Assembly: GCA_947589225.1 (NCBI GenBank)
Contig: CANQBC010000001.1
Coordinates: forward strand, 62,001-126,000
Length of the DNA: 64,000 nt
DNA from: an uncultured Oscillospiraceae bacterium
GTDB lineage: Bacteria; Bacillota; Clostridia; Oscillospirales; Oscillospiraceae
Reading direction: 5' to 3'
Part shown: one piece after another, positions 1 through 64,000 of the stretch
Position numbering within the stretch: position 1 is the stretch's first letter
How the letters are laid out: every line of letters begins with the position of its first letter
Made by a program: the position numbers and the translations under genes
The notes under the pieces: generated by a model
Databases searched by the model: none
What the model saw: only the letters and a program-made list of their open reading frames with translations
Told to the model about the DNA's origin: nothing

Positions 1-1165
1 CCCGGTAGCGCCGTTCCAGATTTGAAATGATCCCCTCGAAGGGGCGCGTCATGGTGGTGTGGCCCCGGTCGGTGGTGTAGTTGAGGGTCAGCGCCTCCCC
101 CTTCGTGCCGTAGAGGAGCACGTCGATGACCTCGTCGGGCAGATCCCGCAGCGGGGTGTCCAGCCGGAAGTGGTAGCGTTTGGAGAGGGCCGTGAAGTAC
201 ATCATGGCGATGGAGTCGTTTTTGATGTTGCCCCAGCCGCTGGCCTGTATGCCCCCGTCCAGAATGGAGAGGGTCATGTTGGGCATGATGATGCTGGGGT
301 CCACCTGCCTCTGCACGCCCAGGCCGGAGCACTCCGGGCAGGCGCCTAAGGGCGCGTTGAAGGAGAAAAAGCGCGGGGACATCTCCTCGATGGAGATGCC
401 GCACTCCTCGCAGGCGTAGTTCTGGGAATAGGTCACGTCCCGATCCTCTCCGGGGATATTCACCGTGACGATGCCGCCGGAGAGATTCGCCGCCGTCTCC
501 ATGGAGTCGGTGAGCCGCTGCTGCAGCCCCTCCCGCACCACCAGGCGGTCGATGACGATGTCGACGCGGTGCTTTTTGTTTTTGTCGAGCTTGATCTCGT
601 CCTCCAGGTCGTGGAGCTCCCCGTCCACTCTGGCCCGGACGTAGCCGGACTTCTTGGCGTCCTCAAAAATCTTGGTGTGCTCGCCCTTGCGCCCCCGGAC
701 CACCGGGGCTATCACCATGATGCGGGTACCCTCGGGGAAGGCCATCACCTGATCTACCATCTGATCCACCGTCTGCTGGCGGATCTCCCGGCCGCACTTG
801 GGGCAGTGGGGGATGCCGATGTTGGCATAGAGCAGCCTCAGATAGTCATATATTTCCGTGACGGTTCCCACGGTGGAGCGGGGGTTGTTGTTGGTGGTCT
901 TTTGATCGATGGAGATGGCCGGCGAGAGGCCGTCGATGGCGTCCACGTCGGGCTTCTCCTTCTGGCCCAGAAACTGCCGGGCGTAAGCGGAAAGGCTCTC
1001 CACATAGCGCCTTTGCCCCTCGGCGTAGATGGTGTCAAAGGCCAGGCTTGACTTGCCCGACCCCGAAAGCCCGGTGAGCACCACCAGCTTGTCGCGGGGG
1101 ATCTCCAGATCGATGTTTTTCAGGTTGTTCTCTCTCGCCCCATGCACAAAAATACTGTCACGCAT
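1..1165 (-). CDS. uvrA: Excinuclease ABC subunit A, N-terminal part (cut by window edge)
   Basis: UvrA recognises damaged DNA as the first step of nucleotide excision repair, as a dimeric ATPase that loads UvrB. About 388 residues are visible, starting [18 protein letters not shown]. The first Walker A motif (GLSGSGKSS) is near residue 32, followed by [20 protein letters not shown], typical of UvrA. The CPKCG zinc-binding half-site and a later CEECG pair (the insertion-domain zinc module) are present, with [21 protein letters not shown] beyond. The start ATG at 1165 follows AGGAGAATTTT. The rest of the protein lies left of the window. It is transcribed divergently from the htrA-like gene. Family assignment is secure. 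Confidence 0.97.
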
Positions 1166-1254
1166 AAAATTCTCCTCGCAGGATAAAAGATAAATCAAAA
1201 ACCGGGTTCCGAAAACCGTGAACCAAAAAGAAAACAATAATTGCAAACACGGTT

Positions 1255-1263
1255 ATTATACCA
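1255..1263 (-). promoter_or_regulatory. Extended -10 promoter element of uvrA
   Basis: On the minus strand TGGTATAAT lies about 90 bases upstream of the uvrA start. This is an extended -10 (TGnTATAAT), which can work without a good -35, and none is evident. The 223-base gap to the divergent htrA-like gene is AT-rich and holds no other gene. I saw no clear LexA box. Confidence 0.5.
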
Positions 1264-1388
1264 GCATATTCACAAAAATTAAATCCCTGATTTTAAGAAT
1301 ATTTTTAGTTTGGTCATGAAATAGACATAAAATAAGTTTACTATGTAACCATTCCAGGGGGGAACAGACCCCAAAGGAGAGACAGGAT

Positions 1389-2945
1389 ATGCTTTATGAT
1401 GAAAATGAAAAAATAAACCCCGAAACGCCCGAGAGCATGGAGGACACGCCCGCCCAGCCGGAGTACGCCGCGCCGGATCCCACGGCCCCGGAAAATTCCG
1501 CTCCTGAGTCCATCCGCCGCCAGCCGGAGCCCGTCCGTCAGCCCTACGATCAGGAGCATGAGAGCTGGCGCGACCCTACCTTTGAGTCGGCCCCCGCCGG
1601 CGAGGGCGCATACAGCCCCGGACGGTACGCCTACGGCGCGCAGAATTACCAGCAGCCCGTCGTCGGGCCGGAGTCCGGCAAGCAGAAAAAAAAGCACAAG
1701 CACGGCTTTTTGAAGGCCGTCTGCCTTGTGGTCGTGTGCGCCCTCGTGTCCGGTCTGGCCAGCTGGGCCGTGGTGGATTATATGCTCGACCACAGCGATA
1801 GGCCCGCCGCGGGGAAGCAGGTCGTCCTCAACCAGGCCAGCACCATCGCCAACGACGATGCCGTCACCCCCACAGACGGAAGCGGACTGACGGGCCACCA
1901 GATCTATGAGCTGGGTCTCAGGCAGGTCGTCGGTGTGAACACCTCCCTGACCACCAACATCTTCGGGCAGACCTCCACCCAGGCCGTCTCCGGTTCCGGC
2001 TTCATCATCAGCGAGGACGGGTACATCCTCACCAACTACCATGTGATCAGCTACGCCGTGGTCTACGGCGGCGAGCTCACGGTCCTCATGGAGGACGGCA
2101 CCAAGTACCCCGCCGAGGTGGTGGGCTACATCGAGTCCAACGACGTGGCCGTCATCAAGATCGACGCCGAGGGCCTCTCCCCCGTGACCCTGGGCGACTC
2201 CGACAAGATGCTGGTGGGCGAGTGGGTCTACGCCATCGGCAACCCCCTGGGGGAGCTTGAGTATACCATGACCCCCGGCATCGTCAGCGCTCAGGATCGG
2301 GTCATCACCACCACGGACGACATCACCGGCGTCCAGACCTCCATCAACATGTTCCAGATCTCCGCCGCCGTCAACCACGGCAATTCCGGCGGCCCCGTCT
2401 ATAACTCCCGCGGGGAGGTCATCGGCATCGTCACCGCCAAGTACTCCGACGCGGACGAGGGGATCGAGAGCCTGGGCTTTGCCATCCCCATCAACGACGC
2501 CGTCTCCATCGCCACCCAGCTCATTGAAAACGGCTACGTGGTGGGCGCGGGCCTTGGCATCACCGGCCGCGACGTCTCCCTCATCTACAGCGAGATGGCC
2601 ATGGAGGCATACGGGATCCCCGGCGGCGTGATCGTGGAGAGCGTCAACGAGGGCTCCGCCGCCGAGGCCGCCGGCATCAGATCCGGCGACATCATCACCG
2701 GCGTGGGCGACGCGGAGGTGACGTCCATGGACGGGCTGAAAATGCTCCTGCGCCGCTATACCGCCGGCGATACCGAGACCATCACCGTCTACCGCATGGA
2801 CACCCGCACCACCGGGGAGAGCCTGAAGCTGACCATCACCTTCGAGGAGCAGCCCCAGGAGGACACATCGACCCAGCAGCAGACCGTCCCCAATCAGGGC
2901 GGCATGACCTGGCCGTGGGGCAACTGGGGCGGATGGGGCTGGTAA
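1389..2945 (+). CDS. HtrA/DegP-like membrane-anchored serine protease with PDZ domain
   Basis: A 518-residue envelope quality-control protease of the S1C (trypsin-like) family. A proline-rich, acidic cytoplasmic tail (1-95) ends in a lysine/histidine cluster. One membrane segment follows (about 106-132), then the protease domain with the triad His218 (NYHVIS), Asp252 (NDVAVIK) and Ser333 (GNSGGP). A PDZ domain spans about 410-495 (GGVIVESVNEGSAAEAAGI). The protein ends in a Gln/Pro linker and a tryptophan-rich tail (WPWGNWGGWGW), which is unusual and may sit at the membrane surface. The ATG at 1389 follows AAAGGAGAG. It appears monocistronic, with a strong hairpin directly after the stop. Gram-positive relatives are often stress-regulated, but no operator is visible here. 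Confidence 0.95.
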   Translation: MLYDENEKINPETPESMEDTPAQPEYAAPDPTAPENSAPESIRRQPEPVRQPYDQEHESWRDPTFESAPAGEGAYSPGRYAYGAQNYQQPVVGPESGKQKKKHKHGFLKAVCLVVVCALVSGLASWAVVDYMLDHSDRPAAGKQVVLNQASTIANDDAVTPTDGSGLTGHQIYELGLRQVVGVNTSLTTNIFGQTSTQAVSGSGFIISEDGYILTNYHVISYAVVYGGELTVLMEDGTKYPAEVVGYIESNDVAVIKIDAEGLSPVTLGDSDKMLVGEWVYAIGNPLGELEYTMTPGIVSAQDRVITTTDDITGVQTSINMFQISAAVNHGNSGGPVYNSRGEVIGIVTAKYSDADEGIESLGFAIPINDAVSIATQLIENGYVVGAGLGITGRDVSLIYSEMAMEAYGIPGGVIVESVNEGSAAEAAGIRSGDIITGVGDAEVTSMDGLKMLLRRYTAGDTETITVYRMDTRTTGESLKLTITFEEQPQEDTSTQQQTVPNQGGMTWPWGNWGGWGW

Positions 2946-2948
2946 AAA

Positions 2949-2983
2949 ATATCTGAAAAAGGGCGACCCCCTTTTTCAGATAT
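2949..2983. terminator. Hairpin after htrA-like gene, also end hairpin of repeat copy A
   Basis: Two 15-base arms (2949-2963 and 2969-2983, ATATCTGAAAAAGGG and its complement) pair perfectly around a 5-base loop, directly after the htrA-like stop. A-runs and T-runs on the two sides would let it act on either strand. It forms the end hairpin of intergenic repeat copy A. Confidence 0.7.
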
Positions 2984-3050
2984 ATAAAGAGATATGTGCG
3001 GAGACGACCCCTGAATTTTGCGAAATTCAGGGGTCGTCTCCTGCTGTTTT
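2949..3050 (-). repeat. Modular palindromic intergenic element, copy A (partial)
   Basis: This contains the end hairpin (2949-2983), the spacer GTGC, and a perfect 19-bp palindrome with a 4-base loop at 3000-3041 whose core is TGAATTTTGCGAAATTCA. The same core with different outer arms occurs in copies B (5884-5927) and D (45572-45612). The flanking GTGCGG and CTGCTGTTTT are shared with copy D. Modules P1, H2 and H3 found in other copies are absent, so this looks like a partial or decayed copy. Orientation is given relative to copy B. Confidence 0.65.
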
Positions 3051-3066
3051 TAAATGCGCCTCCTCT

Positions 3067-3100
3067 CCCCGCGCGATCGGAGATCGCGTGGGGCTTTTTT
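3067..3100 (+). terminator. Rho-independent terminator
   Basis: CCCCGCGCGATC pairs with GATCGCGTGGGG (11 of 12) around a 3-base loop and is followed by CTTTTTTG on the plus strand. It is a second, stronger plus-strand stop beyond the htrA-like gene. Confidence 0.7.
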
Positions 3101-3238
3101 GTTTCCCTCCGAATGGTACGCGGCGCTTTCATATTCAATGGTGTAAAGAGTGATTTAATTGAAGCGATTTGTGGAAAAAATCGCCTTATACAGGCCGGCT
3201 TTTTCCGCTTTTTCCACAAAAAATATTGAAAAGACGTA

Positions 3239-3267
3239 TTGACAACTTTTTGGCGATACCGTATAAT
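3239..3267 (+). promoter_or_regulatory. Consensus sigma-A promoter of the Cys-rich SLH protein gene
   Basis: TTGACA at 3239-3244 and TATAAT at 3262-3267 are separated by exactly 17 bases. This perfect match predicts strong expression of the gene starting at 3389, with a leader of about 115 bases. Confidence 0.85.
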
Positions 3268-3388
3268 TTTACTGAGCGGGAAGCCCGACCCCGCTGCCCT
3301 TTAAAAGCCAGGATAAGCCTGCCGGCGCGGCCGCTGCGGAAAAGACGCGGACGTGCCGCCCGGCGCGTCCGAAAGGAGGCATTTTGCC

Positions 3389-5728
3389 ATGAAAAAAATC
3401 TTTTACAGGCTTCTGTGCGCGGCACTCTGCGTCATGATGGCGGTGGCCTTTGCCGCTCCACCCGTGACCGCCGCGGCGCCGGGCGGCGAACCGTGTGACC
3501 ACGACTGGGTGGAGAAGTCCAGCCGGGATCACTACAACTGCCAGTTGGGGACGTGCTGGGTTTTCTACAAGGAATGTTCCAAGTGCGGCGCCCAGCAGCA
3601 GATCGCGTTCCGCGAGTACGACGGGTTCAATCTGGGCCAGCACAACTATGTGACCACCACCAGAACTTCCGACTGTCCCTACAACCCCACCATTGAGGAG
3701 CGCTGCTCCATCTGCAACGACACCAAGATCACCCAGGGGGGCCACAAGTGGGTCCAGGACGGGGAGCCTGTCCCCGGTAAGTACTGCACCGACGCGGCGA
3801 CACAGGCGTACAAGTGCGCCGACTGCGGCGCGACCAAGACCGAGCGTACCGGCATCCGCAACGCGCACGTGTTCGAGGATGTGGAGACGACCGCCACCTG
3901 CACCGAGCCGGGCCTTCACCTCAAGCGATGCACCAAGTGCGGCTTTGAGACGGCCCAGACCATCTATCAGTATCCCACCGGGCACAAGTGGGTGAACGGC
4001 GAGGACGGGGATCACACCGTCGGGCGTGTCTGCTCTGTCTGCGGCACCTTCAGCGCCGGCACGGAGCACACCTGGTCTTCGTGGAAGAGCGATTCCGGCG
4101 ACCACTGGGTGGAGTGTACCCAGTGCGGCACCAAGGCCCAGCTGGGCGCTCACAGCTATGTGAACGGCAAGTGCACCGTCTGCGGCGCCGTCAAGGCCAT
4201 CTGCCCCCACAACTGGGAGGTCACCGGATCCTTCGGTGTGCTCAACCACAACGAGAGATGTACCCTGTGCGGAGAGACCCGTTTGGTCTCCTGCGCCTCC
4301 TCCCGCACCCAGCCCCGTACATACTGCACCGACCCCACCTACTGCGTATGCGGCAACAAGGTGAAGGACGGCCAGAAGAACCACAACTTCGGCACCTGGA
4401 TCTGCCACGATTCCACCCATGAGCACAGATGCCTGAATTCAGGCTGCCAATACGGCACCGTGGAGAGTCACAGCTTTGTTACCGTGGCCGGCACGGTCAA
4501 GTGCTCCGTCTGCAGCTTTGTGGACAAGGAGCGATCCGTACCCCATGAGCACACCTTCGGCACCTGGACTGTGGGCGCCAACAACTGCGTGAGCCGCTGC
4601 ACAGATCCCACCTGCGCCGCCATAAAGACCACCGCCCACGTCCTGGGCGCGGCTGACTGCGCCGGAAACGCCGTCTGCAAAAACTGCGGCGCCATTGTAA
4701 AGACCACGGCCAGCCGTTCCCACACCGGCTCCACCGAGATCCGCGGCGTTGTTGCCGCCGAGGTCGGCAAGGCCGGCTACACCGGCGATACCTACTGCCT
4801 GACCTGCGGAAAGATCATTTCGAAGGGCCAGACCATCCCCGCCCTTACCCCCGCCCATGAACACGAGTATGTGATGAAGCACGACTCCACCGCCCACTGG
4901 ACCGAGTGCAGCTGCGGCGACCGTCACGATGTGGCGGAGCACACCTATCAAAACGGGGCCTGCACCGTCTGCGGCCAGAAGGAACCCGTCTCCATGGCGG
5001 AGCACGTCCACAGCTTTTCCGCCACCTTCGTCACCGACAGCGTCAGCCATTGGCACGTCTGCACCGGGTGCGGCGAGGTCACCGAGAAGGAGGAGCACCT
5101 TTTCGTGGATGACAGGTGCGTGTCCTGCGGCATGACCTACGAGAAGTATGAGGTCAAGGAGGCCAGGGAGGAGGCCGCAGCGGATCTTGTGGGAGGCAGC
5201 AATTCTGTCCTCAGGGTATTCGGCGACCTGAGCACCGCCAGCCCCAACGCCTACTACGCTCTGCCCATCCAGCGCCTCTACAACGCCGGGGTCATGAAGG
5301 GCGTCGATAAGAGCACTTTCGGCGGTACAGGCAGCATCAACCGCCTTCAGGTGGAGATCATTCTCGCCCGCATCAGCGGCCAGAACGACGTTTACAATTC
5401 CTGGTCGGAGAACAAAGCGGCCTATATGGAGTGGGCCGCCAAGCACAACATTACCGTTCCGGGGAATGAGGAGGCCGCCGCCTCCCGGCAGGAGACCGTT
5501 TATATGATATGGGTCATATCCGGAAAGCCCCACTCCGAGAACAACATGAGCGCTTTCCCCGATTTTGATGAGGTCAATGACGACTACCAGATGGCCGTGC
5601 GCTGGGCTGTTGAGAAGGGGATCCTCACCGGTTCCGACGGCAAGATCCTTCCCAACGATTCCATCAGACGCATGGATGCCGCCACCCTTTTTGCCCGCTA
5701 CGTTGACGCGGAGAACGTTGTCATTTAA
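3389..5728 (+). CDS. Secreted Cys-rich repeat protein with C-terminal S-layer homology domains
   Basis: A 779-residue exported protein. The start is the ATG at 3389, after AAAGGAGG, rather than an in-frame ATG at 3353. A signal peptide (MKKIFYRLLCAALCVMMAVA, cleavage near AAA) precedes about 550 residues of short repeats of roughly 25-40 residues. These carry 14 exact CxxC pairs (such as CSKCG, CADCG, CTVCG) plus CxC and longer-spaced pairs, separated by His/Trp/Tyr motifs such as H-x-W and H-S-F. They look like zinc-ribbon or rubredoxin-type knuckles on a secreted protein. The last ~180 residues hold SLH repeats (VFGDLSTASPNAYYALPIQR; AFPDFDEVNDDYQMAVRWA) that anchor proteins to secondary cell-wall polymer. 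The repeats could bind metal or form disulfides. The biological role is unknown. Confidence 0.85.
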   Translation: MKKIFYRLLCAALCVMMAVAFAAPPVTAAAPGGEPCDHDWVEKSSRDHYNCQLGTCWVFYKECSKCGAQQQIAFREYDGFNLGQHNYVTTTRTSDCPYNPTIEERCSICNDTKITQGGHKWVQDGEPVPGKYCTDAATQAYKCADCGATKTERTGIRNAHVFEDVETTATCTEPGLHLKRCTKCGFETAQTIYQYPTGHKWVNGEDGDHTVGRVCSVCGTFSAGTEHTWSSWKSDSGDHWVECTQCGTKAQLGAHSYVNGKCTVCGAVKAICPHNWEVTGSFGVLNHNERCTLCGETRLVSCASSRTQPRTYCTDPTYCVCGNKVKDGQKNHNFGTWICHDSTHEHRCLNSGCQYGTVESHSFVTVAGTVKCSVCSFVDKERSVPHEHTFGTWTVGANNCVSRCTDPTCAAIKTTAHVLGAADCAGNAVCKNCGAIVKTTASRSHTGSTEIRGVVAAEVGKAGYTGDTYCLTCGKIISKGQTIPALTPAHEHEYVMKHDSTAHWTECSCGDRHDVAEHTYQNGACTVCGQKEPVSMAEHVHSFSATFVTDSVSHWHVCTGCGEVTEKEEHLFVDDRCVSCGMTYEKYEVKEAREEAAADLVGGSNSVLRVFGDLSTASPNAYYALPIQRLYNAGVMKGVDKSTFGGTGSINRLQVEIILARISGQNDVYNSWSENKAAYMEWAAKHNITVPGNEEAAASRQETVYMIWVISGKPHSENNMSAFPDFDEVNDDYQMAVRWAVEKGILTGSDGKILPNDSIRRMDAATLFARYVDAENVVI

Positions 5729-5748
5729 GTAAATTTAAACAGTCTGAA

Positions 5749-5772
5749 ACGCGGAGCCTTCGGGCTCCGCGT
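5749..5772 (+). terminator. Terminator hairpin after the Cys-rich SLH gene (first copy)
   Basis: GCGGAGCC-TTCG-GGCTCCGC with two more pairs on each side: a 10-bp stem on a TTCG tetraloop, 20 bases after the stop codon. It lacks a T-run and is followed by the repeat box CAGTTTGTC. An identical hairpin recurs at 5977-6000. Confidence 0.6.
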
Positions 5773-5976
5773 CAGTTTGTCAAAAAACTCAAATTGAGTA
5801 TTTTTTCCGGCGGCATGTACGTCGGAAAAAATACCTTTTGTCGCCCAAGTGCGCCCCAAAGGGGCGCGCGCAGGGCGACGGTAGGGAAACTCCGCGTGAA
5901 TTTCGCAAAATTCACGCGGAGTTTCCCGCACGTTCCCCTTTGTCGGAAAAGGCCAAAGGCCTTTTTCGACACGCTA

Positions 5977-6007
5977 ACGCGGAGCCTTCGGGCTCCGCGT
6001 TTTTTTG
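5977..6007 (+). terminator. Terminator hairpin with T-run (second copy)
   Basis: The same 24 bases as 5749-5772, here followed by TTTTTTT, so this copy has the full intrinsic-terminator form. It was probably the original terminator of the upstream gene before element B arrived (inference). Confidence 0.75.
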
Positions 6008-6291
6008 CTTTCGGGAGGGGGCGGATGGCCGTGCGCGGGCGGCGCGGGGGGATAATCTCCTGTCCGGCGGCCATAAGGAATGTGGAGCAGGCATGTTCCC
6101 GGAGCCGTTTTGGGCAAACAAAGGCGCGGGACGGCCGGAAAAAACCTTTGGGGGGTTATGAGGACGCGGATGGCGGTAAACGGGGAGAAAGGGGGCTTTT
6201 ATGGCGGCCCTTTGCGGAGCGGCAAATACGCGCGTTGCACGTCTTTGCGGAAAGTGGTTAAAAAATGACAAATGAATGTCTCATTATTGCA
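6008..6291. other. No gene recognised
   Basis: GC-rich at the left and AT-rich toward 6265. Open frames cross it on both strands, but none has a convincing ribosome binding site or recognisable protein, and they overlap the repeat element. I see nothing coding here. Confidence 0.6.
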
Positions 6292-6320
6292 TTGATTTTT
6301 GTTCAGAGTGATGATAAAAT
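6292..6320 (+). promoter_or_regulatory. Probable promoter of the metallophosphoesterase gene
   Basis: TTGATT (6292-6297), 17 bases, TAAAAT (6315-6320), about 55 bases upstream of the start at 6375, in a locally AT-rich stretch. Confidence 0.55.
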
Positions 6321-6374
6321 TATAATCAGCCTATACCATATTTTAGCCCTCAGGGCAAAGAAAGAGGAGATCTT

Positions 6375-8447
6375 ATGAAAAAGGCAAAGGTATTGACAGC
6401 GATCCTGTGTATTCTTGCTCTGCTGCTGACCGGCTGTCAGGGTACCGGAAATCCCTCCGGCGGGGATCAGACGGATGGCCCGGGGACACAGGGCACCACC
6501 CCGCCGGAAACAGGGGACAAGGATCCCGAACCCGCTCCTCCCACGGCTCCCGCGGTCACGTTGTCGTATAGCTTCTCGGGTGACGACGCGGCCACGGCGG
6601 GCTTTGCCGAGGGAACGATCACCCTTTCCTCGGAGAAGGACGGCGACTACAGGCTCTTCTGGAGCGATGACAGCGGCGCGCTTCAGGGCTATTATGAAAT
6701 AGCGTCGCTGGAGGTCAAGGCGGGCGGCAGCGCCGAGACCGCCCTTGGCTACCACACGGCCATTCCCGCTGACGCCACAAAGGTGATCGCCGCCGCGGGA
6801 GACAGCGAGTATCCCACGGTCGCTGAGGCCGCCGCCGTATTTGACATTCCCGCCGAGAAGCAGCTGGGCCACAGATCCGGCGAAGAGCTTTACACCTTTA
6901 ACTCCTTCTCGGATATCCACATCGACGAGGAGCACATCGGTGAGACGCCGGCTTTCTACTGGGTCTACTCCGAGGCCCATTGGGCCAAGGCCCTGGAATA
7001 CGCCGTCTCCAAGGGGGTGGACTTTATCGTCTCCTCCGGCGACCAGGTCACCAACGCCAAGCTCGCCACTTTGGACAAGGAGTGGCAGGCGTACCAGTAC
7101 ATACTCTCCCAGTCCGACTATGTCAACCCCATCTATGAGTCCGGCGGGAACCACGAGGTCCGTCAGGACGGCGCGGTCGCCGATGAGCTTCAGGCGTTTG
7201 TTACCGGCAGCGGTCTTGACAGCTCCATCGACACGCTCACCGAGGCGAAGCCCTACTACTACATGACTGAACCCAACACCGGCGATCTCTTTATATTCAT
7301 GGCGCTTGAAGGCGGATACCGCCCCGCCCAGTACGACGAGTTTACCGATGAACAGCTTGACTGGGTGGAGGGACTTCTTGACGAATACTACGGCAAGGGC
7401 AAGAACGTTTACATCATCCAGCACGGCCTTATCAAGGGCTACGGCCCGGGCGACGACCTGGAGACCCCCTACTACGGCGGCGCTGTGGATCCCGAGCTCC
7501 CCTCGGCCCAGAGATTTATCTCTATCCTCGAGGCACACCCCGACCTCATCTGGATCTCCGGCCACTCCCACGAGGACTTCACTCTGGGCTACAACTTTAC
7601 CAACAACAACGGTGAATCCTGCTACATGATACACAACCCCTCCGTGGGCAACCCCACCCATGTGACAGACGACGCCATTGACTACACCTTCTATGAGGAC
7701 AATTCCCAGGGCTACTTTGTCCAGGTGTTTGACAACGCCATTGTATTCAGCGGCGCGAACCTGGTCTACGGCAAGATATTCCCCGCCTATTCCTACATAA
7801 TCCCCGGTGAGACATCCCTTCAGGATCGGGAGGAGGAGCAGGAGGTCAACTTTATCGACGTGACCGCCGACGCCCCCACCCTCAGATCCGTCCTGGCCAA
7901 TGCCAAGACCATTCTGGGCATCTACTATGAGTATAGCTCCTATGACCAGTACCAGGCCCTGAAAAGCTGCTATTACCAGTACAAGGACATGGACGCCGAC
8001 GCCATGAGCGCCGGGGAGCTTCAGACGGCATACAGCCGCCTTCGCCTGGCCATCGCCTATCTCCATCAGGTAGTTGAATTCACCAACGGCCGTGAGTTCG
8101 AGGTCGTCATCCCTGAGCCGGAACCGGAAGTGACGCAGCGAGAGAAGGATCTGCTGGTGAGGATCCACTACCACAGGGAGGACGGCGATTATGAGCCGTG
8201 GAGCGTGTGGCTGTGGGGTACCGGCGACGGAACCGACAACCCCTTCACCGGCACCGATGACTTCGGCGTGTACCTTGAGTACACCGTTGCCCCGGACGTC
8301 ACGTCACTGGGCTTCATTGTCAGGACTGAGAGCTGGAGCAAGGATGTGGATGCCGACCAGTTTATAAACGTTGACGGCTCTGTCACCGCAGATACGCTGG
8401 ATGTATTTATTGAATCCGGCGTGGAGGGCTACGAGGTTCGAGACTAA
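6375..8447 (+). CDS. Metallophosphoesterase lipoprotein with C-terminal pullulanase-associated (starch-binding) domain
   Basis: A 690-residue exported lipoprotein. The signal peptide ends in the lipobox LLTGC (Cys near 22), followed by a Pro/Gly/Asp-rich linker and a beta-rich module (about 55-165). The calcineurin-like phosphoesterase domain shows metal-ligand motifs in order: D180-x-H182 (SDIHID), GD at 223 (SSGDQ), GNHE at 258-261, H350 and GHSH at 396-399. Residues 592-690 match a pullulanase-associated/CBM41-type domain (VRIHYHREDGDYEPWSVWLW, then GFIVRTESWSKDVDADQFI). This is known as a starch-binding module on pullulanases and is unexpected on a phosphoesterase. SD AAAGAGGAG precedes the ATG. 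The substrate is unknown. The nearby glucan operon suggests action at the surface on glucan-associated phosphate, which is inference only. Confidence 0.88.
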   Translation: MKKAKVLTAILCILALLLTGCQGTGNPSGGDQTDGPGTQGTTPPETGDKDPEPAPPTAPAVTLSYSFSGDDAATAGFAEGTITLSSEKDGDYRLFWSDDSGALQGYYEIASLEVKAGGSAETALGYHTAIPADATKVIAAAGDSEYPTVAEAAAVFDIPAEKQLGHRSGEELYTFNSFSDIHIDEEHIGETPAFYWVYSEAHWAKALEYAVSKGVDFIVSSGDQVTNAKLATLDKEWQAYQYILSQSDYVNPIYESGGNHEVRQDGAVADELQAFVTGSGLDSSIDTLTEAKPYYYMTEPNTGDLFIFMALEGGYRPAQYDEFTDEQLDWVEGLLDEYYGKGKNVYIIQHGLIKGYGPGDDLETPYYGGAVDPELPSAQRFISILEAHPDLIWISGHSHEDFTLGYNFTNNNGESCYMIHNPSVGNPTHVTDDAIDYTFYEDNSQGYFVQVFDNAIVFSGANLVYGKIFPAYSYIIPGETSLQDREEEQEVNFIDVTADAPTLRSVLANAKTILGIYYEYSSYDQYQALKSCYYQYKDMDADAMSAGELQTAYSRLRLAIAYLHQVVEFTNGREFEVVIPEPEPEVTQREKDLLVRIHYHREDGDYEPWSVWLWGTGDGTDNPFTGTDDFGVYLEYTVAPDVTSLGFIVRTESWSKDVDADQFINVDGSVTADTLDVFIESGVEGYEVRD

Positions 8448-8648
8448 AAGATAAAGAAGTGACGCGGAAATGATGCCGTGTAAAAAAGCGCTGAAGCCGT
8501 TCCGCGCGGCGCTGTAAAACATGGCTGATTCCCGCGACGGCCTGATCGCCGGAGCGATATCATCCCCGCCGAAAGGGCATAGACGAATATGGAGGCTGCC
8601 GCCGGCTTCTGCAGGGGGCAGCCTGCGTTCGTTGCCGGAGGGTATTTT
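8448..8648. other. Leader of the AraC-type regulator gene, no gene
   Basis: An 8-bp hairpin (AGGCTGCC at 8593-8600 with GGCAGCCT at 8617-8624) lies 25 bases before the regulator start. There is no T-run, so it is more likely a leader structure than a terminator. I see nothing else. Confidence 0.35.
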
Positions 8649-9485
8649 ATGAAATGCACGTATGAGTTTGTAAGGTACGACAAGAACATTCCTGGGAAAA
8701 TCCTGCCGCAGGATAAGCCCGGATGGCGGTGCAGCACCACGCCGCACTGGCACCCGGAGCTGGAGTTTGTCTATGTCTTTGAAGGCGATATCCGGCTGAC
8801 GCGGGCGGGAAAAACGCGGGACGTCCATCCCGGCGAGTTTTACTTTTGCGACAGCGGAGTCATACACTCCACCACGGCCATGAACAACACGGCGCATTAC
8901 CGATACATCGTTCTTCTCCTGTCCCGCGAGGAGCTTTTGCGCTTTCATGAGGACTGTACCTTTGAGATACCTCCGGGGGAGCCATACGAAATTCTGGGGG
9001 AGAGACTGAGACATCTTATGTGGCTGGAGGAGAACTCCGGCTGCCTCCCCTTCAACATCGACATCGAAAAAAACCGGACGATACTCGATATTCTTCAGAT
9101 CCTGGTGTCCCGGTGCGTCTGTGCCTCCTCCTGGGATCTTGAGGGGGGTGTGGAGAAAAACGGTTACGCCAGAAGGGTGATGGAGTACGTCCGTCAGAAT
9201 TATGCGCAGCCGCTGACCTTGCCCGTGGTTGCCAACGAGGTCGGTTTGTCGCCCCAGTATTTGGCGAAATGCTTTAAAAAAGCTACGGGACTTGGAATAA
9301 TGCAGTTTATAAACCGTATACGGCTTGATTCCGCCAACGGGGAGCTCCTTGACGACAATACGACCATAGCCGGAATTGCCCAAGAGAACGGATTTCCCAA
9401 CGTAAAGTCCTACATCAAGCTTTGCCGGGAGACTTACGGTATGACGCCCTCCGAGTTTCGCAGGGCCATGCGCGGCGAGGCGTGA
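8649..9485 (+). CDS. AraC-family transcriptional regulator with cupin sensor domain
   Basis: A 278-residue regulator. The ATG at 8649 follows GGAGGG at the right spacing; an upstream in-frame ATG at 8589 has no such site. The N-terminal cupin (about 20-100) carries WHPELEFVYVFEGDIRLT and HPGEFYFCDSGVIHS, a fold that usually senses a sugar. The C-terminal pair of helix-turn-helix motifs (about 175-275) reads YVRQNYAQPLTLPVVANEVG ... QYLAKCFKKATG ... IAGIAQENGFPNVKSYIKLC, ending in the AraC signature (YGMTPSEFRR). It sits between two carbohydrate loci. A role in controlling the downstream monosaccharide transporter or its own neighbours is plausible but not shown by any visible operator. Confidence 0.92.
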   Translation: MKCTYEFVRYDKNIPGKILPQDKPGWRCSTTPHWHPELEFVYVFEGDIRLTRAGKTRDVHPGEFYFCDSGVIHSTTAMNNTAHYRYIVLLLSREELLRFHEDCTFEIPPGEPYEILGERLRHLMWLEENSGCLPFNIDIEKNRTILDILQILVSRCVCASSWDLEGGVEKNGYARRVMEYVRQNYAQPLTLPVVANEVGLSPQYLAKCFKKATGLGIMQFINRIRLDSANGELLDDNTTIAGIAQENGFPNVKSYIKLCRETYGMTPSEFRRAMRGEA

Positions 9486-9605
9486 CGGGCAAAAAGAGTA
9501 CCGGCTCGAAAATAAGACACCTGTTGCCACCCGGGCCCGGAGAGGGCGGATGGCAAGAGCCTCAACATTTTCCCGACGGATCGTCCCGGATGCGGCGCCG
9601 GATCT

Positions 9606-9779
9606 GTTATCGTCGCTAACGGCCTCGTTTGCCACGGGCTGGATGATGGCGGCGTTGTAGCCGTCCGTGTCGGCCTCCAGCTCGGTAACAGTGTAACGTG
9701 ATCCGTCAGGCGGCTCGCCCACGGGCTGGTTGATGAACGCCTCGTAGACAACGCTCTTGGTGGAACCGTATTTTATAGG
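9606..9779 (-). pseudogene. Remnant of an unidentified protein gene
   Basis: A minus-strand stretch translates to protein-like sequence (VVYEAFINQPVGEPPDG, RYTVTELEADTDGYNAAI, then IQPVANEAVSDDN) with a repeated x-I-x-QPV motif and the codon bias of neighbouring genes. It has no start codon or ribosome binding site (an in-frame stop lies at about 9785) and loses protein character after about 9606. I take it as an internal fragment of a decayed gene and do not recognise the family. Confidence 0.35.
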
Positions 9780-9884
9780 AATTTAAGTGCCAAAGCGGTA
9801 ATGAGGGATTTTTCGGCGCTTTTCCTTTTCCGTGCCCGGAGGGTGACGCGCCGCCGGGGTAAAGGACTTTTTTGACGGGGTGTA

Positions 9885-9913
9885 TTGACAAAACGGACAG
9901 GGGCTTGTATAAT
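9885..9913 (+). promoter_or_regulatory. Consensus sigma-A promoter of the small membrane protein gene
   Basis: TTGACA (9885-9890) and TATAAT (9908-9913) with a 17-base spacer, 65 bases upstream of the start at 9979. Confidence 0.85.
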
Positions 9914-9978
9914 ATTGTTAACTTTTCCTTCCCGGAACACGGATTTATGAGGCGTTTTGCCAAAAATGAGGGGTACCT

Positions 9979-10272
9979 ATGAAAAAAATTACGGATTGGA
10001 TGGACGGACGCTCACGCGTTTCATTTATACTAATGCTGGTGGTGGGGGTCTACCTGTTTTACGCTATTTATAAAATGTATCAGGGTATCGGGGAGATGAC
10101 CTCTAGCCCCATCCCAATATACATATTCATAGGGCTCTTTGCCGTGGTGGGGGCGGGACTGCTGATTTTCGGACTTTTCGCGTTTGTCAGCGGTCACTAT
10201 CGAAGAAGCTGGGAGCGGGATCCCTCCGAGAACACTGACAGCGACGGGCCTGACGACGGATCTGCTGATTGA
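9979..10272 (+). CDS. Small two-TM membrane protein of unknown function
   Basis: 97 residues. A charged N-terminus (MKKITDWMDGRSR) is followed by a membrane helix (about 14-33), a short loop, a second helix (about 46-70), and an acidic hydrophilic tail. GGGGTACCT precedes the ATG, a modest ribosome binding site. It has its own consensus promoter and no obvious terminator before the downstream promoter at 10337. I do not recognise the family. Its position just upstream of the monosaccharide transporter is the only clue to function. Confidence 0.6.
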   Translation: MKKITDWMDGRSRVSFILMLVVGVYLFYAIYKMYQGIGEMTSSPIPIYIFIGLFAVVGAGLLIFGLFAFVSGHYRRSWERDPSENTDSDGPDDGSAD

Positions 10273-10336
10273 TTGCAGATTGCACAAAAAAACAGCACCG
10301 GATTTTGTCGATATCACCAAAAAAGCGCCTTTAATA

Positions 10337-10365
10337 TTGACAGTTAGTGGGCAATGTGATAATAT
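10337..10365 (+). promoter_or_regulatory. Promoter of the monosaccharide ABC transporter operon
   Basis: TTGACA (10337-10342), then TAATAT at 10360-10365 with a 17-base spacer (GATAAT overlaps two bases earlier), about 105 bases before the binding-protein start. Confidence 0.65.
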
Positions 10366-10470
10366 TTCTTTAATAGCGATTTTTCAACAAGGTAATTCAA
10401 AAAAGCTGCCGCGCCTGTGTATCCAACGGCCAGTCCGTTAGATATAAAAATTATTTTTTGGAGGGTATTT

Positions 10471-11571
10471 ATGAAAAAAGCACTTGCGATCCTGCTTGCA
10501 CTGACCATGGTTTTTGCCCTGGCAGCCTGCAGCAAGGGAGGGGATTCCGACGAGGTTCAGGTCGGCATTGTCCTCCCTACCAAGGAAGAGCCCCGCTGGC
10601 TCCAGGACGAAGCCTCTTTTGAGGCCGCTCTGAGCGACGCCGGTTTTACTTCCGAGGTTCTTTTCTCCCAGGGCAGCTCCGCTACTGAGCTGTCCAATGT
10701 CGAGGCCCTTCTTGAGAAGAACATCAAGGTTCTCGTCATCTGCGCCCAGGACGCCGCCGCTGCCGGCGCGGCCGTTCAGAAGGCCAAGGAAGCCGGTGTC
10801 ACCGTTGTCTGCTATGACCGCCTGATCACCAACACCGACGCTGTCGACTACTACATAACCTTCAACTCCTTCGCGGTCGGCGTTGCCCAGGGCCAGTACC
10901 TGATCGACGCTTACGCTGGCAAGACTGGCGTGCCCCTGTATTTGTACTCCGGCGCCGTCACCGACAACAACGCGTTCATCTTCTTCGCCGGCGCTTGGTC
11001 CGTTCTGAGCCAGGCTGTTGCCGACGGACAGTTTGTGGTTGAGAACTGCCCCGCCATCGAGGGCAAGGGTGTTATGGATGCTGACGCCGATCATGAGGCC
11101 CTCTCCGACATCCTGGGCACCATTACCACGAACTGGGATTTTGCCACCGCCAAGACTCTGGCCGAGGGCAACCTGGTCGCCGCTGACGCTTCCGCCAAGG
11201 GCGATGTGGCCATTCTGGCCCCCAACGACGGCACCGCCCGCGCCATTGCCGACGCCTTCACCGCCGACTCCGCCGTCACCAGCTACGTTATCACCGGTCA
11301 GGACGCCGAGAACGCCTCCCTGAAGTACATCCAGGACGGCAAGCAGAGCATGACCGTCTGGAAGAACACCGCCACCCTGGCCGAGACTACGTGCGGCCTG
11401 GTCGCTGACCTGCTGAACGACAAGACCCCGGCCACCGATGCCACCTACAACAATCAGACCAAGGACGTCCCCTCTGTTGAGCAGGCCGTCACCGTTATCA
11501 CCGCTGAGAACCTGCCCGATCTGATTTCCGCCGGCAACTTCTCCCAGTCCGAAATCGACGCAGCTCAGTAA
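10471..11571 (+). CDS. chvE: ChvE-type monosaccharide-binding lipoprotein of an ABC transporter
   Basis: A 366-residue periplasmic-binding-fold lipoprotein. The ATG at 10471 follows GGAGGG. The signal peptide ends in the lipobox LAAC (Cys about 22), then two Rossmann-like lobes (VGIVLPTKEEPRWLQDEASF; LVICAQDAAAAGAAVQKAKE; VVCYDRLITNTDAVDYYITF). The sequence follows the ChvE/multiple-monosaccharide-binding subfamily (NSFAVGVAQGQYLID; ILAPNDGTARAIADAF; VITGQDAE; SMTVWKNTATLAE). It captures hexoses or pentoses outside the membrane and passes them to the MmsA/MmsB proteins encoded next. The ATPase gene begins 82 bases later, past an intergenic hairpin that probably keeps binding-protein mRNA in excess. 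The exact sugar cannot be read from sequence. Confidence 0.93.
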   Translation: MKKALAILLALTMVFALAACSKGGDSDEVQVGIVLPTKEEPRWLQDEASFEAALSDAGFTSEVLFSQGSSATELSNVEALLEKNIKVLVICAQDAAAAGAAVQKAKEAGVTVVCYDRLITNTDAVDYYITFNSFAVGVAQGQYLIDAYAGKTGVPLYLYSGAVTDNNAFIFFAGAWSVLSQAVADGQFVVENCPAIEGKGVMDADADHEALSDILGTITTNWDFATAKTLAEGNLVAADASAKGDVAILAPNDGTARAIADAFTADSAVTSYVITGQDAENASLKYIQDGKQSMTVWKNTATLAETTCGLVADLLNDKTPATDATYNNQTKDVPSVEQAVTVITAENLPDLISAGNFSQSEIDAAQ

Positions 11572-11592
11572 ACTCCGATCCGACATTTTTTG

Positions 11593-11622
11593 GCCGGCTC
11601 TGTGGTACGCCGCAGGGCCGGC
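11593..11622 (+). terminator. Intercistronic hairpin between binding protein and ATPase genes
   Basis: GCCGGCTCTG pairs with CAGGGCCGGC (9 of 10) around a 10-base loop, with no T-run after it. Such hairpins between a binding-protein gene and its transporter genes often act as partial terminators or mRNA stabilisers; that role is inferred here. Confidence 0.5.
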
Positions 11623-11653
11623 TACTCCTTAATAAAAGACAGGAGCGTATTAC

Positions 11654-13186
11654 ATGGACAACGATTATATCCTTGAAATGAGGAACATTACCAAGGAGTT
11701 CCCCGGCGTCAAGGCCCTTGACAACGTAAACTTCAAGGTTCGGCGCGGCGAGATCCATTGTCTGGTGGGGGAAAACGGAGCGGGCAAATCCACCCTGATG
11801 AAGGTGCTGTCGGGGGTTTGGAAGTACGGCACATACACCGGAGACATTGTATTCGACGGCCAGGTGCAGCAGTTCCGCACGATCGCCGACAGCGAGGCAA
11901 AGGGCATCGCGATCATCTATCAGGAGCTTGCGTTATTCCCCGAGCTTCCGATCTATGAGAACATCTACTTCGGCCACGAGATCATGAAGGGGCATCAGGT
12001 GGATTGGAACGAGACCATTGTCCGCTCCAAGGAGATGCTGGAGAAGGTTCGTCTGAAGGTCGACCCCTCTCTCCCTGTCAAGCGGCTGAATACCGGCAAC
12101 CAGCAGCTTGTGGAGATCGCGAAGGCGCTCTCCAAAAACTGCAGGCTTATCATCTTTGACGAACCTACTTCCTCCCTCAATGAGGATGACAGCCAGAACC
12201 TGCTGGATCTGATGCGCGAGCTGAAGAACTCCGGTATCACCTGCATCATGATCTCCCACAAGCTGCGCGAGGTCACCGCCATTGCCGACACCATCACTGT
12301 CCTGCGCGACGGAAGCACCATCTGCTCATTGGATGCCAAAAAGGATGATATCTCCGAGGCGAACATCATCCGCTACATGGTGGGCCGCAGCATTGACAAT
12401 GTCTATCCCAAACGCGCCGAGCACCCGTTTGGCGACGTTGTGTTTGAAATAAAGCACCTTACGGTGGAGGATCCCAACACAGGCCGCGAGATCCTGCATG
12501 ACGTCAATTTGAAGGTGCGGCGGGGCGAGATCGTGGGGCTCCAGGGCCTGATGGGCGCGGGACGAACCGAGTGCGCGCTGTCTGTTTTCGGCAACCCCTA
12601 CGGTTATCGGATCAAGTCCGGCGAGGTCACTCTGGACGGAAAGACCCATTTCTTTAAAAACTCCCGCGAGGCTATCAATGCCGGCCTCGCATACGTGACC
12701 GAGGATCGCAAGGGCAACGGCCTGGTGCTTATTCAGGACATCCGCTACAACATATCGCTGCCGAACCTGGGCGCGCTCACCAGCGGCCTCTCCATTGACG
12801 AGCAGAAGGAGATCATAATCGCCAATCAGTACAAGGACGAGATAAACATCAAGGCGCCTTCCATTGCCCAAAAGACGGTCAACCTGTCCGGCGGCAATCA
12901 ACAGAAGGTGTCCATTGCCAAATGGCTGTTTGTCGCCCCCAAGGTACTGATCCTGGACGAGCCGACCCGCGGCATTGACGTGGGAGCAAAATATGAGATC
13001 TATACCCTCATGAACAAGATGGTTGAGGACGGTATGAGTATCATCATGATATCCTCCGAGCTGCCCGAAGTATTGGGTATGTCCGACCGCCTGTATGTCA
13101 TGAGCGAGGGCCGCATCACCGGCGAGCTGGACGCGGCGGATGCCACTGAGGAAAAGGTCATGAAGATGGCCATTAACAGCAACTAA
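11654..13186 (+). CDS. mmsA: Multiple-monosaccharide ABC transporter, duplicated ATPase subunit
   Basis: A 510-residue protein made of two fused ABC ATPase domains, as in RbsA/XylG/GguA. Domain 1 has an intact Walker A (GENGAGKST, 39-47), a modified signature (LNTGNQQLVEIAKALSK) and Walker B (LIIFDEPTSSL). Domain 2 has the degenerate Walker A normal for this family (GLMGAGRTE, about 298-306), a full signature (LSGGNQQKVSIAKWL, about 411) and Walker B (VLILDEPTRGID). It powers import of the sugar delivered by the upstream lipoprotein through the downstream permease; the permease gene starts 13 bases after its stop. The ATG at 11654 follows AGGAGCG. No defect is seen. Confidence 0.96.
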   Translation: MDNDYILEMRNITKEFPGVKALDNVNFKVRRGEIHCLVGENGAGKSTLMKVLSGVWKYGTYTGDIVFDGQVQQFRTIADSEAKGIAIIYQELALFPELPIYENIYFGHEIMKGHQVDWNETIVRSKEMLEKVRLKVDPSLPVKRLNTGNQQLVEIAKALSKNCRLIIFDEPTSSLNEDDSQNLLDLMRELKNSGITCIMISHKLREVTAIADTITVLRDGSTICSLDAKKDDISEANIIRYMVGRSIDNVYPKRAEHPFGDVVFEIKHLTVEDPNTGREILHDVNLKVRRGEIVGLQGLMGAGRTECALSVFGNPYGYRIKSGEVTLDGKTHFFKNSREAINAGLAYVTEDRKGNGLVLIQDIRYNISLPNLGALTSGLSIDEQKEIIIANQYKDEINIKAPSIAQKTVNLSGGNQQKVSIAKWLFVAPKVLILDEPTRGIDVGAKYEIYTLMNKMVEDGMSIIMISSELPEVLGMSDRLYVMSEGRITGELDAADATEEKVMKMAINSN

Positions 13187-13199
13187 GGGAGAGAGTGAA

Positions 13200-14384
13200 A
13201 TGAAAACTAAGAAGCGTTCTATTGGTTCGGAAATCGTCCAATTGCTGAAAGGCAACATCAAGAGCTACATGATGTATATAGCTCTTGTCGTGATCATGCT
13301 GGTATTTCAATTCTGGTCAGGCGGCAAATTCTTTAAGCCTTCCAATATCACCAACCTCTTTAACCAGGCCGCCTACGTCGCCGTGCTTGCCATCGGTATG
13401 ACGCTGATCCTTATCCTGAAGCACATCGACCTGTCCGTCGGCTATGTGGCGGGCTTCACGGGGGCGGTCGCCGCCATTCTGATGCAGACCTACGGCGTCA
13501 ATCAGTGGCTTGCCATCGCGATCGTTATTTTGATCGGCTTTGTTATCGGCCTGTATCAGGGCACATTGGTGACCCGGGTGGGCGTGCCCGCGTTCGTCAC
13601 CACGCTGGCGGGAATGTTCATTTTCCGCGGCCTCCTCTCCCTGATCCTGGCAAAGACCGGTACGATCGTGGTCAGCCAGAAGGGCTTCCTCTCCCTCTGC
13701 CAGGGTTTCATTCCCGATATCCCCAACAACACGGGATTTCACCTGGTGACGCTTTTGATCGGCGTCATAGCCGTGGCGCTGGTCGTTTTCTCCCAGGTAA
13801 AGTCGCGCCGCCACAAGCAGCGCTACGAGTTCAAGGTCGTATCCGCCCCCCTGTTTATTGCCGGCCTTGTGGCGGTCTCCGCCATCATCATGGTGCTCTG
13901 CGTCGTGCTTGCCTCCGATAAGGGCATCCCCTGGAGCGCCGTTATCGTGGGCGTTATACTCGCCATTTACACCTTCATGATGAATAAGACGAAGCTGGGC
14001 CGTTACATTTACGGTATCGGCGGCAACGACCAGGCGGCCGAATTGTCCGGCGTCAACGTCAAGCTGGTCACCCAGTTCGCTTTCTGCTCCATGTCGGTTC
14101 TCGCGGCGATCTCGGGCATCCTGTACACCTCCCGCCTGTCCTCCGCCACCCCCACTGCCGGAAACGCCTTTGAGATGGACGCCATCGCCTCCTCCTACAT
14201 CGGCGGAACCGCCGTCAGCGGCGGCGTGGGCAAGGTGACCAACGCCATTATCGGCACCTTTGTTATCATGTCCCTGACCAACGGCATGAACCTGATGAGC
14301 GTGAACATCTCCTACCAGTACATCGTCAAGGGCCTCATATTCATTGCGGCCGTCGCTTTCGATGTGCTCGCCCGCAAGAAATAA
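13200..14384 (+). CDS. mmsB: Multiple-monosaccharide ABC transporter permease
   Basis: A 394-residue polytopic membrane protein of the RbsC/XylH branch. About ten hydrophobic segments are visible, beginning YMMYIALVVIMLVFQFWSGG. Family motifs include AIGMTLILILKHIDLSVGYV, VGVPAFVTTLAGMFIFRGL and YGIGGNDQAAELSGVNVKLV (the cytoplasmic loop that docks the ATPase). The length is typical of the GguB/MmsB subgroup, which is longer than RbsC because of an extra central segment (about 195-260, with a basic loop KSRRHKQRYEFK). It forms the channel for the ChvE-MmsA system and ends the operon at a strong terminator. Confidence 0.95.
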   Translation: MKTKKRSIGSEIVQLLKGNIKSYMMYIALVVIMLVFQFWSGGKFFKPSNITNLFNQAAYVAVLAIGMTLILILKHIDLSVGYVAGFTGAVAAILMQTYGVNQWLAIAIVILIGFVIGLYQGTLVTRVGVPAFVTTLAGMFIFRGLLSLILAKTGTIVVSQKGFLSLCQGFIPDIPNNTGFHLVTLLIGVIAVALVVFSQVKSRRHKQRYEFKVVSAPLFIAGLVAVSAIIMVLCVVLASDKGIPWSAVIVGVILAIYTFMMNKTKLGRYIYGIGGNDQAAELSGVNVKLVTQFAFCSMSVLAAISGILYTSRLSSATPTAGNAFEMDAIASSYIGGTAVSGGVGKVTNAIIGTFVIMSLTNGMNLMSVNISYQYIVKGLIFIAAVAFDVLARKK

Positions 14385-14413
14385 GCTCCGCAAGCGTAAC
14401 CGTACAAACCGCG

Positions 14414-14452
14414 AAAGCCCCCGGGTCTGCTGTTGCACCCGGGGGCTTTTCA
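14414..14452 (+). terminator. Rho-independent terminator of the mmsAB operon
   Basis: AAAGCCCCCGGGT pairs with ACCCGGGGGCTTT around a 10-base loop and is followed by TTTTC, 30 bases after the mmsB stop. Confidence 0.85.
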
Positions 14453-14574
14453 ATTGATAAAAAGACGCGCGCCGTGTGCCGCGCTTTACCGTGGGTATGC
14501 CGCGCCGCGGGATCCCTCAAAATTCGTCGATCCATACAAATTTCAGCGTGGGAAAAATTTTTTCGCTAATCGTA

Positions 14575-14603
14575 TTGACAGGGGCAAACATATGTGGTAT
14601 TCT
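14575..14603 (+). promoter_or_regulatory. Promoter of the alpha-glucan utilisation operon
   Basis: TTGACA (14575-14580) and TATTCT (14598-14603) with a 17-base spacer. The operator-like palindrome at 14604 begins at the base after the -10, so a bound repressor would cover the transcription start. Confidence 0.8.
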
Positions 14604-14636
14604 CTACTTAACCGTTTAAGTGAAACGATTAAGTAG
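14604..14636. promoter_or_regulatory. Palindromic operator, LacI/MalR-type
   Basis: Two 14-base arms (CTACTTAACCGTTT and AAACGATTAAGTAG) match at 13 of 14 positions around the 5-base centre AAGTG. The inner CGTTT/AAACG half-sites resemble LacI-family operators (MalR, CcpA relatives), though the spacing is not the classic cre form. The position directly after the -10 suggests repression of the operon when glucan is absent. No LacI-type gene lies in the window, so the regulator must be elsewhere. Confidence 0.65.
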
Positions 14637-14681
14637 AAAAATTGGATATAAATCCAATAAAAATAATAAGGAGGAAAAAAC

Positions 14682-15785
14682 ATGAAGAAACAAACCCTGT
14701 CAAAGCTGATCGCGCTTATTCTCTCGCTGGCGCTGGCGCTCGCTCTCTGCTCCTGCGGCAGTGGGGATGACGCGGAAAACGGCGGCCAGGCCGGCGGCGG
14801 AACGGAGACCGTGGAGTACACCGTCACCTTTATGAACGGCGATACCACCCTGGGAACCGCCAAGGCGAAGGAGGGCCAGACGCTGGCGGAGGCGGATTAC
14901 AAGTCCTTTGAGACGCAGCCCGATTCCGAGTTCCTGGGCTGGTTCGAGACGCCCACCTTCCTTGAGAGCAGCAAGAAGGATCTGACGGCCATGACCGTCA
15001 CCGGCGACATGACCCTCTATGGAAGCTTCAAATCCACCAATGTGGCCGAGGATACCCGCGCCTGGTACATAGTGGGCGCTTCCACCTCCGGCGGAGCGCT
15101 TGCGGGCAGCAACTGGGCTAACTCCGCCGTGGCCGAGGCTGACCGGGAGACATTCAGGCTCCAGCCCACGGGCAACGCGGTGAACGAGGTCTCCATCACC
15201 CTTGACCTCTACTCCGGCGACCAGTTCCAGATCGTCCACGACTGGCAGTGGGACGATCAGAAGGGCTTTGGCGCTTTCACCGAGATCGACGAGACTCAGA
15301 TGGCTAACGGCGGCGGCCTCGGCGGCTCCGCCGACAAGTCCAACGTCAACGTGATCATGGACGGCAACTACACCGTCACCCTGACCACCGACCCGGAAAA
15401 CCCCGTGCAGGACACCATGACCATCGTACGCAACGGCGACCCGGTCAGCGCCCCCGAGACCTTCAAGGCGGGAGAGAGCACCACGATCTCCGTCAAGGGC
15501 AGCTGGGTGGACGACTGGTCCGACCTTAAGGAACTCACCCGCGTGGAGGGCGAGGGCAACGTCTTTACCATCGACATGGAGCTTGATGCGGGAACGCAGC
15601 TCTGCTTTATGGTATTCGATAACGGTGTGGACACCGGGCTCGTCCTCAAAGACGAGAACGTCACCGACGAGGCCAGCCGCGCGCTCCTGGGCGATGCCGG
15701 CGGTAACGTCGTTCTGGCGGAGGCCGGGACCTACACCTTCACCGTGGACGCCGACACCATGGGCGTCACGGTCACAAAGGCATGA
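14682..15785 (+). CDS. Putative glycan-binding surface lipoprotein (first gene of glucan operon)
   Basis: A 367-residue lipoprotein. The signal peptide ends in a lipobox-like LCSC (Cys near 22-24), then a Gly-rich linker. Residues about 45-115 (YTVTFMNGDTTLGTAKAKEG ... FLGWFETPTF ... MTLYGSF) match the InlB B-repeat/Listeria-Bacteroides repeat fold used for surface display. Two beta-rich modules follow (about 125-245: WYIVGASTSGGALAGSNWAN, LDLYSGDQFQIVHDWQWDD; and about 255-365: ISVKGSWVDDWSDLKELTRV, LDAGTQLCFMVFDNG, AGTYTFTVDADT). These resemble starch-binding modules of the SusE/SusF or CBM26 kind by aromatic pattern only. Its stop overlaps the GH13 start (ATGA), so the two are translationally coupled. 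A role as surface starch-oligosaccharide binder is inferred from domains and operon. Confidence 0.7.
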   Translation: MKKQTLSKLIALILSLALALALCSCGSGDDAENGGQAGGGTETVEYTVTFMNGDTTLGTAKAKEGQTLAEADYKSFETQPDSEFLGWFETPTFLESSKKDLTAMTVTGDMTLYGSFKSTNVAEDTRAWYIVGASTSGGALAGSNWANSAVAEADRETFRLQPTGNAVNEVSITLDLYSGDQFQIVHDWQWDDQKGFGAFTEIDETQMANGGGLGGSADKSNVNVIMDGNYTVTLTTDPENPVQDTMTIVRNGDPVSAPETFKAGESTTISVKGSWVDDWSDLKELTRVEGEGNVFTIDMELDAGTQLCFMVFDNGVDTGLVLKDENVTDEASRALLGDAGGNVVLAEAGTYTFTVDADTMGVTVTKA

Positions 15786-17416
15786 ACCAGCAGGCGGTTT
15801 TTCACGCGCCTGATCCCCCCTTCTGCTGCCCGGTGTCGGAGCGGAGCCTCTCCCTCCGCCTCCGGGCGGCACGGGGAGAGCTTCAGCGCGTGGAGGTCAT
15901 ATACGAAAACAAATATGACTTTTACAGAAAGCGGCGCCGTGCAAAAATGAAGCTGGCCTATCAGACGGAGTTGTACGACTGGTTCACGGTGACGCTCACA
16001 TGTACGGACACGCGCTTTGCCTATATCTTCCGGCTCTACGGCCCGGAGGGGGCGCGGTACTTCTCCGAGGACGGGGTGACGGAGACGTACGACTACAAAA
16101 AGAACTTTTACAACTGCTTCCAGTACCCCTACATAAACCGGGCGGACGTGCAAAAAACGGTCCCCTGGATGGAGAAGGCGGTTTTCTATCAGATATTCGT
16201 TGACCGCTTTAACCCCGGAAGCGGCGGCCTGGACAAAAGCCATGTAAACATGAGCTGGGGAGACATCCCCGCTCCGAAGAGCTTCGCGGGCGGGGATTTG
16301 GACGGCGTGAGGGAGAAGCTGGACTACCTCGCCGGCCTGGGCGTAAACGCCGTCTACCTGACCCCCATCTTTTTCGCGCCGTCAAATCACAAGTATGACA
16401 CCTGGGACTTTTACACCGTTGATCCGCGTTTTGGAGGAGGCGGCGCCCTCAAGCGCCTTGTGGACGCGGCCCACGCCGGGGGGATGCGTATCATCCTGGA
16501 TGGTGTGTTCAACCACGTGGGGGAGGGCTTCGCGCCGTTTCAGGACGTGGTCAGGCGGGGCCGGGATTCGGAGTATTTCGACTGGTTCATCATCAGGGGC
16601 GGCTTTCCCCGCAAGGAGCCATTGAATTATGAGGTGTTCGCCGCCTGCGACTATATGCCCAAGCTCAACACCTCAAATCCCGCGGTGCAGGAGTACCTGT
16701 GCAAGGTGGGCACATACTATATAACCGAGTACGGCATCGACGGCTGGCGGCTCGACGTGGCCGACGAGGTGAGCCGGGACTTCTGGAGGGCCTTCCGCCG
16801 GGCTGTCAAGGGGGCGAATCCGGAGGCGGTTCTGATCGCCGAAAACTGGCACGACGCCTCCGCGTCGCTGCGGGGAGATCAGTTTGATAGCATCATGAAC
16901 TACTCCGTCACCAAGGCGTGTCTTGACTATTTCGCCTGGGGGAAGCTGGACGGACAGCATATGGCCTGGAAGCTGTCGGAGCTGCTGATGCGCAACTCCG
17001 ATCCGGTCAACGCCATGATGCTGAATCTCCTGGACAGCCACGACACCTACCGGTTTCTTACCGAGGCCCGGGGCGACCGGGAGGCACTCCACGCGGCTCT
17101 GTCGCTGATCTTCATGCTTCCCGGCGCGCCGTGCATTTTTTACGGCACGGAGAAGTATACCACCGGCGGCTATGACCCGGATTGCCGCAGGTGTATGGAC
17201 TGGACGGACTCGTCCGGCGCCGCGCCCCTTATCCAGAAACTGGCAAAGATACCCCGGACGGGGCCGATTGAGATCTCCTCGGAGGACGGTATGCTCATTC
17301 TCCGCCGGGGAAAGTACGCGCTTTATATCAATCGAACGAACAGACGGGCCCGCGCCGGCGCTGTGACGGTTCCGGCCATGGGACACAGACTTTTAAAGGG
17401 GGAAAAAGATCTATGA
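15782..17416 (+). CDS. GH13 alpha-amylase-family enzyme, cyclomaltodextrinase/neopullulanase-like
   Basis: 544 residues with no signal peptide, so probably cytoplasmic. An N-terminal CBM34-like Ig-fold (about 1-125) precedes the GH13 barrel. Conserved regions in order: GVNAVYLTPIF, GMRIILDGVFNHVG, YGIDGWRLDVADEV with nucleophile Asp325, AENW with acid/base Glu354, and LLDSHDT with stabiliser Asp421. HKYDTWDFYTVDPRFG before region I fits GH13 subfamily 20 (cyclomaltodextrinase, maltogenic amylase, neopullulanase), which opens cyclodextrins and trims maltodextrins. The C-terminal beta domain is short. Its start overlaps the upstream stop by ATGA, and its own stop overlaps the next start in the same way. 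It would process maltodextrins delivered by the adjacent transporter. Confidence 0.93.
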   Translation: MNQQAVFHAPDPPFCCPVSERSLSLRLRAARGELQRVEVIYENKYDFYRKRRRAKMKLAYQTELYDWFTVTLTCTDTRFAYIFRLYGPEGARYFSEDGVTETYDYKKNFYNCFQYPYINRADVQKTVPWMEKAVFYQIFVDRFNPGSGGLDKSHVNMSWGDIPAPKSFAGGDLDGVREKLDYLAGLGVNAVYLTPIFFAPSNHKYDTWDFYTVDPRFGGGGALKRLVDAAHAGGMRIILDGVFNHVGEGFAPFQDVVRRGRDSEYFDWFIIRGGFPRKEPLNYEVFAACDYMPKLNTSNPAVQEYLCKVGTYYITEYGIDGWRLDVADEVSRDFWRAFRRAVKGANPEAVLIAENWHDASASLRGDQFDSIMNYSVTKACLDYFAWGKLDGQHMAWKLSELLMRNSDPVNAMMLNLLDSHDTYRFLTEARGDREALHAALSLIFMLPGAPCIFYGTEKYTTGGYDPDCRRCMDWTDSSGAAPLIQKLAKIPRTGPIEISSEDGMLILRRGKYALYINRTNRRARAGAVTVPAMGHRLLKGEKDL

Positions 17417-18891
17417 GGAGAAAGGCAGCTTTTATTGTCCTTGCCATCGTCCTGGCTCTCCTGCTCACCGCCTGCGGCGGCGCGAAGAATAAGGCCGGCG
17501 GCGGGGCGGGGGAAGGCGGATTCCAAGGAGATCCGGCGAATCCCGTTGTTCTGCACATACTTGAAAACGACACCGCCAAGGCCGAGGGGTATCTGCAGGC
17601 GCTCCTGGACGCCTTTAACGAGGCGTACAAGGACAAGGGAATACAGGCGGTGGACGCCAACATGGACGAGTACACCGACCTTGCCATGAACGGCCCCTAC
17701 GGCTACGGGCCGGACGTGCTGTATCAGGCCAACGACCAGCTGATGCGCTACGCCGAGGACCGGCACATACTGCCCATCGAGGCGGAGAAGCTGGACTGCT
17801 ACGCTTCCACCCCGGAATCGGCCTGGGACGCCTTCAAAATGAATTTCGACGGCACCGTCTACACCATGGGCGTTCCCGTGAACATTCAGGAGCCTATGCT
17901 CTTTTACCGCGAGGACATGATGCCGGAGGACTGGCAGACAAAGTGGGACAAGGACGGAAGCGGGATCGCGGACTTCTTTGAAAACTGGTGCGATCTGTAC
18001 GCGTACTCGAAAGAGCTTCACGACGCGGATCCCAACAAGTACGGCTTCATGGTATCCATGAACAACCTCTATCTGGCTTCCCCCTTCATGCTCTCCCACG
18101 GCAATTATATTTTCGGGGAGAAGGACGGGGTGCTGGACGACACGGACATCGGCTTTTCCAAGGGCGACGCCGTGAGCGGCCTCTGGGCTCTCCGTCAGTT
18201 CGCCGGGCAGATGAACGAGGGGTGCATCGACGACACCGTGACCCTCAACCGCTACGAGAAGCTGGCTGACGGGAGCTACTTCTGCGCCGTCTCCACCCCG
18301 GACACCTACTCGCTGTTTCTGAACAACCTGACGAATCGGTACAAGCAGGACGGGCTCAGCGAAGAGGAGGCAAAGGAGAAGGCGGTCGAGAATCTGAAGA
18401 TGGTGGAGGTGCCCGCCAGGATGCCGAAAAGCGGCGATCTCGGCCAGGACAGCTCGTCCATGACGGACGACGACTGGACGGAGACCGTGGTCATGGGCGG
18501 CGTCAACGGCTACGGCATTTCCAGCTACACAAAATACCGGGACGCCTGCGTTGAATTTGTGAATTTCGCCACCTCCTACGATATGCTCAAGCTCCGCGCC
18601 GATACCCTGGGTATCGCCCCCACCCGCAGTGATGTGGCCGCTCAGTGCGGCGACACGGCGGATATCATTTTTAAAAGCCTTGAGATGGGCCGCATCTACC
18701 TGATGCCCTCCATCAAGGCCGTGGATCAGATCTGGGTTCCCTGCCAGACCGTCATGGGGGACGTGGCCAAGGACCCCTTCCGCGAAAAGCAGGGCGAGGC
18801 GCCCAAGTATCCCGGAAAGACCGAACTGCAGGCGGCGCTTGAGTCGATAGACCGGAACATCTACGACGCCATTCACACGCTGGCGGGCTGA
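17413..18891 (+). CDS. Maltodextrin-type extracellular solute-binding lipoprotein
   Basis: A 492-residue family-1 solute-binding protein. Lipobox LLTAC (Cys near 19), Gly/Ala linker, then the two-lobed fold (VLHILENDTAKAEGYLQALL; GPYGYGPDVLYQANDQLMRY; VYTMGVPVNIQEPMLFYRED; VMGGVNGYGISSYTKYRDAC; PSIKAVDQIWVPCQTVMGDV). Longer than E. coli MalE (~370 mature residues), but within the range of clostridial maltodextrin-binding proteins. The ATG at 17413 overlaps the GH13 stop, and MalF follows 15 bases after its stop. The operon suggests maltodextrins as ligand; this is inferred from context and the nearest recognised family. Confidence 0.9.
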   Translation: MRRKAAFIVLAIVLALLLTACGGAKNKAGGGAGEGGFQGDPANPVVLHILENDTAKAEGYLQALLDAFNEAYKDKGIQAVDANMDEYTDLAMNGPYGYGPDVLYQANDQLMRYAEDRHILPIEAEKLDCYASTPESAWDAFKMNFDGTVYTMGVPVNIQEPMLFYREDMMPEDWQTKWDKDGSGIADFFENWCDLYAYSKELHDADPNKYGFMVSMNNLYLASPFMLSHGNYIFGEKDGVLDDTDIGFSKGDAVSGLWALRQFAGQMNEGCIDDTVTLNRYEKLADGSYFCAVSTPDTYSLFLNNLTNRYKQDGLSEEEAKEKAVENLKMVEVPARMPKSGDLGQDSSSMTDDDWTETVVMGGVNGYGISSYTKYRDACVEFVNFATSYDMLKLRADTLGIAPTRSDVAAQCGDTADIIFKSLEMGRIYLMPSIKAVDQIWVPCQTVMGDVAKDPFREKQGEAPKYPGKTELQAALESIDRNIYDAIHTLAG

Positions 18892-18906
18892 GAGGGAGGG
18901 GAGAAC

Positions 18907-20220
18907 ATGGGCAATTCCCTTTTTGTCTCGGCCCTCAAGAGCAGATCGCCCCGGGTCAGGGCCTCCCTGTGCGTCATGGGTCTGGGGCAGCTCCTGTCCC
19001 GCCAGTGGGTGAAGGGGCTGGCGTACCTCTCCGCGCTGGCGGCATTCGTCGCCTACATGGCGTTGACGGGCGCCCGGGATATCGTGGGCTTTTTCACCCT
19101 GGGCACGGTGGAGGCCGACCCGTGGCTGGGAGTCGCGGGCGACGACTCCATTATCATGCTCCTTCGCGGTCTGCTGTGCTATGTCATCATCCTCGCCGTT
19201 GTGGCGCTTTACCGCTCAAATCTCCGGGACATCATGGAGATCGAGCATAACGGCGCCTGGGGCGGGAACGCTCCTGGCTTTATCTCCTCGGTCAAGGGCT
19301 ACATGGACAGGAAATTCTACATCGTGGCTCTGGCCCTCCCCGTGGCGGGGGTGCTGGTGTTCAACGTCATCCCCATCGTCTTTATGATCCTCATCTCCTT
19401 CACAAACTACGGCGGGGACATCGTGCCGCCAAAGCTGGTGGACTGGACGGGGTTTGACAGCTTTCGCAGAGTGCTGAGCCTCTCGGGCATCAAGGAGACC
19501 TTCTTCCGCATCCTCGGCTGGAACGTTGTCTGGGCGCTCCTGTCCACCGCCATCAATTACTTCGGCGGTTTGGCTCTGGCGCTGCTTCTCAACAAAAAGT
19601 GCGTAAAGCGCAAAAAATTCTGGCGCATGTTCCCGATCCTGGCCTACGCCGTGCCCGGATTCATCACCCTCCTGGCCTTCAAGTTTCTCTTTTCCTACGG
19701 CGGGCCCATCAACCATTACATCACCGAGGCGGGACACAGCGCCGTGGGATTCCTGGACATCGACGCCGGAATCAAGGCGCGGATCATCGGCCTTGGGGTC
19801 AACGCCTGGATATCCATTCCCACCTCCATGCTCCTGGCCACAGGCATCCTTTCCAACATGAACATGAACCTCTACGAGGCGGCCAGTATCGACGGGGCGG
19901 GGCCCTGGCAGCAGTTTAAAAAGATTACGCTGCCCTTCGTGGTGTTCTCCACCACCCCGGTGCTCATCACAAACTTCATCGGCAACTTCAACAACTTCGG
20001 AATCTTCTATTTCCTCCGGGGCGGGCTCTATATGGACGGCTACTTCCTGGCCAGCGACACGGATCTTCTTATAAACTGGCTGTACAACCTGTCCATTGAC
20101 AACAATTATTACAGCATCGGCGCGGCGGTGAGCCTCATCATCTTCATCATCACCTCCGCCGTGTCCCTCTCGGTCTATATCCGCTCCAACGCGTACAGGA
20201 AGGAGGATACCTTCAGATGA
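18907..20220 (+). CDS. Maltodextrin ABC transporter permease, MalF type
   Basis: 437 residues. An N-terminal extension carries extra membrane helices (about 20-105, including GLGQLLSRQWVKGLAYLSAL), as in MalF-type subunits, then a six-helix core. The ATPase-docking EAA loop reads YEAASIDGAGPWQQFKKITL (about 323-342). LALLLNKKCVKRKKFWRMFP marks the start of the conserved core. Its stop overlaps the malG start (ATGA). The operon encodes no ATPase, so this transporter probably uses a shared MsmX/MsmK-type ATPase made elsewhere, as in other Gram-positives. Confidence 0.92.
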   Translation: MGNSLFVSALKSRSPRVRASLCVMGLGQLLSRQWVKGLAYLSALAAFVAYMALTGARDIVGFFTLGTVEADPWLGVAGDDSIIMLLRGLLCYVIILAVVALYRSNLRDIMEIEHNGAWGGNAPGFISSVKGYMDRKFYIVALALPVAGVLVFNVIPIVFMILISFTNYGGDIVPPKLVDWTGFDSFRRVLSLSGIKETFFRILGWNVVWALLSTAINYFGGLALALLLNKKCVKRKKFWRMFPILAYAVPGFITLLAFKFLFSYGGPINHYITEAGHSAVGFLDIDAGIKARIIGLGVNAWISIPTSMLLATGILSNMNMNLYEAASIDGAGPWQQFKKITLPFVVFSTTPVLITNFIGNFNNFGIFYFLRGGLYMDGYFLASDTDLLINWLYNLSIDNNYYSIGAAVSLIIFIITSAVSLSVYIRSNAYRKEDTFR

Positions 20221-21044
20221 AATGGAGAAAACACCTTGACTGGCTGCTGACGCATCTGACCCTTGTGATCGTCTGCTTTATATTCTTTTTCCCGGTTCTT
20301 TGGCTGACACTGGCCTCCTTTTCAGCCACCGGCTCCATCTACGACCTGGGCGGCTTTTTCCCCAAATCCTTCAGCCTCGCGGGCTTCAGGAAGCTTTTTG
20401 GGGACACCACCATGTACGACTACCCCAATTGGCTGAAAAACACCCTCTTTGTGGCCGTGGGATCCAGTGTGCTGGGGACGATTCTGGTCATCCTGACCGC
20501 CTACACCATCAGCCGCTTCCAGTTTAAGGCCAGAAAGACGTTGATGAAGTCCACACTGGTGCTGAGCATGTTCCCGTCCTTCATGGGAATGACGGCGGTC
20601 TACCTGCTGATGGTGAACTTCGGCCTTATAAACCGCCTGTGGGCCCTCATACTCATCTACGCCTCGGGAGCGCCCATGGGATATCTGGTGCAGAAGGGAT
20701 ATTTTGACTCCCTAAGCTCGTCGGTCTTTGAGGCGGCGCGGCTGGATGGGGCCAGCAGCTTCCGCGTCTTTCGCTCCATCGCCCTGCCTCTTTCAAAGCC
20801 CATCATCGTCTACACGGCCCTTACCCAGTTTGCATGGCCCTGGAGCGACTTCATCCTCCCGAACCTGCTTCTCAAGAACAAGGACAAGTGGACTGTGGCG
20901 GTGGGACTCATGCACCTGGACGAGACGCAGTTCACGCGTTTTGCGGCGGGCTCCATCTTCATAGCCGTCCCCATTGTGATCCTCTATTTCTGCCTCTCCG
21001 GCTTCCTTGTCACCGGCGTCACCGCCGGGGCCGCCAAGGAATGA
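20217..21044 (+). CDS. Maltodextrin ABC transporter permease, MalG type
   Basis: 275 residues with six membrane segments. The EAA loop FEAARLDGASSFRVFRSIAL (about 171-190) matches MalG. N-terminal IVCFIFFFPVLWLTLASFS and C-terminal AAGSIFIAVPIVILYFCLSG are typical of this subunit. The start overlaps malF by four bases, giving translational coupling. It is the last gene of the operon before a strong terminator at 21114. Confidence 0.93.
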   Translation: MKWRKHLDWLLTHLTLVIVCFIFFFPVLWLTLASFSATGSIYDLGGFFPKSFSLAGFRKLFGDTTMYDYPNWLKNTLFVAVGSSVLGTILVILTAYTISRFQFKARKTLMKSTLVLSMFPSFMGMTAVYLLMVNFGLINRLWALILIYASGAPMGYLVQKGYFDSLSSSVFEAARLDGASSFRVFRSIALPLSKPIIVYTALTQFAWPWSDFILPNLLLKNKDKWTVAVGLMHLDETQFTRFAAGSIFIAVPIVILYFCLSGFLVTGVTAGAAKE

Positions 21045-21095
21045 GCGGCCGGCGACCCTCCGACGGCGCCCACATCCGCGCGGACTCCCTATAAT

Positions 21096-21147
21096 AGTTT
21101 GTCAACGGCTTTTGAAAGGGCCTGGGGCGGCTGCCCCAGGCCCTTTC
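21096..21147 (+). terminator. Terminator of the glucan operon, with repeat-family box upstream
   Basis: A perfect 15-bp stem (GAAAGGGCCTGGGGC, 21114-21128, with 21133-21147) on a GGCT loop, but no T-run after it. The preceding AGTTTGTCAACGG (21097-21109) matches the junction of module H3 in intergenic repeat copy C. This may therefore be a short remnant (F) of the same element next to a terminator. Confidence 0.6.
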
Positions 21148-21202
21148 GCCCGTATATTCCGGTCACGGCCCGCGAAAGACTTTTTTCCGCCGCGACATGC
21201 CG

Positions 21203-21652
21203 TCAGGCCCGGCGGATGACGCCGCAGGCGATCTTTTCCCCCGCGTTTCCGGAGGGCTGAGTCTTGAAGTCGTCCGGGCCGCCGTGTATCACAACGGTCC
21301 TGCCGATAATGTCGCTGACCTTGAACCGGTCTGTAAGGATCTGGCAGTATGCCCTGCCGCCGGCGCTCAGCAGCGGCGGGAGGTCCCCCGCGTGGCGCGG
21401 ATGTCCCGCGGCCTCCGGGTTATAATGGCCGCGTGTATTCGGAAAGCCGCCGCCGCGGCAATCTCCACCCTCGTGGATATGAAAAGCGAAGAAGCCCGTA
21501 TCCGTATCGGGCAGGCCGTTTATATCCGCCGTCACCAACGTCCCCCCGCAGCGCGGAAGGAACCGGACCGTTCCCGTCAGTCCCGGCAGCTTCTCTCCGC
21601 CGCTGATATGGGCAACGGCCGAGGACATGTTGTTTCCCGTCAAGCAAATCAC
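21203..21652 (-). CDS. Cu/Zn superoxide dismutase family protein
   Basis: 149 residues that dismutate superoxide. All metal ligands can be placed: FHIHEGGD (two copper His), GHYNP (bridging His), GHPRHAGD (two zinc His and zinc Asp) and VVIHGGPDD (copper His). The disulfide pair is in GGDC and ACGVI. The C-terminal signature GNAGEKIACGVI is intact. No signal peptide is seen, so it looks cytoplasmic, although most bacterial SodC proteins are exported. The start is uncertain: GTG at 21652 has little room for an SD, and the in-frame ATG eight codons later also lacks a good one. It stands alone, convergent to the glucan operon. Confidence 0.9.
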   Translation of the reverse strand: MICLTGNNMSSAVAHISGGEKLPGLTGTVRFLPRCGGTLVTADINGLPDTDTGFFAFHIHEGGDCRGGGFPNTRGHYNPEAAGHPRHAGDLPPLLSAGGRAYCQILTDRFKVSDIIGRTVVIHGGPDDFKTQPSGNAGEKIACGVIRRA

Positions 21653-21921
21653 CTCAAGATCAGGCTATGCCGCGTCGGGCGTTGATGTGAGACGGCGCGC
21701 CCCTTCCCCTTGCCGCGGACTGGATCCGGTAGGGAAGCGCCCGAGCTAGCCGCTGTCCGGCGTCCCGGCGCCGGACATATCGGGAGATACGCCTCTTTTT
21801 GAGAAAAAGTGCTTGCCAAAGGGGTACGCATGAAATATATTGATTCCATGCGAGATTTGCCCGTAAAATCGGAGTATATAAGTGAAGGGCCTTTCAACTA
21901 TACGCAAAGGAGGCGGCGGAC

Positions 21922-22485
21922 GTGGACGACCGGGATATCGTGGGGCTCCTGTGGGCAAGGCATCCTCACGGCCTTGAGGAGCTTTCAAAAAAATACGGCG
22001 CATACTGCGCCGCCGTTGCCCGGCGTTTTCTGGCGGATGAGTCCGACGTGGAGGAGTGCGTCAACGACGTGTGGATGGCGGCCTGGGGGAGCATACCGCC
22101 CCAGAGGCCGGAAAGGCTGGGTACATACCTCGGCAAGCTGACGCGCCGGCTGTGCCTTACGCGCCTGGAGCGGGATCGCGCCCAAAAGCGGGGCGGCGGA
22201 GAGGCCGCGCTCTCCGTGGAGGAGCTCTCCGAATGTCTGCCGGGCGGCGCCGGGGTGGAAGGCCCGCTTGAGGAGAAGCGGCTTGCGGAGGCCGTCAACG
22301 CGTATCTGAGCACACTTTCGAATACCAAGCGGCGTGTGTTCGTGCTCAGGTACTGGTACGCCGTCCCCGTGCGGGAGATCGCGGCCCGGTTCGGGTTTTC
22401 CGTGACCAGGACCTCGAATATGCTCAGCCGCGTCCGGCGCGGACTGCGGGAGCATCTTGAGAAGGAGGACTTTTTTTATGAGTGA
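21922..22485 (+). CDS. ECF-like RNA polymerase sigma-70 family factor
   Basis: 187 residues. The GTG start at 21922 follows AAAGGAGG. Region 2 reads GLEELSKKYGAYCAAVARRF then ESDVEECVNDVWMAAWGSIP (ECF core-binding and -10 recognition). A poorly conserved linker follows. Region 4 reads RVFVLRYWYAVPVREIAARF with the helix-turn-helix FSVTRTSNMLSRVRRGLREH. It directs polymerase to a small regulon. The downstream gene overlaps it by eight bases and encodes a single-pass membrane protein, the usual arrangement for a sigma factor and its regulator. The 269-base gap upstream shows no gene and no promoter that I can defend. Confidence 0.9.
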   Translation: MDDRDIVGLLWARHPHGLEELSKKYGAYCAAVARRFLADESDVEECVNDVWMAAWGSIPPQRPERLGTYLGKLTRRLCLTRLERDRAQKRGGGEAALSVEELSECLPGGAGVEGPLEEKRLAEAVNAYLSTLSNTKRRVFVLRYWYAVPVREIAARFGFSVTRTSNMLSRVRRGLREHLEKEDFFYE

Positions 22486-23545
22486 TAAACATCCTGTTTT
22501 TTCGGCCCTGACGGATATTGACGACGCCATCCTTCTGGACGCCGAGCGGGCGTGGGCGCGTCCACCCGCGCGCCGGCGCGCCCTTGTCCCTGTACTCGCC
22601 GCGGCGGCGTGCGCGGCGCTCCTGGCGGCGGGGGCGTACGCGGCGGTCAGGGGCCTCCCGGCTGTGAAGAATGACGCCCCGAGCGTAGAGCCGCCGGTAA
22701 ACCATGCCGTTCCGAATCAACAGCTGGGCGCCGAGCCCGCTGTTCCGGACGGCGGGGGCGAGGGAGCCGTCAACAACGCCTTCCCTGTTGAGTTCAACGA
22801 CGTTGGCGCGGCCCCGGCCGGGGATCTGGAGATGATAGCGCTGATGGCGGAGGATCTTCACCCCATGAGCGCGGAGGAGTCCCTTGCTTATTTCGGCCTC
22901 ACCCTCCCCGGGGACGGCCTCATCCCCGGCTTTGCCCTTACAGGCGGCGGGTACGGCGTGTACAGGACGGAGGAGAGGGGCGTATACTACGACGTCAACT
23001 CCTACGTATTCACAAACGGCGGCAAGAGCGTCACCCTGACCCTGCGCACGGTCTTTAAAAATCTGATCCCCGCCCCGGAGTGGGTAAAAAACGGGCCGGA
23101 GAAGATCGACTTTACGGAGATAAACGGCCGGGAGCTGGCGCTTTTCAGGTATGAGGACGGAAACGGAACCGTGTGCGTGTACACGGAATTTGCGCTGGAC
23201 GGCGTGATCTTCGCCGTCACCGCCTGCGGGCTTGAAAACAATGAGCTGGCGCTGGCGCTGGCGAGCGTCCTGCCTCAAACGGATCCCGTCCCGGACCCCC
23301 ACACCGCCGCCGGAGTTGTAACCCATGTGGACAGCCGGACGGAGGACTATTTCGACGGCGCGGAGCACCATCACAGCGAGTATCACGACTACATCACGGT
23401 GGACTGCGGCGGCACGGCCCTGACCGTCTGGCTCCCCGGCGAGGCCGGCGGGTTCAACGTCGGAGACAGCGTTACCGTCACCTACAACGGCGAGCCCGCC
23501 ACGGCCTATAATATCTGGCCGGGACAGCTTGTGAATGTGGAATAA
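22478..23545 (+). CDS. Single-pass membrane protein, probable partner of the sigma factor
   Basis: 355 residues. The ATG at 22478 follows GAAGGAGG inside the sigma-factor gene. An in-frame upstream ATG at 22457 lacks a site. The short N-terminal segment (SALTDIDDAILLDAERAWAR) resembles the cytoplasmic part seen on anti-sigma-like proteins paired with this sigma group. A membrane helix (about 28-50) follows, then a Pro/Gly/Asn linker and an extracellular part of about 270 residues. Its last ~90 residues (VVTHVDSRTEDYF, TVDCGGTALTVWLPG, VGDSVTVTYNGEPA) look like a small beta-barrel. No zinc-finger anti-sigma motif is present. The anti-sigma role is inferred from operon structure only. Confidence 0.7.
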   Translation: MSDKHPVFSALTDIDDAILLDAERAWARPPARRRALVPVLAAAACAALLAAGAYAAVRGLPAVKNDAPSVEPPVNHAVPNQQLGAEPAVPDGGGEGAVNNAFPVEFNDVGAAPAGDLEMIALMAEDLHPMSAEESLAYFGLTLPGDGLIPGFALTGGGYGVYRTEERGVYYDVNSYVFTNGGKSVTLTLRTVFKNLIPAPEWVKNGPEKIDFTEINGRELALFRYEDGNGTVCVYTEFALDGVIFAVTACGLENNELALALASVLPQTDPVPDPHTAAGVVTHVDSRTEDYFDGAEHHHSEYHDYITVDCGGTALTVWLPGEAGGFNVGDSVTVTYNGEPATAYNIWPGQLVNVE

Positions 23546-23602
23546 AGCCGCCCCCGCGCCGTATATCTCTCCCTTGTTCTACCCCAACTATTGACATAGA
23601 GC

Positions 23603-23652
23603 CACAAATATCCCCCCGCCCTTCGCGTCCGCCGGGCAGGGGGATATTTGTG
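23603..23652. terminator. Shared terminator hairpin between convergent genes
   Basis: CACAAATATCCCCC (23603-23616) pairs exactly with GGGGGATATTTGTG (23639-23652), and the inner GCCC/GGGC extends the stem. It separates the plus-strand membrane-protein gene from the minus-strand glycosyltransferase gene. Confidence 0.65.
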
Positions 23653-23685
23653 ATTTGTAAAATGGAACGGAGGCGGCTGCTCCTT

Positions 23686-24798
23686 TCATGCGCGCGCTCC
23701 GACCGTGTCCTCAATAAGGTCGCATATATTGGGCGCGGCGTTTTGAGGGAGGGAGGAGCGCTGTTTCGCAAGCATGCGCTCTCTTACAGGTTCGCTGAGC
23801 AATCTGTCGCAGGCGTCCGCCAGCTGCTTTCTGGGGGACGTGACAGGTATGCACATGCCGCGCTTGGAGAAAAAATCCATGTTCAGGGTCTCACACCCCG
23901 GGATGGGCGTGACGTGAATGAGCGCGGTGCCCAGAACCGCCGCCTCGGTGGAGGACAGCCCGCCGGGCTTTGAGATGAATATGTCGCAGGCGTGCATGTA
24001 GTCCGCGAAGAGGGGCGTGTTGTCAAGGACGGTGCAGCGGGAGGTGTACTTGCGGCGCAGCCTGTCATAGAGGGCCTTGTTGTTTCCGCAGATGACGACG
24101 GCGTGGGCGCCGGCAAAGTTTTCAAGCAACGTCCCCACCGTCTCATCCAGGCTCCCCGCGCCGATGCTTCCGCCGGCCACGAGGATATAGAGCTTGTCCC
24201 GGTCAAGGCCCAGACGGGCCCTGGCCCCATCCCTGTCGCGGCCCGACATGAAAGCGGGGCGAACGGGTATCCCAAGCGGCGCGAGTTTTTCCGGCGGCAG
24301 GCCGCGGGAGAGGAAGTCCTCCGTCAGCGCCGGGGAGGGAGTGATGTACCAGTCGCAGTCCGTCTCCTCGGTGAAGGGTATGCAGGCGTAGTCCGTGGCC
24401 ACAAAGAAGGTGGCGGGCACCTTCATCCCGCGCCTTTTCATGTGGGTCACGATTTCAGCCGGAAAAAGGTGGGGCATCACAATGGCGTCGCAGGGGTGCT
24501 CGTCAAGGTAACGCGCCAGAACGGGCGCCATGCCACGGTTTAAGTGGTATACCGGCGAACGGACAGGCAGTCTCCGGTAGGCGTTCCCAAGCTTATATAC
24601 CGCCCCGAAGGCCCAGGGGGCGCGCTGAGCCAGGGATATGTAGGCGCTGCTGACGGCGGAGGATGTTTTCCGGCTCCTCAGCGTGTACGGATCGAGAAAT
24701 GTGACGTTGTGGCCGCGGGATAAAAGCTCGCACTCCACAGCCCTGCCCGCGGCGTTGTGACCGCCGCCCGTCCCGCAGGAGAGTATCAGCGCATCCAT
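23686..24798 (-). CDS. MGDG-synthase-like glycosyltransferase (diacylglycerol glucosyltransferase family)
   Basis: 370 residues of the GT28/MGDG synthase family, which adds sugar from UDP-sugar to diacylglycerol to make membrane glycolipids and lipoteichoic acid anchors. The N-terminal domain starts with the donor-fold loop LILSCGTGGGHNAAGRAVE and includes DAIVMPHLFPAEIVTHMKRR. The C-terminal domain has ILVAGGSIGAGSLDETV, AVVICGNNKALYDRL and the signature DIFISKPGGLSSTEAAVLGT. The ATG at 24798 lies inside the end of the plsY-like gene (13-base overlap), so the two are co-transcribed and probably coupled. Glycolipid versus other acceptor cannot be settled from sequence; the PlsY neighbour supports membrane lipid synthesis. 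Confidence 0.88.
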   Translation of the reverse strand: MDALILSCGTGGGHNAAGRAVECELLSRGHNVTFLDPYTLRSRKTSSAVSSAYISLAQRAPWAFGAVYKLGNAYRRLPVRSPVYHLNRGMAPVLARYLDEHPCDAIVMPHLFPAEIVTHMKRRGMKVPATFFVATDYACIPFTEETDCDWYITPSPALTEDFLSRGLPPEKLAPLGIPVRPAFMSGRDRDGARARLGLDRDKLYILVAGGSIGAGSLDETVGTLLENFAGAHAVVICGNNKALYDRLRRKYTSRCTVLDNTPLFADYMHACDIFISKPGGLSSTEAAVLGTALIHVTPIPGCETLNMDFFSKRGMCIPVTSPRKQLADACDRLLSEPVRERMLAKQRSSLPQNAAPNICDLIEDTVGARA

Positions 24799-25397
24799 AA
24801 AAGTTTGACCTCAAGCCTCTCTTTCTCTTCGTGCCCCAGATACATGCGCAGGCAAACGATCGCCGCCATGAAAAGAAAGCTCAGATGTACCGTGGGATCG
24901 ATGCGTGCCGGAAGCATCATGGCGCAGGTCATCACGTAGGAGGCGATAGTGCGGTAAAAGTGCGGCGAGATCTTGACCACCACGGAGAGAAAGACAAACA
25001 CCGCCGCGAAAATGAGAACAGGCCTTAGATAGGGGAAAAGCCCCAGAAGCGAACCGAAGGTGACGGCGATGCCCTTGCCGCCGTGAAAGCCGTAGAATAT
25101 GGGCAGCACATGCCCCACCACCGGGGCCGCCAGCACCAGAAAAAGCTCCGGGCCGTGGGCTGATCCACCGGAGCGCAGGAATAAGTATACCGGCACCGCG
25201 CCCTTGGCCAGTTCAAAAATAAGCGTCAATACCCCGCACCAGAAGCCGCCGTAGGTAAAAGCGTTGGCTGTTCCGGGATTCTTGTCGGCGCTCTCCGCGT
25301 AACGCTCCCTCACCCCAAAGAGGTCACCGAACACGTTGGCGTACAGGACGCTGCCGGACAAATACGCAATAAGTATGTACAAGATCGTTTTCCCCAC
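24786..25397 (-). CDS. plsY: Glycerol-3-phosphate acyltransferase, PlsY family
   Basis: 203 residues. PlsY transfers acyl groups from acyl-phosphate to glycerol-3-phosphate at the inner membrane. The three conserved cytoplasmic loops are recognisable: SGSVLYANVFGDLFG, DKNPGTANAFTYGGFWCGVL (usual form G-S-x-N-x-x-R changed, but NPGTANAF kept) and GHVLPIFYGFHGGKGIAVTFG. Five or so membrane segments are visible. The GTG start at 25397 follows GAAGGAGGG. Variation in the first two loops means this could be a divergent paralogue rather than the main PlsY of the cell. Confidence 0.82.
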   Translation of the reverse strand: MGKTILYILIAYLSGSVLYANVFGDLFGVRERYAESADKNPGTANAFTYGGFWCGVLTLIFELAKGAVPVYLFLRSGGSAHGPELFLVLAAPVVGHVLPIFYGFHGGKGIAVTFGSLLGLFPYLRPVLIFAAVFVFLSVVVKISPHFYRTIASYVMTCAMMLPARIDPTVHLSFLFMAAIVCLRMYLGHEEKERLEVKLLWMR

Positions 25398-25634
25398 GAT
25401 CCAGCCCTCCTTCGGAATGAAAATGTATGCCTCCCTTTAAGGCTTTGGCAGGACATCATACGATCATGTTATAGGCGTCCTTGCCGGTTCCGCCCATCGG
25501 GCGGGAGCGAAAAGACGAAGGCTCGAATGTCCCTCCGCTCATAAGGATGTTATAGCACATTTTTCGCGCGGATTCAAGAGCAATATGGCGGATCTGCCAT
25601 TTTCCGCGCGGAATCCCCCACGCCTGATTGCAGC
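25398..25634. other. Intergenic stretch with isolated structured-repeat module
   Basis: The hairpin at 25476-25517 (core GGTTCCGCCC with GGGCGGGAGCGAAA) closely matches the middle hairpin of the third 111-bp unit at 62340-62372. The surrounding sequence is only loosely similar. No gene is seen. Confidence 0.5.
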
Positions 25635-26519
25635 CTATTTGAGATTCCTCTCCAGAAATTCCATCACCGCGCCCCATTTGCGCTCACGGTCGGTTTTCTC
25701 GTTGAGAAATTCGTGGCGGGAGTTTTCAAACAGCACCATTGACACGTTCTCCATCCCCGCCGTTTCAACATAGAAGTCCCGGAGCTTCCGCACCCCCGCG
25801 CCCATGCCGCCTACCGGATCCCTGGCGCCGGAGATGAGCAGGACGGGAAGCTTTTTGGGAAGGGCGGCGATGTACTCTTTCGTGTAAAGGCCCCGAAGTC
25901 CCCGGAAAAATCCACGGTAGAAACGGGCGGAGCAGGTAAATCCGCAGAAGGGGTCGGCTTCATAGGCGGCGTTGTTGTCCGCGTCCGCGGAGATCCACTT
26001 GCCGTCGTCAAAGCTTTTGGCGTATGCGCCAAAGGACAGCCTTTCAATAAACCTCGCGGGCTTTTTCGCGGGCAGCAGGGCCGCTACAAGGGAGCCCAGA
26101 TACACCTCAAAGTCCTTCTTGTAAGAGCTTCCGCCGATGATGGCCCCGTCCAGCTTGACGCCGAATCTCGCGATGCAGCTTTGGGTCACAAAGGAGCCGA
26201 AGGAGAAGCCAAAGAGAAAATAGGGGAGGGTGGGATAAAGTGCCTTGTAATGCTCCAGGATCGCCTCCTCGTCCCTCGCCACGTCCCCGAACATGTCCGA
26301 GTCGGAATACCCTAGGGACTTCTCATCCGTCAGCCCGTGTCCCCGGTGGTCGTCTGCCACCACCACAAAGCCGAACCCATTGAGGAACCGGGCAAACGGC
26401 TCATACCTCGCCCCGTGTTCCGCCATGCCGTGGACTATCTGAACCACTCCCACGGGAGAAGCCGCGTCCAGCCACTCATGGATATAAAGCTCCTTGCCGT
26501 CAAAGCTCTTGAATCTCAC
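25635..26519 (-). CDS. Alpha/beta hydrolase, monoacylglycerol-lipase-like
   Basis: About 294 residues. A GTG at 26519 behind AAAAGGGGCG is the likely start (VRFKSFDGKELYIHEW), giving the usual N-terminus of this family; upstream in-frame codons are less likely. The oxyanion loop is QIVHGMAEHGARYEPFARFL and DDHRGHGLTDEK follows. The nucleophile is Ser in GFSFGS, the acid Asp in SGARDPVGGMG, and the His in SRHEFLNE. These match the serine aminopeptidase S33/lysophospholipase family. No signal peptide is present, so it acts in the cytoplasm. The substrate is probably a monoacylglycerol or lysophospholipid. Confidence 0.88.
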   Translation of the reverse strand: MRFKSFDGKELYIHEWLDAASPVGVVQIVHGMAEHGARYEPFARFLNGFGFVVVADDHRGHGLTDEKSLGYSDSDMFGDVARDEEAILEHYKALYPTLPYFLFGFSFGSFVTQSCIARFGVKLDGAIIGGSSYKKDFEVYLGSLVAALLPAKKPARFIERLSFGAYAKSFDDGKWISADADNNAAYEADPFCGFTCSARFYRGFFRGLRGLYTKEYIAALPKKLPVLLISGARDPVGGMGAGVRKLRDFYVETAGMENVSMVLFENSRHEFLNEKTDRERKWGAVMEFLERNLK

Positions 26520-26577
26520 CACAATCGCCCCTTTTCTTTTTATTGTATTATAGAACGGCGGGAAAATCAAGAGTATA

Positions 26578-26605
26578 AAAGGCCGGTTCCGAAGAACCGG
26601 CCTTT
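26578..26605 (-). terminator. Terminator hairpin, distal copy of element C
   Basis: GGCCGGTTC-CGAA-GAACCGGCC with AAA and TTT on either side. It is identical to the hairpin at 26786-26814 and symmetrical, so it could work on either strand. Confidence 0.6.
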
Positions 26606-26785
26606 AACCCGTTGACAAAGGCTATGCCTTTGCCAACGGAAGAAATTTGCCGGTCCCCTCCATGCACTTCGTACACTCTGGGGACCTAAAAGGGGCAAAT
26701 TTCGACGTACATGCCGCCGAAATTTGCATAAAATTTTTTTCGTGCCTGCAGGCGCGAAACTCTGCGAGGCTTTGTCTACAGTCTG

Positions 26786-26814
26786 AAGGCCGGTTCCGAA
26801 GAACCGGCCTTTTT
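26786..26814 (-). terminator. Terminator of pnp, proximal copy of element C
   Basis: The same GGCCGGTTC/GAACCGGCC stem directly after the pnp stop (26829). The T-run on the plus strand is five long; on the minus strand only TT follows, then the repeat box. Confidence 0.6.
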
Positions 26815-26828
26815 AAATCGTTATCGGA

Positions 26829-28970
26829 TCATTCCTTGTCTATGGGAAGCCCCTCGGCCTCGCGCTCACGAATGGCGTCCTTGCGGGAGATGTTCCAGCG
26901 GCCGCGCTCGTCGATGCCTAAGAACTTCACCCAGGTCCAGTCGCCCACGTTGAGGACGTCCTCCACCTTCTCGGTGCGCTTGAACTCCAGATCCTTGATG
27001 TGGCACATGGCGTCCTTACCCGGAACCAGCTCCACGAAGGCGCCGATGGGGATGACGCGGACGCACTGGCCAAAGTACAGCTTGCCCACCTCGGGGACAA
27101 AGCAGATGTCATCGATGATCTTCTTGGCGGCACGGCAAGCCTCGATATCCTGGTTGCTTATGAAAACTGAGCCGTCGTCGTCGATGTCGATCTTGCAGCC
27201 GGTGTCGGCGCAGATCTTCTGGATGACCTTCCCGCCGGAACCGATGACCTCGCGGATCTTGTCCGGGTCAATGTGCATGGAGATCATCTTGGGGGCGGAC
27301 TTGGCCAGCTCATGGCGCGGCTCGGAAATGACCGGCAGCATGATCTCATCCAGGATCTGGATGCGGGCCTCGCGGGTGATCTCAAAGGCGTTCTTAATAA
27401 TGTCATAGGTCAGACCATCGTTCTTGAGATCCATCTGGATGGCGGTGATGCCCTTCTTTGTGCCGGCGACCTTAAAGTCCATCTCGCCGTGGAAGTCCTC
27501 CACGCCCTGGATGTCGATGAAGGTCTTCCAAGAGCCGTCGTCGTCGTGAATGAGGCCGCAGGAGATGCCGGCCACGGGGGCCTTGATGGGCACGCCGGCG
27601 TCCATGAGGGCCAGGGTGGAGCCGCAGATGGAGCCTTGGGAGGTGGAACCGTTGGAGGAGAGAACCTCGCTCACCACGCGGATGGCGTAGGGGAACTCCT
27701 CGGGGGAGGGGATCACGGGCTCGAGGGCCTTCTCCGCCAGAGCCCCGTGGCCGATCTCGCGGCGGGAGGTGGAGCGGGAGGGCCTGGCCTCGCCCACGGA
27801 GTAGTTGGGGAAGTTGTAGTGGTGGATATATCTCTTCTCCTCCTCCTCCCAGATGGTGTCAAGCTTCTGGGCGGCGGAGAGGGTGGCCAGGGTGCACACG
27901 GAGAGCACCTGGGTCTGGCCGCGGGTAAAGAGCCCGGAGCCGTGGACGCGGGGCAGGACGCCGACCTCGGCGGCCAGGGGACGAATCTCGTTCATGGCGC
28001 GCCCGTCCACACGCTTGCCCTCCAGGAGCCACTGCTTGACCACCTTCTTCTGGATCTTGTAGGTGATCTCCTCCAGCTGTGCGGTGATCTCGGGGTACTC
28101 CTCACCGAACTCGGCGATCATCTTGTCAACGACAACGTTGTAGCGCTCCTCACGGACGTTCTTGTCGTCGGTGTCCATGGCGTAGCGCACGTCGTCCAGA
28201 TACTTCTCCACGATCTTGTCGAAGAGCTCCTGGTTGAAGGAGGCGTGCTCGTACTCAAACTTGGGCTTGCCGATCTCCGCCACCATCTGATTGATGAGGG
28301 CGACCACGGGCTTGATGGCCTCGTGGGCGGCGATGATGCCGCCAAGCATCACGTCCTCGGGGATCTCCTTGCCGCCGGCCTCGATCATGACGATCTTGTC
28401 CATTGTGGCGGCGATGGTGCAGTACATCTCGCTGACCTCGCGCTCAGCGCTGGTGGGGTTGATGATATACTTGCCGTCGATGAGGCCGAGGCCCACACCG
28501 GCGATGGGGCCGGCGAAGGGCACGTCGGAGATGGAGACGGCGGCGGAGGCACCGATCATGGCGGCGATCTCCGGGGCGCAGTCGTGGTCGGTGGACAGCA
28601 CGGTGCAGGTCACCACCACGTCGTTTCGAAGGTCGGACGGGAAGAGCGGGCGCATGGGCCTGTCGATCATGCGGGAGGCCAGCGTGCCGCGCTCGGAGGG
28701 CTTGCCCTCACGGCGGGTGTAGCCGCCGGGGATGCGGCCCACGGAGTAGAGCTTCTCCTCAAACTCCACGGAGAGGGGGAAGTAGTCGATCCCCTCCTTG
28801 GGACGGGGGGAGGCCACCACGGTGCAGAGCACGGTGGTCTCGCCGTAGGTGACCAGAACGGCGGAGTTGGCCAGCTCCGCAAGCTTCCCCACCTCCAGGG
28901 AGAGGGGCCGGCCGGCCAGGGTCATCTCATATTTTTTGTAGTTGGGAAATTCTCTGTGCTTGATAATCAT
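26829..28970 (-). CDS. pnp: Polyribonucleotide nucleotidyltransferase (PNPase)
   Basis: 713 residues. PNPase degrades RNA 3'-to-5' with phosphate, as a trimer. Two RNase PH domains with the helical linker (about 1-550) are followed by a KH domain (GSGGKVIQKICADTGCKIDI, about 565-600) and an S1 domain (GKLYFGQCVRVIPIGAFVEL). FAR-type and substrate motifs such as GRIPGGYTRREGKPSERG are intact. The ATG at 28970 (MIIKHREFPNYKKYEM) follows AAAGGAGT; an in-frame upstream start at 29024 lies inside the leader hairpin and is unlikely. rpsO lies upstream in the same direction, the conserved rpsO-pnp order. The long leader stem suggests control by RNase III as in enterobacteria (inference). Confidence 0.97.
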   Translation of the reverse strand: MIIKHREFPNYKKYEMTLAGRPLSLEVGKLAELANSAVLVTYGETTVLCTVVASPRPKEGIDYFPLSVEFEEKLYSVGRIPGGYTRREGKPSERGTLASRMIDRPMRPLFPSDLRNDVVVTCTVLSTDHDCAPEIAAMIGASAAVSISDVPFAGPIAGVGLGLIDGKYIINPTSAEREVSEMYCTIAATMDKIVMIEAGGKEIPEDVMLGGIIAAHEAIKPVVALINQMVAEIGKPKFEYEHASFNQELFDKIVEKYLDDVRYAMDTDDKNVREERYNVVVDKMIAEFGEEYPEITAQLEEITYKIQKKVVKQWLLEGKRVDGRAMNEIRPLAAEVGVLPRVHGSGLFTRGQTQVLSVCTLATLSAAQKLDTIWEEEEKRYIHHYNFPNYSVGEARPSRSTSRREIGHGALAEKALEPVIPSPEEFPYAIRVVSEVLSSNGSTSQGSICGSTLALMDAGVPIKAPVAGISCGLIHDDDGSWKTFIDIQGVEDFHGEMDFKVAGTKKGITAIQMDLKNDGLTYDIIKNAFEITREARIQILDEIMLPVISEPRHELAKSAPKMISMHIDPDKIREVIGSGGKVIQKICADTGCKIDIDDDGSVFISNQDIEACRAAKKIIDDICFVPEVGKLYFGQCVRVIPIGAFVELVPGKDAMCHIKDLEFKRTEKVEDVLNVGDWTWVKFLGIDERGRWNISRKDAIREREAEGLPIDKE

Positions 28971-28995
28971 TTTTAGACTCCTTTGTGTTATTTTC

Positions 28996-29071
28996 GGAGT
29001 CCCGTCTTTTAGCACTTGAATCAATGCCCGACGGGCGGACGTTCATTCAAATACTAAAACGGCAGGACTCC
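28996..29071 (-). promoter_or_regulatory. Long stem-loop in the pnp mRNA leader
   Basis: On the minus strand the arm at 29045-29071 (GGAGTCC at its start, TTGAAT at its end) pairs with 28996-29021 over about 26 positions, with G-U pairs and one bulge. The inner loop holds a small GCCCG/CGGGC hairpin. The stem ends 25 bases before the pnp start. Long near-perfect stems at this place in other bacteria are RNase III sites for PNPase autoregulation; that use here is inferred. Confidence 0.6.
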
Positions 29072-29105
29072 AATTTGACTGTTTTCCGGGACAAAAAAGG
29101 AACAA

Positions 29106-29145
29106 TGGGTATTATATGCGGATTCCCGGCCGCATATAATACCCA
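29106..29145 (-). terminator. Hairpin after rpsO
   Basis: TGGGTATTATATGCGG pairs with CCGCATATAATACCCA around 8 bases, a 16-bp stem just past the rpsO stop (29152). There is no strong T-run on the minus strand, so it may be an intercistronic processing or partial termination structure between rpsO and pnp. Confidence 0.6.
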
Positions 29146-29151
29146 AACTGT

Positions 29152-29418
29152 TTACTTTCTGATTCCCAGCTTGGCGATGATGGCACGGTAACGCTCGATG
29201 TCCTTCTCCATCAGGTAGTCAAGAAGGCGGCGGCGATGGCCGATCATCTTGTACATACCGAGACGGCTGTGGGCATCGTTCTTGTGGATCTTCAGATGCT
29301 CGGTGAGCTGGTTGATGCGCTCGGTGAGTATGGCGATCTGGACCTCCGGCGAGCCGGTGTCGTTCTCACTGCGGCGGTTTGCGTCAATGACCGCGGTTTT
29401 CTGCTCCTTGGTGATCAT
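29152..29418 (-). CDS. rpsO: 30S ribosomal protein S15
   Basis: 88 residues, the normal S15 length, starting [20 protein letters not shown]. Conserved 16S rRNA-binding residues are present: [40 protein letters not shown] and LLDYL. It binds the three-way junction of helices 20-22 in the small subunit. The ATG follows AAAGGAGTTTTCACC. It has a good promoter at 29531-29559 and a leader of about 110 bases with a CCCGGCA/TGCCGGG hairpin (29476-29493) that could take part in S15 autoregulation; that role is not shown by the sequence. Confidence 0.98.
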
Positions 29419-29530
29419 GGTGAAAACTCCTTTCTTTCAATAGTCCCCGCTCAACCGGGTAGAGGGCTGAAAGGCCCCGGCACCGATGCCGGGATGCTCC
29501 GCAAAACCAGGTAGAGGGGCAATCCATGAC

Positions 29531-29559
29531 ATTTTAGCATAGACTTTCCCTGTTGTAAA
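29531..29559 (-). promoter_or_regulatory. rpsO promoter
   Basis: On the minus strand TTTACA (29554-29559), 17 bases, TAAAAT (29531-29536). Confidence 0.7.
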
Positions 29560-29621
29560 GAGAAATTTTCGCTTTTCCTGAGTTTTTGTGGGAAAGATCC
29601 CGCCTGAACGGGATGAAAAGC

Positions 29622-31049
29622 TTACTTCTTCCCCTGCTGGGCCACGTTGAAGGGGCTGCCGTCGCCGGTAAGTCCGTCCCGGCGCAGCATGGTCTCCAGA
29701 ACGTTGATGTCCGAGGATATGTCCATGGCGTCGGACTCATAGAGTTTGTCCAGCTGCTTACGGAACCCGTCCACCAGGGTGTCCAGGATGCGCTCGATCT
29801 CCGCCTTGGCCGACGATATATTCTCTCCCGCGGCGCCGGAACGCTCAAACTCCGCGTAGGAGTTGAGAAGCTTCAGAGTGGTGGGCAGATAGTAGCTCAT
29901 GAAGGACTTGATCTGGGGCTCCTTCTCGGGCTTTTCCTGAACGGCGGCGAAGATGCGGGAGGTCAGATCCTCCATCTCGTCGATGCGCTTCGACACGCCC
30001 TCGTCGGGGATATCGTCGTTGAGCTTGCGTATCCGGCGCAAAATGGCCTTGTAGCGGTCCTCGTTGTCCTCCTCCGGCTCGGTGACGGGCGTCTCCTTCT
30101 GCTTCTGGGGAGACGCGCCGGGCTTGAGTACCAGTATGCCCTCTCCGTGGTCGATGTAGGCCGCGGCGGGCAGAAGTCCCTTCCCTATCATGATCTCAAG
30201 GTCCTTTACGCATTTCCGGTTCGAGACGCCGGCCTTGGAGGCCAGAGTGGAGATTTGCTCAAAGTCATGGCCCGCAAGGGCCGCGATGTAAAGCTTAAAG
30301 CGGTTTTCACGCTTTTTGAGAAACCCCCGGTACGCAAGGCACCCGGCGCCGCCGGCGGCCATGGCGACGGAGGGGATGGACTCGGCCATCACGCTCCAGA
30401 AAGGCCAGAAGGACAGTTCGGTGAGATGTCCCAGGGTCGTGATGCCGCCGATAATCAGGAGGAAAAGACCAAGAATGAGAAGGAGAGTGCGAGGCCCATC
30501 GGCGGCGTTGGACTTTTTTCCGCCGTCCGCCCGCCCCGGCGCCGCGCCGGTATTCTTTTTCGTGTCCGAGGTCTTGCCGCGGGAGATCATGTTGGAGCCC
30601 TCCGCGCCGCCGGAGGGACGGTTCCGGGGGGCGACATTGGCGGGCCCCGACGCCTCCCTGGCGGCCTTTGCCGCGGTGGGGTCAAGAACCACGGTTTTGT
30701 CAATGTAGTTTATATAGGCGCGCGAGCCGAGGCGTCCCTCGGCCACCATGCGCTGAAGATCCCGCATGGCCGTGTCGAAGCTGACGCCCACGGCGGAGGC
30801 CAGATAGCTGACGGACTCCACCGTCCTGCCCTCGACCATGACCTTGTATTTATTCATCCGCATCTCCTGCATGGAATCGGAGGCTATGTTCCGCTGGCTC
30901 GGAGCGATCTTTTTGAAGACGCCTATCTTCCACAGGATCATTAAAAAGCCTATTGGCCAGAACACATTGAAAGCAATAAAGACCCCAATGAAAAATATGA
31001 TATTGGAAATCGCCGAGTCGCCGCTTTTGTTGTTTCCGTTGCCGTTCAT
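29622..31049 (-). CDS. XpaC-like membrane protein (5-bromo-4-chloroindolyl phosphate hydrolysis family)
   Basis: 475 residues. Two membrane-segment pairs are visible: ISNIIFFIGVFIAFNVFWPI near the N-terminus, and two adjacent helices near 200-240 (TLLLILGLFLLIIGGITTLG). Between and after them are two similar winged-helix-like repeats (VESVSYLASAVGVSFDTAMR ... INYIDKTVVL; FEQISTLASKAGVSNRKCVK ... IDHGEGILVL). The C-terminal ~120 residues match the XpaC family (YYLPTTLKLLNSYAEFERSG; AMDISSDINVLETMLRRDGL). XpaC genes often pair with a TelA toxic-anion-resistance gene, but none is present here. The ATG at 31049 follows GGAGAG. The molecular role of this family is not established. Confidence 0.8.
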   Translation of the reverse strand: MNGNGNNKSGDSAISNIIFFIGVFIAFNVFWPIGFLMILWKIGVFKKIAPSQRNIASDSMQEMRMNKYKVMVEGRTVESVSYLASAVGVSFDTAMRDLQRMVAEGRLGSRAYINYIDKTVVLDPTAAKAAREASGPANVAPRNRPSGGAEGSNMISRGKTSDTKKNTGAAPGRADGGKKSNAADGPRTLLLILGLFLLIIGGITTLGHLTELSFWPFWSVMAESIPSVAMAAGGAGCLAYRGFLKKRENRFKLYIAALAGHDFEQISTLASKAGVSNRKCVKDLEIMIGKGLLPAAAYIDHGEGILVLKPGASPQKQKETPVTEPEEDNEDRYKAILRRIRKLNDDIPDEGVSKRIDEMEDLTSRIFAAVQEKPEKEPQIKSFMSYYLPTTLKLLNSYAEFERSGAAGENISSAKAEIERILDTLVDGFRKQLDKLYESDAMDISSDINVLETMLRRDGLTGDGSPFNVAQQGKK

Positions 31050-31106
31050 TTTACTCTCCGTTCAGTACTCTGTCCGCGCCCGAACATCGGGCCTGCCAAT
31101 ATATAT

Positions 31107-31135
31107 AACTTATTGCAAATCCCGCGTTTTGTCAA
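31107..31135 (-). promoter_or_regulatory. Probable promoter of the XpaC-like gene
   Basis: On the minus strand TTGACA (31130-31135), 17 bases, TAAGTT (31107-31112), followed by an AT-rich ATATATATT stretch, about 60 bases before the start. Confidence 0.5.
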
Positions 31136-31143
31136 GACAAACT

Positions 31144-31557
31144 CTATTTTTCCAGAAAAAGATCGTCTATACCGTTTTCGTCAAATTCGTCGAGGTAATC
31201 CTCCATCCGGGCCGCCAGCTCCTGATAGTTTTCCTGGGGCACGTCCTCCAGCTCCATGTCGCGCCTTGCCAGCTCCTCGGCCAAAATATCGAAGAACACC
31301 GACTCCTCGTAGTCCATGATGGCCTCGTGTATGCCGCCCTCGGAAAAGGCCACGGAGGGCAGAACCACGCCCCGATCCACGTCAAAAAGCTCATCCATGC
31401 CCTTTTCCTGGAGACAGCCGGCAAATATGCGGCTCTCCATGTCGTCGTAGTCGGTTATCCTGTCGTCCCCGCGGGCGGAGTTGAGCACCCAGTTGCCAAT
31501 ATACACAAGGTCGAGAAGCCTCCGAAACTCCTTCGTGGAAAGGTCAAAATGGATCAT
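31144..31557 (-). CDS. Acidic cytoplasmic protein of unknown function
   Basis: 137 residues starting MIHFDLSTKEFRRLLDLVYI. The ATG at 31557 has GGAGGTG seven bases upstream, better than an in-frame GTG three codons earlier. There is no signal peptide or membrane helix. It is strongly acidic (VEDVPQENYQELAARMEDY-like C-terminal helices ending EFDENGIDDLFLEK), predicted mostly helical. I do not recognise a named family beyond conserved clostridial hypotheticals. It is divergent from murI and upstream of the XpaC-like gene. Confidence 0.65.
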   Translation of the reverse strand: MIHFDLSTKEFRRLLDLVYIGNWVLNSARGDDRITDYDDMESRIFAGCLQEKGMDELFDVDRGVVLPSVAFSEGGIHEAIMDYEESVFFDILAEELARRDMELEDVPQENYQELAARMEDYLDEFDENGIDDLFLEK

Positions 31558-31711
31558 ACACAGCACCTCCCGGACAAATCCCTTCTGTCCTTACACTCCA
31601 TTATAACAACATTCAACGAGAAATTCTACAATTAACACTTGTTTTATTTGCCGGTTTAGAATATATTATTATGGTGAATTTGTATATCCGGAAGATTTGG
31701 AGGAGCGTTTT

Positions 31712-32524
31712 ATGGATCCGCGTCCCATCGGGGTTTTCGATTCCGGCCTTGGGGGGCTTACATGCGTCAAGCGCGTCATGGAGCTGATGCCCGGGGAGGA
31801 CATCGTATATCTGGGCGACACAGGCCGCGTGCCCTACGGCGGCAAAAGCCGGGAGACGATATTGAAATACGCCCGGCAGGATATTGCCTTTCTGCGCCGC
31901 CGGGATGTGAAGGCGGTGGTCGCCGCATGCGGCACCGTCAGCACCAACGGCCTTGAGGAGATCGCGGGGGACTACCCCATCCCCGTCTTTGGCGTCACCG
32001 ACGCCACGGCAAAGGCGGCGGTGCGCGCCACGCGCAACGGGAAAATCGGCCTTATCGGCACCAAGGCGTCCGTGCGGGCAACGGTTTATGACGAAAAGAT
32101 CCTGCGCCTGATGCCAAAGGCGCGGATATTCAAAAAAGCCTGCCCCCTCTTCGTCCCCATCGTGGAGGACGGCAGGATCGGGGACGGCGAGCCGGTTCTG
32201 ACCATGGTGGCAAAGGAGTACCTGGAGGAGCTGAAGGCCGCCGGCGTGGACACGCTTATCCTCGGTTGTACCCACTACCCCCTCATCGCCGGCACCATCG
32301 GAAGGGTCATGGGCCCGGACGTGACGCTCATCGACACGGGCGCGGAGACGGCGGCGCTCCTGCGGCGGACGCTGGAGAGCGCCGATGCCCTGGCCGCGCG
32401 GGAAAAGGGCGCGTACAGCTACTTTGTCACCGACAGCGCCGAGGATTTTGGCAAAACGGCCTCGCTGTTCCTGGGCTTCCATGTGGAGGGCTCGGTGAAG
32501 CGCGTGACGCTGGAGGACAGATAG
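31712..32524 (+). CDS. murI: Glutamate racemase
   Basis: 270 residues. MurI makes D-glutamate for peptidoglycan. The ATG at 31712 follows GGAGGAG. The substrate loop FDSGLGGLTCVKRVMELMPG and DTGRVPYGGKS are intact. The two catalytic cysteines are in AACGTVSTN and LGCTHYPL. The first motif is usually ACNTASA; here Asn is replaced by Gly, a variant noted below. The DUF1934 gene begins at the base after its stop, and argS follows 15 bases later, so the three form an operon. Confidence 0.95.
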   Translation: MDPRPIGVFDSGLGGLTCVKRVMELMPGEDIVYLGDTGRVPYGGKSRETILKYARQDIAFLRRRDVKAVVAACGTVSTNGLEEIAGDYPIPVFGVTDATAKAAVRATRNGKIGLIGTKASVRATVYDEKILRLMPKARIFKKACPLFVPIVEDGRIGDGEPVLTMVAKEYLEELKAAGVDTLILGCTHYPLIAGTIGRVMGPDVTLIDTGAETAALLRRTLESADALAAREKGAYSYFVTDSAEDFGKTASLFLGFHVEGSVKRVTLEDR

Positions 32525-32929
32525 GTGGAGCGGGCCGTCATCACCGTCGACACCCGCGACGGCGCCGGACGCGTCCGGCAGACCCACGCCGGCACGGCGA
32601 CGCCGCGCCCCGGCGGGATGGTTCTCGCCTATACCGAGACGGGGGAGAACGGCCTTAAAGGCGAGGTGGAGATAACCGCCCTGCCCGGGGAGATCGTGAT
32701 CGAGCGCCGGGGGGACGTGCGCATGAGGCAGAGGCTGGCGGCGGGACTCCCCACCACGTTCACCTACTCCACCCCCTACGGGGACTTTGACATACGCGTG
32801 GACACGGTAAAGCTCCACACGCAGTTTAAAAAGGCCGGCGGCCGCCTCTGGGCGGAGTACTGGCAGCGTTCCGGCGGCGAGCCGGAGAGAAGGACGCTGG
32901 AAATCAAATACACCTTTACAAAAGACTGA
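32525..32929 (+). CDS. DUF1934 family protein
   Basis: 134 residues. The GTG start at 32525 directly follows the murI stop, with GACAGATAGG as weak SD, so it is probably coupled to murI. A calycin-like beta-barrel pattern is visible (AVITVDTRDG, MVLAYTETGENG, EVEITALPGEIVIERRGDVR, TTFTYSTPYGDFDIRVDT, LEIKYTFTKD). The family is small and widespread in Firmicutes (YwiB in Bacillus, also next to argS). The function is unknown; the conserved argS neighbour supports the identity. Confidence 0.87.
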   Translation: MERAVITVDTRDGAGRVRQTHAGTATPRPGGMVLAYTETGENGLKGEVEITALPGEIVIERRGDVRMRQRLAAGLPTTFTYSTPYGDFDIRVDTVKLHTQFKKAGGRLWAEYWQRSGGEPERRTLEIKYTFTKD

Positions 32930-32944
32930 AAGGATCTGCGGACT

Positions 32945-34690
32945 ATGAACCTTATTGACGAGGCGAAAAAAGAGATAGAGGCGCTTTTGAACGGCGCCTC
33001 AGAGAGGGCCGCCCAAAAGGGGACGCTCCCCGCCGGCGTCACTCTGCGGGGAAGCGTGGAGATCCCCAAGGACGTCTCCTTCGGCGACTACGCATCCTCC
33101 TCGGCCATGGCGGCGGCGCGGGATATGCGCATGCCCCCCCGGAAGATCGCCGAGGCGCTTGTGGCCGAGCTGGATCTCAGGGACACATACTTTGAGAGCG
33201 TCAGCATCGCCGGCGCGGGCTTCATAAACTTCCGCCTGGGGAAACGCTGGTACGGCGACGTGCTACGCGCCGTGGAGCGCGAGGGTTCGGCCTACGGCGC
33301 CTCGGATATGGGACACGGCGAAAAGGTCATGGTGGAGTTCGTCTCCGCCAACCCCACGGGCCCCATGCACATGGGCAACGCCCGGGGCGGCGTGCTGGGG
33401 GACACCCTGGCAAACGTTTTGAAGCTCACGGGGTACGACGTGTGGAAGGAGTTCTACGTCAACGACGCCGGCAATCAGGTGCATAAATTTGCCGTCAGCA
33501 TCTACGCCCGGGCCATGCAGGAGAAGTTCGGGGAGGACAGCTTCCCCTTCCCGGAGGACGGCTACCACGGCGACGACATCCGGGAGCTTGCCCGGGGCTT
33601 TCTGGAGACGGCCCCCATGTTCCCGGAGGGCGCGGACGAGGAGGCGTGGCTTGACGCCATGGCCGAATACGGCCTTGCGCGGAACATCCCGAAGATGAAA
33701 TCCGACCTTCAAAAATACGGCATCGAGTACGACGAGTGGTTTTTGGAATCCTCCCTCCACAGCTCCGGCTACGTGGCGGAGACCGTGGAGATCCTGGCCA
33801 AAAACGGCTGGACCTACGAAAAGGAGGGGGCGCTCTGGCTCAGGACCGCCGAGCTCCTGCGCCGAAAGTACGTCTCCGAGGGCAAGGCCCCCGAGGAGGC
33901 CGGGAAGCTTGACCTGAAGGACGACGTCCTCCGGCGCGCCAACGGGTTTTACACCTACTTCGCCGCCGACATCGCCTACCACCGCAATAAGATCGAAAAG
34001 CGCGGCTTCTCCAGGGTCATCAACGTCTGGGGCGCGGACCATCACGGCCATGTGGCAAGATTGCAGGCCGCCGTGGACGGCCTGGGGCTGGAGGGCTCGA
34101 AGCGCATCGAGATCGTCCTGATGCAGCTGGTCAACCTCCTCCAGGACGGCCAGCCCGTCCGTATGTCCAAGCGCACCGGCAAGGCCATCGCCTTGAACGA
34201 CCTTTTGGACGAAATCAGCGTGGACGCGGCGCGCTTTTATTTTAACAGCCGCGTCTCCACAAGCCCCCTGGACTTTGACCTGGATCTGGCCGTGCGGCAG
34301 GACAGCGAGAACCCCGTCTACTACGTCCAGTACGCCCACGCCCGCATCTGCACCCTCCGCTCCATGCTTGCCGCCGAGGGGTATGAGGTGAAGCCGGCCG
34401 CTCAGGTGCGCCTCGACCTTCTCACCGACGAGACGGAGACGGCCCTTATCAAGCAGCTCTCCGCCTACCCGGAGGAGATCAAGCTCGCCGCCCGCGACCT
34501 GGATCCCAGCCGCGTAAACCGCTATCTTGTGGAGCTGGCGGCGAAATTCCACCGGTTCTACAACACCTGCCGCGTCAAGGGCGAGCCGGAGGAGCTGCTG
34601 AACGCCCGCCTGAAGCTGGCCGACACCGTCCGCGCCGTCCTGGAAAACGGCCTCGCCGTTCTGGGCGCCTCCGCGCCGGAGAAGATGTGA
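32945..34690 (+). CDS. argS: Arginyl-tRNA synthetase
   Basis: 581 residues, class I synthetase charging tRNA-Arg. The N-terminal Add-1 domain (1-110) is followed by the HIGH-type motif ANPTGPMHMGNARGG (near 135-149), then catalytic and KMSK motifs (VRMSKRTGKAIAL near 404-416), and the anticodon-binding helical domain (DPSRVNRYLVELAAKFHRFY to the C-terminus). The length is typical. The ATG at 32945 follows AAAGGATCTGCGG. It ends the murI-DUF1934-argS operon. Confidence 0.97.
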   Translation: MNLIDEAKKEIEALLNGASERAAQKGTLPAGVTLRGSVEIPKDVSFGDYASSSAMAAARDMRMPPRKIAEALVAELDLRDTYFESVSIAGAGFINFRLGKRWYGDVLRAVEREGSAYGASDMGHGEKVMVEFVSANPTGPMHMGNARGGVLGDTLANVLKLTGYDVWKEFYVNDAGNQVHKFAVSIYARAMQEKFGEDSFPFPEDGYHGDDIRELARGFLETAPMFPEGADEEAWLDAMAEYGLARNIPKMKSDLQKYGIEYDEWFLESSLHSSGYVAETVEILAKNGWTYEKEGALWLRTAELLRRKYVSEGKAPEEAGKLDLKDDVLRRANGFYTYFAADIAYHRNKIEKRGFSRVINVWGADHHGHVARLQAAVDGLGLEGSKRIEIVLMQLVNLLQDGQPVRMSKRTGKAIALNDLLDEISVDAARFYFNSRVSTSPLDFDLDLAVRQDSENPVYYVQYAHARICTLRSMLAAEGYEVKPAAQVRLDLLTDETETALIKQLSAYPEEIKLAARDLDPSRVNRYLVELAAKFHRFYNTCRVKGEPEELLNARLKLADTVRAVLENGLAVLGASAPEKM

Positions 34691-34725
34691 CGCCGCGCAA
34701 ACGCGCATGAAAGGAGCGCCGGACG

Positions 34726-35202
34726 ATGCGAATGCTCTTTAAACAGCGATTTTTCTCCTGGTTTGACAGCTACGACATCTATGACGAGGCCGGCGGCGTG
34801 CTCTACACCGTGCGCGGCCAGCTCAGCTGGGGCCACTGCCTGAAGATCTTCGACCAATATGACAGGGAGGCCGGCACGGTGAAGGAGCGGGTGCTGACGC
34901 TCCTGCCCAGGTTCGAGCTGTATCTGGGGGACAACTATTTGGGCTGCGTAAGCCGCGAGTTCTCCTTTTTCCACCCCCGCTACAACATCGACTGCAACGG
35001 CTGGCATGTGGAGGGCGATTTCATGGAGTGGGACTACACCGTCACCGACAGCGGCGGCGCGCCTGTCGCCTCCGTCTCCAAGGAGATCCTGCACTGGACG
35101 GACACCTACGTCATCGACGTGCGCGACCCACGGGACGCCCTTATGGCGCTGATGCTGGTGCTGGCCATCGACGCGGAAAAATGCTCGCGCTCCAACGGCT
35201 GA
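34726..35202 (+). CDS. LURP-one-related (Tubby-like fold) protein
   Basis: 158 residues starting MRMLFKQRFFSWFDSYDIYD. The repeated short beta-strand pattern (YDEAGGVLYTVRGQLSWGHC, LKIFDQYDREAGTVKERVLT, FELYLGDNYLGCVSREFSFF, YNIDCNGWHVEGDFMEWDYT, ASVSKEILHWTDTYVIDV) matches the LOR/YxjI family, a 12-stranded barrel around one helix. It is probably cytoplasmic or peripherally membrane-bound. No enzymatic role is known. AAAGGAGCG precedes the ATG. It lies 35 bases after argS and could be transcribed with it. Confidence 0.85.
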   Translation: MRMLFKQRFFSWFDSYDIYDEAGGVLYTVRGQLSWGHCLKIFDQYDREAGTVKERVLTLLPRFELYLGDNYLGCVSREFSFFHPRYNIDCNGWHVEGDFMEWDYTVTDSGGAPVASVSKEILHWTDTYVIDVRDPRDALMALMLVLAIDAEKCSRSNG

Positions 35203-35257
35203 GGCCGCCGGAGCCGTCCTTTTCATAAAATATACTGAATCGAAAAGAGGGTTTACC

Positions 35258-36541
35258 ATGAGCGAACAGGGAATCGGGACAAAATGCGTCCAGGCCGGCT
35301 ACACGCCGGGCAACGGGGAGCCGAGACAGATCCCCATTATCCAGTCCACCACCTTTAAATACGCCACCTCCGAGCAGATGGGCAGGCTTTTCGACCTGGA
35401 GGAGTCCGGCTACTTCTACACCCGCCTCCAGAACCCCACCAACGACATGGTGGCGGCGAAGATCGCGGCCCTGGAGGGCGGCACGGCGGCCATGCTCACC
35501 AGCTCCGGCCAGGCGGCCAACTTCTACGCGGTTTTCAACATCGCCTCCTGCGGCGACCACGTTGTGGCCAGCTCCACCATCTACGGCGGCACCTACAACC
35601 TCTTTCACGTCACCATGCGCAAGATGGGCGTGGACTTCACCTTCGTCTCCCCGGACTGCACCGAGGAAGAGCTGAACGCCGCGTTCCGGCCCAACACAAA
35701 GGCCGTCTTCGGCGAGACCATCGCCAACCCCGCCCTCACGGTGCTGGACATCGAGAAATTCGCCCGCGCCGCCCACGCCCACGGCGTGCCCCTCATCGTG
35801 GACAACACCTTTGCAACGCCCGTCAACTGCCGCCCCTTTGCGTGGGGCGCGGACATCGTCACCCACTCCACCACAAAATACATGGACGGCCACGGGGCCG
35901 GCGTGGGCGGGGCCATCGTGGACTCCGGCAAATTCGACTGGCTGGCCCACGCGGACAAGTTCCCCGGCCTCACCACCCCGGACGACAGCTACCACGGCGT
36001 CACCTATGCGGAGAAATTCGGCCTGGGAGGGGCCTTCATCACCAAGTGCACCGCTCAGCTCATGCGGGACTTCGGCTCCATCCAGTCCCCCCAGAACGCC
36101 TTCATTTTGAACCTGGGGCTGGAGAGCCTTCACGTGCGGATGCCCCGCCACTGCGAAAACGCCCTGGCCGTGGCGAAATTCCTGAAAGACCACCCCAAGA
36201 TAAGCTTTGTTATCTACCCCGGCCTTGAGGGGGACAAATATCACAGCCTCGCCATGAAATATATGCCCCACGGCACCTGCGGGGTGGTGAGCTTCGGCTT
36301 CAAGGGCGGACGCGCCGCCGCCGAGGAGTTCATGAAGCACTTAAAGCTGGGGGCCATCGAGACCCACGTGGCCGACGCCCGGACCTGCTGTCTCCACCCG
36401 GCCTCCGCCACCCACCGGCAGATGAACGACCAGGAGCTGGTGGCCGCCGGCATCACCCCCGACCTTGTGCGTATGTCCTGCGGGCTGGAGGACGCCGCCG
36501 ACCTTGTAGCCGACATCGCCCAGGCCCTTGAAAAGGTGTAA
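35258..36541 (+). CDS. O-acetylhomoserine sulfhydrylase (aminocarboxypropyltransferase)
   Basis: 427 residues, a PLP enzyme of the Cys/Met metabolism family that forms homocysteine from O-acetylhomoserine and sulfide. PLP is bound by Lys207 in HSTTKYMDGHG. TSSGQAANFYAVFNI, YGGTYNLFHVTMRKMGVDFT and VDNTFATPVNCRPFAWGADI fit the MetY subgroup, as does the YFYTRLQNPTNDMVAAKIAA substrate loop. It stands alone with GAGGGTTTACC before the ATG and a strong terminator after. The 55-base upstream gap is too short for a SAM or T-box riboswitch, so regulation is not evident. Confidence 0.93.
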   Translation: MSEQGIGTKCVQAGYTPGNGEPRQIPIIQSTTFKYATSEQMGRLFDLEESGYFYTRLQNPTNDMVAAKIAALEGGTAAMLTSSGQAANFYAVFNIASCGDHVVASSTIYGGTYNLFHVTMRKMGVDFTFVSPDCTEEELNAAFRPNTKAVFGETIANPALTVLDIEKFARAAHAHGVPLIVDNTFATPVNCRPFAWGADIVTHSTTKYMDGHGAGVGGAIVDSGKFDWLAHADKFPGLTTPDDSYHGVTYAEKFGLGGAFITKCTAQLMRDFGSIQSPQNAFILNLGLESLHVRMPRHCENALAVAKFLKDHPKISFVIYPGLEGDKYHSLAMKYMPHGTCGVVSFGFKGGRAAAEEFMKHLKLGAIETHVADARTCCLHPASATHRQMNDQELVAAGITPDLVRMSCGLEDAADLVADIAQALEKV

Positions 36542-36560
36542 ACCGAATAATCCTTATGAT

Positions 36561-36593
36561 ACCGTCTCCCTTGCGGGAGACGGTGTTTTTTTG
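36561..36593 (+). terminator. Rho-independent terminator after O-acetylhomoserine sulfhydrylase
   Basis: ACCGTCTCCC-TTGC-GGGAGACGGT followed by GTTTTTTTG, 20 bases past the stop. Confidence 0.88.
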
Positions 36594-36706
36594 TTCCGTT
36601 TTCCCTTATTATAAAAACCATAAATTTTTATTATCTCATATTTCTTTGAAAAAGTCAAGGAAATGGAAATTCCTGTTAAAGACACGGCAAAAACACACGC
36701 CAATGG

Positions 36707-36770
36707 CAGGGCGGGGGAAAAGGTGCGTCAACCGGCGCGTTTTCCCGCGAAACGTCCCCCCTCCGCCCTG
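36707..36770 (+). promoter_or_regulatory. Structured leader of the S-layer protein mRNA
   Basis: CAGGGCGG (36707-36714) pairs with CCGCCCTG (36763-36770), closing inner complementarity GGGAAAA/TTTTCCC. It ends 50 bases before the start codon. Long structured leaders that stabilise mRNA are known for S-layer genes; that role is inferred. No promoter in the AT-rich 36590-36690 region was convincing enough to call. Confidence 0.4.
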
Positions 36771-36819
36771 AAAAGTGACTGGAAATTCTCCCCAGTTGTT
36801 TCTAAGGAGGAAACACTAC

Positions 36820-39516
36820 ATGAAGACTCTGAAGAAGACCCTGTGCCTGGTCTTGGCTGTCATCATGGCGGTTGGCGTTCTCGTCCTCCCGGCTGCTGCC
36901 GCGGACGACGACGCCTTCACCGATGCGGCGAAGATCAAGCCCGAGTACCGTCAGGCGGTTGACGTACTCAACCTGTTGGAGGTGCTCCAAGGCAACCCCG
37001 ACGGGAGCTTTGCCCCCCAGGGGACCCTTACCCGCGCGCAGGGCGTCGCGATCGCTGTTCGCATCGTGCTTAAGCCCGACGCCGCCGGCGACCTCCCCAG
37101 AACCGCTACCGGCTTCACCGATGTCCCCGCCAAGAACTGGGCTTCCGGTGTTATCGGCTATGCCCACGAGGCCAAGATCGTCACCGGAAACCCTGACGGA
37201 AGCTTTGCTCCCGAGGGCCTTTTGACCCGCGACCAGTTCGCCAAAATGCTGCTGGTTGCCATGGGCATCAACGGCAATTACACCGGCACCTATTGGCAGA
37301 CCAACGTCTACGTCAAAGCCCGTGAGGCCGGACTCCTTTCCGGACTTAACGGCGTCAGCGGCAACGACCTTCTCACCCGTGAGGAGGCCGCCCAGATGGC
37401 CCTGAATGCCATTTACAATGAGCGCGCGGTCACCGTTTGGAACGACAAGACCCAGACCTGGGAGATCGCCGATGGCGGCGAGACCCAGAGCGGCAAATAT
37501 GCTCCTCTGATCAAGACCACCTTTGGCCTTATGGATACCAACGGCGAAGACAACTTCCTTCGTCCCACGAAGGAATGGAAGTTCAAGAACAGCGACGAGG
37601 CTGTTCTGACTGTCCCTGTTGTTCCCGTAAAGTCCTACGACGGCACCTTCAACGGCAACGCCGCCAAGGAGCTGAAACTGACCAAGGATAATGTGGAGCT
37701 CATCTATAACGGTACAAAGGTAACCTCCGAGATCACCTTTGATGATAACGCGTCCACGGGCCTCTGGATCAACAAGACCACCGGCATCAACGGCTATGAG
37801 GTCAGCGTTTATAACAACCCCGACTACAGGGATGCCGACGGGAAAATCGTTTCGGGTGAGAAACCCTATCTCGTAGTTATCCGTGAGGCGTATGTGGCCC
37901 AGGTCGGCTCCACCGCCAAGAACGGCGACATCAAATTTACGGTTTACGCGCCCGATAAGACCGGCGGCAAGGAATTCACCGTTGTCGATACGGACGACAT
38001 CTATGAATCCATCGCCGCGTTTGACGAGGACGAATATGTCGCCGTTTATCCCGGCAAAGACTGGGAGACCGGTAGCACGAACGACGAAGACCTTCTCGAG
38101 GTTGCTCCTCTGGAGGCTGAGACCGTCACCATCAAGAGGATCGACGATAATCAGAACAAGAATACCCTCTCCACCGTCACCACCACCGCCGGCAGAACTT
38201 TCAATGTCAATCAGAAGGCCGTAATGACGAAGGACGGTTCCACGATCTCCGCGAAGCTCATGGGCGCTGACAAGGATCTCTCCGTCGGCGTCGCCACCCT
38301 GTACACCCTCAACGGCAAGATCCTGTTCGTGGATCAGAGCTCGAAGGTCGAGAGCTCCGTGGTTGCCGGCTACGGCTACATGTTCGACTTCAAGCAGGTC
38401 CCCCACACCGAGAAGGACGACTGGGCCAGCGAAGGCGGCACCACCGGCGATGAAAAGTACGATTTCTATGCCCGTATCCTCAAGACGGACGGCGAGACCC
38501 TGGAGGCCAAGATCGCGGTCGACCAGACAAAGATCGAGTCGGCGAGCTATAAAGCGACAATAAAAACAAAGGGCGTTGGTGAGCTCGTTCACTACAAACT
38601 TGGTGAAGACGATGTTTACACTGTGACTCCTGTCACGGGCCATGAAGCGGGCGCCAGCAACAAGCTGGAGATCAGCACCAACAAGTCCGAGGCCAAGCTC
38701 CCCGGCGCTTCCTCGAGCCACAGCGTTGCTTTCTCCGGTAAGACCGTGTTCTTCGTTGTCACCACCGATGATGACAAGCAGAACTACAAGGTCACCTCAA
38801 GCCTTTACAACATCTATGACATCCCCAATTTCTCCGACGATAAGGGCTATGTCGCGGCCGCGAAGGCTCTTGGTGACAAGGGCGTCAACGGCGGAGCCGT
38901 GAGCGAGTCTACCACCGATTTGGCTTCTGTCGTCCTGATCCGTGACGCCAAGAAGACCGAGGTCAAGTCCACCGGCTTCCACTTTGTGGTGGGCAATCCC
39001 AACGCCACCAAGGTTCGCCTGCTGCTTGACGAGAATGATGCGTCCAAGTACATCGAGTACTATGTGTACAACGCCGTGATCGACGGCAAGCTCACCACCG
39101 TGAAGGTCCAGGCTGGCGTTTCAGATCTGGGAACCGGCGATGGGACTACAGCTGCTCCCTCCAATGAAACGAATCTTGAGGGTATCAAGTTTGTCAAGGA
39201 TCCCGTTGTTGACGACAACGGCATCATCACTAAATGGGGTACCGATCTGTCGTCTGCCAGTACGGATGAGACGGTCGTTGCCACGGCGGTGACCAAGGTC
39301 GTTGACGACCACACCAAGCTCACCGTGAGCGGCGGCCAGGAGGACTACCTCGTTTCCGCGGCCTTCTCCGTGGCCTTTGAGTACAACACGGATGACGGCT
39401 CTCTCAAGGAGATCGCTCTGAAGGATATTGAGGATAGCAATGGTAATCACTATGGTGTCCGTAACGACTCCCACACCATCGTATACTCCCTCTTCCTCCA
39501 GGCTTCTGAGGACTGA
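36820..39516 (+). CDS. Large S-layer-type surface protein with N-terminal SLH domains
   Basis: 898 residues. The ATG at 36820 follows AAGGAGG; an upstream in-frame start at 36775 lacks a site. The signal peptide (MKTLKKTLCLVLAVIMAVGV, cleavage after AAA) is followed by SLH repeats (FTDAAKIKPEYRQAVDVLNL ... LQGNPDGSFAPQGTLTRAQ; GFTDVPAKNWASGVIGYAHE ... VTGNPDGSFAPEGLLTRDQF; and a partial third, about 140-210) that bind cell-wall polymer. The rest (about 215-898) is Thr/Val/Asp/Lys-rich beta-type sequence of no recognised family, as usual for S-layer lattice regions. Codon choice is more biased than in neighbours, suggesting high expression. It is likely a main surface-layer protein, or one of several SLH proteins. 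Confidence 0.88.
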   Translation: MKTLKKTLCLVLAVIMAVGVLVLPAAAADDDAFTDAAKIKPEYRQAVDVLNLLEVLQGNPDGSFAPQGTLTRAQGVAIAVRIVLKPDAAGDLPRTATGFTDVPAKNWASGVIGYAHEAKIVTGNPDGSFAPEGLLTRDQFAKMLLVAMGINGNYTGTYWQTNVYVKAREAGLLSGLNGVSGNDLLTREEAAQMALNAIYNERAVTVWNDKTQTWEIADGGETQSGKYAPLIKTTFGLMDTNGEDNFLRPTKEWKFKNSDEAVLTVPVVPVKSYDGTFNGNAAKELKLTKDNVELIYNGTKVTSEITFDDNASTGLWINKTTGINGYEVSVYNNPDYRDADGKIVSGEKPYLVVIREAYVAQVGSTAKNGDIKFTVYAPDKTGGKEFTVVDTDDIYESIAAFDEDEYVAVYPGKDWETGSTNDEDLLEVAPLEAETVTIKRIDDNQNKNTLSTVTTTAGRTFNVNQKAVMTKDGSTISAKLMGADKDLSVGVATLYTLNGKILFVDQSSKVESSVVAGYGYMFDFKQVPHTEKDDWASEGGTTGDEKYDFYARILKTDGETLEAKIAVDQTKIESASYKATIKTKGVGELVHYKLGEDDVYTVTPVTGHEAGASNKLEISTNKSEAKLPGASSSHSVAFSGKTVFFVVTTDDDKQNYKVTSSLYNIYDIPNFSDDKGYVAAAKALGDKGVNGGAVSESTTDLASVVLIRDAKKTEVKSTGFHFVVGNPNATKVRLLLDENDASKYIEYYVYNAVIDGKLTTVKVQAGVSDLGTGDGTTAAPSNETNLEGIKFVKDPVVDDNGIITKWGTDLSSASTDETVVATAVTKVVDDHTKLTVSGGQEDYLVSAAFSVAFEYNTDDGSLKEIALKDIEDSNGNHYGVRNDSHTIVYSLFLQASED

Positions 39517-39551
39517 TCCCACCCGCGCAATGTAAAACCCCATAGCAGTTT

Positions 39552-39585
39552 CCGCCCCCGGGCCTCTGCCCGGGGGCGGTTTTTG
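39552..39585 (+). terminator. Rho-independent terminator of the S-layer-type gene
   Basis: CCGCCCCCGGGC-CTCT-GCCCGGGGGCGG followed by TTTTTG, 35 bases after the stop. Confidence 0.92.
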
Positions 39586-39794
39586 CCCTTCATACCTCTC
39601 CGGAGCGGGGGGATCCGCGCCCGATAGGACGCCGGCGGCGTGTCTTATTCGTGCCTTAAAGGGGCCTGCCGCGTGCGCGGCGGATAAAACGCCTTTATCT
39701 GGAAGCATCGGGGGGATTTTGTTGAAACAAAACGGCCATTTTTGGCCATTCGTTATTCAATGATACAAGCTTTCGTTCGCGGGCTCTTTCGGGC
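39586..39794. other. No gene recognised
   Basis: Only short shadow frames are present. The palindromic GGCCATTTTTGGCC (39732-39745) is the one notable feature. Confidence 0.5.
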
Positions 39795-39823
39795 TTGACT
39801 ATGATTTTTCGGTGCAATATAAT
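39795..39823 (+). promoter_or_regulatory. Promoter of the purine operon
   Basis: TTGACT (39795-39800) and TATAAT (39818-39823) with a 17-base spacer. The leader to purE is about 110 bases with GC-rich self-complementary stretches (GGCGGC...GCCGCC near 39849-39866). I looked for purine riboswitch core motifs and did not find them. Confidence 0.8.
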
Positions 39824-39938
39824 AATCGTAGAACAGTATCAGAGTTGGCGGCCGGCGCGCCGCCGGGCGGAGAAACCGGGCATTTTATCACATGACGCGG
39901 GGAGCTTCGCCTTTCTCTTTTTAAGGATGGTGAGATTA

Positions 39939-40433
39939 ATGAAAAAAGTTGGGATCCTCATGGGCAGCGCCAGCGACCTGCCTGTGGTGGAGAAGGCGTT
40001 CGCCACGCTCAAGGAGTACGGCGTACCCTATGAGGCACACGTCTACTCGGCCCACCGCACGCCCGTGGAGGCGCGGGACTTCGCGCTGAGCGCCCGGGAG
40101 CGCGGCTTCGGCGTCCTCATCTGCGCCGCCGGTATGGCCGCGCACCTGGCGGGCGCCGTGGCGGCGAACACTACCCTGCCGGTGATCGGCATTCCCTGTA
40201 AGTCCAGCGTTCTGGACGGCATGGACGCCCTTTTGTCCACGGTGATGATGCCCCCCGGCATCCCCGTGGCCACGGTGGCCGTCAACGGCGCGCAGAACGC
40301 CGCCCTGCTGGCCGTGGAGATCCTGGCCGTCAGCGACGGGACGCTGGCCGCGAAGTTGGACGCCGCCCGCGCGGCCGGCGCGGAGAAGGTGCTGAGGGCG
40401 GACGCGGAGCTTCAGGCCGACCTCAACGGCTGA
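39939..40433 (+). CDS. purE: N5-carboxyaminoimidazole ribonucleotide mutase
   Basis: 164 residues. PurE rearranges N5-CAIR to CAIR in purine synthesis. [20 protein letters not shown] carries the phosphate-binding SxSD motif. YSAHRTP holds the catalytic His, and [20 protein letters not shown] and [20 protein letters not shown] match class I PurE. The ATG at 39939 follows AAGGATGGTGAG; an in-frame ATG four codons earlier would leave no room for the SD. It is the first gene of the purine operon. No purK is present, so N5-CAIR synthetase must be elsewhere or bypassed. Confidence 0.95.
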
Positions 40434-40454
40434 CCCGGCCCGCGCCGGAACCGC

Positions 40455-40518
40455 GCCCTCCCCGCGGGGGAGGGCATTCACAGGACAATCCCCGTTTAAA
40501 ACGAGGCCCGAACGGGCC
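40455..40518 (+). other. Hairpins between purE and purF
   Basis: GCCCTCCCC (40455-40463) pairs with GGGGAGGGC (40467-40475), and GGCCCG-AA-CGGGCC follows at 40505-40518, just before the purF SD. Neither has a T-run. They could tune readthrough or translation of purF. Confidence 0.4.
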
Positions 40519-40544
40519 GAACATTGAAGTCAGGAGTACGATAT

Positions 40545-41969
40545 ATGGGTGGATTTTTTGGCGTAACAAGCAGGAAAAACGCGGTGTGGGACGTGTTCTT
40601 CGGCACCGACTACCACTCCCACCTGGGCACCCGCCGGGGCGGCATGGCCGCGTGGAACCCGGAGGACGGGATCCAGCGGGAGATCCACAACATCGAGAAC
40701 ACCCCCTTCCGCACCAAATTCGAGGGGGACGCCTCGGAGCTGCACGGCCCCAGCTGCATCGGCTGTATCTCCGACACCGACCCCCAGCCCCTGCTCATCC
40801 GCTCTCATCTGGGTACCTACGCCATCAGCATGGTGGGCATCATCCGCAACCAGGACGAGCTCAGCGAGCGCTTTCTGGACGCCACCTACGGCCACTTCGA
40901 GGCCATGGGCGGCGGACGTGTCAACCAGTGCGAGCTGGTGGCGGCCCTCATCAACCAGCAGCGCACCTTTGAGGACGGCATCCGCTTCGCCCAGGAGAAG
41001 ATCGAGGGCACCGTGTCCCTGCTGATCCTCACCGACCGGGGCGAGATGATCGCCGCCCGGGACAAACTGGGCAGGCTCCCCATTATCATCGGCAAAAACG
41101 ACGAGGGGTACTGCGTCAGCTTTGAGTCCTTCGCCTTTGAAAAGCTGGGCTACTCCTACGTGCGGGATCTGGGGCCGGCGGAGATCTGCCGCGTCACCGC
41201 CGGCGGGTGGGAGACCATCGGCAAGGCGGGGGAGAAGATGAGGATCTGCACCTTCCTGTGGACTTACTACGGCTACCCCAACTCCCGCTACGAGGGAAGC
41301 AACGTGGAGGTCAGCCGCGGCCGCAACGGGCGGCTCATGGCAAAATACGACCGGGAGCACCATGGGATCCCCGACGTGGATTACGTCTGCGGCGTGCCCG
41401 ACTCCGGCGTGGGCCACGCCATCGGCTACTCCAACGAGTCCGGCATCGACTACGCCCGGCCTTTTATCAAATACACCCCCACCTGGCCCCGCTCCTTCAT
41501 GCCTTACCGGCAGGAGATCCGTAACCAGGTGGCGAAAATGAAGCTTATCCCGGTTCATGAGCTCATCGAGGGCAAAAAGCTCCTCTTTGTGGACGACTCC
41601 ATCGTGCGCGGCACGCAGCTTGCCGGGACCGTGGACTTCCTGCGCAACAACGGCGCGAAGGAGCTCCATATGCGCTCCGCCTGCCCGCCCATCATGTATG
41701 GGTGCAAGTATTTGAATTTCTCCCGATCCACCAGCGAAATGGAACTGATAGCCCGCCGCACCATGCAGGAGCTGGAGGGCGACGAGGGCTTTTCCCACGC
41801 CGACGAGTACGTGGACGGCACCACGGCGCGGGGAAAGGCCATGCGGGAGCACATCTGCAAAACTCTGAAATTTGACTCCCTGGAGTATCAGACGCTGGAC
41901 GGGACGCTTTCCGCCATCGGAATCGATAAATGCAAGCTCTGCACATATTGTTGGAATGGCGAAGAATAA
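40545..41969 (+). CDS. purF: Amidophosphoribosyltransferase family protein lacking the N-terminal Cys nucleophile
   Basis: 474 residues, the family that makes phosphoribosylamine from PRPP. The ATG at 40545 follows CAGGAG. The class II glutaminase domain begins MGGFFGVTSRKNAVWDVFFG. The Cys2 nucleophile of ordinary PurF (MCGIxG) is replaced by Gly, though HSHLGTRRGGMA and later domain motifs are kept. The phosphoribosyltransferase domain is intact (PRPP motif LLFVDDSIVRGTQ, D350-D351), and the iron-sulfur-type cysteines include CKLCTYCW at the end. It occupies the normal purF place in the operon. Activity may use free ammonia or a separate glutaminase; the sequence does not decide this. Confidence 0.9.
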   Translation: MGGFFGVTSRKNAVWDVFFGTDYHSHLGTRRGGMAAWNPEDGIQREIHNIENTPFRTKFEGDASELHGPSCIGCISDTDPQPLLIRSHLGTYAISMVGIIRNQDELSERFLDATYGHFEAMGGGRVNQCELVAALINQQRTFEDGIRFAQEKIEGTVSLLILTDRGEMIAARDKLGRLPIIIGKNDEGYCVSFESFAFEKLGYSYVRDLGPAEICRVTAGGWETIGKAGEKMRICTFLWTYYGYPNSRYEGSNVEVSRGRNGRLMAKYDREHHGIPDVDYVCGVPDSGVGHAIGYSNESGIDYARPFIKYTPTWPRSFMPYRQEIRNQVAKMKLIPVHELIEGKKLLFVDDSIVRGTQLAGTVDFLRNNGAKELHMRSACPPIMYGCKYLNFSRSTSEMELIARRTMQELEGDEGFSHADEYVDGTTARGKAMREHICKTLKFDSLEYQTLDGTLSAIGIDKCKLCTYCWNGEE

Positions 41970-41985
41970 GGAGGGAGCTTAAAGT

Positions 41986-43026
41986 ATGAACGACTCCAAA
42001 TCTGATTTTTACGCCTCCGCCGGGGTGGACATCACCGCAGGGTATAAGGCGGTGGAATTGATGCGCGCCCACGTCAAGCGCACCGTCATTCCCGGCGCGG
42101 ACGACGACATCGGCGGCTTCGGCGGCGCTTTCGTACCCGATCTCCGGGGCATGAAGGAGCCTGTCCTGGTCTCCGGCACCGACGGGGTGGGCACCAAGGT
42201 GAAGCTCGCCTTTGAGCTTGACCGCCACGACACCGTGGGCATCGACTGCGTGGCCATGTGCGTCAACGACATCGTCTGCTGCGGCGCGAAGCCCCTCTTT
42301 TTCCTGGATTACATCGCCTGTGGGCGCAACATCCCGGAGAAGATCGCCGCCATCGTGGGCGGCGTGGCCGAAGGGTGCGTCCGCGCCGGCTGCGCCCTCA
42401 TCGGGGGCGAGACCGCCGAGCACCCGGGCCTTATGCCCGAGGAGGAGTACGACCTGGCCGGTTTCTCCGTGGGGATCGTGGACAGGGAGAGAGTCCTAAA
42501 GCCGGGATCGGTCGCCGAGGGCGACGCCATCATCGCCCTCAGATCCTCCGGCGTCCACTCCAACGGCTTCTCCCTGGTGCGCAAGATTTTGGCCGACTCC
42601 GGAACCGCCCTCACCGACACCTTTGAGGAGCTGGGCGGCAAGTCCATTGGCGAGGTGCTTCTGACGCCCACGAGGATCTACGTCAAGCCCATCCTCGCGC
42701 TTCTTGACGCGGTGGAGGTGAGGTCGGTGGCCCACATCACCGGAGGCGGCTTCTATGAGAATATCCCCCGCGCCCTCCCGGAGGGGCTGGGCGCGAGGAT
42801 AGACAAGTCCGCCCTAGATATTCCGCCCATTTTTAAGCTCCTGGCGAGACTCGGAAATGTACCCGAGCGGGAGATGTTCAACGTCTACAACATGGGCGTG
42901 GGAATGGCCGTTATCGTGAATCGGCAGGACGCCGATATGGCGCTGCAGGTGCTCCGCGCCGCCGGGGAGGACGCCTATGTGTGCGGCACGGTGGTGAGAT
43001 CGGAAAAGAGGATGGAGCTATGCTGA
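41986..43026 (+). CDS. purM: Phosphoribosylformylglycinamidine cyclo-ligase (AIR synthetase)
   Basis: 346 residues. PurM closes the imidazole ring, ATP-dependent. YASAGVDITAGYKAVELMRA, SGTDGVGTKVKLAFELDRHD, CVNDIVCCGAKPLFFLDYIA, GGETAEHPGLMPEEEYDLAG and HITGGGFYENIPRALPEG are the standard PurM motifs. The ATG at 41986 follows AAGGAGGG. The purN start overlaps its stop by seven bases. Confidence 0.97.
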   Translation: MNDSKSDFYASAGVDITAGYKAVELMRAHVKRTVIPGADDDIGGFGGAFVPDLRGMKEPVLVSGTDGVGTKVKLAFELDRHDTVGIDCVAMCVNDIVCCGAKPLFFLDYIACGRNIPEKIAAIVGGVAEGCVRAGCALIGGETAEHPGLMPEEEYDLAGFSVGIVDRERVLKPGSVAEGDAIIALRSSGVHSNGFSLVRKILADSGTALTDTFEELGGKSIGEVLLTPTRIYVKPILALLDAVEVRSVAHITGGGFYENIPRALPEGLGARIDKSALDIPPIFKLLARLGNVPEREMFNVYNMGVGMAVIVNRQDADMALQVLRAAGEDAYVCGTVVRSEKRMELC

Positions 43027-43631
43027 GAGCGAGGATCGCGGTGCTGGTCTCTGGCGGCGGCACCAATCTGCAGGCGCTTATAAACGCGCAGGAGAGCGGA
43101 GAGCTCCGGGACGGCGAGATCGCCCTTGTGGTCTCCAATGTGGCCGGCGCCTACGCCCTGGAGAGGGCGCGGATGGCGGAGATTGAGACGCTGACGCTCA
43201 TCCGGCGCGAGCTGGGGGGCCGCGTGGGCTTCGAGGCGAAGCTCCAGGAGGAGCTGGAGGCCCACGGCATCGACCTTATCATCCTCGCCGGCTTTATGAG
43301 CATCCTGAGCGGGGAATTCACGGCCAAATGGCCCAACCGCATTATCAATGTCCACCCGGCGCTGATCCCAAGCTTCTGCGGCAAGGGCTTTTACGGCCTC
43401 CATGTCCACGAGGCGGCCCTGGCGTACGGCGTCAAGGTCACCGGCGCCACGGTGCATTTTGTCAACGAGGTGCCCGACGGCGGAAAGATCATCGCCCAGA
43501 AGGCCGTGGAAGTGGAGGACGGCGACACGCCGGAGATTTTGCAAAAGCGCGTCATGGAGCAGGCCGAATGGGTCATTCTGCCCCGGGCCGCCCAGCGGGT
43601 GTCAAAAGAAATCGTGGAGGGGAAAATATGA
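43020..43631 (+). CDS. purN: Phosphoribosylglycinamide formyltransferase
   Basis: 203 residues. PurN formylates GAR using 10-formyl-THF. The ATG at 43020 (MLRARIAVLVSGGGTNLQAL) is preferred because it sits at the purM junction (GGATGGAGCT upstream). Active-site motifs are visible: GFMSILSGEF and NRIINVHPALIPSFCGKGFYG with the catalytic Asn-x-His, then GATVHFVNEVPDGGKIIAQK with the catalytic Asp. The purO-like gene overlaps its stop by four bases. Confidence 0.96.
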   Translation: MLRARIAVLVSGGGTNLQALINAQESGELRDGEIALVVSNVAGAYALERARMAEIETLTLIRRELGGRVGFEAKLQEELEAHGIDLIILAGFMSILSGEFTAKWPNRIINVHPALIPSFCGKGFYGLHVHEAALAYGVKVTGATVHFVNEVPDGGKIIAQKAVEVEDGDTPEILQKRVMEQAEWVILPRAAQRVSKEIVEGKI

Positions 43632-44332
43632 TTTACGACATCGCAAAACTGCTTTCAGAGAACACATATCCGGGCCGCGGCATCCTTTTGGGCCGCAGCA
43701 AGGACGACAAAAAGGCCGTGGTGGCCTACTTCATCATGGGCCGCAGCCAAAACAGCCGCAACCGGATCTTTGAAAGGACGGAGGACGGCATACGCACCAA
43801 AGCCTTTGACGAGTCCAAGATGGAGGATCCCAGCCTCATCATCTACCACCCGGTGCGTGTTCTTGCCGGGAACACCATCGTCACCAACGGCGACCAGACG
43901 GACACCATAGCCGACGGCCTGTCGGCGGGACTCAGCTTCGCCGACGCCCTCAGAACCCGGGAATTCGAGCCGGACGGCCCCAACTGGACGCCCCGTATCT
44001 CCGGCATCGTGGGCCCCAACGGCGGCTACAAGCTCTCTATCCTCAAATCTCAGGACGGCGATCCCCGGTGCTGCTGCCGGTACTTCTATGAGTACCAGAA
44101 GCCTATCGCCGGAACGGGCCACTTCATCCACACCTATAAGTGCGACGGGAACCCCATCCCCAGCTTCGAGGGGGAGCCGGAGAGGGTCGCCATTGAAGCC
44201 GAAACCGCCAGGGATTTTGCGGATCTCTTGTGGGACAAGCTCAACGAGGATAACAAGGTGTCCTTGTATGTGAGCTATATCGATATCGCCTCCGGCGAGG
44301 CTGACAGCGTCATCATCAATAAGAACGTGTGA
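43628..44332 (+). CDS. purO: IMP cyclohydrolase, archaeal PurO type
   Basis: 234 residues. PurO closes the second purine ring (FAICAR to IMP). The start is ATG 43628 (MIYDIAKLLSENTYPGRGIL), overlapping purN and preceded by GGAGGGG; longer upstream reading frames run through purN and are spurious. YPGRGILLGRSKDDKKAVVA, YFIMGRSQNSRNRIFE, IIYHPVR and NGDQTDTI are conserved in the IMP cyclohydrolase family first known in archaea. This family replaces the cyclohydrolase half of PurH. The next gene supplies the transformylase half. Confidence 0.92.
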   Translation: MIYDIAKLLSENTYPGRGILLGRSKDDKKAVVAYFIMGRSQNSRNRIFERTEDGIRTKAFDESKMEDPSLIIYHPVRVLAGNTIVTNGDQTDTIADGLSAGLSFADALRTREFEPDGPNWTPRISGIVGPNGGYKLSILKSQDGDPRCCCRYFYEYQKPIAGTGHFIHTYKCDGNPIPSFEGEPERVAIEAETARDFADLLWDKLNEDNKVSLYVSYIDIASGEADSVIINKNV

Positions 44333-44340
44333 GGTGCGAA

Positions 44341-45525
44341 ATGACTGAATTTGAACTGAAATACGGCTGCAACCCCAACCAGAAGCCGTCCAAAATATTC
44401 ATGCGCTCCGGCGCGGAGCTGCCTTTAGAGGTTCTGAACGGCCGGCCGGGGTATATAAACTTTTTGGACGCCCTCAACTCCTGGCAGCTGGTTCGGGAGC
44501 TGAAGCGCGAGACGGGCCTCCCCGCCGCCGCCAGCTTCAAGCACGTCTCGCCCGCCGGGGCCGCCGTGGGCAATCCGCTCAGCGACGAGCTGAAGGCCGC
44601 CTGCTTCGTGCGGGACATTCAGGGCCTTGACGATTCGCCCCTGGCCTGCGCCTACGCCCGCGCCCGGGGCACCGACCGCATGAGCAGCTTCGGCGACTGG
44701 ATCGCCCTTAGCGACATCTGTGACACCACCACAGCCAGGATCATCAAGCGGGAGGTCTCCGACGGCGTCATCGCCCCCGGCTACACCCCCGAGGCGCTGG
44801 AGATCCTATCCGCCAAGAAAAAGGGCGGCTACAACGTGGTGAAGATCGACGCCGGCTACGTGCCCGAGCATGAGGAGACCAAGGAGGTCTTTGGCGTCAC
44901 CTTCTCCCAGGGACGGAACGATTTCAAGATCGACTACGAGCTTTTGAAAAACGTGGTGACGAAGAATAAGGACATCCCGGAGAGCGCGAAGCGGGATCTG
45001 GTGATCTCCCTCATCACCCTCAAATACACCCAGTCCAACTCCGTCTGCTACGCCTCCGACGGACAGGCCATCGGCGTGGGCGCCGGCCAGCAGAGCCGCA
45101 TCCACTGCACGCGCCTGGCGGGCGGAAAGGCCGACACCTGGCATCTGAGGCAGTCCCAGCGCGTCCTGGAGCTGCCCTTCCTGAAGGGCCTGGGGAGAGC
45201 CGACCGGGACAACGTTATCGACGGCTTCATCAATCATAACGAGGAGGACGTCACCGCCGACGGCGTCTGGCAGCGCTACTTCACCGAGCGGCCCCGGTAT
45301 TTCTCCGCCGAGGAGCAGAGGGCGTATCTCGATAAGATCACCGGCGTCAGCCTCGGCTCCGACGCCTTCTTCCCCTTCGGCGACAACGTGGAGCGGGCGC
45401 ACAAGAGCGGCGTTCTGTACATCGCCGAGCCGGGCGGTTCCGTCCGGGACGACAACGTCATCGAGGTGGCGGACAAGTACGGCATGGCCATGGCGTTTAC
45501 AGGTATGAGGCTATTCCACCACTGA
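44341..45525 (+). CDS. Stand-alone AICAR formyltransferase (PurH transformylase domain only)
   Basis: 394 residues. It transfers formyl from 10-formyl-THF to AICAR. The ATG at 44341 (MTEFELKYGCNPNQKPSKIF) has GTGAGGTGC upstream. YGCNPNQKP, AASFKHVSPAGAAVG, TQSNSVCYASDGQAIGVGAG with QQSRIHC, and SDAFFPFGDNVERA match the C-terminal domain of PurH. The N-terminal IMP cyclohydrolase domain is entirely missing, and its job is done by the preceding PurO. Standalone forms have been called PurV. Its codons and spacing fit the operon. Confidence 0.93.
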   Translation: MTEFELKYGCNPNQKPSKIFMRSGAELPLEVLNGRPGYINFLDALNSWQLVRELKRETGLPAAASFKHVSPAGAAVGNPLSDELKAACFVRDIQGLDDSPLACAYARARGTDRMSSFGDWIALSDICDTTTARIIKREVSDGVIAPGYTPEALEILSAKKKGGYNVVKIDAGYVPEHEETKEVFGVTFSQGRNDFKIDYELLKNVVTKNKDIPESAKRDLVISLITLKYTQSNSVCYASDGQAIGVGAGQQSRIHCTRLAGGKADTWHLRQSQRVLELPFLKGLGRADRDNVIDGFINHNEEDVTADGVWQRYFTERPRYFSAEEQRAYLDKITGVSLGSDAFFPFGDNVERAHKSGVLYIAEPGGSVRDDNVIEVADKYGMAMAFTGMRLFHH

Positions 45526-45531
45526 TCTGGC

Positions 45532-45701
45532 TTGAAAGGGCTGCGCCCTTTCAATGCCAAGGAGAACGTGCGGAAAAATTATCTGAATTTTGCTAAATTT
45601 AGATAATTTTCCCTGCTGTTTTGCTCCATGCACGGCCCGCAGGGCCGCACACTCCGCAAAACAAGAGGGATTTTTTCCAAGGCTCATGTCCTTGGAAAAA
45701 T
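45532..45701 (-). repeat. Modular palindromic intergenic element, copy D
   Basis: It lies inside the purine operon, right after the AICAR formyltransferase stop. On the plus strand: H1 (45532-45554, TTGAAAGGGC with GCCCTTTCAA); GAACGTGC (as in B); palindrome P2 (45572-45612, core TGAATTTTGCTAAATTTA); CTGC; H2 (45617-45663, with CATGCAC and CACACTCC as in copy C); and P1 (45670-45701, TTTTTTCCAAGG arms around CTCATGT). Orientation is opposite to copy B. It probably lowers or splits transcription before purD. Confidence 0.72.
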
Positions 45702-45742
45702 GATTTAATTTAAGGATATTGTTTATGCTTTTGGAGGGGCTT

Positions 45743-47014
45743 ATGAAAATTCTTGTCGTCGGCGGCGGAGGCCGCGAGCACGCTATTATCAAGGCCATCA
45801 GGAAAAACCCGGCGGTGGACACCATCTACGCCCTTCCCGGCAACGGCGGCATTGCCGCGGACGCCCAGTGCGTCCCCATCGGGGCCACGGACATCGAGAA
45901 GATCGTGGCCTTCGCCGCGGAAAACGAGGTGGATTACGCCGTCGTCGCCCCGGACGATCCGCTTGCTCTGGGGTGCGTGGACGAGCTTGAAAAGGCGGGC
46001 ATCCCCGCCTTCGGGCCAAAGAAGAACGCCGCCATTATCGAGGCCAGTAAGGCGTTCTCCAAGAGCCTCATGAAAAAATACGGCATCCCCACGGCCCAAT
46101 CTAAAACCTTTACGGACATGGGGCAGGCGCTTGCCTACGTGGAGCGGGTGGGCGCGCCTATCGTGGTAAAGGCCGACGGCCTGGCCCTGGGCAAGGGCGT
46201 CACCGTCGCCCAGACGGTGGGTCAGGCCAAGGAGGCCATACGCGACATGATGGAGGGCGGCAAGTTCGGCGCCTCCGGCGCCACCGTGGTCATCGAGGAG
46301 TACCTGGAGGGCCCGGAGGTCTCGGTCCTGAGCTTCACCGACGGCAATGTAGTGATCCCCATGGTGTCCAGCATGGACCACAAGCGCGCCGGGGATGGGG
46401 ACACAGGCCCCAACACCGGCGGCATGGGTACCGTCGCCCCCAACCCCTATTACACCCCCGAGGTGGCCGAGCGGTGCATGAGGGAGATCTTCCTGCCCAC
46501 CATAAAGGCGATGAACGCCGAAGGGCGGACCTTCAAAGGGTGCCTCTACTTCGGACTCATGATCACCGCCGACGGCCCCAAGGTCATAGAATACAACTGC
46601 CGCTTCGGCGACCCGGAGACCCAGGTGGTGCTGCCGCTTCTGGAGTCCGACCTTCTCACCGTCATGCGGGCGGTGACCGAGGGGAGGCTTGCGGAGACGG
46701 AGGTCAAGTTCTCGGATAAATCCGCCGCCTGCGTGGTGGTAGCCTCCAGAGGCTACCCGGTCAAATACCAGAGCGGGTATGAGATCGTCCTTCCCGAGAC
46801 AGGGGAGGGCAGGGAGATCTACGTGGCCGGCGCCGAGATAAAGGAAGGAAAGCTTCTCAGTCACGGCGGGCGCGTCCTGGGCTGTGTGGCCGTGGAGGAC
46901 ACGCTGGAGAAGGCCGTCAAAGAGGCGTACAGGGTGGCGGACGCCGTGAAACTTGAGAACGGCTTTACGCGCCGCGACATCGGAAAACGGGCGCTGGACG
47001 CCTTGAATAAATAA
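45743..47014 (+). CDS. purD: Phosphoribosylamine-glycine ligase (GAR synthetase)
   Basis: 423 residues, ATP-grasp ligase joining phosphoribosylamine and glycine. The ATG at 45743 follows GGAGGGG. MKILVVGGGGREHAI is the N-terminal signature. VVKADGLALGKGVTVAQTVG is the ATP-grasp loop. FTDGNVVIPMVSSMDHKRAG, TGGMGTVAPNPYY and YFGLMITADGPKVIEYNCRF with GDPETQVVLPLL complete the active site. purL follows 13 bases after the stop. Confidence 0.97.
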   Translation: MKILVVGGGGREHAIIKAIRKNPAVDTIYALPGNGGIAADAQCVPIGATDIEKIVAFAAENEVDYAVVAPDDPLALGCVDELEKAGIPAFGPKKNAAIIEASKAFSKSLMKKYGIPTAQSKTFTDMGQALAYVERVGAPIVVKADGLALGKGVTVAQTVGQAKEAIRDMMEGGKFGASGATVVIEEYLEGPEVSVLSFTDGNVVIPMVSSMDHKRAGDGDTGPNTGGMGTVAPNPYYTPEVAERCMREIFLPTIKAMNAEGRTFKGCLYFGLMITADGPKVIEYNCRFGDPETQVVLPLLESDLLTVMRAVTEGRLAETEVKFSDKSAACVVVASRGYPVKYQSGYEIVLPETGEGREIYVAGAEIKEGKLLSHGGRVLGCVAVEDTLEKAVKEAYRVADAVKLENGFTRRDIGKRALDALNK

Positions 47015-47027
47015 GAGGTAGCAGGAA

Positions 47028-50000
47028 ATGGTTTACAGAGTATATGTGGAAAAACGAAACGGACTGACCCTTGAGGCCGACGCGCTGGCGGGAGACCTTC
47101 GGGAGTTCCTTGGAATAAAGAACCTTCGCGGCGTCCGCGTCCTGAACCGCTACGACGTGGAGGGCATAGATGAAGAGCTGTTCAGAACCGCCGTGCGCAC
47201 CGTGTTCTCCGAGCCGCAGCTTGACGTCACGTACGACGAGCTCACCGCCGAGGGAACGGTCTTTGCCGTGGAGTTCCTCCCCGGCCAGTTCGACCAACGC
47301 GCCGACTCGGCGGCCCAGTGCATACAGATCATTTCCCAGGGCGAGCGCCCCACCGTGCGCACCGCCAAGATCTACGTCCTCCGGGGCAAGCTCTCAAAAG
47401 AGGACGTGGAAAAGGTAAAAAGGTACGTTATCAACCCCGTGGAGGCCCGGGAGGCCGGCCTTGAAAAGCCCGACACCCTCAAAACCGACTACACCATCCC
47501 CACCGCGGTGGAGACGCTCGAGGGCTTCACAACTCTGAGCCACGAGGCTATCGAGGCGTTTGTCGCCAAATACGGCCTCGCCATGGATGCCGACGACCTT
47601 CTCTTTTGCCGGGACTACTTTAAGTCCGAGGGCCGTGAGCCCACCATCACCGAGATCCGCATGATCGATACCTACTGGTCCGACCACTGCCGCCACACCA
47701 CCTTCCTCACCCACATCGACAGCGTGGAGTTCGAGGATCCGGACGCCCAGTCCGAGTATGAAAACTACCTGGCCATGCGCACTGAGTGCGGCGACAAAAA
47801 GCCCCGGTGCCTCATGGATATCGCCACCGTCGGAGCGAAGTACCTGAAGAAAAAGGGCCTGCTCCCGAAGCTTGACGAGTCCGAGGAGATCAACGCCTGT
47901 ACCGTCAAGATCCGCATCAAGGTCGACGGAGAGGAGCAGGATTGGCTCCTCCTCTTCAAGAACGAGACCCACAACCATCCCACGGAGATCGAACCCTTCG
48001 GCGGCGCGGCTACCTGCATCGGCGGCGCCATTCGCGACCCGCTTTCGGGCCGCAGCTACGTTTACGCCGCCATGCGCGTCACGGGGGCCGCCGACCCGAC
48101 GGTGCCGGTATCCGAGACTATGGCCGGCAAGCTTCCCCAGCGTCGGCTCGTCACCGGCGCGGCCGCGGGCTACAGCTCCTATGGCAACCAGATCGGCCTT
48201 GCCACCGGTATCGTGGATGAGATATATCACCCGGGATACGCGGCCAAGCACCTGGAGATCGGCGCGGTTCTGGGCGCGGCCCCGGCTGAGAACGTCCGCC
48301 GGGAGGCGCCGGCGCCGGGGGATATCGTCATCCTTCTGGGCGGCCGCACGGGCCGCGACGGCATCGGCGGCGCCACAGGCTCCTCCAAGGCCCACAACGC
48401 CCACTCCGTGGAAACCTGCGGTGCCGAGGTCCAGAAGGGCAACGCCCCCGAGGAGCGCAAGCTCCAGCGGCTTTTCCGCAACCCCCTGGCCACGCGCCTC
48501 ATCAAGCGCTGCAACGATTTTGGCGCCGGCGGCGTCAGCGTTGCCGTGGGGGAGCTCGCCGACGGTCTGCTCATCGATCTCAACGCCGTTCCTAGGAAGT
48601 ATGAGGGCCTTGACGGCACCGAGCTTGCCATAAGCGAGTCCCAGGAGCGCATGGCGGTCGTTGTATCCCCCGAGGACAAGGACGAATTCGTGACCCTGGC
48701 GGAGAGCGAAAACCTTGAATCCACCGTGATCGCCGTGGTCACAAGGGAGCCCCGGCTCGTGATGGAGTGGAACGGGAAAAAGATTGTGGACATCTCCCGG
48801 GATTTTTTGAACACCAACGGCGCGCCCAAGCACACCGATATCAAGGTAGCCGCCCCCAGGGCGGTCGAGGCCGAGGTCATCGGCTCCTTTGCCGACAATA
48901 TGGGTAAAACCGTCTCCGATCTGAATGTCTGCTCAAAGCGCGGGCTTTCCGAGCGCTTTGACTCCACCATCGGCGCTGCCAGCCTTCTCATGCCCTTCGG
49001 AGGCAGAAACCAGCTCACCCCCATCCAGGCAATGGCCCACCGCCTCCCCCTGGATCACGGCCGCACGGACGCCTGTTCCTTCATGGCCTGGGGCTACGAT
49101 CCGGCCGTCATGGAGGCCAGCCCCTTCAGGGGAGCGTACCTGGCGGTTGTGGAATCGGTGAGCAAGCTCATCGCCGCGGGCGCGTCCTTTGAGGACGTGT
49201 ATCTCACCTTCCAGGAGTACTTCTGCCGTCCCGGCAATAAGCCCGAGCGCTGGGGCCAGCCCCTGGCCGCGCTTTTGGGCGCGCTGAAGGCCCAGAGGGA
49301 GCTGGGCATCGGCGCCATCGGCGGCAAGGACTCCATGTCCGGCTCCTTTGAGGACCTGGACGTGCCGCCCACGCTGGTGAGCTTCGCCGTCACCATGGGC
49401 ACGGAGGATCAGGTGGTCTCCAACGAATTCAAATCCGCCGGCCACAAGGTCATATGGCTCAGACCCGCCTATAAAAACGGCCTACCCACCGCGGAGAGCC
49501 TGAAGGCCCTCTACAACAAGGTCACGGATCTGCTCCGTTCCGGCGAGGCCGTCACGGCCTACACGCCCACCTGCGGAGGCCCCGCCGAGGCCGTTTTTAA
49601 AATGTGCGTCGGCAACGGCGTCGGCTTTAAATTCTCCAGCGGCGTAAAGATGGAGGACATCTTCGGCACCGCCTACGGCTCCTTTATCCTGGAGCTCACC
49701 GGCGAGACGTCCGAGAATGTCCTTGGAGTCACCACCGCCAGCGGGGAGGTGGAGTACAGGGACGAGGCCGTGGAGCTGAATACGCTTCTCGCCGCCTGGG
49801 AGGGCAGGCTGGAGAAGGTCTACCCCACCCGCGCGGGCGAGACCGTGTCCGCCCCCGAGTACAGCTTCCTCGCCATCACGCGGGTAAGCCCCAAAACGGC
49901 CGTCGCCAGGCCCCAGGTGCTGATCCCCGTGTTCCCCGGCACCAACTGCGAGTATGACACCGCCAGGCGCTTCGAGGAAGCGGGGGCCGAGACGAAAATA

Positions 50001-50702
50001 TTTGTCGTCCGCAACCAGTCAAGCTCCGCCATAGCCAGAAGCGTCGAGGAGTTTGCGGATCTTGTGAACGAGTCCCAGATCGTCTTTATCCCCGGCGGCT
50101 TCTCCGGCGGCGACGAGCCCGACGGGTCGGGTAAGTTCATCACCGCGTTCTTCAGAAACGCCGCGGTCAAACAGGCGGTCACCGATCTTTTGGAGCGCCG
50201 GGACGGCCTTATGGGCGGCATCTGCAACGGCTTCCAGGCCCTGGTGAAGCTGGGGCTCGTGCCCTACGGCAGGATCGTTGACACCGACGAGACGTGCCCC
50301 ACGCTGACCTTCAACACCATCGGCCGCCACCAGTCAAGGCTTGTCCGCACAAAGATCGCCTCCAACAAGTCCCCCTGGCTGGCCGCCACCGAGCCCGGAC
50401 AGATCTTCACCGTCCCCATCTCCCACGGAGAGGGCAAGTTCCTGGCCTCCGCCCAGACGGTCGCCCAGATGGCCGAGCGGGGCCAGATAGCCACCCAGTA
50501 CGTGGACTTTGACGGTAAGCCCACCATGGATATCGCCCACAACCCCAACGGCTCCGTGGCCGCCATCGAGGGCATCACCAGCCCCGACGGGCGCGTATTC
50601 GGCAAAATGGGCCACTCGGAGCGCATCGGCGGACTTTACAGGAATGTCCCCGGCCAGTACGACATGAAGCTTTTTGAGTCCGGTGTCAAATACTTTAAAT
50701 GA
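47028..50702 (+). CDS. purL: Phosphoribosylformylglycinamidine synthase, single chain
   Basis: 1224 residues, the large one-chain form with both synthetase and glutaminase. It converts FGAR to FGAM with glutamine and ATP. The N-terminal PurS-like region (1-~110) is followed by two AIR-synthase-like halves (SDHCRHTTFLTH; NETHNHPTEIEPFGGAATCI; DFGAGGVSVAVGELADGL; IGGKDSMSGSFEDLDVPPTL) and a C-terminal glutamine amidotransferase (VLIPVFPGTNCEYDTARRFE) with catalytic Cys1066 in GGICNGFQAL and the His1133/Glu1135 pair in SHGEGKF. The clostridial subtype is shorter than proteobacterial PurL (~1295). The glutaminase is intact, in contrast to PurF here. It is the last gene of the operon. Confidence 0.97.
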   Translation: MVYRVYVEKRNGLTLEADALAGDLREFLGIKNLRGVRVLNRYDVEGIDEELFRTAVRTVFSEPQLDVTYDELTAEGTVFAVEFLPGQFDQRADSAAQCIQIISQGERPTVRTAKIYVLRGKLSKEDVEKVKRYVINPVEAREAGLEKPDTLKTDYTIPTAVETLEGFTTLSHEAIEAFVAKYGLAMDADDLLFCRDYFKSEGREPTITEIRMIDTYWSDHCRHTTFLTHIDSVEFEDPDAQSEYENYLAMRTECGDKKPRCLMDIATVGAKYLKKKGLLPKLDESEEINACTVKIRIKVDGEEQDWLLLFKNETHNHPTEIEPFGGAATCIGGAIRDPLSGRSYVYAAMRVTGAADPTVPVSETMAGKLPQRRLVTGAAAGYSSYGNQIGLATGIVDEIYHPGYAAKHLEIGAVLGAAPAENVRREAPAPGDIVILLGGRTGRDGIGGATGSSKAHNAHSVETCGAEVQKGNAPEERKLQRLFRNPLATRLIKRCNDFGAGGVSVAVGELADGLLIDLNAVPRKYEGLDGTELAISESQERMAVVVSPEDKDEFVTLAESENLESTVIAVVTREPRLVMEWNGKKIVDISRDFLNTNGAPKHTDIKVAAPRAVEAEVIGSFADNMGKTVSDLNVCSKRGLSERFDSTIGAASLLMPFGGRNQLTPIQAMAHRLPLDHGRTDACSFMAWGYDPAVMEASPFRGAYLAVVESVSKLIAAGASFEDVYLTFQEYFCRPGNKPERWGQPLAALLGALKAQRELGIGAIGGKDSMSGSFEDLDVPPTLVSFAVTMGTEDQVVSNEFKSAGHKVIWLRPAYKNGLPTAESLKALYNKVTDLLRSGEAVTAYTPTCGGPAEAVFKMCVGNGVGFKFSSGVKMEDIFGTAYGSFILELTGETSENVLGVTTASGEVEYRDEAVELNTLLAAWEGRLEKVYPTRAGETVSAPEYSFLAITRVSPKTAVARPQVLIPVFPGTNCEYDTARRFEEAGAETKIFVVRNQSSSAIARSVEEFADLVNESQIVFIPGGFSGGDEPDGSGKFITAFFRNAAVKQAVTDLLERRDGLMGGICNGFQALVKLGLVPYGRIVDTDETCPTLTFNTIGRHQSRLVRTKIASNKSPWLAATEPGQIFTVPISHGEGKFLASAQTVAQMAERGQIATQYVDFDGKPTMDIAHNPNGSVAAIEGITSPDGRVFGKMGHSERIGGLYRNVPGQYDMKLFESGVKYFK

Positions 50703-50780
50703 CCTTGCTTTGCCTGAGAATACAAAAAATGATTAAAGCAAGTACGATTTTCACTATATTAATGTAATTTTTATGTATGA

Positions 50781-50828
50781 ATGGGCCGCGGCAGGGGAAA
50801 ACCGTCTTGCCGCAGCCCATTTCTCCCT
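50781..50828 (+). terminator. Terminator of the purine operon
   Basis: ATGGGCCGCGGCA pairs with TGCCGCAGCCCAT (12 of 13) around a 14-base loop, then TTCTCCCTTTTT. Confidence 0.75.
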
Positions 50829-50834
50829 TTTTGC

Positions 50835-50862
50835 TTGACAAAATTTATAAAAAGTTTATGAT
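50835..50862 (+). promoter_or_regulatory. Promoter of the MATE transporter gene
   Basis: TTGACA (50835-50840), 16 bases, TATGAT (50857-50862), 36 bases before the start. Confidence 0.7.
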
Positions 50863-50897
50863 TATTACATAATGAGTAAAATATTAGAGGTTATCTT

Positions 50898-52253
50898 ATG
50901 AAAGAGAACAAGATGGGCGTCATGCCGGTGGGGAAGCTTCTTATCACCATGTCCCTGCCCATGATGGCATCCATGCTGGTGCAGGCGCTCTATAACATTG
51001 TGGACAGCGTTTTTGTCAGCCGTGTTTCAGAAAACGCCCTGACGGCGGTGTCCCTGGCTTTTCCCATTCAGACGCTGATCGTCGCCTTTGCCAACGGCGT
51101 GGGCGTGGGCATGAACGCTCTGCTGTCCCGGGCGCTGGGGGAGAAGCGGCCTGATGAGGCCAACAAGGTCGCCCGTCACGGTGTGATCCTGATGGCGGCG
51201 TCCTACGTCCTGTTCCTGCTGTTCGGCATGTTCCTGACCCGTCCCTTCATGGCGACCCAGGTCACGGCGGACACCGACCCGGAGATCTTGGAATATGGCG
51301 TCCAGTACCTCTCCATCGCCTGTATTTTTTCCTTCGGCATTTTCGGCCAGATACTGTCCGAGCGCCTTTTTCAGTCCACTGGCCGCACGGTCTACTCCAT
51401 GGTGACCCAGGCGACCGGCGCGGTGATCAATATTATCCTGGATCCCATCATGATCTTTGGCCTTTTGGGCTTCCCACGCATGGAGGCCGCCGGCGCGGCT
51501 GTGGCCACCGTCATCGGCCAAATAACGGCCGCGATTCTGGGCGCGGCGCTGAATTACTTCTGCAACCGGGAGATAAAACTTGAGATAAAGCGCCTCTTTG
51601 AGATCGACATGGGCGTTATAAAGCATATGCTCCTCATTGGTATACCCACGACGGTCATGCAGGCCATCGGCTCGGTGATGAGCTATGTGATGAACCGCAT
51701 CCTCATGGCCTTCTCATCCACCGCCGCGGCGGTGTTCGGGGCGTATTTCAAGGTCCAGTCCTTTGTATGTATGCCCGTGTTCGGCCTTAACGCGGGGATG
51801 GTGCCGATCATCGCCTACAACTACGGCGCGAGGAGTCGGGATAGGATCGACCGGTGCGTTAAGCAGAGCATCCTCATCGCTGAGCTCATAACGGCAATCG
51901 GCTTTGCGGTCTTTCAGCTCATGCCGGACAAGCTGCTGGGCTTTTTCGACGCCTCCGAATATATGCTCCAGATCGGCGTTCCGGCGCTCCGCATCATCTC
52001 CATCCACTTTTTGATGTGCGGCGCGTGCATCGTCATCGGCTCCGTCTTTCAGGCCCTGGGGAACGGGATGTACTCCGCCATTGTGTCCTTCCTGCGCCAG
52101 ATCGTGGTGCTGCTGCCTGTGGCGTATATCTTCTCGAAGGTATTCGGCCTCTCGGCTGTCTGGTGGTGTTTCCCCATAGCCGAGTCCGTGTCTCTTACCG
52201 TCTCACTCATACTTTTAAGGCGTATATACAAAAACCTGGTCAACAAATTGTGA
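50898..52253 (+). CDS. MATE family efflux transporter, MepA-like
   Basis: 451 residues with about twelve membrane helices in two similar halves. KLLITMSLPMMASMLVQALY and NIVDSVFVSRVSENALTAVS form the typical MATE N-terminus. The second half repeats the pattern (LLIGIPTTVMQAIGSVMSYV; VFGAYFKVQSFVCMPVFGLN; MVPIIAYNYGARSRDRIDRC). MepA-type pumps export drugs or cationic metabolites using a Na+ or H+ gradient; the substrate here is unknown. AGAGGTTATCTT precedes the ATG. The DUF975 gene starts 17 bases after the stop and may be co-transcribed. Confidence 0.93.
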   Translation: MKENKMGVMPVGKLLITMSLPMMASMLVQALYNIVDSVFVSRVSENALTAVSLAFPIQTLIVAFANGVGVGMNALLSRALGEKRPDEANKVARHGVILMAASYVLFLLFGMFLTRPFMATQVTADTDPEILEYGVQYLSIACIFSFGIFGQILSERLFQSTGRTVYSMVTQATGAVINIILDPIMIFGLLGFPRMEAAGAAVATVIGQITAAILGAALNYFCNREIKLEIKRLFEIDMGVIKHMLLIGIPTTVMQAIGSVMSYVMNRILMAFSSTAAAVFGAYFKVQSFVCMPVFGLNAGMVPIIAYNYGARSRDRIDRCVKQSILIAELITAIGFAVFQLMPDKLLGFFDASEYMLQIGVPALRIISIHFLMCGACIVIGSVFQALGNGMYSAIVSFLRQIVVLLPVAYIFSKVFGLSAVWWCFPIAESVSLTVSLILLRRIYKNLVNKL

Positions 52254-52270
52254 GGAAAGGAGAACCCTCC

Positions 52271-53071
52271 ATGTATTCCACTTCCCGTGAATTGAAGCAC
52301 ACCGCAAAAACCCGAATTCGGGAACGCCTGTTCCCCATGATGGCGATCGCCGCGATCTTCATATTGGCGGACTATCTGATCGGCTACTTCTCCAGTGAGC
52401 TTTCGGGTTACAACGACTGGATGAGGGAGATAAACAGGCTTATCTCCACATACGCCGGAGAGATCCAGGCGGCGGTCAACGATCCGACGGAGCTTCAGGC
52501 CATCCTGCTGCGCATTTACGCCGCCATGCCCACTTTCCCGGATTTCATTTCCGGCAGGAGCCTTGTGGGGCCGCTCCTTTCGGTGCTGGTGTCGCTGATG
52601 AGCTACCCCCTTGCGGCCGGCTATGCCCACCATATCCTCGTTGAAAGCCGCCGGCAGAACACCAATGCGGGCTTTCTGATGCACGGCTTTAAGGTGACCT
52701 TCAAGGCCGTTGCCATCGGCGTGCTTACCGGCCTTCTCACCGGGCTGGGGCTGGTGCTGTTCGTGATCCCCGGTTTTATCCTGTCTCTGCGCTACTCCCA
52801 GGCTGTTTTCATTCTGATGGACGACCCGGACAAGGGCCCCATCCAGTGCATGAGGGAGTCGGGGCGGCTAATGCGCGGCAGGAAGTGGGATCTTTTCAAG
52901 CTATATTTCTCCTTCCTTCTCTGGCTCATCGTCTCAAACCTGGTGACCGCCCTCATCGGCGCGCCGGTGCTGAACATCTACCTGACCCCCTATATAAACC
53001 TCGCCGCCGCATTCTTCTACAATGAACTTGTACACCATGAGGATCCCGGCCCCGAGCCGATAGAGATGTAA
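52271..53071 (+). CDS. DUF975 family membrane protein
   Basis: 266 residues. The ATG at 52271 follows GGAAAGGAGA; upstream in-frame codons lie inside the MATE gene. The N-terminus has the family's charged helix (MYSTSRELKHTAKTRIRERL), then about five or six membrane helices. AAGYAHHILVESRRQNTNAG, VIPGFILSLRYSQAVFILMD and CMRESGRLMRGRKWDLFKLY are the conserved DUF975 segments. The function is unknown. Confidence 0.85.
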   Translation: MYSTSRELKHTAKTRIRERLFPMMAIAAIFILADYLIGYFSSELSGYNDWMREINRLISTYAGEIQAAVNDPTELQAILLRIYAAMPTFPDFISGRSLVGPLLSVLVSLMSYPLAAGYAHHILVESRRQNTNAGFLMHGFKVTFKAVAIGVLTGLLTGLGLVLFVIPGFILSLRYSQAVFILMDDPDKGPIQCMRESGRLMRGRKWDLFKLYFSFLLWLIVSNLVTALIGAPVLNIYLTPYINLAAAFFYNELVHHEDPGPEPIEM

Positions 53072-53092
53072 AAACCACTAAGCCTGGAGAAG

Positions 53093-53989
53093 ATGATAGA
53101 GATGAAAAAAATCAAAAGTCCGATCAAAATATACCTGGTATGTATTTTTGTCGTATGTTATGGACTGGGGATACTTGAACTTCTGGACGGGACAGGCAGA
53201 TTTTATAATTTTCTGGGCGTTGCGTTCACTTTTCTGCCTGTTGTGATCGCTTTTCTTACACGGCGCGTTACAGAGCGGCGCGCGAGGTTTAAGCTGTCCT
53301 TAAGAGTCTGGAAAAATCCAAAGGCATGGCTGTTTTCCGCGTTTGTTCCCGGGGTGCTGATCGCGTTGGGAGCCGCCCTGTATTTTATTATTTTTCCCAC
53401 CGAATACAGTGGAGTGTTTCATTATGGGGCTCTGCTGAAAACAGACGCCGAGGCAACAATAGGAAGTCCCGCGCTTTTTGGAACGGCGTGCGTTTGCGCG
53501 GCCGCCCTGCTGATCCCGGTTCAGTTGCTTGAACTGGGGGAAGAAATTGGCTGGCGCGGATATCTCCTTGGCTTTCAGATAGAAAAATACGGTAAGAAAA
53601 AAGCGGTGCTGATTAATGGGATCGAGTGGGGACTGGCCCATCTTCCTTTGATCTACTTTGGATTCAATTACAGTTTGAATAATCCGGGGGCCCCTTGGTC
53701 TAATATGGCCATGATGATGGTGACGTGCGTCGTGCTTGGCGTTCTGTTTTCTTACATTACCATACAAACCGGTAATTGTATGTATGCGGCGATCATGCAC
53801 GGTGTTGTAAATGTTATCGGTGAGCTGCCCGTATATTTGACATACGAATTGGAGAGCGGCCTCCTGGGGCCGAATCCCACCGGACTTGTTGCGATATCCC
53901 TGCTTGGGATACTTTCCGTTGCGCTTTTTATTAAGCTGGACAGCTCGCGACAAATTCCCGCCTGTCAGGGAGAAGCAAAAACCCTTTAG
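53093..53989 (+). CDS. CPBP-family intramembrane metalloprotease
   Basis: About 298 residues; ATG at 53093 or 53102 (GGAGA sits 2 or 11 bases upstream, so both are possible). Eight or so membrane segments. The CPBP/Abi motifs are EEIGWRGYLL (Glu-Glu and Arg), then EWGLAHLPLIYFGFN (His) and MHGVVNVIGE (His-Asn), which form the metal site of this glutamic/metallo intramembrane protease family. Roles include bacteriocin self-immunity and prenyl-protein processing. Codon use is more AT-rich than in neighbouring genes (many AAT, ATA, TTT codons), hinting at recent acquisition. Confidence 0.88.
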   Translation: MIEMKKIKSPIKIYLVCIFVVCYGLGILELLDGTGRFYNFLGVAFTFLPVVIAFLTRRVTERRARFKLSLRVWKNPKAWLFSAFVPGVLIALGAALYFIIFPTEYSGVFHYGALLKTDAEATIGSPALFGTACVCAAALLIPVQLLELGEEIGWRGYLLGFQIEKYGKKKAVLINGIEWGLAHLPLIYFGFNYSLNNPGAPWSNMAMMMVTCVVLGVLFSYITIQTGNCMYAAIMHGVVNVIGELPVYLTYELESGLLGPNPTGLVAISLLGILSVALFIKLDSSRQIPACQGEAKTL

Positions 53990-54397
53990 GAATAAAATTG
54001 CTTACCTCCATACAAAGTCTCGCGGCCATGATTCGTGCGCTCGGAGGGTTCTCTGGCAGCAGAAGGCCAGCCTCCGGGGGGATCCTTTCGCCGCTTCAGC
54101 GGCTGACCAACGGATGCGAAGGTCGCGTTTTGTACATCGTCAAACGGGAAGTCCGCCGCGCGTCTTTCTCTGCTGGACGAGCCGGAAAACCGAATACCGG
54201 AAACCAGACCGCCCCGCACCGGCTCCCAGGTGAAAAGACGGCGGCTTTTTCAGAAAGAGAAGGATGGTATGGCTGCCGCCGTACCATCCTTCTACGCTTA
54301 TCCCGCGATTCAATAATCGCGGGAGTAATACCAATTTAATTAAAAGAATTTTACAGACGCCCGCCGTTAGTCCGGGCGGCGGAATTGATTTTATCGG
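53990..54397. other. Structured intergenic region, no convincing gene
   Basis: The left part (53996-54230) is GC-rich with small self-complementary stretches and reads open in several frames without a start site. Two perfect hairpins follow: AGAAGGATGGTA (54258-54269) with TACCATCCTTCT (54282-54293), and TCCCGCGATT-CAAT-AATCGCGGGA (54301-54324), then TAATACC. The style is like the 111-bp units near 62 kb. It may be a repeat remnant or an RNA. The second hairpin could terminate the convergent CPBP and M23 genes. Confidence 0.45.
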
Positions 54398-55447
54398 TTA
54401 TCCCTTCTGAAGCTCGCCCGTCATGCGGGGGAGGGGATTGACAGGCGTGGAGCCGTCGGGGCGGATCTCAAAGTGAAGGTGGGAGCCGGTGACCACGCCG
54501 GTGCGGCCCATCTTCCCTATGAGCTGGCCCTGGGCCACCTTTTCGCCCTCCTCCACAAGGATCTCCTGCAGATGGCCGTAGTATGTGACGGAACCGTCGT
54601 CGTGCCGTATTTTTATGAGGTTTCCGTACCCGCTGGAACTGCGCTGAGCGTATATGACCGTCCCGCCGTCGGCCGCGACGATGTCGGTTCCGTCGGAGTT
54701 GGCGATGTCGAGCCCCTGGTGGTTCGAGGAGCCCACTTTCACGCTGCGTCCGCCGAAGCCCGAACTGATGACGCCCGTGGTGGGCCAGATATAAAAGCCC
54801 TTTGAGTCGGTCCTGGAGCCGGGAAGCGCCCCCTGGGAGATCACCTCGTCTACAACGGGGGCCGTGACAATGGTGTACTTGAGCGTCTCAAGAATGGGTT
54901 CCCCGTCGCGCAAAATGACGCTGTATGTGTTGACCTGCTCACCGTCCCGCCCCTTTTGCAAGAGCTCCACCTCGTCGGAATAGCCGTCCTCCACCAGCAC
55001 GGTCTCGGTGGCGTAGGGAACAGACTCGGTTCTGCGCCACGTCTCCTGAGTGAGAACCGTCAACGGCGCGTTTCCCTCCTTGGGATCCAGAAGCGCAAGG
55101 GCGTCCTCCGCGTCCATAATCTCGTCCTCTCTCACCTGGCAGGGCTCAACGCTTACGGTCTTAGAGAACGCCGCCACCTCGGTGGCGGGGGTGGAGGCCC
55201 TTTTCAGTATGGTGTCAAGCACCGCCTGGGCCTCCTCCCCGGAGGCCAGCACAACGGCGCGTTCCCCGTCAATCATCACGGCGCAGCCCTCCACGGTGGA
55301 GGCCTCCCCGAGCTCCGCCCGCGCGGTGAGGAGTCCGGGGGACACGGTGAGCAGGGAAAGTCCCAGCCCCGCCGTGGCAAGACACGTCAGCAGCCGCACC
55401 CTTTTCACGGGAGTTGTAAGCTTTTCGGCACGTTTTTTTAAAAACAT
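54398..55447 (-). CDS. M23 peptidoglycan endopeptidase with G5 domain
   Basis: 349 residues. The ATG at 55447 (MFLKKRAEKLTTPVKRVRLL) follows AAGGAGA; longer upstream frames lack a site. A membrane/signal segment (about 20-45, LLTCLATAGLGLSLLTVSPG) is followed by a helical part, a G5 domain (WRRTESVPYATETVLVEDGY ... LEGEQ-like VNTYSVILRDGEPI, about 150-230) and a LytM/M23 domain (about 245-340). Zinc ligands: His and Asp in NHQGLDIAN and His in HLHFEI. It cleaves cross-bridges in the wall or, in sporulation, between mother cell and forespore. Divergent from yabP, so a sporulation role is possible but not shown. Confidence 0.92.
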   Translation of the reverse strand: MFLKKRAEKLTTPVKRVRLLTCLATAGLGLSLLTVSPGLLTARAELGEASTVEGCAVMIDGERAVVLASGEEAQAVLDTILKRASTPATEVAAFSKTVSVEPCQVREDEIMDAEDALALLDPKEGNAPLTVLTQETWRRTESVPYATETVLVEDGYSDEVELLQKGRDGEQVNTYSVILRDGEPILETLKYTIVTAPVVDEVISQGALPGSRTDSKGFYIWPTTGVISSGFGGRSVKVGSSNHQGLDIANSDGTDIVAADGGTVIYAQRSSSGYGNLIKIRHDDGSVTYYGHLQEILVEEGEKVAQGQLIGKMGRTGVVTGSHLHFEIRPDGSTPVNPLPRMTGELQKG

Positions 55448-55567
55448 GAAGAATGTCTCCTTGAAATTAAAAAAAGTTACAATCGAGTTACAAAAAGTAA
55501 CGAAACGTAATATACACCTTTTCAGGATACTTGTCAACACCCTCGACAGAAAGCAGTAAAAAAAGTC

Positions 55568-55596
55568 AAATATTCCTCCCGCCAAGTCAGTAGAAT
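55568..55596 (+). promoter_or_regulatory. Possible sigma-E-type promoter of yabP
   Basis: AAATATT (55568-55574), 14 bases, AGTAGAAT (55589-55596): six of seven and five of eight matches to the mother-cell sigma-E consensus at its usual spacing. Weak on its own; it is listed because yabP and yabQ are sigma-E genes in Bacillus. Confidence 0.3.
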
Positions 55597-55647
55597 TAAG
55601 AGTACAGGCCGCGAGGGGCCGGAATTCAAATTGAGAGGAGGAGGCGC

Positions 55648-55935
55648 ATGGCGATGGAGGAGAGACGCCCCATACCTGAGGCCGCTCACAGCCTGAGTCT
55701 GGATGGGAGAAGGAGGCTGCTTGTTTCGGGGGTCACGGATGTGGAGAGCTTCAACGAGCAGGAGGTCATAATGGGTACCACCATGGGAACGCTCACCGTC
55801 CACGGGGAGGATATTCACATGGAAAAGCTCAGCGTGGACAGCGGCGACGTGGTGGTGACGGGGGAGATAATTGCCCTTGAGTACGAGGATGCGCCGGTGA
55901 AGGGCGAGGGCTTTTTTGCACGGCTTTTCAGGTGA
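55648..55935 (+). CDS. yabP: Sporulation protein YabP
   Basis: 95 residues. RPIPEAAHSLSLDGRRRLLV, GVTDVESFNEQEVIMGTTMG and LHVxGEDIHMEKLSVDSGDV-like sequence are the YabP signature. YabP is an inner-coat protein made in the mother cell and required for spore formation. GAGAGGAGGAGG precedes the ATG. yabQ starts three bases after the stop. The usual upstream gene hslR/yabO is not here; an M23 peptidase gene is divergent instead. Confidence 0.95.
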   Translation: MAMEERRPIPEAAHSLSLDGRRRLLVSGVTDVESFNEQEVIMGTTMGTLTVHGEDIHMEKLSVDSGDVVVTGEIIALEYEDAPVKGEGFFARLFR

Positions 55936-55938
55936 GAG

Positions 55939-56610
55939 ATGCAGGTATCGATCACATCACAAGCCGCAGAGGCGGGGGTGTCGCTTCTTATTGGCATATT
56001 CGCCGGGGTGCTCTACGATTTTCTGCGGGTAATAAGGCGTTCGGTGAGATCAAAGGCCGTGACGCTCATCTCTGACGGGCTTTTCTGGCTCGTCTGCGCC
56101 GCGCTGCTCTTTGCTCTAGGTCTGTCGGCCGGGGGAGGACGTCAGAGCATCTTTATCCAGGCAATGGCGGCGCTTGGCGCGGCGTTGTATTTTCTCACCG
56201 TGAGTCCCCTGGTTTTGGAGTTTGGGGCATTTATATCGGCCATAATAGGCCGAGCCTTGGCGATCTTTGCCGTCCCCATAAGGTTTATGGTAGAGATTTT
56301 GAAAAAAATTAGACGAATTTTAAAAAAAAGCTTTTCATCCGCGACGAAATGGTTTAAAATAGAAGGAACAAAAAAACGGCGCCGGACTGCGCCTGAAACG
56401 GGGACGGAAGATCATGCGGTTAAGACGTACAGGTATACTTACGAAGATAGTGCTGGCGGTGCTTCTGGTATACGTGCTGGTAACGAAGATCGGCCAGTCG
56501 GATCTCCAGAATCAAAAAGCAAGGGAGCTTCAGGAGTTGAAGGACTACGAAGCGCAGCTCGCCGCCGAGGTGGACGACATGCAGTACGCCGTGGAGCACA
56601 GCACAGATGA
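55939..56610 (+). CDS. yabQ: Sporulation protein YabQ, with out-of-frame C-terminal extension over divIC
   Basis: 223 residues as read. About 1-130 is real YabQ: SITSQAAEAGVSLLIGIFAG with VLYDFLRVIRR, then helices to AVPIRFMVEILKKIRRILKK. From about 150 the sequence turns low-complexity, basic and Gly/Ser/Arg-rich because it reads through divIC in another frame (197 bases shared). YabQ in Clostridia often ends near 130-160. It could be a genuine long overlap or a lost stop codon. YabQ is a mother-cell membrane protein needed for cortex and coat formation. Confidence 0.88.
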   Translation: MQVSITSQAAEAGVSLLIGIFAGVLYDFLRVIRRSVRSKAVTLISDGLFWLVCAALLFALGLSAGGGRQSIFIQAMAALGAALYFLTVSPLVLEFGAFISAIIGRALAIFAVPIRFMVEILKKIRRILKKSFSSATKWFKIEGTKKRRRTAPETGTEDHAVKTYRYTYEDSAGGASGIRAGNEDRPVGSPESKSKGASGVEGLRSAARRRGGRHAVRRGAQHR

Positions 56611-56683
56611 GGATGTTCTCAGGGACATCGCCCGTGAGCAGGGCTTCACCGATCCCGACGAACAGGTATATTACGCGGGCTGA
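56414..56683 (+). CDS. divIC: Septum formation initiator family protein (DivIC/FtsB-like)
   Basis: 89 residues. A short basic cytoplasmic start (MRLRRTGILTK), one membrane helix (IVLAVLLVYVLVTKIG), a coiled coil (SDLQNQKARELQELKDYEAQ and on), and the conserved end DVLRDIAREQGFTDPDEQVY. DivIC bridges FtsL and DivIB in the division complex. It sits in the yabP-yabQ-divIC-yabR order of Bacillus. The start lies inside yabQ, in another frame, after ACGGGGACGGAAGATC, which is a poor ribosome site, so expression may depend on coupling with yabQ. Confidence 0.93.
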   Translation: MRLRRTGILTKIVLAVLLVYVLVTKIGQSDLQNQKARELQELKDYEAQLAAEVDDMQYAVEHSTDEDVLRDIAREQGFTDPDEQVYYAG

Positions 56684-56703
56684 CCGCTAAAGAGAGGTAA
56701 TAC

Positions 56704-57144
56704 ATGGACATTCAAAAGGGAGAGGTGCTGACGGGTAAGGTCACCGGCATCACCAAATTCGGCGCGTTCGTGCAGCTCGCGCCGGGGAAATCGGGCCTTG
56801 TGTATATCTCGGAGATCGCCAATACCTTTGTTTCCAATGTGGCGGATTTTCTGCAGGTTGGACAAGAGGTTCGGGTCAAGGTTGTCAGCATTGATGAGCA
56901 GGGCAGGATAAATCTGTCCATAAAGCAGGCCCAGCCCCGTCCGGAGACACCAAAGACCCCGCGTCCGTCGTCCCGCCCCCCCGTGTCCGCCCGCCAGCCC
57001 GAGCATTACGCCGCCGTCCAGACCGAAGGGCCGGTGGACTTGGACTTTGAGGACAAGCTTAAGCGCTTTATGAAGGACTCGGAGAGCAAGATTTCCGACG
57101 CCATGCGCAAGACCGAGCGGGGAAGCTCAAAAAGAAGAAGATAA
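56704..57144 (+). CDS. yabR: S1 RNA-binding domain protein, YabR-like
   Basis: 146 residues. The S1 domain (about 5-75: [53 protein letters not shown]) is followed by a Pro-rich linker and a basic C-terminus ([17 protein letters not shown] ... SSKRRR). YabR proteins bind RNA, and relatives associate with ribosomes (general stress protein 13). AAAGAGAGG precedes the ATG. It ends the cluster. Terminator and repeat copy E follow. Confidence 0.93.
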
Positions 57145-57145
57145 A

Positions 57146-57246
57146 CCAAAGGCCGGGACCGCGTAAGCGGTCCCGGCCTTACAGTTTGTCAAAAAACTCA
57201 AATTCAAATATTTTTTCCAAGGACATGTGCCTTGGAAAAAATCCCT
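57146..57246 (+). repeat. Modular palindromic intergenic element, copy E (partial)
   Basis: H1 (57149-57180, AAGGCCGGGACCGC with GCGGTCCCGGCCTT, GTAA loop) works as the yabR terminator. The box CAGTTTGTCAAAAAACTC (57182-57199) is identical to copy B over 20 bases or more. P1 (57210-57242, ATTTTTTCCAAGG with CCTTGGAAAAAAT, loop ACATGTG) is perfect, with different arms from B and C. Modules H2, P2, H3 and the second H1 are absent. It lies between convergent yabR and the malic enzyme gene. Confidence 0.72.
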
Positions 57247-57273
57247 TGGTTGTTGGAAAATGTCTTTGCTTTT

Positions 57274-58446
57274 TCAGATTCGCGCCACGCCCGTCCGGCG
57301 GGCCGCCTCGGCCACGGCGGCTGCCACGGCGGGCCCCACCCGCTTATCAAAGGCGGCGGGGATGATGTAGTCCTCGCTCAGTTCATCGTCGGAGATGAGC
57401 CCCGCCAGAGCCCGGGCGGCCGCCATCTTCATCTCCTCGTTGATGTCGGAGGCGCGCACGTCGAAGGCACCGCGGAAAATGCCGGGGAAGGCCAGAACGT
57501 TGTTGATCTGGTTGGGATAGTCGCTGCGCCCCGTGGCGACTACCTTCGCGCCGCCGGCCTTCGCGTCCTCGGGGAATATCTCCGGGGTGGGGTTGGCGCA
57601 GGCGAAGATAATGGCGTCCTTCGCCATCGTCCGCACCATCTCGGTAGTCAGCGTGCCGGGGCCGGAGACGCCGATAAATACGTCGGCGCCGCGGATCACA
57701 TCCGCCAGCTTGCCGGTATTCTTCTCCAGGTTCGTGACCTCGGCCATCTCTGCCTTGATCCAGTTTAAGTTCTCGCGCCCGGCGTAAATGGCGCCGGTGC
57801 GGTCGGTCATGATGATGTCCTTAAAGCCCGCGCTGAGCAGGAGCTTGACAATGGCCACGGCGGCGGCGCCGGCGCCGGAGGTGACGATCTTAACGTCCTC
57901 ACGGCGTTTCCCCACCACCTTCAGGGCGTTGGTGAGGCCCGCCAGAGTGATGACGGCGGTGCCATGCTGGTCGTCGTGGAAGATGGGAATGTCGCAGCGC
58001 TCCTTGAGCTTGCGCTCGATCTCAAAGCACCGGGGGGCGGAGATGTCCTCCAGGTTGATGCCGCCAAAGGAGCCGGATATGAGGGCCACGGTGTTCACAA
58101 ACTCGTCCACGTCCTTGGTCTTTACGCAGAGGGGGAAGGCGTCCACGCCGCCGAAAGCCTTAAAAAGCACGCACTTGCCCTCCATGACGGGCATGCCGGC
58201 CTCGGGGCCGATGTCGCCCAGGCCCAAAACTGCCGTGCCGTCGGTAATGACGGCGCACAGGTTGTGACGGAGCGTCAGGTCGTAGGACTTGCTCAGATCC
58301 TTTTGGATCTCAAGGCAGGGCTGGGCAACGCCGGGGGTGTAGGCCAGACTCAGATCCTCCTTGGAGGCCACGGGGACGGCGGTGTTTATACGGATCTTGC
58401 CCTTCCACTCACCGTGGAGGCGCAGGGACTCTTTGGCGTAATCCAT
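57274..58446 (-). CDS. NAD(P)-dependent malic enzyme
   Basis: 390 residues, decarboxylating malate to pyruvate. The small bacterial malic enzyme form. Conserved motifs: LAYTPGVAQPCLEIQKD, TDGTAVLGLGDIGPEAGMPV, KAFGGVDAFPLCV, ISGSFGGINLEDISAPRCFE (metal site), IPIFHDDQHGTAVITLAGL and the nucleotide-binding VTSGAGAAAVAIVKLLL, then ACANPTPEIFPEDAKAGGAK. NAD versus NADP cannot be read safely. The ATG at 58446 follows AGGAGGATTCCAA. Confidence 0.96.
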   Translation of the reverse strand: MDYAKESLRLHGEWKGKIRINTAVPVASKEDLSLAYTPGVAQPCLEIQKDLSKSYDLTLRHNLCAVITDGTAVLGLGDIGPEAGMPVMEGKCVLFKAFGGVDAFPLCVKTKDVDEFVNTVALISGSFGGINLEDISAPRCFEIERKLKERCDIPIFHDDQHGTAVITLAGLTNALKVVGKRREDVKIVTSGAGAAAVAIVKLLLSAGFKDIIMTDRTGAIYAGRENLNWIKAEMAEVTNLEKNTGKLADVIRGADVFIGVSGPGTLTTEMVRTMAKDAIIFACANPTPEIFPEDAKAGGAKVVATGRSDYPNQINNVLAFPGIFRGAFDVRASDINEEMKMAAARALAGLISDDELSEDYIIPAAFDKRVGPAVAAAVAEAARRTGVARI

Positions 58447-58571
58447 TTGGAATCCTCCTGATACTTTTTACCATGCGAAAGCATAGCAAATATATAATTT
58501 TATAAACTTCATGGGCAATGGCCTTGCCTGCTAACGCGGCGCGCGCTCCTCGCATAAAGTTTTATGGTTAC

Positions 58572-58600
58572 ATTATAGCCTAACGGGAAACGAAGCGAAA
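58572..58600 (-). promoter_or_regulatory. Probable promoter of the malic enzyme gene
   Basis: On the minus strand TATAAT (58572-58577) has a weak -35 (TTTCGC, 58595-58600) 17 bases away. It lies 126 bases before the start; nothing else is seen in the gap. Confidence 0.4.
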
Positions 58601-58657
58601 GACGGAATTTATCCGAAAAAACCGCCTCTTTTGGGGTAGTTTTTTATCAGGACGTAT

Positions 58658-58688
58658 AAAACCCGCCGCCCGGCGGAGGGCCGGACGG
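58658..58688 (-). terminator. Terminator of proS
   Basis: On the minus strand CCGTCCGGC pairs with GCCGGGCGG (one G-U pair) around a 5-base loop, followed by CGGGTTTTA, 12 bases after the proS stop. Confidence 0.7.
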
Positions 58689-58699
58689 CAGACAGTCTT

Positions 58700-60133
58700 T
58701 TAATACGCGATCCCCCAAATCACCATCTGTTTAGCGGGCTTACCACAGACGGGGCAGACGTCGCCGATGTGCTCCTGCTCGAAGGGGATGCAGCGGCTGG
58801 TGACGCCGGCCTGCTCCTTCATCTGCACCTCGCACGCCTCGTCGCCGCACCACATCATCCGGGCAAAGCCGCCCTTCTGGCAGCCGTCCCGAACCTCCTC
58901 CACGCTGTGGGCGTCGAAGGTGTTGTCGGTAAGGTTCCTGAGGGCCTTATCAAACATCTCCCTCTGCACGTCGTCAAGAACGGTCTTGATGGTCTCGGCC
59001 ACGTTCTCAAGAGGCAGGGTGAGCTTCTCGCCGCCCGTGCGCTTAGCCGCCACGCAGACGCCGTTTTCAATGTCCCGGGGGCCCAGCTCCAGGCGCACGG
59101 GAACGCCCTTCATCTCGTACTGGGCGGCCTTCCAGCCCATGGACTGGTCGGAAAGGTCGATCTCCGCCCGGATGCCGGCCTTTTTCAGGGTCTCCAGCAG
59201 CTTCTCCGCCGCCTCCTGCACGCCCTCCTTATGCATCGCCACAGGCACGACGATCACCTGGATAGGCGCGATCTTCGGGGGCAGCACGAGGCCGGAGTTG
59301 TCGCCGTGGGTCATGATGATGCCGCCGATCATCCGGGTGGACACGCCCCAGCTGGTCTGGTAGGGGTGGTGGAGCTGGTTATCACGCCCCGTGAAGGTGA
59401 TGTCGAAGGCGCGGGCGAAGCCGTCCCCAAAGTAGTGGCTGGTGCCGCCCTGGAGGGCCTTCTTGTCGTGCATCATGCACTCCACGGTGTAGGTCTCCTC
59501 CGCGCCGTTGAACTTCTCCTTGTCGGTCTTACGGCCCCGTATGACAGGCATGGCCAGAGTGTTCTCCATAAAGTCGGCGTAGACATTGAGCATCCGCTGG
59601 GTCTCGGCGCGGGCCTCCTCCTGCGTGGCGTGCATGGTGTGGCCCTCCTGCCAGAGAAATTCCCGGTGCCGCAGGAAGGGGCGGCTGGTCTTTTCCCAGC
59701 GCAGAACCGAGCACCACTGGTTGTAGAGCTTGGGCAGGTCGCGCCAGGAGTGGATGACGTTCTTGTAGTGCTCGCAGAAAAGCGTCTCGGAGGTGGGGCG
59801 GATGCAATAGCGCTCCTCCAGCTTGTCCGAGCCGCCCATGGTGACCCAGGCGCACTCCGGCGCGAAGCCCTCCACGTGATCCTTCTCCTTCTGAAGGAGG
59901 GACTCCGGGATCAGCATGGGCAGATAGACGTTCTCGTGGCCCAGCGCCTTGAATTCGGCGTCCAGAATATGCTGGATGTTCTCCCAGATGGCGTAGCCGT
60001 AGGGGCGGTAGATGAACATACCCTTGATGCTGGAGTAGTCGATCAGCTCCGCCTTGGTGCACACATCGGTGTACCACTGGGTGAAGTCCACGTCCATATC
60101 GGTGATCTGCTCTACTTTCTTGTCCTTAGCCAT
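58700..60133 (-). CDS. proS: Prolyl-tRNA synthetase (archaeal/eukaryote-type)
   Basis: 477 residues, class II synthetase. It lacks the large insertion of the bacterial type and ends in the short zinc-like C-terminal domain (EHIGDVCPVCGKPAKQMVIW, final Tyr), which marks the archaeal/eukaryotic type also found in many Clostridia. MDVDFTQWYTDVCTKAELID, MFIYRPYGYAIWENI, RPTSETLFCEHY, VLRWEKTSRPFLRHREFLWQ and QEGHTMH are motif 1/2 features. The ATG follows AAGGAGTTTTTTAT. It lies 45 bases after the threonine aldolase stop, probably the same transcript. No T-box is visible. Confidence 0.96.
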   Translation of the reverse strand: MAKDKKVEQITDMDVDFTQWYTDVCTKAELIDYSSIKGMFIYRPYGYAIWENIQHILDAEFKALGHENVYLPMLIPESLLQKEKDHVEGFAPECAWVTMGGSDKLEERYCIRPTSETLFCEHYKNVIHSWRDLPKLYNQWCSVLRWEKTSRPFLRHREFLWQEGHTMHATQEEARAETQRMLNVYADFMENTLAMPVIRGRKTDKEKFNGAEETYTVECMMHDKKALQGGTSHYFGDGFARAFDITFTGRDNQLHHPYQTSWGVSTRMIGGIIMTHGDNSGLVLPPKIAPIQVIVVPVAMHKEGVQEAAEKLLETLKKAGIRAEIDLSDQSMGWKAAQYEMKGVPVRLELGPRDIENGVCVAAKRTGGEKLTLPLENVAETIKTVLDDVQREMFDKALRNLTDNTFDAHSVEEVRDGCQKGGFARMMWCGDEACEVQMKEQAGVTSRCIPFEQEHIGDVCPVCGKPAKQMVIWGIAY

Positions 60134-60178
60134 ATAAAAAACTCCTTATGAGGAAAAATCGGTGCTCTTATTCTAGCC

Positions 60179-61213
60179 TCAATCGCGCAGCTTGTCAAGG
60201 ATTTTGAAAAGAGCCGCCACATCTTCCGGCTCTGTGGCCCAGCTGGTGGCCAGGCGTATGACGCTGCCGCCGTCCCCGCGCTTCTCCCAGAAGGAGTATG
60301 CCACGCTTTTGGAAAGCTCCGGCAGCAGGGCGTCCGGGACGATGGGGAACTGCTGGTTGGTGGGGGAGTCCATGGCCAAATCGAATCCCCGGGAGAGAAG
60401 CCCGTCCCGGATCCTGAGGGCCAGCTCCACGGCGGAGCGGCCGATCCGGAAATAGAGCCCGTCCTCAAAAAGCGCCTCAAACTGAACGCCGCACAGCCGC
60501 CCCTTTGCCAAAAGCGCCCCGCGCTGCTTGATGAGCGTCAGGAAGTGCTCCGGCGCGCCGTGGGGGAACACCAGCGCCTCCCCGCAAAGCGCCCCGCACT
60601 TGGTGCCGCCAATGTAAAAGACATCGCAAAGGCGCGCGATGTCGGCAAGCCGGACATCCGTGTCGGAGGCCAGCGCGTAGGCCAGCCGCGCCCCGTCCAT
60701 GTAGAGGGGAATGCGGTACTTTTTACAAATGTCCGAAAGCGCCGTAAGCTCGGCAAGGGTGTAGAGCGTCCCGTACTCCGTGGGGTGGGAGATGTACGCC
60801 ATGCCGGGGAAAACCATGTGTTCGTGGTTGGGGTCGGCGTAGAAGTCCTCCAAATACCGGCGCAGCTCCCGGGGATCGATCTTTCCAAAGTGCGGCGGAA
60901 GGGGCAGGACCTTGTGGCCGGCAAACTCCACCGCCCCGGCCTCGTGGAGCGCGATGTGACCGGTGGAGGCGGCGTACACGCCCTCCCAGGGGCGCAAAAG
61001 CCCGCCGGTGACTACGGCGTTTGTCTGGGTGCCGCCGGCGAGGAAAAAGACGTCCGCCTCCGGCGCGCGGCACGCCTCCCGGATGGACGCCCGCGCGCGC
61101 TGGGAATACTCGTCCGCCCCATACCCCGGCTGTGAGACGAGGTTCGTCTCACAAAGCTTCTTTAAAACGAGGGGGTGGCACCCCTCTGCGTAGTCGTTTT
61201 CAAAATACAGCAT
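60179..61213 (-). CDS. ltaE: Low-specificity L-threonine aldolase
   Basis: 344 residues, PLP lyase splitting threonine to glycine and acetaldehyde. The ATG at 61213 (MLYFENDYAEGCHPLVLKKL) follows GGGGAGG. FFLAGGTQTNAVVTGGLLRP, AASTGHIALHEAGAVEFAGH, YMDGARLAYALASDTD and DVFYIGGTKCGALCGEALVF (PLP-binding Lys in GGTKCG) fit the beta-eliminating-lyase/threonine-aldolase family. Stereospecificity cannot be read. Confidence 0.92.
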   Translation of the reverse strand: MLYFENDYAEGCHPLVLKKLCETNLVSQPGYGADEYSQRARASIREACRAPEADVFFLAGGTQTNAVVTGGLLRPWEGVYAASTGHIALHEAGAVEFAGHKVLPLPPHFGKIDPRELRRYLEDFYADPNHEHMVFPGMAYISHPTEYGTLYTLAELTALSDICKKYRIPLYMDGARLAYALASDTDVRLADIARLCDVFYIGGTKCGALCGEALVFPHGAPEHFLTLIKQRGALLAKGRLCGVQFEALFEDGLYFRIGRSAVELALRIRDGLLSRGFDLAMDSPTNQQFPIVPDALLPELSKSVAYSFWEKRGDGGSVIRLATSWATEPEDVAALFKILDKLRD

Positions 61214-61280
61214 AATAAGCCTCCCCTCAAGCCCCATAATACCCCATTTTACGCCATAGCGCAAGCAACAGATCACAAAA

Positions 61281-61309
61281 CGCCCCCTTTTCCACAGGAA
61301 AAGGGGGCG
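61281..61309 (-). terminator. Terminator of the amidase gene
   Basis: CGCCCCCTTTTCC-ACA-GGAAAAGGGGGCG, a perfect 13-bp stem, then TTTTGTG on the minus strand, 10 bases after the amidase stop (61320). Confidence 0.8.
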
Positions 61310-61319
61310 GAGACGTCCG

Positions 61320-62042
61320 TCAGTCGTCCTCAAATACCTTGTCCAGCAGCAGCTCCCACTGGTCGGGGTTGTCCACGTAGTACTTGGGGCATATCTTTCC
61401 GGTCACATCGTAGTGCCGTATGACGCCGTCCCGGTCAAGGTCGTACAGCTCCACAAGCCAGCGAAGGAGCCTCACCAGGGAGTCCGTAGTCTCCTGATTG
61501 AATTTGCCCGTCTCGTCCGGGTGACACACCTCGATGGCGATGGACCAGGCGTTTGCCGAGGAGGAGCAGTAGCTCCACTCGTCAAGAGGCACGCACTGGA
61601 TGATCTCCCCCTCGAGTCCCACCACGAAGTGGCTGCTGGCCGACGTCTCATGGGTCTTGGAAAGGTTCTGAAAGTAGTTTCTGTTCTGCTGGGCCGTGGT
61701 GCCGGGGTTGCCCACGTAGTGAACGACGACGGCGCGCACCTCCTCCAGCGGCGTACCGGGCCGGGAGTACTCGTTGACCGTGAGCAGATCCTGGGTGATC
61801 CAGTCGGGGGTCTCAAGCTCCTCCTCGTCCCCGTCCTTTCGCCCGCCGGTTTCGGAGCCGGGATCCCGGCGGACGGTTACGAGGACAAGCGTCAGCGTCA
61901 CCGAGATGAAAAGCACCGCCAGACCCGCCAGCAAAAGCTGCTGCCGGTGCCGCTTCTTGCGGGCCCGGATCAAAAGCTCCCGCCTCGCGCGAAGCTCCTC
62001 CCGCGTCTCATATTCGCGTATCTGGCTCTCAAAATCAGGCAC
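61320..62042 (-). CDS. Membrane-anchored N-acetylmuramoyl-L-alanine amidase (amidase_2)
   Basis: 240 residues. The GTG at 62042 (VPDFESQIREYETREELR) has AAAGGGAGG seven bases upstream and is the best start; in-frame ATGs further up lie in or next to the tandem repeat. A charged cytoplasmic helix and one membrane helix (about 38-58, LLLAGLAVLFISVTLTLVLV) precede the amidase domain (about 85-240). Zinc ligands are His in VVHYVGNPG and His in IRHYDVTGK, with the third (usually Asp/Cys) in KICPKYY. SSHFVVGLEGEIIQCVPLDE and NAWSIAIEVCHPD are typical. It cuts peptide stems from glycan in the wall. Confidence 0.9.
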   Translation of the reverse strand: MPDFESQIREYETREELRARRELLIRARKKRHRQQLLLAGLAVLFISVTLTLVLVTVRRDPGSETGGRKDGDEEELETPDWITQDLLTVNEYSRPGTPLEEVRAVVVHYVGNPGTTAQQNRNYFQNLSKTHETSASSHFVVGLEGEIIQCVPLDEWSYCSSSANAWSIAIEVCHPDETGKFNQETTDSLVRLLRWLVELYDLDRDGVIRHYDVTGKICPKYYVDNPDQWELLLDKVFEDD

Positions 62043-62073
62043 GGCGCCAGCCTCCCTTTGTAAAGATGAGTTC

Positions 62074-62418
62074 ATTATACCGTCCCCGCTTTGCGGGGAT
62101 GGTATAATCGCCATGTTTTTCGGTTCCCGGCGAAGCCGGGGAGAAAAACGGCCAAAAATCAAATATAATATCCGCTATGCGGATATTATACCATACCCGC
62201 GAAGCGGGGATGGTATAATCGCCATGTTTTTCGGTTCCCGGCGAAGCCGGGGAGAAAAACGGCCAAAAATTAAATATAATATCCGCTATGCGGATATTAT
62301 ACCGTCCCCGCTTTGCGGGGATGGTATAATCGCCATGTTTCGCGGTTCCGCCCACCGGGCGGGAGCGAAACGGCATGAAATCAAATATAATATTCACTAT
62401 GCGGATATTATACCGCGA
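62074..62418. repeat. Three tandem 111-bp units of palindromic sequence
   Basis: Units start at 62074, 62185 and 62296, with a fragment (ATTATACCGCGA) from 62407; the period is exactly 111. Each unit holds three hairpins: (i) TACCGTCCCCGC or TACCATACCCGC with GCGGGGATGGTA; (ii) GTTTTTC...CCCGGC-GAA-GCCGGG...GAAAAAC in units 1-2, changed to GTTTCGC...CCGCCC...GGGCGG...GCGAAAC in unit 3 with pairing kept; (iii) AATATCCG-CTATG-CGGATATT. Each junction carries TGGTATAAT. The array is upstream of the amidase gene. Open frames cross it on both strands because 111 is divisible by 3; I do not take them as genes. Confidence 0.85.
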
Positions 62419-62553
62419 AGCTGCATCAAAAGGGCATAGATTTGCGGAAAATAAAAAATTTTTCCTGTTTTCGGACAGGCTCTGACGCCCGCCCTTGTCA
62501 TACGGCCCCCTTGTCCGGAAACGGGAGAAAAAACCTCTCTGAAAAAATGATCC

Positions 62554-62582
62554 TTGAATAATGAAAACGCCTGTCGTATAAT
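62554..62582 (+). promoter_or_regulatory. Promoter of the DUF1508 gene
   Basis: TTGAAT (62554-62559) and TATAAT (62577-62582), 17-base spacer, 38 bases before the start. Confidence 0.8.
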
Positions 62583-62620
62583 GGATCTATCCAAGTAAAA
62601 ATACATAAGGAGGCTTTCCC

Positions 62621-62992
62621 ATGGGCAAATTCGTCATCCATAAGACCGCCAGCGGCGTGAGGTTCAACCTCAAGGCGAGCAACGGCGAGATCATCGCCAC
62701 CAGCGAGACATACAAGTCGGAGGACGCCTGCAGGGCCGGCGTGGCTTCCGTGGCCAAAAACGCCCCCGCCGCCAACCTCGAGGATCAGACCGTCGAGGGC
62801 TTCGCCCCCGCCAAGCACCCCAAGTTTGAGATGTATACCGACAAGGCCGGCGAGTTCCGCTTCCGTCTCAAGGCCACAAATGGCGAGATCATCGCCGTCT
62901 CCGAGGGCTACAAGCGGAAGGACGGCTGCCTCAATGGCATCGAGTCCGTGCGCAAAAACTGTGTCGACGCGCCCGTCGTGGAAGAGGAGTAA
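62621..62992 (+). CDS. DUF1508 (YegP-type) protein with two repeats
   Basis: 123 residues made of two similar ~50-residue YegP repeats (FVIHKTASGVRFNLKASNGE ... SEDACRAGVASVAKNA; FEMYTDKAGEFRFRLKATNG ... RKDGCLNGIESVRKNC) and a short acidic tail. This beta-beta-beta-alpha fold is common in bacteria; its role is unknown, though E. coli YegP is small and soluble. AAGGAGG precedes the ATG. The next gene starts three bases after its stop. Confidence 0.93.
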   Translation: MGKFVIHKTASGVRFNLKASNGEIIATSETYKSEDACRAGVASVAKNAPAANLEDQTVEGFAPAKHPKFEMYTDKAGEFRFRLKATNGEIIAVSEGYKRKDGCLNGIESVRKNCVDAPVVEEE

Positions 62993-62995
62993 GAT

Positions 62996-63229
62996 ATGGA
63001 CAATATAAAAGAGAAGATCGAGGAGATCGTCGCCAAAATAAAGGGCGACAAGTCCCTGACGGAGGATTTCAAGTCCGACCCGGTCAAGACCGTGGAAAAG
63101 CTCGTCGGCGTCGACCTCCCCGACGAGGCCGTCAACAAGGTGGTGGAGGGCGTTAAGGCGAAGATCTCCCTTGACAAGCTGGGCGACGCCGCCGGCGACC
63201 TCAAGGACAAGCTCAAAAAGCTCTTTTGA
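62996..63229 (+). CDS. Small helical lysine/aspartate-rich protein, unknown function
   Basis: 77 residues (MDNIKEKIEEIVAKIKGDKS). Mostly amphipathic helix, rich in Lys, Asp, Glu and Val, no Cys. A central FKSDPVKTVEKLVGVDLPDE is reminiscent of short clostridial hypotheticals; I do not assign a named family. GGAGTAAG at the DUF1508 stop is its ribosome site, so the two are coupled. No membrane helix. Confidence 0.7.
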   Translation: MDNIKEKIEEIVAKIKGDKSLTEDFKSDPVKTVEKLVGVDLPDEAVNKVVEGVKAKISLDKLGDAAGDLKDKLKKLF

Positions 63230-63236
63230 CAAGCGA

Positions 63237-63272
63237 AAAACGCCGCCCGGGCTGACACCGGGCGGCGTTTTT
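63237..63272. terminator. Bidirectional terminator between the small helical protein and M20 genes
   Basis: AAAACGCCGCCCGG-GCTGACA-CCGGGCGGCGTTTT with A-run and T-run on either side; it serves the convergent genes ending at 63229 and 63282. Confidence 0.92.
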
Positions 63273-63281
63273 GCGGTGAGC

Positions 63282-64000
63282 TTATCCCTCGCTGTGGGCC
63301 TCAAGCCAGCGGATGGCGCAGTGGGTCAGGCCCGCCGCGCCCACGGGGAGGACGTCCTCGTTGAACATGACCTTGGGGTTGTGGGAGGGGGCGTCGCCGC
63401 GTTCGTCGGTAAAGCCGGAGGCCAGGTAGATGAACGCCGTGGGGACGCGCTCGGCCACCAGCGCGAAGTCCTCGGAGGCGCTGGAGGCGATGCCGGGGTA
63501 TTCCGCGTAGCCGGGGATGTCCAGCTCCCGCAGGTAGCCCACCATCTCCCGCACCACCGCGCCGTCGCAGACCAGCGGCGGGACGCCCCGCAGGATCTCC
63601 ACGTCGGCCTCGCCGCCGTAAGCTTTGGCGATGCCCTCGGTGAGCTCCCGGATGCGCCGGAGGAGCTTGTTGCGGGCCTCCTTGTCGTTGGTGCGGATGG
63701 TGCCCTCCAGCACCGCCGTGTCCGGGATGATGTTCGCGGCGGCCCCGGCCTCAAAATGGCCCACGGTGAGAAGGCAGGACTTCTGGGGGTCGGACTCGCG
63801 GGCGATCAGCTCCTGAAGCCCCAGGTGGATGTGTACGCCGATGTTGATGGGGTCGATGGCCGTGTGGGGGTAGGCCCCGTGGCCGCCCTGCCCCTTGACG
63901 GAAATTTTGAAAATATCCGTGGAGAACATCATGGTGGTGCTATCGTTGTACATCACAAGGCCCACCGGGAGCTTGCCGGGGCCGGTGTGGAAGGCCAGCG
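63282..64000 (-). CDS. M20-family amidohydrolase, C-terminal part (cut by window edge)
   Basis: About 239 residues to the natural stop; the N-terminal part lies right of the window, so no start is called. It is a zinc peptidase/deacylase of the IAA-amino-acid hydrolase/carboxypeptidase group. The dimerisation domain reads IFKISVKGQGGHGAYPHTAI. Active-site and metal-region motifs are GHFEAGAAANIIPDTAVLEG with TIRT, GIASSASEDFALVAERVPTA and the C-terminal His in APSHNPKVMFNEDVLPVGA. The substrate (N-acyl amino acid, amide or dipeptide) is not readable. Confidence 0.93.
   Translation of the reverse strand, partial: LAFHTGPGKLPVGLVMYNDSTTMMFSTDIFKISVKGQGGHGAYPHTAIDPINIGVHIHLGLQELIARESDPQKSCLLTVGHFEAGAAANIIPDTAVLEGTIRTNDKEARNKLLRRIRELTEGIAKAYGGEADVEILRGVPPLVCDGAVVREMVGYLRELDIPGYAEYPGIASSASEDFALVAERVPTAFIYLASGFTDERGDAPSHNPKVMFNEDVLPVGAAGLTHCAIRWLEAHSEG

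Follow-up and report, generated by a model that had tools for sequence, protein, structure and literature searches.

Intergenic repeats of an Oscillospiraceae genome: a probable small mobile element inserting at gene-end hairpins

What kind of sequence recurs between genes as a string of hairpins whose loops stay the same while their stems change? The window analysed here, a whole stretch of 64 kb from the genome of an uncultured Oscillospiraceae bacterium (assembly GCA_947589225.1), holds five such copies, A to E, and one fragment. A sequence-only reading had described them as modules in a constant order and had considered a small mobile element, a processing signal and a chromosomal structural repeat. 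The results presented below indicate that the repeats belong to a small mobile DNA element whose targets are gene-end hairpins, which it often duplicates. The element would be a mosaic MITE with a structure-constrained core.

All five copies lie where they had first been placed, and the R1 covariance model matches each of them (Table 1). Copies B and E are on the forward strand and copies A, C and D on the reverse strand; when each is read on its own strand, the module order agrees between copies, as had been proposed. One proposed module, the end hairpin H1, does not belong to the element. It differs between copies, is alike at both ends of a single copy, and consists of host sequence: a terminator-like hairpin of which insertion has made a second copy. 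Copy B, with a predicted fold of -117.8 kcal/mol (z = -12.0), carries a T-run after its right but not its left flanking hairpin, as expected from one terminator split and duplicated. Copy C belongs to a second element type (module A, P1, H2, H3) resembling the type of other genera, and its left end is exactly CAGACTGTAGACAAA, one end of a second type of IS1182 transposon (L195, L196). Copy D directly abuts a stop codon at 45523-45525. The fragment at 21096-21147, counted as a family member in the sequence-only reading, has a terminal-repeat-like start and a hairpin and may be a relic, but is not matched by the R1 model.

Table 1. Positions of the repeat copies and their parts in the 64-kb window
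Feature	Position	Strand	Support
Copy A, relic: H3-like hairpin (~2949-2983) and P2 (3000-3041)	2949..3041	-	R1 44.2 bits
Copy B, host terminator-like hairpin, left-hand copy (24 nt, not followed by a T-run)	5749..5772	+	locus L001, flank test
Copy B, complete element, CAGTTTGTCAAAAAA through TTTTTCGACACGCTA (204 bp)	5773..5976	+	R1 153.5 bits
Copy B, module P1, loop GCATGTA	5798..5834	+	
Copy B, module H2, outer stem GTCGCCC/GGGCGAC	5840..5879	+	
Copy B, module P2, loop CGCA	5884..5927	+	
Copy B, conserved linker GCACGTTCCCC	5928..5938	+	
Copy B, module H3, terminator-like; holds most of the right terminal repeat	5941..5971	+	
Copy B, right duplicate of host hairpin, then T-run	5977..6000	+	
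Possible relic: TAGTTTGTCAACGGC, then hairpin	21096..21147	+	terminal-repeat-like start
Copy C, duplicated host hairpin (27 nt), element's right end	26579..26605	-	
Copy C, element, A-P1-H2-H3 type, no P2	26606..26785	-	R1 50.5 bits
Copy C, duplicated host hairpin, element's left end	26786..26812	-	
Copy D, whole core (H3, P2, H2, P1), without left terminal repeat	45526..45705	-	R1 123.8 bits
Copy E, host hairpin adjoining left end	57149..57180	+	
Copy E, truncated: left terminal repeat and P1 only	57182..57246	+	R1 34.8 bits

The element starts with CAGNNTGTC(A/G)AAAAA, and the inverted repeat of this start forms its other end. Pairing of left-end and right-end profiles gave 152 distinct copies among the loci examined, many of them without a left end, and 60 with both terminal repeats at no more than three mismatches each. 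The two flanks repeat each other in 34 of these 60 two-ended copies, compared with 2 of 400 shuffled flank pairs, whose 99th percentile served as threshold; 30 of the repeats are better aligned as direct and 4 as inverted. The flanks are themselves hairpins: their inner 32 nt have mean folding energies of -16.7 kcal/mol on the left and -15.7 kcal/mol on the right, compared with -6.1 kcal/mol for shuffled letters. The targets are hairpins, often terminator-like; in some cases, such as L174, the target is a gene-end palindrome rather than a terminator. No flank repeat exceeds the threshold in the other 26 two-ended copies, which implies that one hairpin copy is sometimes lost or that some insertions proceed without duplicating the hairpin.

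Related genomes contain additional copies, which the sequence-only reading had named as support. Used as a DNA query, copy B matches 93 pieces in the window's own genome (G000) and 25 of the 34 genomes of the genus, while the R1 model gives 108 matches in G000 at E<=0.01, some of which are both strands of one place. The P1 pattern occurs in at least 116 stretches of named records, and the matches listed include Oscillospiraceae MAGs, Pseudoflavonifractor gallinarum, Lawsonibacter, Oscillibacter, Dysosmobacter and Candidatus Faecivivens; the named-record and genus-genome sets overlap, identical copies being counted once. The cultured strain P. gallinarum DSM 107456 carries the A-P1-H2 type. One locus, L180, bears the label Acetatifactor, possibly through misbinning, and a viral collection contains two exact pattern matches. 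At E<=0.001, the R1 matches listed fall in 96 of 200 genomes of the family and 64 of 106 sampled genera, a tally to be taken as an upper reading because in G000 these palindromes also score on the reverse strand, with up to about 49 bits. R1 scores outside the genus are at most 77 bits. P1 and H2 are visible in 25 of 27 family R1 loci inspected (the match is not in the inspected stretch of L230 and L249), and by reading an A-like hairpin is present in 19; P2 was seen in none of the inspected loci from other genera. Among the R2 matches listed at E<=1e-5 are 25 of 245 genomes of the order, from the same family and three others (f3, f7 and f13), with a marginal single match in a fourth (f19), and 2 of 249 genomes of the phylum, both from the same family. 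The ends and target also recur at this distance. L256, from another genus, shows both terminal repeats and a duplicated hairpin; the duplicated hairpin is accompanied by a clear right repeat in L260 and L264, from other genera, and by a clear left repeat in L263, from another family of the order.

Direct traces of insertion come from a comparison of all flanks with one another, which yielded 35 pairs with both flanks; four empty-site candidates were aligned. At the clearest of them, L111 has one hairpin and L137 has the element between two copies of AAAGCCGCCCGGATCCGTCCGGGCGGCTTT, with flank identities of 86 and 94%. The empty L143 and the occupied L174 have flanks that are 93 and 92% identical, and in L174 the duplicated segment is a gene end holding a palindrome. 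Two more comparisons, L115 with L105/L170 and L019 with L122, are consistent with empty sites at lower identity, the hairpin being present on one side only in the latter. Copies in related genomes, shared ends, hairpin duplication and empty sites together support the first of the three original possibilities, a small mobile element.

The ends of the element suggested an IS1182-type partner, and DUF772 (PF05598) was searched for this reason. It is present in 16 of the 34 genus genomes, namely, by a hand count, in 15 of the 25 that bear the element versus 1 of the 9 that do not. Among 30 fetched DUF772 loci, five (L199, L201, L202, L203 and L211) carry the perfect end motif on both sides of an element of about 1.5 kb, and a second IS type, 1,648 bp long and found in two copies (L195 and L196), has the ends CAGTCTGTCGACAAA / CAGACTGTAGACAAA. 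Copies of a 21-31 nt hairpin flank seven of eight inspected IS copies, the exception being L204 (989 bp), and all three transposases scanned match the IS1182 model NF033551 above its cut-off (1e-113 to 1e-131). The element and complete IS1182-family transposons of the same genus therefore have in common both their 15-nt ends and whole-hairpin duplication, the latter in 34/60 two-ended element copies and 7/8 IS copies, and the preferred reading of the element is a MITE mobilised by IS1182 transposases. PF13751 and PF05598 have no match in G000, so that the draft genome shows no gene that could mobilise the element. With the R1 and R2 models, the folded core was not found inside the IS1182 copies of the eight IS loci; single weak matches to R1 (27.5 bits) and R2 (18 bits), both in L201, lie beyond or at the IS end. 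The core is thus not needed for IS1182 transposition.

IS1272, of the same transposase family, offers the closest comparison, with hairpin targets, often terminators, and little primary-sequence preference (PMC5678879, PMC4923244). It is described as targeting hairpins without duplication (PMC4923244), and hairpin replacement is proposed in PMC5678879, where the legend to the model in Fig. 13 also includes a branch with the stem-loop duplicated at both ends. As far as the portions of these two papers compared here go, the reported insertions replace or partly delete the hairpin, whereas the IS and MITE described here duplicate whole hairpins, and those portions contain no MITE with folded modules (PMC5678879, PMC4923244).

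Occupied sites show how the interior changes. Nine presumed orthologue sets were aligned, of which eight are readable; another pair from the flank comparison, L004/L154, failed to align as orthologous and was discarded. H2 and P2 both differ in six sets (L179/L093, L173/L084, L171/L149, L114/L187, L030/L082 and L005/L087), only H2 differs in L164/L089, and P2 differs in part in L057/L008. Flanks are about 90% identical or more on both sides only in L179/L093 (97, 92%), L173/L084 (98, 96%) and L164/L089; at the more distant sites, independent insertions could also have occurred. H2 and P2 are swapped whole in both L179/L093 and L173/L084. The first of these is the clearest: both copies have the same left end, P1 and unusual H3, and the H2-P2 block between P1 and H3 is replaced, its arms still matching, so that the arm change at this site is whole-module replacement and not stepwise compensation. 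Two-sided point changes between close copies also occur. The compensatory arm change initially described is, between sites, in part the replacement of whole modules rather than slow point compensation.

The position of the element relative to genes was analysed for the 99 of 152 copies with called genes no more than 600 nt away on each side (home-made gene caller), the other 53 being dropped. This context gives some weight to an alternative in which the core is a host element, a regulatory or terminator RNA class at gene ends, that IS ends have spread secondarily. In 83 of the 99 contexts, the gene next to H3 has the opposite orientation and points its 3' end at the element (p ~4e-12), and convergent gene ends account for 53 of the 99 as against 5 of 47 intervals in the window. 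Many copies keep the core without the left terminal repeat, and in such copies the median distance between the H3 side and the called stop is -1 nt, compared with 28 nt when the left repeat is present. Promoter-like sites with at most two mismatches are found in 6 of the 66 contexts with an upstream gene on the strand of the element (0.75 expected). However, no more than these 66 of 99 contexts have an upstream gene on the strand of the element, the other 33 having it on the opposite strand, and presence or absence and module swapping at orthologous sites are unlike the conserved function of a locus. A host RNA class as the primary entity is accordingly considered unlikely, and a mobile element with IS1182-type ends is preferred.

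None of the 33 opposite-strand contexts has a promoter-like site at the same threshold (0.8 expected), and a leader with TTGACA-17-TATAAT is common to L187, L185, L088 and L157, all from one genome; an own promoter as a general feature is thus rejected. On the element-forward strand, G.T outnumbers A.C at paired columns by 196:13 and 76:4, with structures that were predicted on that same strand and so favour G.T. The excess comes mainly from conserved wobbles in H2 and P1 (columns 15/27, 56/92, 58/90 and 59/89 of A1), and in P2 alone a raw ratio of 52:23 becomes 27:22 once collapsed by position and context (p = 0.57). These ratios suggest that the forward strand may be the folded one; they do not prove it, given that a third of the contexts have neither a same-strand gene nor a promoter-like site.

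For P2, 108 distinct modules were retained out of 137 in context, those dropped having other lengths or starting with C, plus one reverse-strand match. With G.T included as a pair, the two arms of a module match at 97.7% of 17 positions (n = 108), compared with 65.6% for arms taken from different copies, and 99 of the 108 pair at 16 or more of the 17. All 11 arm clusters pair internally and no cross-combination does. The loop CGCA is exactly centred in 91 of 108 modules, and entropy rises from 0.1-0.3 bits in the loop to 1.5-1.8 bits in mid-arm, the arm next to the loop being partly conserved. An alignment of P1-H2-P2 from 48 copies, picked for diversity out of 97 cores, has 97.4% of its cells paired, and 28 of its 43 pairs are changed on both sides in some copy. 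The number of two-sided changed cells, 328, exceeds both shuffled controls (88.6 +- 8.0) and slid partners (at most 100), the shuffles not keeping relatedness and the counts ignoring the tree. P1 is nearly invariant in this alignment because it was used to find many of the copies. It varies in other genera, in copies that were nonetheless found with R1: an A-P1-H2 alignment of 19 of the 21 cores found, 17 of them from other genera, has 25 of 34 pairs changing on both sides, P1 included, in a count made without controls.

Conserved loops with compensatory arms, the central observation of the sequence-only reading, are thus confirmed, and their covariation exceeds shuffled and slid controls. That reading held the pattern to mean selection on a folded RNA or single-stranded DNA. 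Loop conservation and covariation do argue for folding, and selection on folding of the element interior is likely, as judged from these alignments; 'means' is too strong a word, and either strand, as RNA or as single-stranded DNA, may be the one that folds. Arms could in principle be matched by a mutational process, intrastrand template switching, without any selection. Whole modules do change together, and in 4 of 34 cases one of the two host hairpins has its loop inverted, so palindrome-driven change happens here. Yet the loops are the most conserved part of the element and the mid-arms vary, and close P2 pairs, which are not independent of each other, often differ on one side (196 versus 134 two-sided), which makes template switching as the source of the pattern very improbable.

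Least credible of all is a REP/BIME-like element that a Y1 transposase (RAYT or IS200-like) would move in the form of single-stranded DNA. Hairpins with fixed apices and PF01797 matches in 18 of 34 genus genomes could speak for it. The terminal inverted repeats and the duplicated hairpins, both of the IS1182 kind, speak against it. PF01797 has no match in G000 but is present in G004 and G005, where the DNA query finds no element. Orientation relative to the majority coding strand, taken as a rough proxy for the direction of replication, shows no bias (26 of 60 loci where one strand clearly predominates). A Y1/RAYT driver is disfavoured.

BOX elements of Streptococcus pneumoniae are modular small mobile repeats with folded modules, which makes them similar to the present element by description only, their host and modules being different. 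BIME/REP sequences have other ends, another transposase and another target. They are short palindromes, whereas the element described here is a fixed string of modules. The two have in common that intergenic palindromes occur at high copy number in mosaic combinations (PMC2817692). With Rfam families the element shares a covarying structure, but no family matches within the window at gathering thresholds, and nothing relevant appears at E<=1 in 10 loci. A recognised description was likewise not found in the literature searched, for the most part outside subscription journals, nor were the host names found in the main texts of structured-RNA surveys. The earlier statement that no named family matches is upheld within these searches. 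A survey of palindromic candidate structured RNAs from human microbiomes reports 250 candidates, 230 of them predicted terminators (PMC8040213); the host names searched are absent from its main text, and overlap with its full list of candidates is possible.

Taken together, we consider it probable that the repeats are a non-autonomous, hairpin-targeting MITE moved by IS1182 transposases, whose interior modules are kept by selection for folding. Such a MITE of this bacterial order would measure about 200 bp, or 300-400 bp with nested inserts, and its ends and target suggest mobilisation in trans by IS1182-family transposases with the same 15-nt ends. It would insert at a hairpin, often terminator-like, commonly duplicating the whole of it, as is seen in the flanks and at the empty site, and its own terminator-like H3 may mean that termination need not be lost. 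The interior string of hairpins would be kept by selection for one folded strand, most likely RNA near gene ends, and its fixed apices may be binding motifs for a putative partner. The replacement of whole modules at a site, which is observed, probably proceeds by gene conversion in the conserved P1 and GCACGTTCCCC stretches. A bolder version, offered tentatively, is that the IS1182 ends have come to carry a structured RNA class, order-wide and as yet without a name, to dozens of gene ends in each genome, with whole-module exchange keeping it variable. Its apices, read by a putative trans-acting partner, would then serve as a genome-wide address and leave the arms free to change.

These findings add a high-copy folded element, for which our searches returned no name, to the Oscillospiraceae and their sampled relatives in the order. 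They also provide evidence from natural copies that IS1182 relatives duplicate the whole target hairpin, as one branch of the IS1272 model had put forward. Finally, module swaps at orthologous sites with flanks 92-98% identical make the evolution of covarying hairpins directly testable.

The host hairpins duplicated on either side of the element, often terminator-like structures that flank it after insertion, are not always best matched in the same orientation, and inverting one hairpin improves the match to its partner in 4 of the 34 duplications. The flanks may also include coding sequence: at locus L261 the element sits between two near-identical copies, each of ~26 nt, of the 3' end of a gene (its final codons with the stop codon), and therefore insertion can duplicate a coding end.

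Within and adjoining the tandem 111-bp units of the window lies the palindrome TATAATATCCGCTATGCGGATATTATA, with a variant of it also accompanying these units. This palindrome is also the target hairpin that was duplicated at L003, an element copy at another place in the genome.

In many copies the apical loop of H2, the hairpin between P1 and P2, hosts a second repeat of the form GGGGTCCCC-hairpin-GGGGAGAGGAGGAGCG...GAGGTTAAGCGGC..., whose arms, judged by eye, also seem to change in matching fashion.

Features by locus or window position
Feature	Location
Second nested repeat, carriers	L009, L010, L012-L014, L016, L018, L019, L027, L029
Second nested repeat, relic-like stretch	window 3058-3090
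Three tandem 111-bp units	window 62074-62406
Palindrome	window 62164-62190, 62275-62301
Palindrome, variant	window 62386-62412
Duplicated host hairpins, better match with one of the two inverted	L193, L118, L012, L009

Copy L047 (G000:C14, in the window's own genome) is chimeric, its left end being of the first IS1182 end type and its right end resembling the second. L084 and L164 carry a tandem pair of hairpins of the terminator-like H3 type, each hairpin preceded by a stretch resembling ACGT-T-CCC; at the orthologous position there is a single H3-type hairpin. A weak match to R1, the covariance model of the element core (L201:2788-2883, 27.5 bits), lies immediately to the right of an IS1182 copy, adjoining the duplicated hairpin of that copy, and is possibly an element relic.

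Finally, L187, L185, L088 and L157, all from one genome (CANROC), have in common a leader, in front of P1, with a promoter-like TTGACA-17 nt-TATAAT site; a few copies of the element may therefore be independent RNA genes.
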